A stretch of DNA of 21,335 nt, taken from positions 1 to 21,335 of IMG/VR virus record IMGVR_UViG_3300042559_000050. The stretch is one strand, 5' to 3'. The first letter of the stretch is position 1, and each line of letters starts with the position of its first letter. A model generated the notes under the pieces. That model made no database searches. It was not told where the DNA came from and saw nothing but the letters and a program-made list of their open reading frames with translations. The position numbers and the translations under genes were made by a program. This stretch comes from a virus. Below are positions 1 to 21,335 of the stretch, piece by piece.

Positions 1-2184
1 AAATTGCAGTGTGTTAAATGCACTATTTGCATTTGCATTACCTTGATCGCCTGAAGGTGCACCAACACTAATATTATAACTTGCACCGGTAGTGTATGCA
101 TTACTGTTGCTGTTTAAGTTACTTAACTGTACACTTGTAGCAAATCCAATTGCGTTAGTTGTGCCATTATAAAAATACACTCTATCTCTACTACCAACAT
201 CACTTACTGCAACTGTTGCTGGCGTAGATACATTACCACGACTACGAATTATTGATCGTTGACCTGACTCTGCAATGTTGCTTGTTTCACCATAAATTGT
301 TGTTAAATCATATGCGGTGTTATTTGTTGCGTTAGTTGTAATTGTTATTGTATTAGGAGCAAGCTGTTGTATTGTCCCAGTTACATTTGCACTATCTACA
401 ACATTCAAATTTACTAAATTACCAACACTTGTAATGTTTGGTTGTGCGTTAGTATAAACAGTACCAGCTATTAATGCGTTTGCTACTTGTCCAGAAACAT
501 TAGCACCTGCAATATTACTTAATCCACCACCATCGGCAAAGATGACATTAGCAAATACTACATTACCATTACTATAGAAGTTATGTGTTTTAAGTTGATT
601 GGTTCCAGCACTAGTGTCATTAACTTGAACTTGAAAGCCTAGTGGTATGTTAGCATTGCCTGTTGTATAACCACTATCCACTATTGATTGTATTCTACTG
701 ATAGAGTTTGTTTGATAACTTGTACCGTTATGACCAAACCATAACAATTCACCTAACACATCGTTTGCTTGCATACTTGCTGGAACAGTAATATTACCAC
801 GGGCTCGTTGCCAAGCAACACGCTGACCACCTACATTACCACTACGACCAAAGCCTTCCATTCTGATGAAGTTATTATATCCGCCTGCTTTAGGCTGAAT
901 TAATATAGTACCATTACCATCTAATGTAATTACATTTGCATTGCCGGCAACGCTAATTAGTGCATTGCCATTCGCTACTGGAATACTAATGTTACTTGTT
1001 CCATTGATTAAGTTACCAGCAAAGTTTGCATAGTTTGCATTTGCTATGCTTGTAGATTCAGGTGCAAATACACCATTACCAAACAATACATTACTTGAAC
1101 TACCATCTAAATTGATATTTGCAATGTTACCTATACCAACAACATTAGCTAATGCTACACTGTTTGCACTTGCGGCAATGTTAGAATAACTTGCAAAGTT
1201 TGCGTTAGCTACTTCACCACTGACATTAGCACCTGCTACTGCATTTGCTGTTGTTGCGAATGTAGCAAGATTTGCTGTATTTGCTTCTCCTGCGTATGCA
1301 CTATAATTTGCATTGGCAACAGTACCAGTTATGTTACTAGCATTTACATTAAATGCCTCACCAGCAAAGTTAGCATAGTTAGCATTAGCTACATTAGATA
1401 TAATTGGAGTTGTTGCGAATACGCCATTGCCATAAAGAATGTTACTTGCGTTGCCATCTAAATTCAATGAAGCAATATTACCTGCGCCACTTACATTAGC
1501 AAGTGTTACGCTATTTGCACTGTTTGCTATTGTAGCATTGCCTGCGTTTGCCGCATAGTTTGCGTTTGCTACTGTGCCAGCTACATTTGCGCCAGCTACA
1601 CTATTTGCAGTTGTTGCGAATGTTGCAAGATTGGCTGTATTAGCGGCGTTTGCATATGCGGCATTAGCTACTTCACCACTTACATTAGATCCACTTACAT
1701 TGAATGCAGTGCCTGCAAAGTTAGCAAAGTTAGCATTTGCTACATTAGATACAACAGGTATAGCACTGAATGTGCCATTACCAAATAAGATATTACTTGC
1801 ATTACCATCTAAATTGATAGTAGCGATGTTACCAATGCCACTTACATTAGCTACTGCTACACTGTTTGCAGTATTAGCAACACCTGCAAAGTTTGCAAAG
1901 TTTGCATTGTTGGCAACTAGATTACCAACACTAAAATTACCAGTTACAACTAAATTGTTTGTAGTGATTGTATTAGAAACATTTAGATTGCCTAATGTAC
2001 CAACACTAGTAATGTTAGGTTGATTGCTTGCAGTTACATTACCTGCAAAGTTTGCAAAGTTAGCTGTAGGAACATTGCTTACTGTACCAATTGCCGCACG
2101 ACTAATCTGCACTTGCACATTAGATGGTGGTTCAATACTAACTTGAACGTTACCACTTTGAGTTACAATGATTTGATTAGCCAT
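1..2184 (-). CDS. Large tail fibre protein, partial (runs off left edge)
   Basis: The minus frame stays open from the ATG at 2184-2182 to the window edge, giving at least 728 residues of an incomplete protein. The N-terminus reads MANQIIVTQSGNVQVSIEPP. The body is rich in Asn, Ala, Gly, Val and Ser, low in charge and almost free of Cys. It carries repeated phrases such as ANANYANFAG, INLDGNASN and QPNITSVGTLGNL, which are typical of trimeric beta-structured fibre shafts of aquatic phages (family knowledge). Residues from about 109 to 390 are built from 117-residue tandem repeats. Further on, a domain built around an RxRGN...PA phrase followed by an aromatic-rich strand appears twice (around plus positions 700-840 and 165-275). 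The start overlaps the end of the preceding gene by 8 nt, so translation is probably coupled. Role in host recognition is inferred. The receptor-binding tip probably lies beyond the window. Confidence 0.85.
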   Translation of the reverse strand, partial: MANQIIVTQSGNVQVSIEPPSNVQVQISRAAIGTVSNVPTANFANFAGNVTASNQPNITSVGTLGNLNVSNTITTNNLVVTGNFSVGNLVANNANFANFAGVANTANSVAVANVSGIGNIATINLDGNASNILFGNGTFSAIPVVSNVANANFANFAGTAFNVSGSNVSGEVANAAYANAANTANLATFATTANSVAGANVAGTVANANYAANAGNATIANSANSVTLANVSGAGNIASLNLDGNASNILYGNGVFATTPIISNVANANYANFAGEAFNVNASNITGTVANANYSAYAGEANTANLATFATTANAVAGANVSGEVANANFASYSNIAASANSVALANVVGIGNIANINLDGSSSNVLFGNGVFAPESTSIANANYANFAGNLINGTSNISIPVANGNALISVAGNANVITLDGNGTILIQPKAGGYNNFIRMEGFGRSGNVGGQRVAWQRARGNITVPASMQANDVLGELLWFGHNGTSYQTNSISRIQSIVDSGYTTGNANIPLGFQVQVNDTSAGTNQLKTHNFYSNGNVVFANVIFADGGGLSNIAGANVSGQVANALIAGTVYTNAQPNITSVGNLVNLNVVDSANVTGTIQQLAPNTITITTNATNNTAYDLTTIYGETSNIAESGQRSIIRSRGNVSTPATVAVSDVGSRDRVYFYNGTTNAIGFATSVQLSNLNSNSNAYTTGASYNISVGAPSGDQGNANANSAFNTLQF
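1015..1860 (-). repeat. Tandem 351-nt (117-codon) repeats in the tail fibre gene
   Basis: The Val codon that opens each unit (V-A-x-A-N-V-x-G-x-G-N) lies at 1860-1858, 1509-1507 and 1158-1156, so the period is exactly 351 nt both times. The CCATCTAAATT anchor on the plus strand starts at 1805, 1454 and 1103, again 351 nt apart. Two units are complete (1510-1860 and 1159-1509), and a third is cut short near 1015. Each unit runs NVSGIGNI, then INLDGNASN, an FGNG turn, ANANYANFAG, NVSGEVAN and NTANLATFATTAN. Protein similarity is high while many third codon positions differ. This indicates old duplications held under selection rather than recent copies. Confidence 0.85.
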
Positions 2185-2962
2185 AATTTACAACTCCATC
2201 ACTGTTAACTAAGAACAGTAAAAATACTGCTTCATCATATGCTGGTTGAGTTCCAACTGCAGGGAAGCTAATCTTAATTCTACCAGTAAAGCAAGCTGGT
2301 TCTGTTGCGTTGATATCTAGTTCTGGATCACCTGCGATGACAGCCCATGTAGCATCATCAAAGCTTAATGTAAATGTGCCTGCCGCATTTACTACATTTG
2401 TAATTGTTAGATTGATTGGGCTTGGTGAAACACGAACCATATTCATTGTGCCACTCGCAGTAGTTAATGCAAATACAGATCCAACTGTGTATGTTGGCGC
2501 CGCTCCACGACTATCACTGATTGTGAATGTTGTGCTTGTTATAATTTCTTTAACATAGTATGTTGTGTTAATTACAACATTACCAAACACTACACCAGTG
2601 AATCTTACTGGCATACCAACAAACATATCGGCAGTACTTGTACATGTTAACACGTTTGTGCTTGTAGCTGTACTTGTGACTGCTGTAATCAATGGAATAA
2701 TAGGATAGTCGTGAATCTGAAAGTCTAGTCCAGTGCGACTATCGTGAAAGTCTGTGATTTCTCTGCGAATGATTTGTGCATCAATTGACGCACCAGTTAA
2801 GTCTACTGGTGTTGTGCCAGTTTGCCAACCACTAGTGTAACTTGTGATTGTTGACCATTCAAAGTTCCAGAAATCTTTTTGATTGTATATTAAGTTTTGT
2901 GCGAGTATTTGAGCATCAAAGCCCGCAACTTGGTTCAGTGTATTTTGGGCAAACTTTGCCAT
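2177..2962 (-). CDS. Tail fibre-associated / baseplate upper-like protein
   Basis: A 261-residue protein starting MAKFAQNTL, preceded by the ribosome site AAAGGAAAAC. Residues about 30-75 (W-rich, then TPVDLTGASIDAQIIRRE) and 180-258 resemble the first beta-sandwich of baseplate or fibre-attachment proteins of the BppU type; this is a fold-level impression, not a firm family match. Residues about 91-174 look like an inserted module with the pattern VGMPVRFTG, then TTYYVKEI, then TFTIS. That pattern recurs in tail proteins of many aquatic phages. The gene sits between two fibre genes and has a small relative just before them (4975-5463). It overlaps the start of the next fibre gene by 8 nt. 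A linker joining a fibre to the tail tip is the likely role. It could equally be a fibre chaperone. Confidence 0.7.
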   Translation of the reverse strand: MAKFAQNTLNQVAGFDAQILAQNLIYNQKDFWNFEWSTITSYTSGWQTGTTPVDLTGASIDAQIIRREITDFHDSRTGLDFQIHDYPIIPLITAVTSTATSTNVLTCTSTADMFVGMPVRFTGVVFGNVVINTTYYVKEIITSTTFTISDSRGAAPTYTVGSVFALTTASGTMNMVRVSPSPINLTITNVVNAAGTFTLSFDDATWAVIAGDPELDINATEPACFTGRIKISFPAVGTQPAYDEAVFLLFLVNSDGVVNYG

Positions 2963-2990
2963 AATGTTTTCCTTTGCTGTCTCGCATCTG

Positions 2991-3020
2991 ACGAACGACT
3001 ACTACCTCGCAATCGTTCGT
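2991..3020 (-). other. 8-bp inverted repeat in the leader of the 261-residue gene
   Basis: ACGAACGA at 2991-2998 is the exact reverse complement of TCGTTCGT at 3013-3020, with a 14-nt loop. It lies between an ATAAATA promoter-like motif (3032-3038) and the ribosome site of the 261-residue gene. It would therefore form a stem-loop close to the 5' end of a transcript started there. No run of U follows the stem, so it does not look like an intrinsic terminator. A role in message stability or in blocking read-through is possible but inferred. Confidence 0.55.
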
Positions 3021-3024
3021 GTGT

Positions 3025-3039
3025 GATAATGTATTTATG
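3025..3039 (-). promoter_or_regulatory. Putative late promoter, CATAAATACATTATC
   Basis: The coding strand reads CATAAATACATTATC here, in the gap between two fibre-region genes and overlapping the stop codon of the upstream one. The core ATAAATA matches the T4 late promoter consensus TATAAATA except at its first base. The same extended motif is found at three other gaps in this window. It lies roughly 65-75 nt upstream of the 2962 start. Promoter activity is inferred from recurrence and position only. Confidence 0.45.
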
Positions 3040-4975
3040 TCATCTTGATCCACATAGCACCACCGTTACTTAAAACACCGCCTAAGTTTTTGTATGTGCC
3101 TGTTGGAGTAGATAATCCGTTAGATAAATTGCCATCGCTTGATGTAACAACAATCTTTGGTGTCAATGCTGATGCAACATTAGTGCCGTAGTTAGATAAT
3201 ACTACAAGATTTTCTTTTGAGTTAAATGATACATCACCGCCGCCAGCAAAATTAGCAATAGTAGTATTTGACCATGTGATGCCATCACTTGAAGTAATAA
3301 TAACTCCATTATCAGAATTAGTTGCAATAAAAATACCATTAGCGTACCCAATGGCTTCCCATCTAACATTAGCTAATAAAGTTGTAGTCCATGTGTTACC
3401 ATCATCAGTTGATACTGTTGCCGCACCTCTATTAGTTGATCCGGTAAATTCACTTACACCAACCCATTTACCATTGCCATATACAAATTGACGCCATAAA
3501 TATGGATTAGTTAAAGTTATGTTACTCCAACTGTTACCTAAATCAGTTGATCGTTTAGCAATGTTTGAGCCGCCTATAGGAGTTGATATGAATGTACCAT
3601 TACCATATGCAATATATTCAAATCCAAAAGTACTACTACCAATATTGCTGTTACTCCATGTAAGACCAAAGTCACTTGATTTGATAAAGTTATTACTTAT
3701 ATTTTCACTTCTACTAATAATAATAGTATTGCTACCGTATGCGGCGCCCTTCAAACTAAGAGTAGTGTTTACATTATTGGCATAAGTCCAATTTGCACCG
3801 TTGTTAGTTGAATAAGCACTGTTATTACTACCGGATCTGTAGATAACTAAATTGTTGCCGGCTGATATAACACCAGTAGATATGAAAGGAGTAGCAACTT
3901 TAGCCCACAATGCACCTGTTTGTGTCCTTGCTATATTAGCTTCATAACTTAAAGCTGAAGTCCCTATAGTCCCCCAAATGTAATCAGTAGAAGTAGTCAT
4001 AAATCCGACACCATTACTAATCAATGTGTTTGAAACTGCCCACGAATTATAGTTTAAGTTAGTTGCAATGTTTGCTGTTTGTCCTGCTTGCACTGCTGTG
4101 TTAGCACCATACAATGTACCTATAAAGATATCACCAACTGCTAATGATAATACATTACTCCAGTTACCCCCAACGCCAGGCGCTACCCAAGATAAGTTAC
4201 CATTACCATCTGTCGCCAAGTTATAGTTTGCCGCGCCACCCGTAATCTTAACATTACTCTCGCTACCTAAATTTGCTGTAGTTGATACGTTAAGATTTGC
4301 TATAGTAACATTTGCTAGATTAGAATTACCTGCAACAGATAATGTTCCTGCAGTAGATATATTACCTACAGTAGCGTTAGCAACGACACTTAATCCACCT
4401 GGTATGTTAACAGTGCCGGTTATTTCATTGAACGTAAAGCCTACGTTGCCACCAAATAAGCCGCTATCATTGTATTGAATCTGTGTGTTGGCACCACCTG
4501 GCGAGCCATTACCACCGCCACCTGATTGTGCTGTCCAAGTTAAATTACCTGTGCCATCAGTTTGTAATACATAGCCATTGACGCCACCACCAATAACTAC
4601 ATTGCTTGTTGAATTAGCATTTAAATTAAAAGCGGTACCTGCAAAGTTTGCGTAATTAGAATTAGCAACGCTATTCCAAGAAAGATTGCCAGCGCCATCA
4701 GTAAACAAAGCATAATTTGCTGTTCCACCAGTAATTTTTATATTAGCAACACTACCTAAAGTTAAATTACCATTATCATATGTTGCTGTAGGAATTCCAC
4801 CAAGAACACTACCATTATTATATTGTAGTTCAGTTGTATTGCCACCGGGAATTCCTACTCCTCCACCAAATATTGATAACTGAATATCTGTTGGAGTAAT
4901 AGTTATGTCGTTAGGTTCTACAGTAAAATTAATACTGTTATTACTAACTGTAAAATCTAAATTTATATCAGACAT
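3035..4975 (-). CDS. Tail fibre with Asp-box (BNR-like) repeat domain
   Basis: A 646-residue protein of two halves. Residues 1-270 are a shaft-like part with two PGG..T..QYN..G phrases (about 43-60 and 159-176) and three copies of an ITGG-ANY-L-TDG-GNLSW unit (about 78-100, 126-147, 241-263). Residues about 350-620 carry a series of Asp-box motifs, S-x-D-x-G-x-x-W: 389-396 (Asn in place of Asp), 433-440, 476-483 and 522-529. A shorter form lies at 562-568 and a last degenerate one at 611-618. Spacing is about 39-46 residues, as expected for blades of a beta-propeller. Such domains occur in sialidases and other glycan-binding or glycan-cleaving proteins, which suggests glycan recognition. I do not identify catalytic residues, so enzymatic activity is not claimed. 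The start codon overlaps the stop of the preceding gene as TAATG. Confidence 0.8.
   Translation of the reverse strand: MSDINLDFTVSNNSINFTVEPNDITITPTDIQLSIFGGGVGIPGGNTTELQYNNGSVLGGIPTATYDNGNLTLGSVANIKITGGTANYALFTDGAGNLSWNSVANSNYANFAGTAFNLNANSTSNVVIGGGVNGYVLQTDGTGNLTWTAQSGGGGNGSPGGANTQIQYNDSGLFGGNVGFTFNEITGTVNIPGGLSVVANATVGNISTAGTLSVAGNSNLANVTIANLNVSTTANLGSESNVKITGGAANYNLATDGNGNLSWVAPGVGGNWSNVLSLAVGDIFIGTLYGANTAVQAGQTANIATNLNYNSWAVSNTLISNGVGFMTTSTDYIWGTIGTSALSYEANIARTQTGALWAKVATPFISTGVISAGNNLVIYRSGSNNSAYSTNNGANWTYANNVNTTLSLKGAAYGSNTIIISRSENISNNFIKSSDFGLTWSNSNIGSSTFGFEYIAYGNGTFISTPIGGSNIAKRSTDLGNSWSNITLTNPYLWRQFVYGNGKWVGVSEFTGSTNRGAATVSTDDGNTWTTTLLANVRWEAIGYANGIFIATNSDNGVIITSSDGITWSNTTIANFAGGGDVSFNSKENLVVLSNYGTNVASALTPKIVVTSSDGNLSNGLSTPTGTYKNLGGVLSNGGAMWIKMT
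3272..3811 (-). repeat. Asp-box repeat array in the tail fibre
   Basis: This stretch encodes residues 389-568 of the fibre. It contains five W-ending Asp-box-like motifs: STNNGANW, SSDFGLTW, STDLGNSW, STDDGNTW and SSDGITW. The spacing between their final tryptophans is 44, 43, 46 and 39 residues. Between them are recurring strands ending in YGNG or YANG followed by F/W-I/V, as in beta-propeller blades. Nucleotide similarity between units is low. Confidence 0.75.
4187..4744 (-). repeat. Three copies of an ITGG...TDGxGNLSW module
   Basis: Residues about 78-100, 126-147 and 241-263 of the 646-residue fibre are copies of one unit: an N-I/V-x-I-x-GG turn, an aromatic-containing strand (NYAL, GYVL, NYNL), then TDGxGNL followed by S/T-W. 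They are separated by linkers, one of them Gly/Ser-rich (SGGGGNGSPGG). This suggests duplicated shaft or hinge elements. Confidence 0.65.
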
Positions 4976-5463
4976 TATTGATACCTTACGATCATTCCAA
5001 TTGGTTCACGACTTATATTTTGTTTTGGTGTACTCAATGCATCAGTCCTTGTTACAGTTAATGTAACAATAGCAATATTAGTATTGGCTCCGCTATTTGC
5101 TAATGTAATTGTTGGACCGCCACCTACAGCGCCAGTTAAGTCTGCTGGTATATACAAATAACCTGTACCGGTAGCTGGTGTAGTAAACACTGCTGTCAAA
5201 TTGCCACCTGTGTAGGTGTTGCCACTTAATGATAAGTTACCTACAACAATTTGTGTTGATACAGTAGCATCATACGTAACGTTATCTGCAACATAATATT
5301 TTACGCCAGTGCCCAATGTCCAACTAGTTGTATTGATTGGATCACCAACACTGTCTGTAAACTGAAAAGGAAAAGTATACGCCTCTCCTGTGTATATCTC
5401 TATACATTGCATCTCTGTGCCAGCGATTGTAATCGTCTTTGATCCGTTTAATAATAATGACAT
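4975..5463 (-). CDS. Small baseplate/fibre-attachment-like protein, function unknown
   Basis: A 162-residue, almost all-beta protein without recognisable catalytic motifs. An early stretch (about residues 24-60) with EAYTFPFQFTDSVGDPI resembles the opening strands of BppU-like baseplate sandwich domains, as does part of the 261-residue protein at 2177-2962. The C-terminus ends in REPIGMIVRYQ. The start is supported by AAGGA about 8 nt upstream. Its stop overlaps the start of the Asp-box fibre as TAATG, which suggests coupled translation and a physical partnership with that fibre. The assignment is by context and composition only. Confidence 0.6.
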   Translation of the reverse strand: MSLLLNGSKTITIAGTEMQCIEIYTGEAYTFPFQFTDSVGDPINTTSWTLGTGVKYYVADNVTYDATVSTQIVVGNLSLSGNTYTGGNLTAVFTTPATGTGYLYIPADLTGAVGGGPTITLANSGANTNIAIVTLTVTRTDALSTPKQNISREPIGMIVRYQ

Positions 5464-5483
5464 ATGTCTTTTTCCTTATCTTC

Positions 5484-5490
5484 TATTTAT
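5484..5490 (-). promoter_or_regulatory. ATAAATA motif upstream of the fibre group
   Basis: The coding strand reads AATAAATAGAAGATA, in the 36-nt gap between the gpJ-like gene and the 162-residue gene. It shares the ATAAATA core with four other gaps but not the following CATT. It sits only about 20 nt from the start codon at 5463, so a transcript from here would have a very short leader. This is the weakest member of the motif set. Confidence 0.3.
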
Positions 5491-5499
5491 TGTTTTAAA

Positions 5500-8040
5500 T
5501 TACTTTGATTTCGCTAAACCAAAATCAGCACTAACTAATGTAACATTAGCACTACTTGTTAAGTTACGTATAAAAATTCCACCCCCATTAACAGTGCCTC
5601 CTGTTTTTTGTCCATAACGTAATATTATGTTCGTTGGAAAGCCAGCATTTAATGTATATGTAAATAAACCTGAACTCGTATCACTAATTCCTAAATTAGC
5701 AAAACCAACATCACTTACAGTTACAAAGGGCAATAGTTGAATAACACAATCGGTAGTTGATAAAAACTGACCACTATAATTTGTTTGTAATGTTTCTGTT
5801 GCGCCTACCGTATTTCCAGAGAATGATGCGAATTCTACCGCATACCAATTTAAGTCACCATTTTGCAATACTAACTGTGCTGATAATGCAGGAGTATATG
5901 CCGCAGTGCTATTAGCCGCATAACCTTGTGTAGTCAACGCATTACCTTGTGCGTATGGAAACACTCCGCCTGTGCCTGAATATGTAACATTTATATATTT
6001 TGGCACTGCCCAATTGCCAGTAGGAGCACTATTAACATTACCAAATGTATTAATATTAACAGGCAATATGACTGTATTGCCAGCTTGATTGCTTACTTCA
6101 TATACATAACTAGCTAATTTATTTTGAACAGTTACAGCGGAATTCATATTATTGTAGGTAACACTATTAGCTTGTAAGTTAGCACCCCAATTAAAGATTG
6201 TACTACTAAAACTTGGTCTGCCTGCTAATTCATTTCTAGCTGTTGTGCTGAAGTAATAGTTACCTACTGGCAAATCATTGATATCAATACTTACAGTTTG
6301 TCCATTCGTATATGGTGTTCCGTCTGCAAGTTGTGTACTAGTATAAGATTTATGTGTGGCAACATTATTTGAATTACCATAGTTAAAATCCATGTACAAT
6401 GTTGAACCAGTAGCCGGAACAGTACTTGTTACAGTAAAACTTGTGACAGCACCACTATTTGCAAGTGTGTTTGTTGTTATAACTGGAGTACCAGGTCTAT
6501 CAAATACGTTAGGATCACTCAATCCTGTATTAGCTTCTGGTATAAAATCTTGAATTGCATTGTCGCCATATATCGTTGCGTTATATTCAAACGCTGTAAT
6601 TCTTGCACCCAAGAAGCCATCACTAGTTTTAGTTTCTTGTACTTGTGAAACACGGAACAGTTTGTCTGCCCAACCATACTCAGCAAGTGTAACACGAACT
6701 ACATCACCAGCTTCAACTTGTATACCACTGTAATCTAATTGGCAACTGATAACTAAATCTTCACGACTTTGTAATAGTCTACGCACACCCAAATATACAG
6801 CTTGTATGTAATTGTTTACTTGAGGGAACTGCACAACAATTCTGTTATCTGGTTCGTTAGGACTTAATAATGTAGGGTCATACCATGCAGTACTAGGATC
6901 TGTCAAATCAACAACCTTGTAATTAGTTTGGTCACTGATATTTGCATCTGGGTATTGTACTTCTAAACTGTTGTATGTTTGATTTAAGTCAAGTGGATTA
7001 ATGTCGATGCCACCAATCAATACACTGCTATCAACATGGTAAAGATCACCAGTCGAACCAGTATATGGCTTATTGATAACAACTTTCCATTTACCAGTCA
7101 ACTCACTATACTGTAGCCAACTATCGCATGTATCAATTAATTGTTGTAAATTGTTTAAGCAACTATCACCAGTGTTTACTGGTCCATTAATACGATATCT
7201 TGCTTGTGTAACAGAGCCGCCACCAACAGGCACATATGTAATTGTTTCATCACTGTATACATCCAATGCAGTTAAACTTGCAGTATCAATGTTTGCAACA
7301 TCAATGGCACATCCATATATGGTATCTGTCATGTAATCAAGTAATACTTCACCGGGCTTAGTCAATGTGTTTGTTACTTCTATGCTTAATCTTGGCATGC
7401 CATTTACATCTTGCACATCTTTATTATAGTTAATTTTAACAATAATAAAGCAAGTATTACTCATTACATCTGTGCTTGTCCAACGATCTGCTACTGGAAT
7501 GCCAGCATTTTGTAATATCGTAATAGCACTAGTGCCACCAGTATTGACACCGCTACTACTGCCATTTGTAAATGCATATATGTATGCATTACCATCGATG
7601 GTTGTATCTACTTGCGGTGGTGTTGCATTGTTAGTTAAGCTAACAACTTTATTGTTTGCACTGTAATCACCAGCACCTAATGTAACTTCTTTACCATTCC
7701 AAAATATCTTACCAAAACTCATTGTACCAGTAGTTGCTTCACATAAAGTAAAAACATAATACATTGTCTTTTGATCTGTAGTAATCTTAGCGTCTGTTAC
7801 AGTTGGTGCTAAGAATGCTGAACCATAACTTGGAGCTAGTTTGTTATTAGTTGCAGGGCCTAACTGTACACGTGAGCCAACATCGTTTGCACCTGCGGCT
7901 TTTTTGTTTGCTCTATTAGCAATTAATTTGCTTACGCCAATTGTGACTAAAGTACGTACTGCGAATGCCGCAACACTACTCAATGTTAGACCTGCTATAG
8001 CTGATCCGATATATAACGCCGCCGCTGTGAAAACTGCCAT
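5500..8040 (-). CDS. Tail tip / central fibre protein, gpJ-like
   Basis: An 846-residue protein at the position of lambda gpJ: after the tape measure and minor tail genes, before the fibres. A hydrophobic N-terminus (residues about 1-40) is followed by a beta-rich region, 50-230. A helical and strand segment at about 230-325 includes LLDYMTDTIYGCAIDV, then LIDTCDSWLQYSELTGKW. A baseplate-like segment at about 425-490 has VEAGDVVRVTLAEYGW, then FRVSQVQET. These phrases are characteristic of the gpJ-type phage-tail hub family. Residues about 512-610 look like a fibronectin type III-like domain, and the rest is a Ser/Thr/Asn-rich C-terminal region probably facing the host. The ribosome site AGGAG overlaps the end of the GNAT gene. 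The hydrophobic N-terminus may be a tail-lumen or membrane-contact segment (inference). Confidence 0.8.
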   Translation of the reverse strand: MAVFTAAALYIGSAIAGLTLSSVAAFAVRTLVTIGVSKLIANRANKKAAGANDVGSRVQLGPATNNKLAPSYGSAFLAPTVTDAKITTDQKTMYYVFTLCEATTGTMSFGKIFWNGKEVTLGAGDYSANNKVVSLTNNATPPQVDTTIDGNAYIYAFTNGSSSGVNTGGTSAITILQNAGIPVADRWTSTDVMSNTCFIIVKINYNKDVQDVNGMPRLSIEVTNTLTKPGEVLLDYMTDTIYGCAIDVANIDTASLTALDVYSDETITYVPVGGGSVTQARYRINGPVNTGDSCLNNLQQLIDTCDSWLQYSELTGKWKVVINKPYTGSTGDLYHVDSSVLIGGIDINPLDLNQTYNSLEVQYPDANISDQTNYKVVDLTDPSTAWYDPTLLSPNEPDNRIVVQFPQVNNYIQAVYLGVRRLLQSREDLVISCQLDYSGIQVEAGDVVRVTLAEYGWADKLFRVSQVQETKTSDGFLGARITAFEYNATIYGDNAIQDFIPEANTGLSDPNVFDRPGTPVITTNTLANSGAVTSFTVTSTVPATGSTLYMDFNYGNSNNVATHKSYTSTQLADGTPYTNGQTVSIDINDLPVGNYYFSTTARNELAGRPSFSSTIFNWGANLQANSVTYNNMNSAVTVQNKLASYVYEVSNQAGNTVILPVNINTFGNVNSAPTGNWAVPKYINVTYSGTGGVFPYAQGNALTTQGYAANSTAAYTPALSAQLVLQNGDLNWYAVEFASFSGNTVGATETLQTNYSGQFLSTTDCVIQLLPFVTVSDVGFANLGISDTSSGLFTYTLNAGFPTNIILRYGQKTGGTVNGGGIFIRNLTSSANVTLVSADFGLAKSK

Positions 8041-8041
8041 A

Positions 8042-8497
8042 TTATACTCCTAGTACCCAAGTTTCTTCAAACTTTTTAAATCCAAATCTTGTATAGTCAA
8101 TGTTAACAAGATTCTCTGTATTGGTCATTGTTGCTGACATAATTTCTTTATCCTCTACCATCTGTTTTATTTGTTTACTGAATTCTTTTACTAACATATA
8201 ACCTGCTCTAGTATTTCTATAGTCAGGTTCTACCCATAACATTAATTCTTGCATGACAAATTGTTCTGGATCCCAAATGTTTCTATTCTTTAATCCAACA
8301 ATCATGCCCACTGTTTTATCAGACTCGGCAATCAATATTAATCCACCACCAAGAATGATATGATGAAATAACTTGTTGATGTATTCCCAATTGTTAGCAT
8401 TACGAATACTCATAGGTAAGTCAGTAGACTCTTGGAAATGCTTGACCATTTCTAAGAAGTCTGGTAGATCAAATTTATTTGCTATTCTTACGTTCAT
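8042..8497 (-). CDS. GNAT-family N-acetyltransferase in the tail module
   Basis: A 151-residue protein with the order of elements of the GNAT fold. An N-terminal VRIANKFDLPDFLEMV strand and helix comes first. A central strand, GGLILIAESDKTVGMIVG (about 51-68), follows. Motif A lies at about 84-106, where ELMLWVEPDYRNTRAGYMLV carries the acetyl-CoA pyrophosphate-binding loop (R94-x-x-R-A-G99). The C-terminal part has YTRFGFKKFEETWV. The expected enzyme transfers an acetyl group from acetyl-CoA to an amine. The target is unknown: it could be a virion protein or a host protein. It is wedged between a minor tail gene and the tail tip gene with gaps of 1-3 nt, so it is surely co-expressed with the tail. 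GNAT genes within structural modules are known from other phages, and their role is unclear. Confidence 0.8.
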   Translation of the reverse strand: MNVRIANKFDLPDFLEMVKHFQESTDLPMSIRNANNWEYINKLFHHIILGGGLILIAESDKTVGMIVGLKNRNIWDPEQFVMQELMLWVEPDYRNTRAGYMLVKEFSKQIKQMVEDKEIMSATMTNTENLVNIDYTRFGFKKFEETWVLGV

Positions 8498-8500
8498 TTG

Positions 8501-9178
8501 TTAAGGACTCGCATCTGTAACGTTTGTATTTGTATCTTGTGCCACTTGCCCTGCATCTGTTGCAGCCTGACTTTGTGTTGTTGCGCCTTGCTTTGGTGCT
8601 TGACCAAAGTCGAATTGCTTATCTGCAATACTTGGAACACGATCCATACTAGTGTCAGTTGGGTTATATTCTTTCCAACTCTCGCTGTTTGTTTTTCTAC
8701 CTGCGATACGATTCTCTAATACACTCTTAAAACTACTTGCGTTTAGTGTGATTGTAAAATTGTCATCATTGTCTTGTCGTTCTTCACTGATGTTATAACT
8801 TGTGACAATACCTGTAAAACGCTGTGCAACATTGCTTAATATATAGTTATTGTTATAGAATCCGCGTGTAAGTTCTATTTTACTACCACGAATCTTATTG
8901 CCCAATACGATAGCCATGTTATTGCCACTGACACCACTTAAGCTTATGCTTGTATCAGCACTGGTAACACGAATGTCTCGTTGTTGTATACCTACAGCTA
9001 ATAATCCACCTAGTGGTGTATATGTTTGACCATCAATTGTTTCAGATTGGTAACTACTGCTGAACGTGTACACATTGTTATTTGCTGTGTTAGCATATTC
9101 ATTGTAAATTGTTAATTTAACAAACTCAGCATTGTTTACCAATGATTTATTATTTGCTACTGCTGGGATATTTTCCAT
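8501..9178 (-). CDS. Minor tail protein
   Basis: A 225-residue protein whose layout fits siphovirus minor tail proteins found between tape measure and tip. An N-terminal strand pair ends in YTPLGGLLAVG (about residues 53-63). A middle part, SISLSGVSGNN then GSKIELTRGF and FTGIVTSYNISEE, follows. The C-terminal RIAGRKT...YNPTDTSMDRVP segment resembles the conserved end of that family. The last 30 residues are a low-complexity Gln/Ala/Thr tail. It has the ribosome site AAGGAATAA. It probably contributes to the distal tail hub. The family is recognised by pattern, not by an exact match. Confidence 0.65.
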   Translation of the reverse strand: MENIPAVANNKSLVNNAEFVKLTIYNEYANTANNNVYTFSSSYQSETIDGQTYTPLGGLLAVGIQQRDIRVTSADTSISLSGVSGNNMAIVLGNKIRGSKIELTRGFYNNNYILSNVAQRFTGIVTSYNISEERQDNDDNFTITLNASSFKSVLENRIAGRKTNSESWKEYNPTDTSMDRVPSIADKQFDFGQAPKQGATTQSQAATDAGQVAQDTNTNVTDASP

Positions 9179-9188
9179 AATTTATTCC

Positions 9189-9887
9189 TTATGCTGTACC
9201 AACGAATTCGTACAATAGAAAGCTATCACTCCATTCGAGTAAAGCATTGTTAGTTGTTGTTGTGCCATTACCAACGTAGCCACCTGGTATCAGTTTGTAT
9301 GTAGGCATATTAGGACAGAACATATTGAACTGACAATTGTTACCAACGATAATACCTAAACCAGTTAGTGTACCTGTTAGTATGTTTGGTCTACTTGTTG
9401 TAACAGTTATTGTTGATCCACTACCACGCAATACTTGTGTTGTGCTAGTGAATGGGTATGGATAAACACCAGCAGATCCAATTTGTATTAAATCGTTTGG
9501 TTGAAATATAACTGCTGTGCTTGCCACAGCGATACCACTTACATTTAATGTTAGTGTGCTACCAACAAAACTTGTTACTGTAATTGTGTTTAGTTGCGCT
9601 TGCGTCAGTGCACCTTGATATCTAAACATCCAATTGAATGCGGCTAGATTGCTAAAAGTAACTACTTGTGGGGTAATTCTATCTAATGTATCAAGTGCTT
9701 CCATCAATGCACGACCTTCGCTGTAACGAACACTATTTGGAACGTCTAATGTAAACTTCCATGGATTCTTAGTTGGTGTTTGACTTACACGCGGTATTTC
9801 GTTTCGTGTGTATTGTATGCCAACTACTTTACGACGGTCTATTAATAACCCGTTGCTTGCATTTATAATTGTTTGTAAACCTGACAT
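9189..9887 (-). CDS. Probable distal tail / minor tail protein
   Basis: A 232-residue protein directly after the tape measure gene, where siphoviruses encode the distal tail or first minor tail protein. Residues 1-100 have mixed helix and strand with the segment RNEIPRVSQTPTKNPWKFTL. Residues about 104-180 are a Thr/Val/Ser-rich beta module (TLTLNVSG, FQPNDLIQIG, TITVTTSRPNIL) resembling inserted strands in other aquatic phage tail proteins. The C-terminus returns to a compact fold (WSDSFLLYEFVG). The start is supported by AAGGAAAT. No enzymatic motif is visible. The role is inferred from position. Confidence 0.55.
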   Translation of the reverse strand: MSGLQTIINASNGLLIDRRKVVGIQYTRNEIPRVSQTPTKNPWKFTLDVPNSVRYSEGRALMEALDTLDRITPQVVTFSNLAAFNWMFRYQGALTQAQLNTITVTSFVGSTLTLNVSGIAVASTAVIFQPNDLIQIGSAGVYPYPFTSTTQVLRGSGSTITVTTSRPNILTGTLTGLGIIVGNNCQFNMFCPNMPTYKLIPGGYVGNGTTTTNNALLEWSDSFLLYEFVGTA

Positions 9888-9895
9888 ATATTTCC

Positions 9896-12181
9896 TTATC
9901 TACCGTAACTCAATTCTTTTTGTGCCATTTGTACTGACCCAAATAATGTTTTGCGATTTTCTGCAAACAATTGGGCTACTGATTTGGCATCAACTGCTGA
10001 TATGTTATTTGTAATGTATGTGTTGCCACCTGCCCCACTAGTTCCACCACCACTACCACCATTAGGTACAATAGTGCCTGCTGTTTTTGGTACGAACAAC
10101 TCAGGACCCTTCTCACCAACAATACTTGGCTTGTTGATTGGGGGCTGTCCACCTTCAGCAAAACCTAATAATGAACTAAAGAATCCACTAGCACCAGATA
10201 TCACACCGCTCAATATTTTACTTGCTTGTGCTTTTAATTCAATCTTAATTAAATCTTGAATAACACTACGAGCAAAGTCACCAAAACTAAACTTACCAGT
10301 ATTAACAAAGTTATCAATGGCACTGTTCATATTAGTAGTGAATGAACTAAATGCATCACCGGCTACTTTGGCAGCATTGGTTGAATTTTCTATGTAACTA
10401 TCAAAGGCTGACTTCCAACCCTCTTCCCATGTACGACTTTGCGATAAGTTTGCTGATTGTACATTAGCAATAGCTTGGTATCGTTGAGCAATCAATGCAA
10501 GACCATCTGCTAACTTTTTAGCATCTTCTGCACCCATATCTTCAGAACTAAATTGTTCGCTGAATGCACGACTTGCTTCTAGTGCGGCTTTACGGGCATT
10601 CTCTTGTATGCTTGCAAACTGTTTCTCTAATGGTGAACGTTTCATCTGAGCACCCTCAAACTCTGCTTCACCTAATTGACCTTGTGTTTGCTGACGAATC
10701 TGTAACAATGATTGGTCGTAATTAATTTGTTTTTGTAGTGCTTGATTGATACGCTCAATGTTGTTTAATCTATCTTGTTCTAATAGTTTTAACCCATGCA
10801 ATCCTTGCATTGCGCCAGTAACACGCTGAACATCAATTGCGGTTTGTTCTTGTATCTTTTTAATTTGGGCATCATAGACGTCAGTAAGTCCTTTTTCGTC
10901 TTTACCTAATGCATTTTTTGCTGTTCTTAACTTTTCTGCTTCATCAGCACCACGTTTGTATATTTCTTCTTGTGCTTTAAGAATATCAGCTTCTTCTTGG
11001 CTCTTCCCAACAAGCATCTTTTCAACGTTGATGTTATCAATCAATTGTGCATTTTGAGCCTTAAATGCGCTAGTAATGTTTTCAATCTCAATACGCTTCT
11101 TTTCTAACGCATCTGTAACTTCACGACTAACATCTGCTTCTGGACTAGATTTGCCACCTGTTGTTGCTTCTGGTGTTTTAGCATCGCTAGATCCACCTAA
11201 TCCCATTACACCTGCTATACCACCTGCAATAGTACCAATCAATGCGCCAACAGCACGTAATGCTGTCATCAATTTACCATTTGCGGCGAAACTAATTGCG
11301 GCTTTCTCTGCACCAGCTACAGCAGTTGATCCAAATGAACTAAAATATTTGCCCACTTGACTAACTGCAGGACCAAGAGCCGCAAATCCTCTAGCAAACA
11401 TACCAAAGAAACGAACGATTGCCATTGCAATGCCACCACCGAATACAGCAAGCAATACAGTACCTAATACTTTTAATATGGTAACTAATGTGTCAATGTT
11501 CTTTCCACCATCAGTAATCTTGTTAATCATCTCAACTAACGGAGCTGTAACTTGCAAGAATGCAATTTTGATATCCATTAATGACTTAGCCATCTTGTCG
11601 TTTAATGCGGCTGCTTCTTTAATCGACTGCCCATACTTGTCACCAGATCCTGCGGCATCATTAAGCTTCTGTGCCATGTCACGTGGATCAACTGTCTTAA
11701 AGCTTTTACCAAAGATTTCCATCTTTAATCCGGCTTCACGGCTCTTATCAGTTATTCTGTCAAAACCTTCTAATGCCCTAGTCAATAAGTCAGCTTCACT
11801 TAATGTACGTAAATCTTCTAATGTAACACCTAATTGAGCAAAAGCACTTTGTGTTTTTAAACTACCCTGTGCGGCTTCATCAATATTCTGTGTGAACTTA
11901 ACAATGCCACTAGCCATTTGATCTGCTTGACCACCGGCGGCTACTAATGCATCTTGGTATTCAATTAGTTTACCGATAGCAATACCAGTAGCACTTGATA
12001 AGTCATTCAAATCATCAGCCATTGTAATTGCTGAACGACTGAAGGCTGCAAAACCTACAGCGGCTAGTTTGCTTTTTAATCCACTAAACTTTGTACCAAT
12101 AGTATTAAGTTTCTTATCTAGTGAATCTAATGCACCTAAGCCATTTACTTCTACATTAACTTTTGCTGTTGCTGTTGCCAT
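9896..12181 (-). CDS. Tape measure protein
   Basis: A 761-residue protein, the longest of the mid-tail genes. It spans the tail lumen during assembly and sets tail length. Residues 1-220 are helical and Ala-rich. Hydrophobic stretches at about 231-270 and 304-328 could be the membrane-active segments typical of tape measures. A long charged helical and coiled-coil region covers about 350-600. The C-terminus carries the familiar tape-measure phrase GEKGPELFVP at 689-698, preceded by an AEGG turn and followed by a Gly-rich linker. It follows the chaperone genes, as expected, with AAGGAAAAT upstream and the double stop TAATAA of the preceding gene just before its ATG. At 761 residues it predicts a medium-length tail, about 110 nm using the usual 1.5 angstrom per residue rule. 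Confidence 0.93.
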   Translation of the reverse strand: MATATAKVNVEVNGLGALDSLDKKLNTIGTKFSGLKSKLAAVGFAAFSRSAITMADDLNDLSSATGIAIGKLIEYQDALVAAGGQADQMASGIVKFTQNIDEAAQGSLKTQSAFAQLGVTLEDLRTLSEADLLTRALEGFDRITDKSREAGLKMEIFGKSFKTVDPRDMAQKLNDAAGSGDKYGQSIKEAAALNDKMAKSLMDIKIAFLQVTAPLVEMINKITDGGKNIDTLVTILKVLGTVLLAVFGGGIAMAIVRFFGMFARGFAALGPAVSQVGKYFSSFGSTAVAGAEKAAISFAANGKLMTALRAVGALIGTIAGGIAGVMGLGGSSDAKTPEATTGGKSSPEADVSREVTDALEKKRIEIENITSAFKAQNAQLIDNINVEKMLVGKSQEEADILKAQEEIYKRGADEAEKLRTAKNALGKDEKGLTDVYDAQIKKIQEQTAIDVQRVTGAMQGLHGLKLLEQDRLNNIERINQALQKQINYDQSLLQIRQQTQGQLGEAEFEGAQMKRSPLEKQFASIQENARKAALEASRAFSEQFSSEDMGAEDAKKLADGLALIAQRYQAIANVQSANLSQSRTWEEGWKSAFDSYIENSTNAAKVAGDAFSSFTTNMNSAIDNFVNTGKFSFGDFARSVIQDLIKIELKAQASKILSGVISGASGFFSSLLGFAEGGQPPINKPSIVGEKGPELFVPKTAGTIVPNGGSGGGTSGAGGNTYITNNISAVDAKSVAQLFAENRKTLFGSVQMAQKELSYGR

Positions 12182-12184
12182 TTA

Positions 12185-12505
12185 TTATTTTCCTTGCACA
12201 ATCTTATTCACACGCTGTTGAATGAAATCTTCTGTTGGTTTAGTCATACCTTCTGGAGCTTGGTCACTACCACGCATGCCTCTACTTGTCATATGACGAC
12301 CTTTATCTAACACTTCGGCATATTGATAATTTGCTTCAATAGTCTTGCCCTTTAATTTAGTATTACGTCTAGCGTTACCACTTTTGATAGGAGTTTGTTT
12401 AACAAAAAATTGGTAGGCTTCTTTAGGAATGTTGTTCAATTCTTTTTTCATCTTTGACAACATCTGACTCACATCACCTTTAAAGGATGCATCTAAATTA
12501 ACCAT
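12185..12505 (-). CDS. HK97 gp10-like head-tail / tail completion protein
   Basis: A 106-residue basic protein with the pattern of the HK97 gp10 family: an N-terminal helix, then TPIKSGNARRNT, a strand, YQYAEVLDKGRH, and a C-terminal PEGMTKP-helix. Members act as neck or tail-completion proteins that join the tail to the head. The start at 12505 has AAGGAAA upstream and overlaps the end of the T-domain frame by 8 nt. The family is usually encoded before the tail tube gene. Here it lies between the chaperones and the tape measure, which is an unusual position. Confidence 0.75.
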   Translation of the reverse strand: MVNLDASFKGDVSQMLSKMKKELNNIPKEAYQFFVKQTPIKSGNARRNTKLKGKTIEANYQYAEVLDKGRHMTSRGMRGSDQAPEGMTKPTEDFIQQRVNKIVQGK

Positions 12506-12728
12506 TGTTCATTTCCTTATTCTTTTTAAGCATATCCATTAACTCATCTTGTGTATAGTCTGGTATCGGCTCACGACCATTGTTCATTGACTTCTTATGA
12601 TGATAATTCTCAAAAGTAAGTGCCGCATCCATAATATACAAATCAAATGTGTTTGCTCTACCTATCACTTCACTGGGTAACATTCCATAACGCTTACCTA
12701 GTGTATCTATCCACAATATTGATGCCAT
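12498..12728 (-). CDS. Tail assembly chaperone T domain (expressed as G-T fusion)
   Basis: A 76-codon frame reading MASILWIDTLGKRYG, then DLYIMDAALTFEN and a charged C-terminus. The pattern is that of the second part of siphovirus tail assembly chaperones. Its own ATG at 12728 has no good ribosome site (GTGAAAAG immediately before it), and the ATG would lie in the loop of a predicted hairpin. The frame is open upstream through codons VTNDNIDINSEK to the slippery site at 12764-12770. A -1 shift there joins it to G and gives a protein of 186 residues (98 + 12 + 76). I infer that this is the main product, as for lambda gpG-T, which chaperones the tape measure while tube protein assembles around it. 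Confidence 0.75.
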   Translation of the reverse strand: MASILWIDTLGKRYGMLPSEVIGRANTFDLYIMDAALTFENYHHKKSMNNGREPIPDYTQDELMDMLKKNKEMNNG

Positions 12729-12753
12729 CTTTTCACTGTTGATATCAATATTG
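12714..12753 (-). other. Perfect 10-bp inverted repeat downstream of the frameshift site
   Basis: On the coding strand CAATATTGAT (12753-12744) and ATCAATATTG (12723-12714) are exact reverse complements with a 20-nt loop that holds the T-frame ATG. The stem begins 10 nt after the slippery heptamer. Downstream structure can stimulate -1 frameshifting. This stem is AU-rich and the spacer is slightly longer than the usual 5-9 nt, so its contribution is uncertain. It could alternatively hide the T start codon and so prevent independent initiation. Confidence 0.55.
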
Positions 12754-12760
12754 TCATTTG

Positions 12761-13057
12761 TTACTTTCCCAAGAGTTCTGTCACCTTACCAATCACCTTC
12801 ATTAAAACATGTGTTGGCAACATTTGGTCACCAGCTAATATCTGTTTACCTTTCTCATCTAAAATGAGTGTGCGAACAATCTCTACGATTGATGCTGTGT
12901 TACCATGGTCAGCGTTAGCTAACTTCATAAATGTTTCCATAGGTTGACGATCCCATGTCCAGAATTCGATTGCTTCACCAAATTCTTTAATAGTTTCTTC
13001 ATCATCAAGATGAATGTCAATCAATTGGGGTTTTGCTGTGAGGGATGATAATTTCAT
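12761..13057 (-). CDS. Tail assembly chaperone G
   Basis: A 98-residue acidic protein between the tail tube and tape measure genes, where lambda-like phages encode gpG. It reads LIDIHLDDEETIKEFGEAIEFWTW near the N-terminus (in two parts), with a helical C-terminal half ending KVIGKVTELLGK. The start at 13057 has a strong AAGGAAAT site. The last codons TTG GGA AAG TAA contain the slippery heptamer G GGA AAG directly before the stop, so a fraction of ribosomes should shift to the -1 frame and continue into the T domain. G alone and G-T together bind the tape measure during tail assembly in lambda (established). Sequence similarity to lambda gpG is not visible by eye, so the call rests on position, size and the frameshift arrangement. 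Confidence 0.8.
   Translation of the reverse strand: MKLSSLTAKPQLIDIHLDDEETIKEFGEAIEFWTWDRQPMETFMKLANADHGNTASIVEIVRTLILDEKGKQILAGDQMLPTHVLMKVIGKVTELLGK
12764..12770 (-). other. Programmed -1 ribosomal frameshift site GGGAAAG
   Basis: In the zero frame of gene G the codons are TTG GGA AAG TAA, so the heptamer fits X XXY YYZ. It is the same heptamer used in the lambda G-T frameshift. After a -1 slip the frame reads GTA ACA AAT and on without a stop into the T domain. The -1 frame has a stop (TAA) upstream at 12788-12786 and the zero frame stops at 12763-12761. Only about 22 nt are therefore available for a shift, and the canonical heptamer lies exactly there. Confidence 0.88.
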
Positions 13058-13082
13058 TTGTTATTTCCTTTTTAAATTATTA

Positions 13083-13094
13083 CATTGTATTTAT
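13083..13094 (-). promoter_or_regulatory. Putative late promoter upstream of the tail chaperone gene, ATAAATACAATG
   Basis: The coding strand reads AATAAATACAATGTAA, spanning the stop codon of the 62-residue gene and the gap before gene G. It shares ATAAATACA with three other gaps. It lies about 26-37 nt upstream of the G start, with the ribosome site AAGGAAAT between. It would restore transcription after the terminator at 13294-13324. Activity is inferred. Confidence 0.45.
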
Positions 13095-13279
13095 TCATTA
13101 TCAATTTCATCTTCTAGTAATTGATTTAGTAATGCTAGACGAAATGCTTGTTTTGCTTTTAACTGCTTAATTGTTGCTTGCATCGTATCAAGCATAGGCA
13201 TTGCCTTAGCCTCATCTGCAATTAAACTTCTTAGTTTATCTTCTTTGCTATGCAACCATACTGAATGTTCTTCGTTCAT
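13091..13279 (-). CDS. Small helical protein of unknown function
   Basis: A 62-residue protein reading MNEEHSVWLHSKEDKLRSL and then mostly charged helix, ending acidic (LEDEIDNE). The start at 13279 has AAGGAAAAC and the ACAAATG start context shared with other genes here. It lies between the terminator after the tail tube gene and the chaperone gene, so its transcription depends on terminator read-through unless a promoter is hidden nearby. I do not recognise a family. Position suggests a tail assembly accessory factor, but nothing in the sequence proves it. Confidence 0.65.
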   Translation of the reverse strand: MNEEHSVWLHSKEDKLRSLIADEAKAMPMLDTMQATIKQLKAKQAFRLALLNQLLEDEIDNE

Positions 13280-13293
13280 TTGTTTTCCTTATT

Positions 13294-13324
13294 AAAAAAG
13301 GGAATACCTTTTATAGTATTCCCT
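13294..13324 (-). terminator. Intrinsic terminator after the tail tube gene
   Basis: The coding strand reads GGGAATAC, the 8-nt loop TATAAAAG, then GTATTCCC followed by TTTTTT. The stem is a perfect 8 bp (13316-13323 with 13300-13307), extended to 9 by an A-T pair. The U tract (13294-13299) abuts the stem. It begins 23 nt after the tail tube stop codon. It is the only clear rho-independent terminator I found in the window. It should end or reduce messages carrying the abundant capsid and tube genes before the low-copy tail genes. Confidence 0.88.
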
Positions 13325-13346
13325 AGTTTTCCCATCTCATACGAGA

Positions 13347-13841
13347 TTAAGGGTTTTTCTCTGTTGTCATTGATCCATCAACTGCCAATGTCATGGGTGT
13401 GATCCAGACAGGTGCATCAGGACTTGCTGTTGGTGCTAGTGAAGAAATAAATCCTTGACCAGCATAGTAGTAAGCATTGGCAGTAGCATTGCCACCGTTC
13501 ATTACAAGTTTAAATTGCAATGGAACTTTATCAATACTTAATTGCGAAATGCCCAAGTTCGCTGCCGAACCTGATCCACCTACTCCAAAGAATACATCAT
13601 CTTCAATAACCATGTTAACAGAAATCTCATTGTCTGCAGGAGTTGTCAACTTATTCATGTCACCAGAACAAAAGTCTGTATATGAATAAATGCCAGTACT
13701 GTTAGTGATGGTAATGTCTTGCAAACAAGTCACTGATAGTGTGTTTGCAATGTTGCCCCAGTTAGCAGTGTTGCTAATTAGGTCAGTACTCACCAATAGT
13801 GTTGGTTGAGTGCCTGCTGTGTTTACGGTAATTCTTGCCAT
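13347..13841 (-). CDS. Probable major tail tube protein
   Basis: A 164-residue beta-rich protein starting MARITVNTAGTQPTLLVS. It has alternating strands with Asn, Thr, Gly and Ser and a C-terminal segment ending AVDGSMTTEKNP. Size, fold impression and position (after the connector genes, before chaperones and tape measure) match siphovirus tail tube proteins. It has the strongest ribosome site in the window (AAGGAG) and is followed by an intrinsic terminator. Both fit a highly expressed product. I cannot exclude a different abundant structural protein, such as a head decoration protein, but the neighbours favour the tube. Confidence 0.7.
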   Translation of the reverse strand: MARITVNTAGTQPTLLVSTDLISNTANWGNIANTLSVTCLQDITITNSTGIYSYTDFCSGDMNKLTTPADNEISVNMVIEDDVFFGVGGSGSAANLGISQLSIDKVPLQFKLVMNGGNATANAYYYAGQGFISSLAPTASPDAPVWITPMTLAVDGSMTTEKNP

Positions 13842-13847
13842 TATAGT

Positions 13848-13853
13848 CTCCTT
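13848..13853 (-). promoter_or_regulatory. Strong ribosome binding site AAGGAG of the tail tube gene
   Basis: AAGGAG sits 6 nt before the ATG at 13841. Most other genes here use AAGGAAA-type sites. The near-full complement to 16S rRNA fits high translation of a major structural protein and fixes the start. Confidence 0.75.
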
Positions 13854-13863
13854 GTGTTTGGCG

Positions 13864-14316
13864 TTATGTATTAAATTCTAATCTTGTTAAACTGAATGTC
13901 CAAGTATGTTTTTCTGCTTGAGTGGGTCCGAATGTACGAACTTGATCGAAGTCTCTTTCAAAGTAACCATCCATTAATTGCTGACCATCAGTTTTGATAG
14001 CAGTAACTAAATTTGCAATAATAGCATTGATTGCTGTATTGTATGGATCGTCTTGGTAGCTAATGTATGTGACATTGAATTCATCAACTGCATGATAAAT
14101 TGCACCACAATATTGTATACCCAATTGATGAGGATTTCTACTAACTGTATGCACATCACTCACATAGACACCATAACGAACAACTTCACTATCACTAGGG
14201 AAGTCACTGTATATTGGTATATTCCATGCTTTAGGTATATCACGTTTCAACACGGCACTGATTTGTGTTTCAGTTACTGTTGGTTCGTTCAATACTGAGT
14301 AAGTTACTTCAGCCAT
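13864..14316 (-). CDS. Probable tail terminator / tail completion protein
   Basis: A 150-residue protein reading MAEVTYSVLNEPTVTETQ, a central part with YGVYVSDVHTVSRNPHQLG and VDEFNVTYISYQDDPY, a helix (NTAINAIIANLVTAI) and a last strand pair (TWTFSLTRLEF). The mixed alpha/beta layout, with a long helix followed by strands, and its place just before the tail tube gene fit tail terminator (gpU-like) proteins. Assignment is by size and context. The start overlaps the preceding stop as TAATG, with AGGAGATA upstream. Confidence 0.55.
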   Translation of the reverse strand: MAEVTYSVLNEPTVTETQISAVLKRDIPKAWNIPIYSDFPSDSEVVRYGVYVSDVHTVSRNPHQLGIQYCGAIYHAVDEFNVTYISYQDDPYNTAINAIIANLVTAIKTDGQQLMDGYFERDFDQVRTFGPTQAEKHTWTFSLTRLEFNT

Positions 14317-14843
14317 TAGAAATATCTCCTATCTCCGTTGAAATAATCAACGTCTGCTGTCCAATTTTCTTCAAGCTTTGTAGTTGGTCCTTGTGGACTA
14401 TCCATGTATAAATCATAGAAGTTCATAAGTTGCAACGCTTTAGTCCATTCGTTATCACAACGTTTCTGTGCAAACTCGTAGTTTTGCAAATCAACCTCGT
14501 TCATGTTAGACACATCGGTTACTAGTGATTCATAGAATACTAATATTGCACCGAACGTATCTAAACGAATTAGTGTCTGATCGTTTTTAATGAGCAGACT
14601 TGGATTAAAACTTGAAATCAATTGTCCATTAGGCAGATTAGCATAATAGTAAGCACCCAACACTGTGTCGCAGTATTTCTGCCACCATCCGAACTCTAAC
14701 TTGTAAAGCCACTCTTGTGAAGCAACTTTAAAGTATGGAGCCCAATCAACTTGTAGTGCAGCCGCTCTACGTTCCGCTGCCGGATCGTAGAACTGTATAT
14801 CTGCTACAGTTGCGTTTGAGATTCGTTGATATGGTACTGACAT
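14316..14843 (-). CDS. Probable head-tail connector (adaptor) protein
   Basis: A 175-residue, aromatic-rich and largely helical protein directly after the major capsid gene. It contains APYFKVASQEWLYKLEFGWW and, near the end, QLMNFYDLYMDSPQGP. It shows no enzymatic motif. Genes at this place in siphoviruses encode adaptor proteins that bind under the portal. The following gene is co-translated through a TAATG overlap, which supports a shared connector role. The family is not recognised with confidence. Confidence 0.5.
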   Translation of the reverse strand: MSVPYQRISNATVADIQFYDPAAERRAAALQVDWAPYFKVASQEWLYKLEFGWWQKYCDTVLGAYYYANLPNGQLISSFNPSLLIKNDQTLIRLDTFGAILVFYESLVTDVSNMNEVDLQNYEFAQKRCDNEWTKALQLMNFYDLYMDSPQGPTTKLEENWTADVDYFNGDRRYF

Positions 14844-14871
14844 ATTATATTATTCCTAGACTTAATTCAAA

Positions 14872-15900
14872 TTAGGCTTGAATGATGTTAATAGCTCCGC
14901 CTCTACGTAAGTCACCAACGCCAGATCCAAAATATCCAACTCCGGTTAACCAAATCTGCAATCCGCCTGGTGTTTCACCAGTCTTAAGTTGCAAGCCTTC
15001 TTTCATAACAGTGAACAAAGCACTGTCACCGAAATAAGCACCGACTAATACAGGATATACGCCGCTACCTTCACTTACGATAACACGTGAAGCACTCTGT
15101 AAGAAAGTAGTTGCCATTACCATACAACCGTAGATGTTTTCAATTCTACCTGTAGATAACAATTCGTTACCTAATGCAGATAGATTAGAACCACCAGATT
15201 GACTTACTGCACCACCAGTTAACTCACTTAGCAAACGATTCAAACTAGAACCGATTACGCCGTCATCACCATTAGAATCAATAACGATCATTGGGTTACC
15301 AGGCATACGAGCAACTTTAAAGTTTTGCTTAATGTTACGAATCATTTCAGTAACAGTCGTTGCTGTGAAGCCTGTTACAGCAGAACTAGCAGTTCCGCCT
15401 GATGGTAGTAATTCCATAGCGCCTAATTGCAAGACACGATCAAATCCGTCTGCACTTGTTGCGTAGTATGTATTGCTTGGTGTTGCTTTGAAGCTTAAGA
15501 AAGCATTCGTAACACGTTGGTCAACCTTTTCAGCGAATGACTCACCTAGTTCAGCACCAAGCGTTGCAGCCAATGTGAAACTTGTGGTCCATCCGTAGAA
15601 GATGTCAAATGCTGTTGTTGCAACTGCTGGAGTTGCTGTGATTGAAGCTTGCTCTAATGATGGGTTTTGCACGTTAGCATTACCAGTGCCCCAAGTTCCT
15701 GCAGTAGAGTTAGCATTGTAATCAGCATAAGTGATTGGTGCGAAATTAGGAACTAAGAATGTTTGACCTTGTGTAGGTGTAACAACATTTGTAAAGTTAA
15801 CTAAACCGTTTGATTCGTGCATAGCACGTAATGCGAAATTGCTGATAGCTGTTGTGAAGCCATCGCCTTCGTTATTTGGACCGCCGAGAACATAAGCCAT
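14872..15900 (-). CDS. Major capsid protein
   Basis: A 342-residue protein following the scaffold gene, the standard place of the capsid gene. The N-terminus (MAYVLGGPNNEGDGFTTAIS) is followed by helices and strands consistent with an HK97-like fold. A helix at about residues 108-130 (ATLGAELGESFAEKVDQRV) resembles the spine helix. Later segments include PMIVIDSNGDDG and GAYFGDSALFTVMKEGLQL, then PGGLQIWLTGVGYFGSGV. The latter resembles the last strands of the P domain. It has AAAGGAAAAA before the start. No protease gene or delta-domain-like cleavage site is obvious nearby, so maturation by cleavage is not evident. Confidence 0.85.
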   Translation of the reverse strand: MAYVLGGPNNEGDGFTTAISNFALRAMHESNGLVNFTNVVTPTQGQTFLVPNFAPITYADYNANSTAGTWGTGNANVQNPSLEQASITATPAVATTAFDIFYGWTTSFTLAATLGAELGESFAEKVDQRVTNAFLSFKATPSNTYYATSADGFDRVLQLGAMELLPSGGTASSAVTGFTATTVTEMIRNIKQNFKVARMPGNPMIVIDSNGDDGVIGSSLNRLLSELTGGAVSQSGGSNLSALGNELLSTGRIENIYGCMVMATTFLQSASRVIVSEGSGVYPVLVGAYFGDSALFTVMKEGLQLKTGETPGGLQIWLTGVGYFGSGVGDLRRGGAINIIQA

Positions 15901-15930
15901 AATATTTTTCCTTTATATATAAGTTGGCAA

Positions 15931-16710
15931 TCAGAGTATTTTACGACTTGAACTAGATACACTTGCTGATACGCCTAGACCTTTTAGTCCGACACCTTTA
16001 CCTAGTCCATTCTTGTTAGCCCACGCATTGAATGCGGCAGGATCACGTGAATAGTCTGGTATAGATTCTTCTAGTGCACCAGTAAAACTACCTTGTCCAG
16101 GTCTTAAACCAGATCCAGAATTAGTGTTACTCTGTCTTAATAGCTTTGGATTACCCACTGCTACTTCATTTACTAATCCTGAAATTGTAAGTGGCATTCC
16201 ATCACTACCATAGCGTTCTTGACCCTTCTGATTAACAATAGCATATGTGCCATCATCGTTCCACTGAATATTGTTTTTAACTTTATTCAATGCGTAATCA
16301 AGTAAGTCACTGTCAAACTTGTCACCCATAGCTCTTTGAATGTCACTATCTAATTCCTTCTCACGCAATCTTTGCTCTTTTACTGCTAGATCGTTTTGAA
16401 GTTTACTAAACTGCTCATGCAAATCGTTTGTAGTGACACGTCCATTAGAACTCTGTTGAGCTTTTGGTTGTCCACTTGGCTGTACGTTGCCAGCGTTATT
16501 GTTTTGAGCCCCTACACGTGCCATATATGATAATGCATCTTCAACAGATTGGAATTGTGTTCCGCTTGCGTTTGATAATGCAGTCAACAATGACTGAGTT
16601 GTGCTTTTACGAATAGCACCCGGGTTAACGTTTTGCTCTCCTGCTTCACTCATAGAGTCCTGTGCAGTTACAGGGGCTACATCGTTGCCAACGAAATTTT
16701 GATTGTCCAT
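15931..16710 (-). CDS. Probable capsid scaffolding protein
   Basis: A 259-residue hydrophilic protein rich in Gln, Asn and Ser, with no Cys or Trp-rich core. Residues about 95-130 (LHEQFSKLQNDLAVKEQRL and on) form a probable coiled coil, the usual core of scaffolds. The C-terminus is basic (GLKGLG...SSSSRKIL), as in scaffolds that bind the capsid shell. It lies between portal and capsid genes, which is the typical scaffold place. I see no serine protease motif, so a fused protease is not supported. An ATAAATACATT motif lies about 40-50 nt upstream of its start. Confidence 0.75.
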   Translation of the reverse strand: MDNQNFVGNDVAPVTAQDSMSEAGEQNVNPGAIRKSTTQSLLTALSNASGTQFQSVEDALSYMARVGAQNNNAGNVQPSGQPKAQQSSNGRVTTNDLHEQFSKLQNDLAVKEQRLREKELDSDIQRAMGDKFDSDLLDYALNKVKNNIQWNDDGTYAIVNQKGQERYGSDGMPLTISGLVNEVAVGNPKLLRQSNTNSGSGLRPGQGSFTGALEESIPDYSRDPAAFNAWANKNGLGKGVGLKGLGVSASVSSSSRKIL

Positions 16711-16750
16711 TTAATTTTTTCCTTTAACTTTACGTAGTTAGCGATTGTGT

Positions 16751-16762
16751 AATGTATTTATG
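16751..16762 (-). promoter_or_regulatory. Putative late promoter before the scaffold-capsid genes, CATAAATACATT
   Basis: The coding strand reads CATAAATACATTACAC in the 73-nt gap between portal and scaffold genes. It matches the motif at 3025-3039 over 13 bases (CATAAATACATTA). It would drive scaffold and capsid expression at higher levels than the packaging genes upstream. Activity is inferred from recurrence and position. Confidence 0.5.
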
Positions 16763-16783
16763 CATTTTCATTTAAGATGAATT

Positions 16784-18409
16784 TTAGCGTCCCGTATTCA
16801 TACCTGTAAGTATAATTGGAGCAACTTGCTCTGTGTAGTATGTTACACCTATGTTAGTAACTGGAGTGCCGGCACCACCTAAGATACTACTGTTGTCTGA
16901 TTCACCAACTTCGTTATCGTATTCAGCTTCTTCTTTACCAGATTCTTCTTCTTCACCATACTGTTCGTGAGTTGGTATCATTGAAGGTTCTAAATCTCTG
17001 CTGAGGACTTCGTTGTTTTGATCAGCCATTAATGTTCGTAAATCAGGATCTGCGATAGTTTGAATGTATGCATCTTCATACTCTGGTATTGCTGTATCTG
17101 GAGCAAGCATACCAATAATCTCTTTTGTGATTAGTGCTTGAATCATTGGGTTATCACCAACAAGATTCTTAGCTGATGTAATCAATGCCATACGATAGTT
17201 TGTATCGTGTGCTTCATAGTCTGTGTTATAGTTTACTTCACCTGCCCAACGAACGTTCATAAAACGTGCGGCAAATGTATAAATCATTTCTTCTGTGACT
17301 TCCATCAATCTAGCTTTACTTTTAGCTAAACGATGTAATTGCTTGCGTTCTTCAATGATAGCAACGCCTGATGCAATTTGGTTCTTACTATTCCTTAGTC
17401 CACCTAACCCCGTAAGTGCTTCAATCTGTTCAAGGATATCTTGTTGTGCTTTAATAATCACATCAACATCTCCGGTGTCAATGGGAATAGCTTCTACTTG
17501 CCCCTCATTTGCTCTCACGATAGCTCCCGCGTGAACAGGAATACTAATGCCTTTGTCTGCACGAATCAATGTATGTGCAAACTGTAATGCTGTATATTTC
17601 TCGCACTCTAGTTTATAGAACTCACGCATTGCATCACTGGCTGCGTCAATATCACTAATGCCTAGATCCATTGTTCTTGGGTCTCTGCGACCATATGCAA
17701 TGAATATTGGAAGACTCATACCTGCTGGATATGTGCCAGTGCCAATTAATTCAGCAGGCTCATTCATTTCGCTAGGACCTTTTTTAACTTCATAGCTTTC
17801 CCAGTATGATGGGGTGTTAGCATCGCCCAAGTGATAGCACTTGATGTAGTAACAATCTATTTCTTCCATCTCTTTTACTTTAACATACTTAAGCATTGGG
17901 CGACCACCATAGTAATCAAACTCCCAATCCCATACGTCTAATGGATTTATACTGCAAACGTAAGGTCTACCTAAACTACCTTGACCTGCTTGTGGCATAT
18001 CTACTGCTACCCAGCAATGTCCAAAGATACTTGTTAAGTCGCCTACGTTTTCCATAAACGCATTCATACTGCGATTAGTTAAGTCAGAATCTAGTAATAA
18101 TAAGTCTGCCCATTCAGTGTTCTTTGGTTCAATGCGTGTGCCAGTTGGTGTGCAAAATTGCATATTACGTTTGACACCTGGCTCAAACAATACATCATTG
18201 ATTGTGTCAACGATGTAACGACAGATTGGCTGTGCGATTGTGTTAGCTACTAGGTCTTGATACAATGTTGAATCTTCACTAGGTCTTTTTTTACGCACAT
18301 ACATCTTGAAAGGTAGTCCTCCAAGATACGCATATTGATATGCCAACATCTCATTGTAGATGTTATCGTAAATAGGATTACGCTTTAATAAGTCTGCTTT
18401 GTTTTTCAT
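16784..18409 (-). CDS. Portal protein
   Basis: A 541-residue protein between the packaging and capsid genes. It forms the dodecameric channel at the head vertex and binds the terminase. Residues about 50-80 (DLVANTIAQPICRYIVDTIND) and 114-138 (MNAFMENVGDLTSIFGHCWV, AVD) give the wing core. GRPYVCSINPLDVWDWEFDY (148-167) and LPIFIAYGRRDP (233-244) follow. The helix-rich 250-385 segment, including LTGLGGLRNSKNQIASGVAI, covers the stem and crown. The order resembles portals of the DUF4055 type. Residues 483-506 are a very acidic tail (EEEESGKEEAEYDNE). The ribosome site is weak. Confidence 0.85.
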   Translation of the reverse strand: MKNKADLLKRNPIYDNIYNEMLAYQYAYLGGLPFKMYVRKKRPSEDSTLYQDLVANTIAQPICRYIVDTINDVLFEPGVKRNMQFCTPTGTRIEPKNTEWADLLLLDSDLTNRSMNAFMENVGDLTSIFGHCWVAVDMPQAGQGSLGRPYVCSINPLDVWDWEFDYYGGRPMLKYVKVKEMEEIDCYYIKCYHLGDANTPSYWESYEVKKGPSEMNEPAELIGTGTYPAGMSLPIFIAYGRRDPRTMDLGISDIDAASDAMREFYKLECEKYTALQFAHTLIRADKGISIPVHAGAIVRANEGQVEAIPIDTGDVDVIIKAQQDILEQIEALTGLGGLRNSKNQIASGVAIIEERKQLHRLAKSKARLMEVTEEMIYTFAARFMNVRWAGEVNYNTDYEAHDTNYRMALITSAKNLVGDNPMIQALITKEIIGMLAPDTAIPEYEDAYIQTIADPDLRTLMADQNNEVLSRDLEPSMIPTHEQYGEEEESGKEEAEYDNEVGESDNSSILGGAGTPVTNIGVTYYTEQVAPIILTGMNTGR

Positions 18410-18441
18410 ATTTTTATATTTCTCACATAAATAGGCATTTA

Positions 18442-18462
18442 GTAGATAATGTATTTATCTAC
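18442..18462 (-). promoter_or_regulatory. Putative late promoter embedded in a hairpin before the portal gene
   Basis: The coding strand reads GTAGATAA ATACA TTATCTAC: 8-bp perfect arms with a 5-nt loop. The promoter-like core ATAAATACATTATC lies within this palindrome. It overlaps the stop codon of the HNH gene (18461-18459) and is about 40 nt upstream of the portal start. The dyad could be an operator over a promoter or an RNA hairpin at the end of the HNH message. No U tract follows, so it is not a standard terminator. Confidence 0.45.
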
Positions 18463-18896
18463 GGATTTTTACTCTTACACTTGTCACCATGAAATCTAGG
18501 GTATACATTGTTTGAAATACTTCTATTGCAATGAGGACATATAGTTCTAGGTTGTTTCTTACCAAGCATGCCTGTACCACCAAAGACCTTTGCTCTGCCT
18601 TTTGCAAACATATCTTGCATGTTCTGTTTGTGTGTACCTACTCTTAAGTGTGCTGGGTTGGCACATAGGGGATTATCACAACTATGTAGGATACTCATTC
18701 CTGCAGGTATCTTTGTTTGACTATGTTCTTCATAACTAACACGATGTACTGTACGCATTTTATGTTCGTCACGCATTAAGCCATAGCCAATGTTATTCTT
18801 GCCGCCTTGCCACTCCCAACAATCTGTTACATCGTCAACAATTACTTTATTCAATAATCTTTGCAACAATGTGTATCCGCTCTTTGGTCTAGCCAT
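18459..18896 (-). CDS. HNH endonuclease (probable homing endonuclease)
   Basis: A 145-residue protein from the ATG at 18896. The frame is open to an earlier ATG at 18935 inside the terminase gene. The later start is preferred because GGAG lies 5 nt upstream and the start follows the terminase stop by one base. Numbering from MARPKSGYTL: an N-terminal WEWQGG.....YG strand pair (about 27-40), H51 (VHR), H71 and C73 (ILHSCDNPLC), then N80 and H83 (NPAHLRVGT) give the HNH beta-beta-alpha-metal site. A second zinc site is likely at C120, C123, H136 and C140. Such genes are common selfish insertions in phages, often near terminase or portal genes, and nick or cut DNA lacking the insertion. A helper role in packaging has been shown for some phage HNH proteins next to terminase, so that is an alternative. 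Confidence 0.87.
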   Translation of the reverse strand: MARPKSGYTLLQRLLNKVIVDDVTDCWEWQGGKNNIGYGLMRDEHKMRTVHRVSYEEHSQTKIPAGMSILHSCDNPLCANPAHLRVGTHKQNMQDMFAKGRAKVFGGTGMLGKKQPRTICPHCNRSISNNVYPRFHGDKCKSKNP

Positions 18897-18897
18897 G

Positions 18898-20334
18898 TTA
18901 ACTCCATACTTGGTAATCCTCCACTTGATCTCCATTCATTATTTCTTCCCAAGTTGGACCACCAGGATACAATGGACTATCAGGCATATGATCTAAGCCT
19001 GGTCGTGCTCTGTTTGCTAATCTTGGATCCATACCCACGTACTCAGGTATTCCTACTGATTGGTGAGTGATTGGGAATAGATGATGTATACCATAACGTA
19101 TACAGTCACCGAGACCGTCTATGTGAGCGTATTTTTGCTCAGTGTATTTCACTAAGCGTTTACGTGAGGCATCTTCAAAATGGTATGTTTGCAAGGCTTC
19201 AAGTAAGAACTTATCATCTGGCTTAACAACTAACCCACCTCTTGCTATAAAAGCATTACTTGTGTTATCTGTATCAGTGATAAGAGGGTTACTCTTTCGT
19301 CTGTTAACAATATTGAATCCATATTTCTCTAAGATAATCTTATCAGTTACACCAAAGGGACTTGTAGTGTCCCGATTTACTTGTGTGCCTGACATATCTA
19401 TGATACTATTGATTCTGCGTTTCGGGAAGTCTTCACGAATAGCACTCGCAATACCTTCTGTGGAGCAGTCTGGTATTGCATAACTTTTCAATATCTCAAT
19501 TGAACCATTTAATTCCCCGGGTCTTTTAACCTGGGCAATTGTGGCACACATAACACGTTTGTTAAAATCCGCGAAATGGTATAGGTCGCCACCGAAATCT
19601 TTTACTTCACTACAGTATTTGTTCTTGTCCCATGCGTAATAGAACATGTCAGCCACTGATTCCCATTGACACATATAGTCTTGTCCAAACTTTAATGGAC
19701 TAATGATACGTCTTTGTTCGTCAATGAAGTTTTTATTACCACTACGCATCTCTAGGTAGTTGTAATGTCTGACTATATATTTGTCTGGGCTACTCTTTGC
19801 TAACTGAAACAAGTCGTGCAATGGTCCCGTACCATTAGGCGTGCTGATAACAATCAATCTACCTGCTGTGTCAGGCTGTCCTACTTTAGGTCGTAAACGA
19901 TTTGTTATCTCTTGTAATGTATCTTGTGTGTATAGTGCGGCTTCGTCTGCTACCCATACTCCTACGTTTAATCCTCGTAGATTCTCACGCTGTTCTGCAC
20001 TCTTACAACGAATGAACGTGCCATTTGGAAAGCGTATTGTTAATTCACTGTTGTTGATGTCTTTACCATCAACAAGCCCAAAGTATTCTATGCATGACTT
20101 CTTGAGGGGCTCCCAGATTAAGGACTTAATCATAGCACCAGTAGGGGCACTATAGATTACATCCTTTCCTTTATGATAGCGAGGGTCACTAGCGAAAATA
20201 GGAAGTGCAATAGCCGCAAGAAATGTCTTGCCACTACCAACTGGAACGATATCTATACAATGCTTATCCGTAGTAAGCCAGTCTGCTAGGACAGTTTTTT
20301 GTTCGCCAAATAAAGGAATGTCTACGTTACGCAT
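18898..20334 (-). CDS. terL: Terminase large subunit
   Basis: A 478-residue packaging motor and nuclease. The ATPase has the Walker A motif PVGSGKT at 31-37, Walker B GVWVADEA at 125-132 (D130, catalytic E131) and the coupling motif ISTPNGTG at 163-170. The C-terminal RNase H-like nuclease shows the expected acidic positions: D256 in FADF, D313 in IIDMSG and D406/D410 in HIDGLGD. The protein translocates DNA through the portal and cuts the concatemer. It is slightly short at the N-terminus: the Walker A begins about residue 31, with only the EQKTVLADW adenine-binding segment before it. The start at 20334 has no strong ribosome site. It is followed at one base by the HNH gene. Confidence 0.95.
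   Translation of the reverse strand: MRNVDIPLFGEQKTVLADWLTTDKHCIDIVPVGSGKTFLAAIALPIFASDPRYHKGKDVIYSAPTGAMIKSLIWEPLKKSCIEYFGLVDGKDINNSELTIRFPNGTFIRCKSAEQRENLRGLNVGVWVADEAALYTQDTLQEITNRLRPKVGQPDTAGRLIVISTPNGTGPLHDLFQLAKSSPDKYIVRHYNYLEMRSGNKNFIDEQRRIISPLKFGQDYMCQWESVADMFYYAWDKNKYCSEVKDFGGDLYHFADFNKRVMCATIAQVKRPGELNGSIEILKSYAIPDCSTEGIASAIREDFPKRRINSIIDMSGTQVNRDTTSPFGVTDKIILEKYGFNIVNRRKSNPLITDTDNTSNAFIARGGLVVKPDDKFLLEALQTYHFEDASRKRLVKYTEQKYAHIDGLGDCIRYGIHHLFPITHQSVGIPEYVGMDPRLANRARPGLDHMPDSPLYPGGPTWEEIMNGDQVEDYQVWS
18902..18905 (-). promoter_or_regulatory. Ribosome binding site GGAG for the HNH gene
   Basis: GGAG overlaps the last codons of the large terminase gene (TGG AGT TAA) and lies 5 nt before the ATG at 18896. 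It decides between the two possible HNH starts and implies translational coupling to terminase. Confidence 0.65.
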
Positions 20335-20341
20335 TTAATTT

Positions 20342-20932
20342 TTAATCTGCTCTTTCATAAATTGAAATGCTTCTATCTTTGTGTCCAGTTGAACCTCTGT
20401 ACAGTACGGCGCCAACTTCTAGCCATTCAGTATTTTTATAAAAAGGTCTTTGCCAATCTAACCAAACGATGTGCGCTTTAGGTGCACTTGCTTTATACAA
20501 TTCATTGAACACTTTTTTAATATTCAAACTATCAGCCGGGCAATTGTATCGTTCCTGATATTGCTTTAATCGTTCTTCACCATATGGTGGATCACAAACC
20601 CATAAATCATGTTGTGCTATAGCATATTTGCTCATTTCCCTAGCGTCAGCATACAATGTATCTGGACTTTGAGGATTGATATCATACTTTTGTCCAGGTA
20701 AATTTGTAATATCTGCTTGCCCGGCATATAAATGAGCAATTGATTTTTTATCTGGAAACAATGCGGCAATTCGTTTTAAGTAATTACCTTGATATCCTCC
20801 GTAATAATCATTTGCTTTTGCGTAGTTGTTACCTATATATATACAACCCGTAATTCTATTGTCACTACCACAATGTAGTTCCCATTTACTATCTGCTTGC
20901 TTATAACTTGTTACTCTGTCAATATTGTTCAT
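20342..20932 (-). CDS. DNA methyltransferase-like protein with DPPY motif
   Basis: A 196-residue protein with the catalytic motif DPPY at 114-117 (WVCDPPYGEE), typical of adenine-N6 or cytosine-N4 DNA methyltransferases. A probable SAM-binding motif I lies at 66-72 (AHLYAGQ), which departs from the usual FxGxG. An acidic strand end occurs at about 93-97 (LYADA). The order motif I then DPPY, and the short length with no clear target recognition domain, suggest a small orphan enzyme. It might equally be a degenerate methyltransferase-fold protein. It lies between small and large terminase with gaps of 4 and 7 nt, so it belongs to the packaging operon. Protection of phage DNA or marking of packaging sites are possible roles, both inferred. 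Confidence 0.7.
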   Translation of the reverse strand: MNNIDRVTSYKQADSKWELHCGSDNRITGCIYIGNNYAKANDYYGGYQGNYLKRIAALFPDKKSIAHLYAGQADITNLPGQKYDINPQSPDTLYADAREMSKYAIAQHDLWVCDPPYGEERLKQYQERYNCPADSLNIKKVFNELYKASAPKAHIVWLDWQRPFYKNTEWLEVGAVLYRGSTGHKDRSISIYERAD

Positions 20933-20936
20933 TTGT

Positions 20937-21314
20937 TTATGTTTTCCAGTCTATCAACTCTTTAGTTGGGAATGTAAATGATGCACCTATTGTTTGACCA
21001 TTGCTGGTAATATCTGTTTCTGTCTTATCTGCAATGACTTTAGCTAACAACATCTGCTGATAGCGTTGGATAACATGCATGTCACCACTTTGTCTTGCTC
21101 TAATGTAATCTTGTGCTAATCCTACAGCGAATGGAACATCTTGTTTAGCAATCTCTGCTAGTACGTCTGCCGCACTTAGTTTGACTGTTGATCCTACTTT
21201 TCTGCCGCTGTTAGGTCTTGCACCACCACGTCCTGTTTTCTTTTTAACAATAGTAGTTTCATTTTGGAGATTTTGATTATTATCCATAGACTCCATCTCA
21301 AATGTATTTGTCAA
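20937..21314 (-). CDS. Probable terminase small subunit, start uncertain
   Basis: A protein of up to 125 residues in this window. It carries the phrase GRGGARPNSGRKVGS (about residues 28-42), a signature of many small terminases and related DNA-binding proteins. A helical part follows (SAADVLAEIAKQDVPFAVGL, then QDYIRARQSGD), with a strand at the C-terminus. Small terminases recognise the packaging site and recruit the large subunit, and the large terminase lies two genes downstream. The start at 21314 is TTG. ATG codons lie at 21296 and 21287, the latter with GGAG very close. The frame is also open to the right window edge, so the true start may lie outside. Confidence 0.65.
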   Translation of the reverse strand: MTNTFEMESMDNNQNLQNETTIVKKKTGRGGARPNSGRKVGSTVKLSAADVLAEIAKQDVPFAVGLAQDYIRARQSGDMHVIQRYQQMLLAKVIADKTETDITSNGQTIGASFTFPTKELIDWKT

Positions 21315-21328
21315 ACTATCATTGACAA
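21308..21328. other. 7-bp inverted repeat at the small terminase start region
   Basis: TTGTCAA (21308-21314) and TTGACAA (21322-21328) are exact reverse complements with a 7-nt spacer. The repeat covers the possible TTG start of the small terminase gene. It could be an operator, part of a packaging-site element or chance in AT-rich DNA. Confidence 0.3.
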
Positions 21329-21335
21329 TGTTTTG

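Follow-up and report, generated by a model that had tools for sequence, protein, structure and literature searches.

A lineage of small (approximately 30 to 36 kb) siphovirus-like lake phages appears to use the sequence ATAAATA-CATTAt as a late promoter. We regard this sequence as a real element and, judging from comparisons of related genomes, put the probability that it belongs to the T4 class of late promoters at roughly three in four. We infer that it functions at the DNA level, as a promoter, and that its reader is a gp55-type sigma factor. RNA polymerase carrying such a factor would recognize a -10-like element together with its A/T-rich extension, with no need of a -35 box, and this recognition would fire the structural operons. 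Host sigma70-type promoters lie before early genes in several relatives and could provide the other half of an early/late switch. If this reading is right, a promoter class considered specific to gp55-bearing phages serves the late operons of a widespread lineage of small phages with no recognizable gp55. A few small conserved proteins would then include a late factor of a new kind, or else the promoter would be a mimic that exploits the transcription program of large phages.

The ATAAATA element in the window and in its relatives

The window, meaning the whole stretch of DNA that was analyzed, is an entire IMG/VR record of 21.3 kb and is clearly a genome fragment, so the genome-wide question about the motif was asked of relatives. 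Five copies of ATAAATA lie on the strand that codes for the whole gene block, the minus strand, at the positions reported in a first-pass annotation (3032-3038, 5484-5490, 13088-13094, 16755-16761 and 18452-18458). That annotation had also described the copies as confined to gaps or reaching into them across a stop codon, the gaps as a few percent of the window, and four of the copies as sharing an extension, and each of these descriptions was borne out. Three of the five copies are entirely within gaps, two (3032-3038 and 13088-13094) straddle the preceding stop codon and none falls within a coding-strand gene, while gaps account for 499 of the 21,335 bases (2.3%). Four of the five copies read ATAAATACA[TA]T.

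The elements and genes in this paragraph are all on the minus strand. A ATAAATACATTA-type element at 18448-18458, found in the same place in relatives, stands upstream of the portal gene (16784-18409, phrog_145), and a second one at 16751-16761, conserved in relatives, stands upstream of the gene for the head scaffolding protein (15931-16710, phrog_206). The ATAAATACAAT element at 13084-13094, also conserved in relatives, runs across a stop codon ahead of a 98-aa gene of the tail region (12761-13057). Upstream of a 162-aa tail-region gene (4975-5463, a weak match to phrog_1084), the copy at 5484-5490 has the extension GAAG and not CATTA, and its counterparts are in relatives G001, G002 and G007. 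The ATAAATACATT element at 3028-3038 again crosses a stop codon, precedes a 261-aa gene (2177-2962) that is conserved in relatives, and has counterparts in G001, G002 and G005. The distances from motif to next gene start for the five copies are 49, 51, 37, 27 and 76 nt, and AAGGA-type ribosome-binding sequences occur separately from the element. The major capsid and terminase genes (large terminase at 18898-20334, phrog_2) have no exact copy directly upstream, and the block also holds an HNH endonuclease gene (18459-18935, phrog_1872) and a tail tape-measure gene (9896-12181, phrog_24). A possible variant with one mismatch, ACAAATACATT, lies at 21301-21311, near the start of a small terminase-like gene at the contig end (20937-21314, assigned by position, with no family match).

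Two further features of the window were noted. The portal motif lies within an inverted repeat, GTAGATAA-ATACA-TTATCTAC (18443-18463), that is absent from most relatives. An acetyltransferase-like gene (8042-8497) lies within the tail-tip block, as it is in relatives and in the distant phage DSL-LC06.

Statistics from the window alone give a modest gap bias, and it is the relatives that decide the matter. The non-coding strand holds two more copies, one inside a gene (3496) and one in a gap (18427), so that seven were observed on both strands where dinucleotide shuffles predict 10. Synonymous-codon shuffles predict 2.3 coding copies (probability of none, 0.075), and gap shuffles predict 1.4 gap or straddling copies (probability of five or more, approximately 0.01). 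The last value, along with an A content of 47% in the window gaps, is what would be cited for attributing the clustering of this A/T-rich word to chance, in gaps that are themselves rich in A and T, but the relatives refute that explanation and we consider its probability negligible. These relatives were the best 80 contigs listed by a scan with the portal protein, at 77 to 100% identity. The count of coding against non-coding occurrences that had been proposed as a check came out clearly on the side of a gap element: on the coding strand there were 180 copies in 37 kb of gaps versus 34 in coding sequence totaling 693 kb, an enrichment of approximately 92-fold. Heptamers of the same composition were enriched in gaps only 1.4- to 18-fold, with the exception of the overlapping word AATAAAT (36-fold), and the opposite strand of the gaps held 11 copies, giving a strand bias of 180 to 11.

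The element is conserved in position. The same gaps (those before the portal, scaffold and 98-aa genes) hold the motif across relatives despite differing flanking sequences. Most late operons of the lineage are marked by it, on the same strand as the structural genes, and in complete relatives it precedes late operons on either strand where gene direction reverses. The enrichment was not found in the marine portal relative HTVC111P (7 copies in gaps versus 27). As a separate observation, G045 (record L418/L419) has overlapping opposite-strand copies at 366 and 373, within GTATTTATATAAATAC, an arrangement resembling a two-way promoter.

Shape of the element and the promoter reading

To describe the element, 59 independent sites were collected whose flanks are less than 50% identical, with the ATAAATA core fixed by choice. 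Information at these sites is limited to the core and to positions +7 to +12 (C-A-T-T-A-t). No -35 signal was detected, with at most 0.23 bits anywhere from -50 to -3, and the distance from element to gene start ranges from 8 to 151 nt (median 42). Late promoters of T4 have the sequence TATAAATA and are served by gp55, gp33 and gp45. The element described here is like them in its single -10-like ATAAATA core, its A/T-rich downstream sequence, its lack of a -35 box and its place ahead of structural genes. It is unlike them in that conservation does not extend to the leading T of TATAAATA (present at 19 of the 59 sites), that the CATTA extension is strong and that the genomes are siphovirus-like, approximately 30 to 36 kb long and devoid of a recognizable gp55.

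Since there is no -35 signal, the flanks share nothing and the spacing varies from 8 to 151 nt, the anatomy is that of a T4 late promoter and fits neither a sigma70 promoter nor a ribosome-binding element. Ordinary sigma70 -10 boxes were rejected as a description, as the sites have neither TATAAT nor a -35 box. An RNA-level signal in the leader, such as a processing site or a translation element, would also be strand-specific and upstream of genes, as this element is. We consider it quite unlikely, because the variable distance to the start and the lack of common flank sequence do not fit such a role, separate AAGGA-type sequences exist for ribosome binding and the core is identical to a known late promoter core. 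A late promoter, in contrast, is supported by one conserved element without a -35 box, on the coding strand, before structural genes and at variable distance from their starts. The first-pass interpretation is supported in its first part, a T4-like late promoter, and unsupported in its second, a late sigma factor encoded by the phage itself.

Two other groups of phages carry a comparable core. The jumbo phage CBB has an ATAAATA late consensus, which is also predicted in GAP32, and CBB encodes a gp55-like sigma factor, with gp33 and gp45 not detected there (PMC5259590). These two phages, and the T4-like contigs G017 and G018 described below, share with our element the core without a fixed leading T, and in G017 and G018 the extension is also near CATTA; they differ in having their own gp55 and large genomes, and their capsid genes were unrelated in the comparisons made. 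DSL-LC06, from Dishui Lake (proposed Nanhuiviridae, PMC10611076), is a distant relative with a circular genome of approximately 30 kb, head and tail genes in a similar order, no gp55, and ATAAATA mostly in gaps (6 versus 2). Its portal protein is 25% identical, and other bases follow the core in place of the CATTA extension.

Candidate sources of the late sigma factor

The first-pass annotation had expected the phage to carry its own gp55-type sigma gene elsewhere in the genome. No gp55 was detectable in complete or nearly complete relatives of 30 to 36 kb. Terminal direct overlaps of 126 to 145 bp at 99 to 100% identity in G003, G004 and G005, and an exact one of 25 bp in G044, indicate that these four are probably complete circles of about 30.4 to 35.5 kb. 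Judging from gene order, G042 and G043 are nearly complete, and the longest portal-bearing contig among the best 80 listed per scan is no longer than 36.2 kb. The gp55 family model phrog_234, with E values of up to 1 admitted, gave no match in a set of 17 records that contained the window, nor in G042 to G045 or DSL-LC06, and a five-sequence gp55 profile found nothing in 12 relatives or in DSL-LC06. The same profile detects G017 and G018 at approximately 1e-60, both being members of the profile or nearly identical to one; as an independent control, phrog_234 detects their gp55 at 5e-22 and 8e-23. Sigma70 region 2 had no match in complete or nearly complete relatives, and region 4 gave only sub-threshold fragments within the frame that encodes the tape-measure protein in G001 and G007. 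The model to rely on is phrog_234, because the gp55 of G017 goes undetected with region 2 too. As for the gp33- and gp45-like genes named as further targets, the Pfam and PHROG matches listed (25 of the 29 PHROG families) for 92 small proteins encoded by three complete genomes include no sigma, clamp or co-activator family. At the level of recognizable homology no late sigma gene was found with these sequence models.

Because none of the lineage's genomes has a recognizable sigma gene, the factor would be either hidden and unrecognized or borrowed from another virus or the host. Our confidence in each source is a matter of judgment, and the three sources divide the promoter reading and its neighbors among them in a way that is not exact. 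The first is a late sigma factor or activator of the virus itself, diverged past recognition. The best candidates are two families of small proteins encoded just ahead of the small terminase gene, family A (84 to 120 aa, IEYTYKL...) and family B (118 to 134 aa, LIDKPF..HIKNFDKM...). Their recurrence in all complete or nearly complete relatives examined speaks for them, as does the combination of sigma70-type early promoters with a special late element, a program normally accompanied by a phage factor. Against them, alignment of both families to the gp55 profile with hhalign gave probabilities of 0.1 to 0.15%, low-confidence AlphaFold models led to no usable match in the PDB, and a position beside terminase would equally fit a role in packaging. 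We hold this source tentatively, at somewhat below even odds.

In the second, gp55 would come from a co-infecting jumbo T4-like phage, and the small virus would be a satellite with a copy of that phage's late promoter. Scanning for the pattern brought up two freshwater contigs, G017 (264 kb) and G018 (49 kb), with T4-like capsid genes and gp55; the capsid protein of G017 is 62 to 66% identical to its counterparts in jumbo phages, GAP32 and PA5oct among them. While the ATAAATA core is common to T4, S-CRM01, HTVC008M, G017 and G018, the bases around it differ among T4-like phages, with a leading T favored in T4, GT...ATG following the core in HTVC008M, and an A in S-CRM01. Among the phages tested, the extension was closest to that of the relatives in G017 and G018 (relative entropy 3.2 and 2.4 bits), followed by jumbo relatives at large (5.2), T4 (6.0), G025 (6.5) and HTVC008M (15 bits). 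These two values call for caution: both contigs were chosen through one motif copy, G018 offers only seven sites, and across the wider jumbo group the extension after the core is weak.

Gene content bears on the same question. Both G017 and G018 have tail-fiber and HNH-type genes in common with these viruses, and G017 also Dps. Of 97 loci from freshwater jumbo T4-like phages, 59 had at least one protein in common with these viruses, versus 12 of 99 control contigs, a comparison that is uneven because the jumbo loci are centered on capsid genes. The proteins concerned are mostly tail-fiber repeat domains; they suggest overlapping hosts and nothing beyond that, and are a sign of gene exchange and not of dependence. 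The lack of a recognized gp55, DNA polymerase or endolysin in complete relatives would also suit a satellite, although small autonomous phages do without a DNA polymerase as well. The relatives have exchangeable replication genes and their own host-type early promoters, which argues against a helper. We regard a helper phage as possible but doubtful. A comparison of shared metagenomes (nine sample ids with jumbo phages versus two with controls) was discarded, as the lists were copied by hand and the lake habitat is a confounder. G017 was also seen to carry a permuted tmRNA gene (L231, 1488-1860), whose tag ANDELFALAA may be a clue to the host of this phage.

Under the helper reading, the lineage might be a bacterial counterpart of the virophages, with its own tailed particle, a copied promoter and late genes timed by the gp55 of a co-infecting jumbo T4-like phage; this we offer still more tentatively. 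Virophages of giant viruses have their own capsid and a late promoter matching that of the large virus, but they are eukaryotic and unrelated viruses, and the parallel is valid only if the small phages are satellites. There is precedent for satellites with their own capsid genes in Mulch and Flayer, for which helper dependence has been reported (PMC10690885), and the satellite reading, if true, would be new in its mechanism. Mulch and Flayer are likewise small and tailed, and they encode their own encapsidation but have few replication genes; they infect Streptomyces, and their reported dependence contrasts with one that is only possible for the present, uncultured viruses.

The third source, a host sigma factor or one from a resident prophage, would agree with the failure to find a factor in the virus. 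We consider it unlikely, since the motif is not a sigma70 promoter and, to our knowledge, fits no common host sigma factor. A search for the host via prophages returned one distant match, in a MAG contig.

Gene content, early promoters and leader structures

The non-structural genes of the relatives include an HNH nuclease, small proteins of no known family and, in several, a Dps-like protein. The replication position holds a swappable set, with PrimPol and DUF3987 in G002, DUF5906 in G001, and elsewhere uncharacterized proteins of approximately 517 to 614 aa or 235 to 269 aa. The Pfam and PHROG searches of the same 92 small proteins (25 of the 29 PHROG families listed) recognized no DNA polymerase and no endolysin; two of the 92 matched an Rz-like spanin family. 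Members of the 517- to 614-aa family (G005 2230-4050, in L089; G001 32394-34226, in L082; G004 22691-24415, in L087; L333 4119-5672) show motifs that look polymerase-like by eye (YGR.YYKGINIQN, YDLN, VHDSF), with no supported relative. A T7-like RNA polymerase was rejected as the reader of the motif, as the 574- to 614-aa candidate had no match in Pfam, in a PDB profile search or in hhalign against T7 RNA polymerase. A candidate for a single-subunit RNA polymerase gene occurs in only some of the genomes, and G002, G003, G008 and G043, which do not have the 574- to 614-aa protein, still carry the motif.

Sigma70-type promoters (scores 11 to 14) precede leftward genes in G001, G002, G004 and G005. 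Overall, such matches are not much more numerous than in shuffles in most genomes, so the weight is on their placement and mutual similarity. Near-identical copies, TTGAC[AG].TAAATC....TGTGCTATAAT, lie ahead of leftward genes, repeatedly within a single genome. With the portal gene on the plus strand, the sites are on the minus strand at 200, 557, 816, 33765 and 34350 in G002, 31462 in G001, 1962 in G005 and 22303 in G004. A palindrome like TTAGAGTCTAGACTCTAA, possibly an operator, lies between divergent early units at approximately 31950-31975 in G001 and 1300-1320 in G002 (same orientation).

An Rfam scan of the leader RNA gave nothing above threshold. A structure resembling an H-type pseudoknot recurs in the leader of the gene at the replication position; in it, the loop of a GC-rich hairpin is able to base-pair with sequence 4 to 8 nt downstream. 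Its arms are lineage-specific but complementary, and since they were found by demanding complementarity, any count of covariation is biased. With the portal gene on the plus strand, it was seen at G001 32313, G003 27103, G004 22438, G005 2153, G008 4806 and G044 24929, and also at L003 3751, L017 1194, L032 3734, L047 1085, L048 1470 and L067 134.
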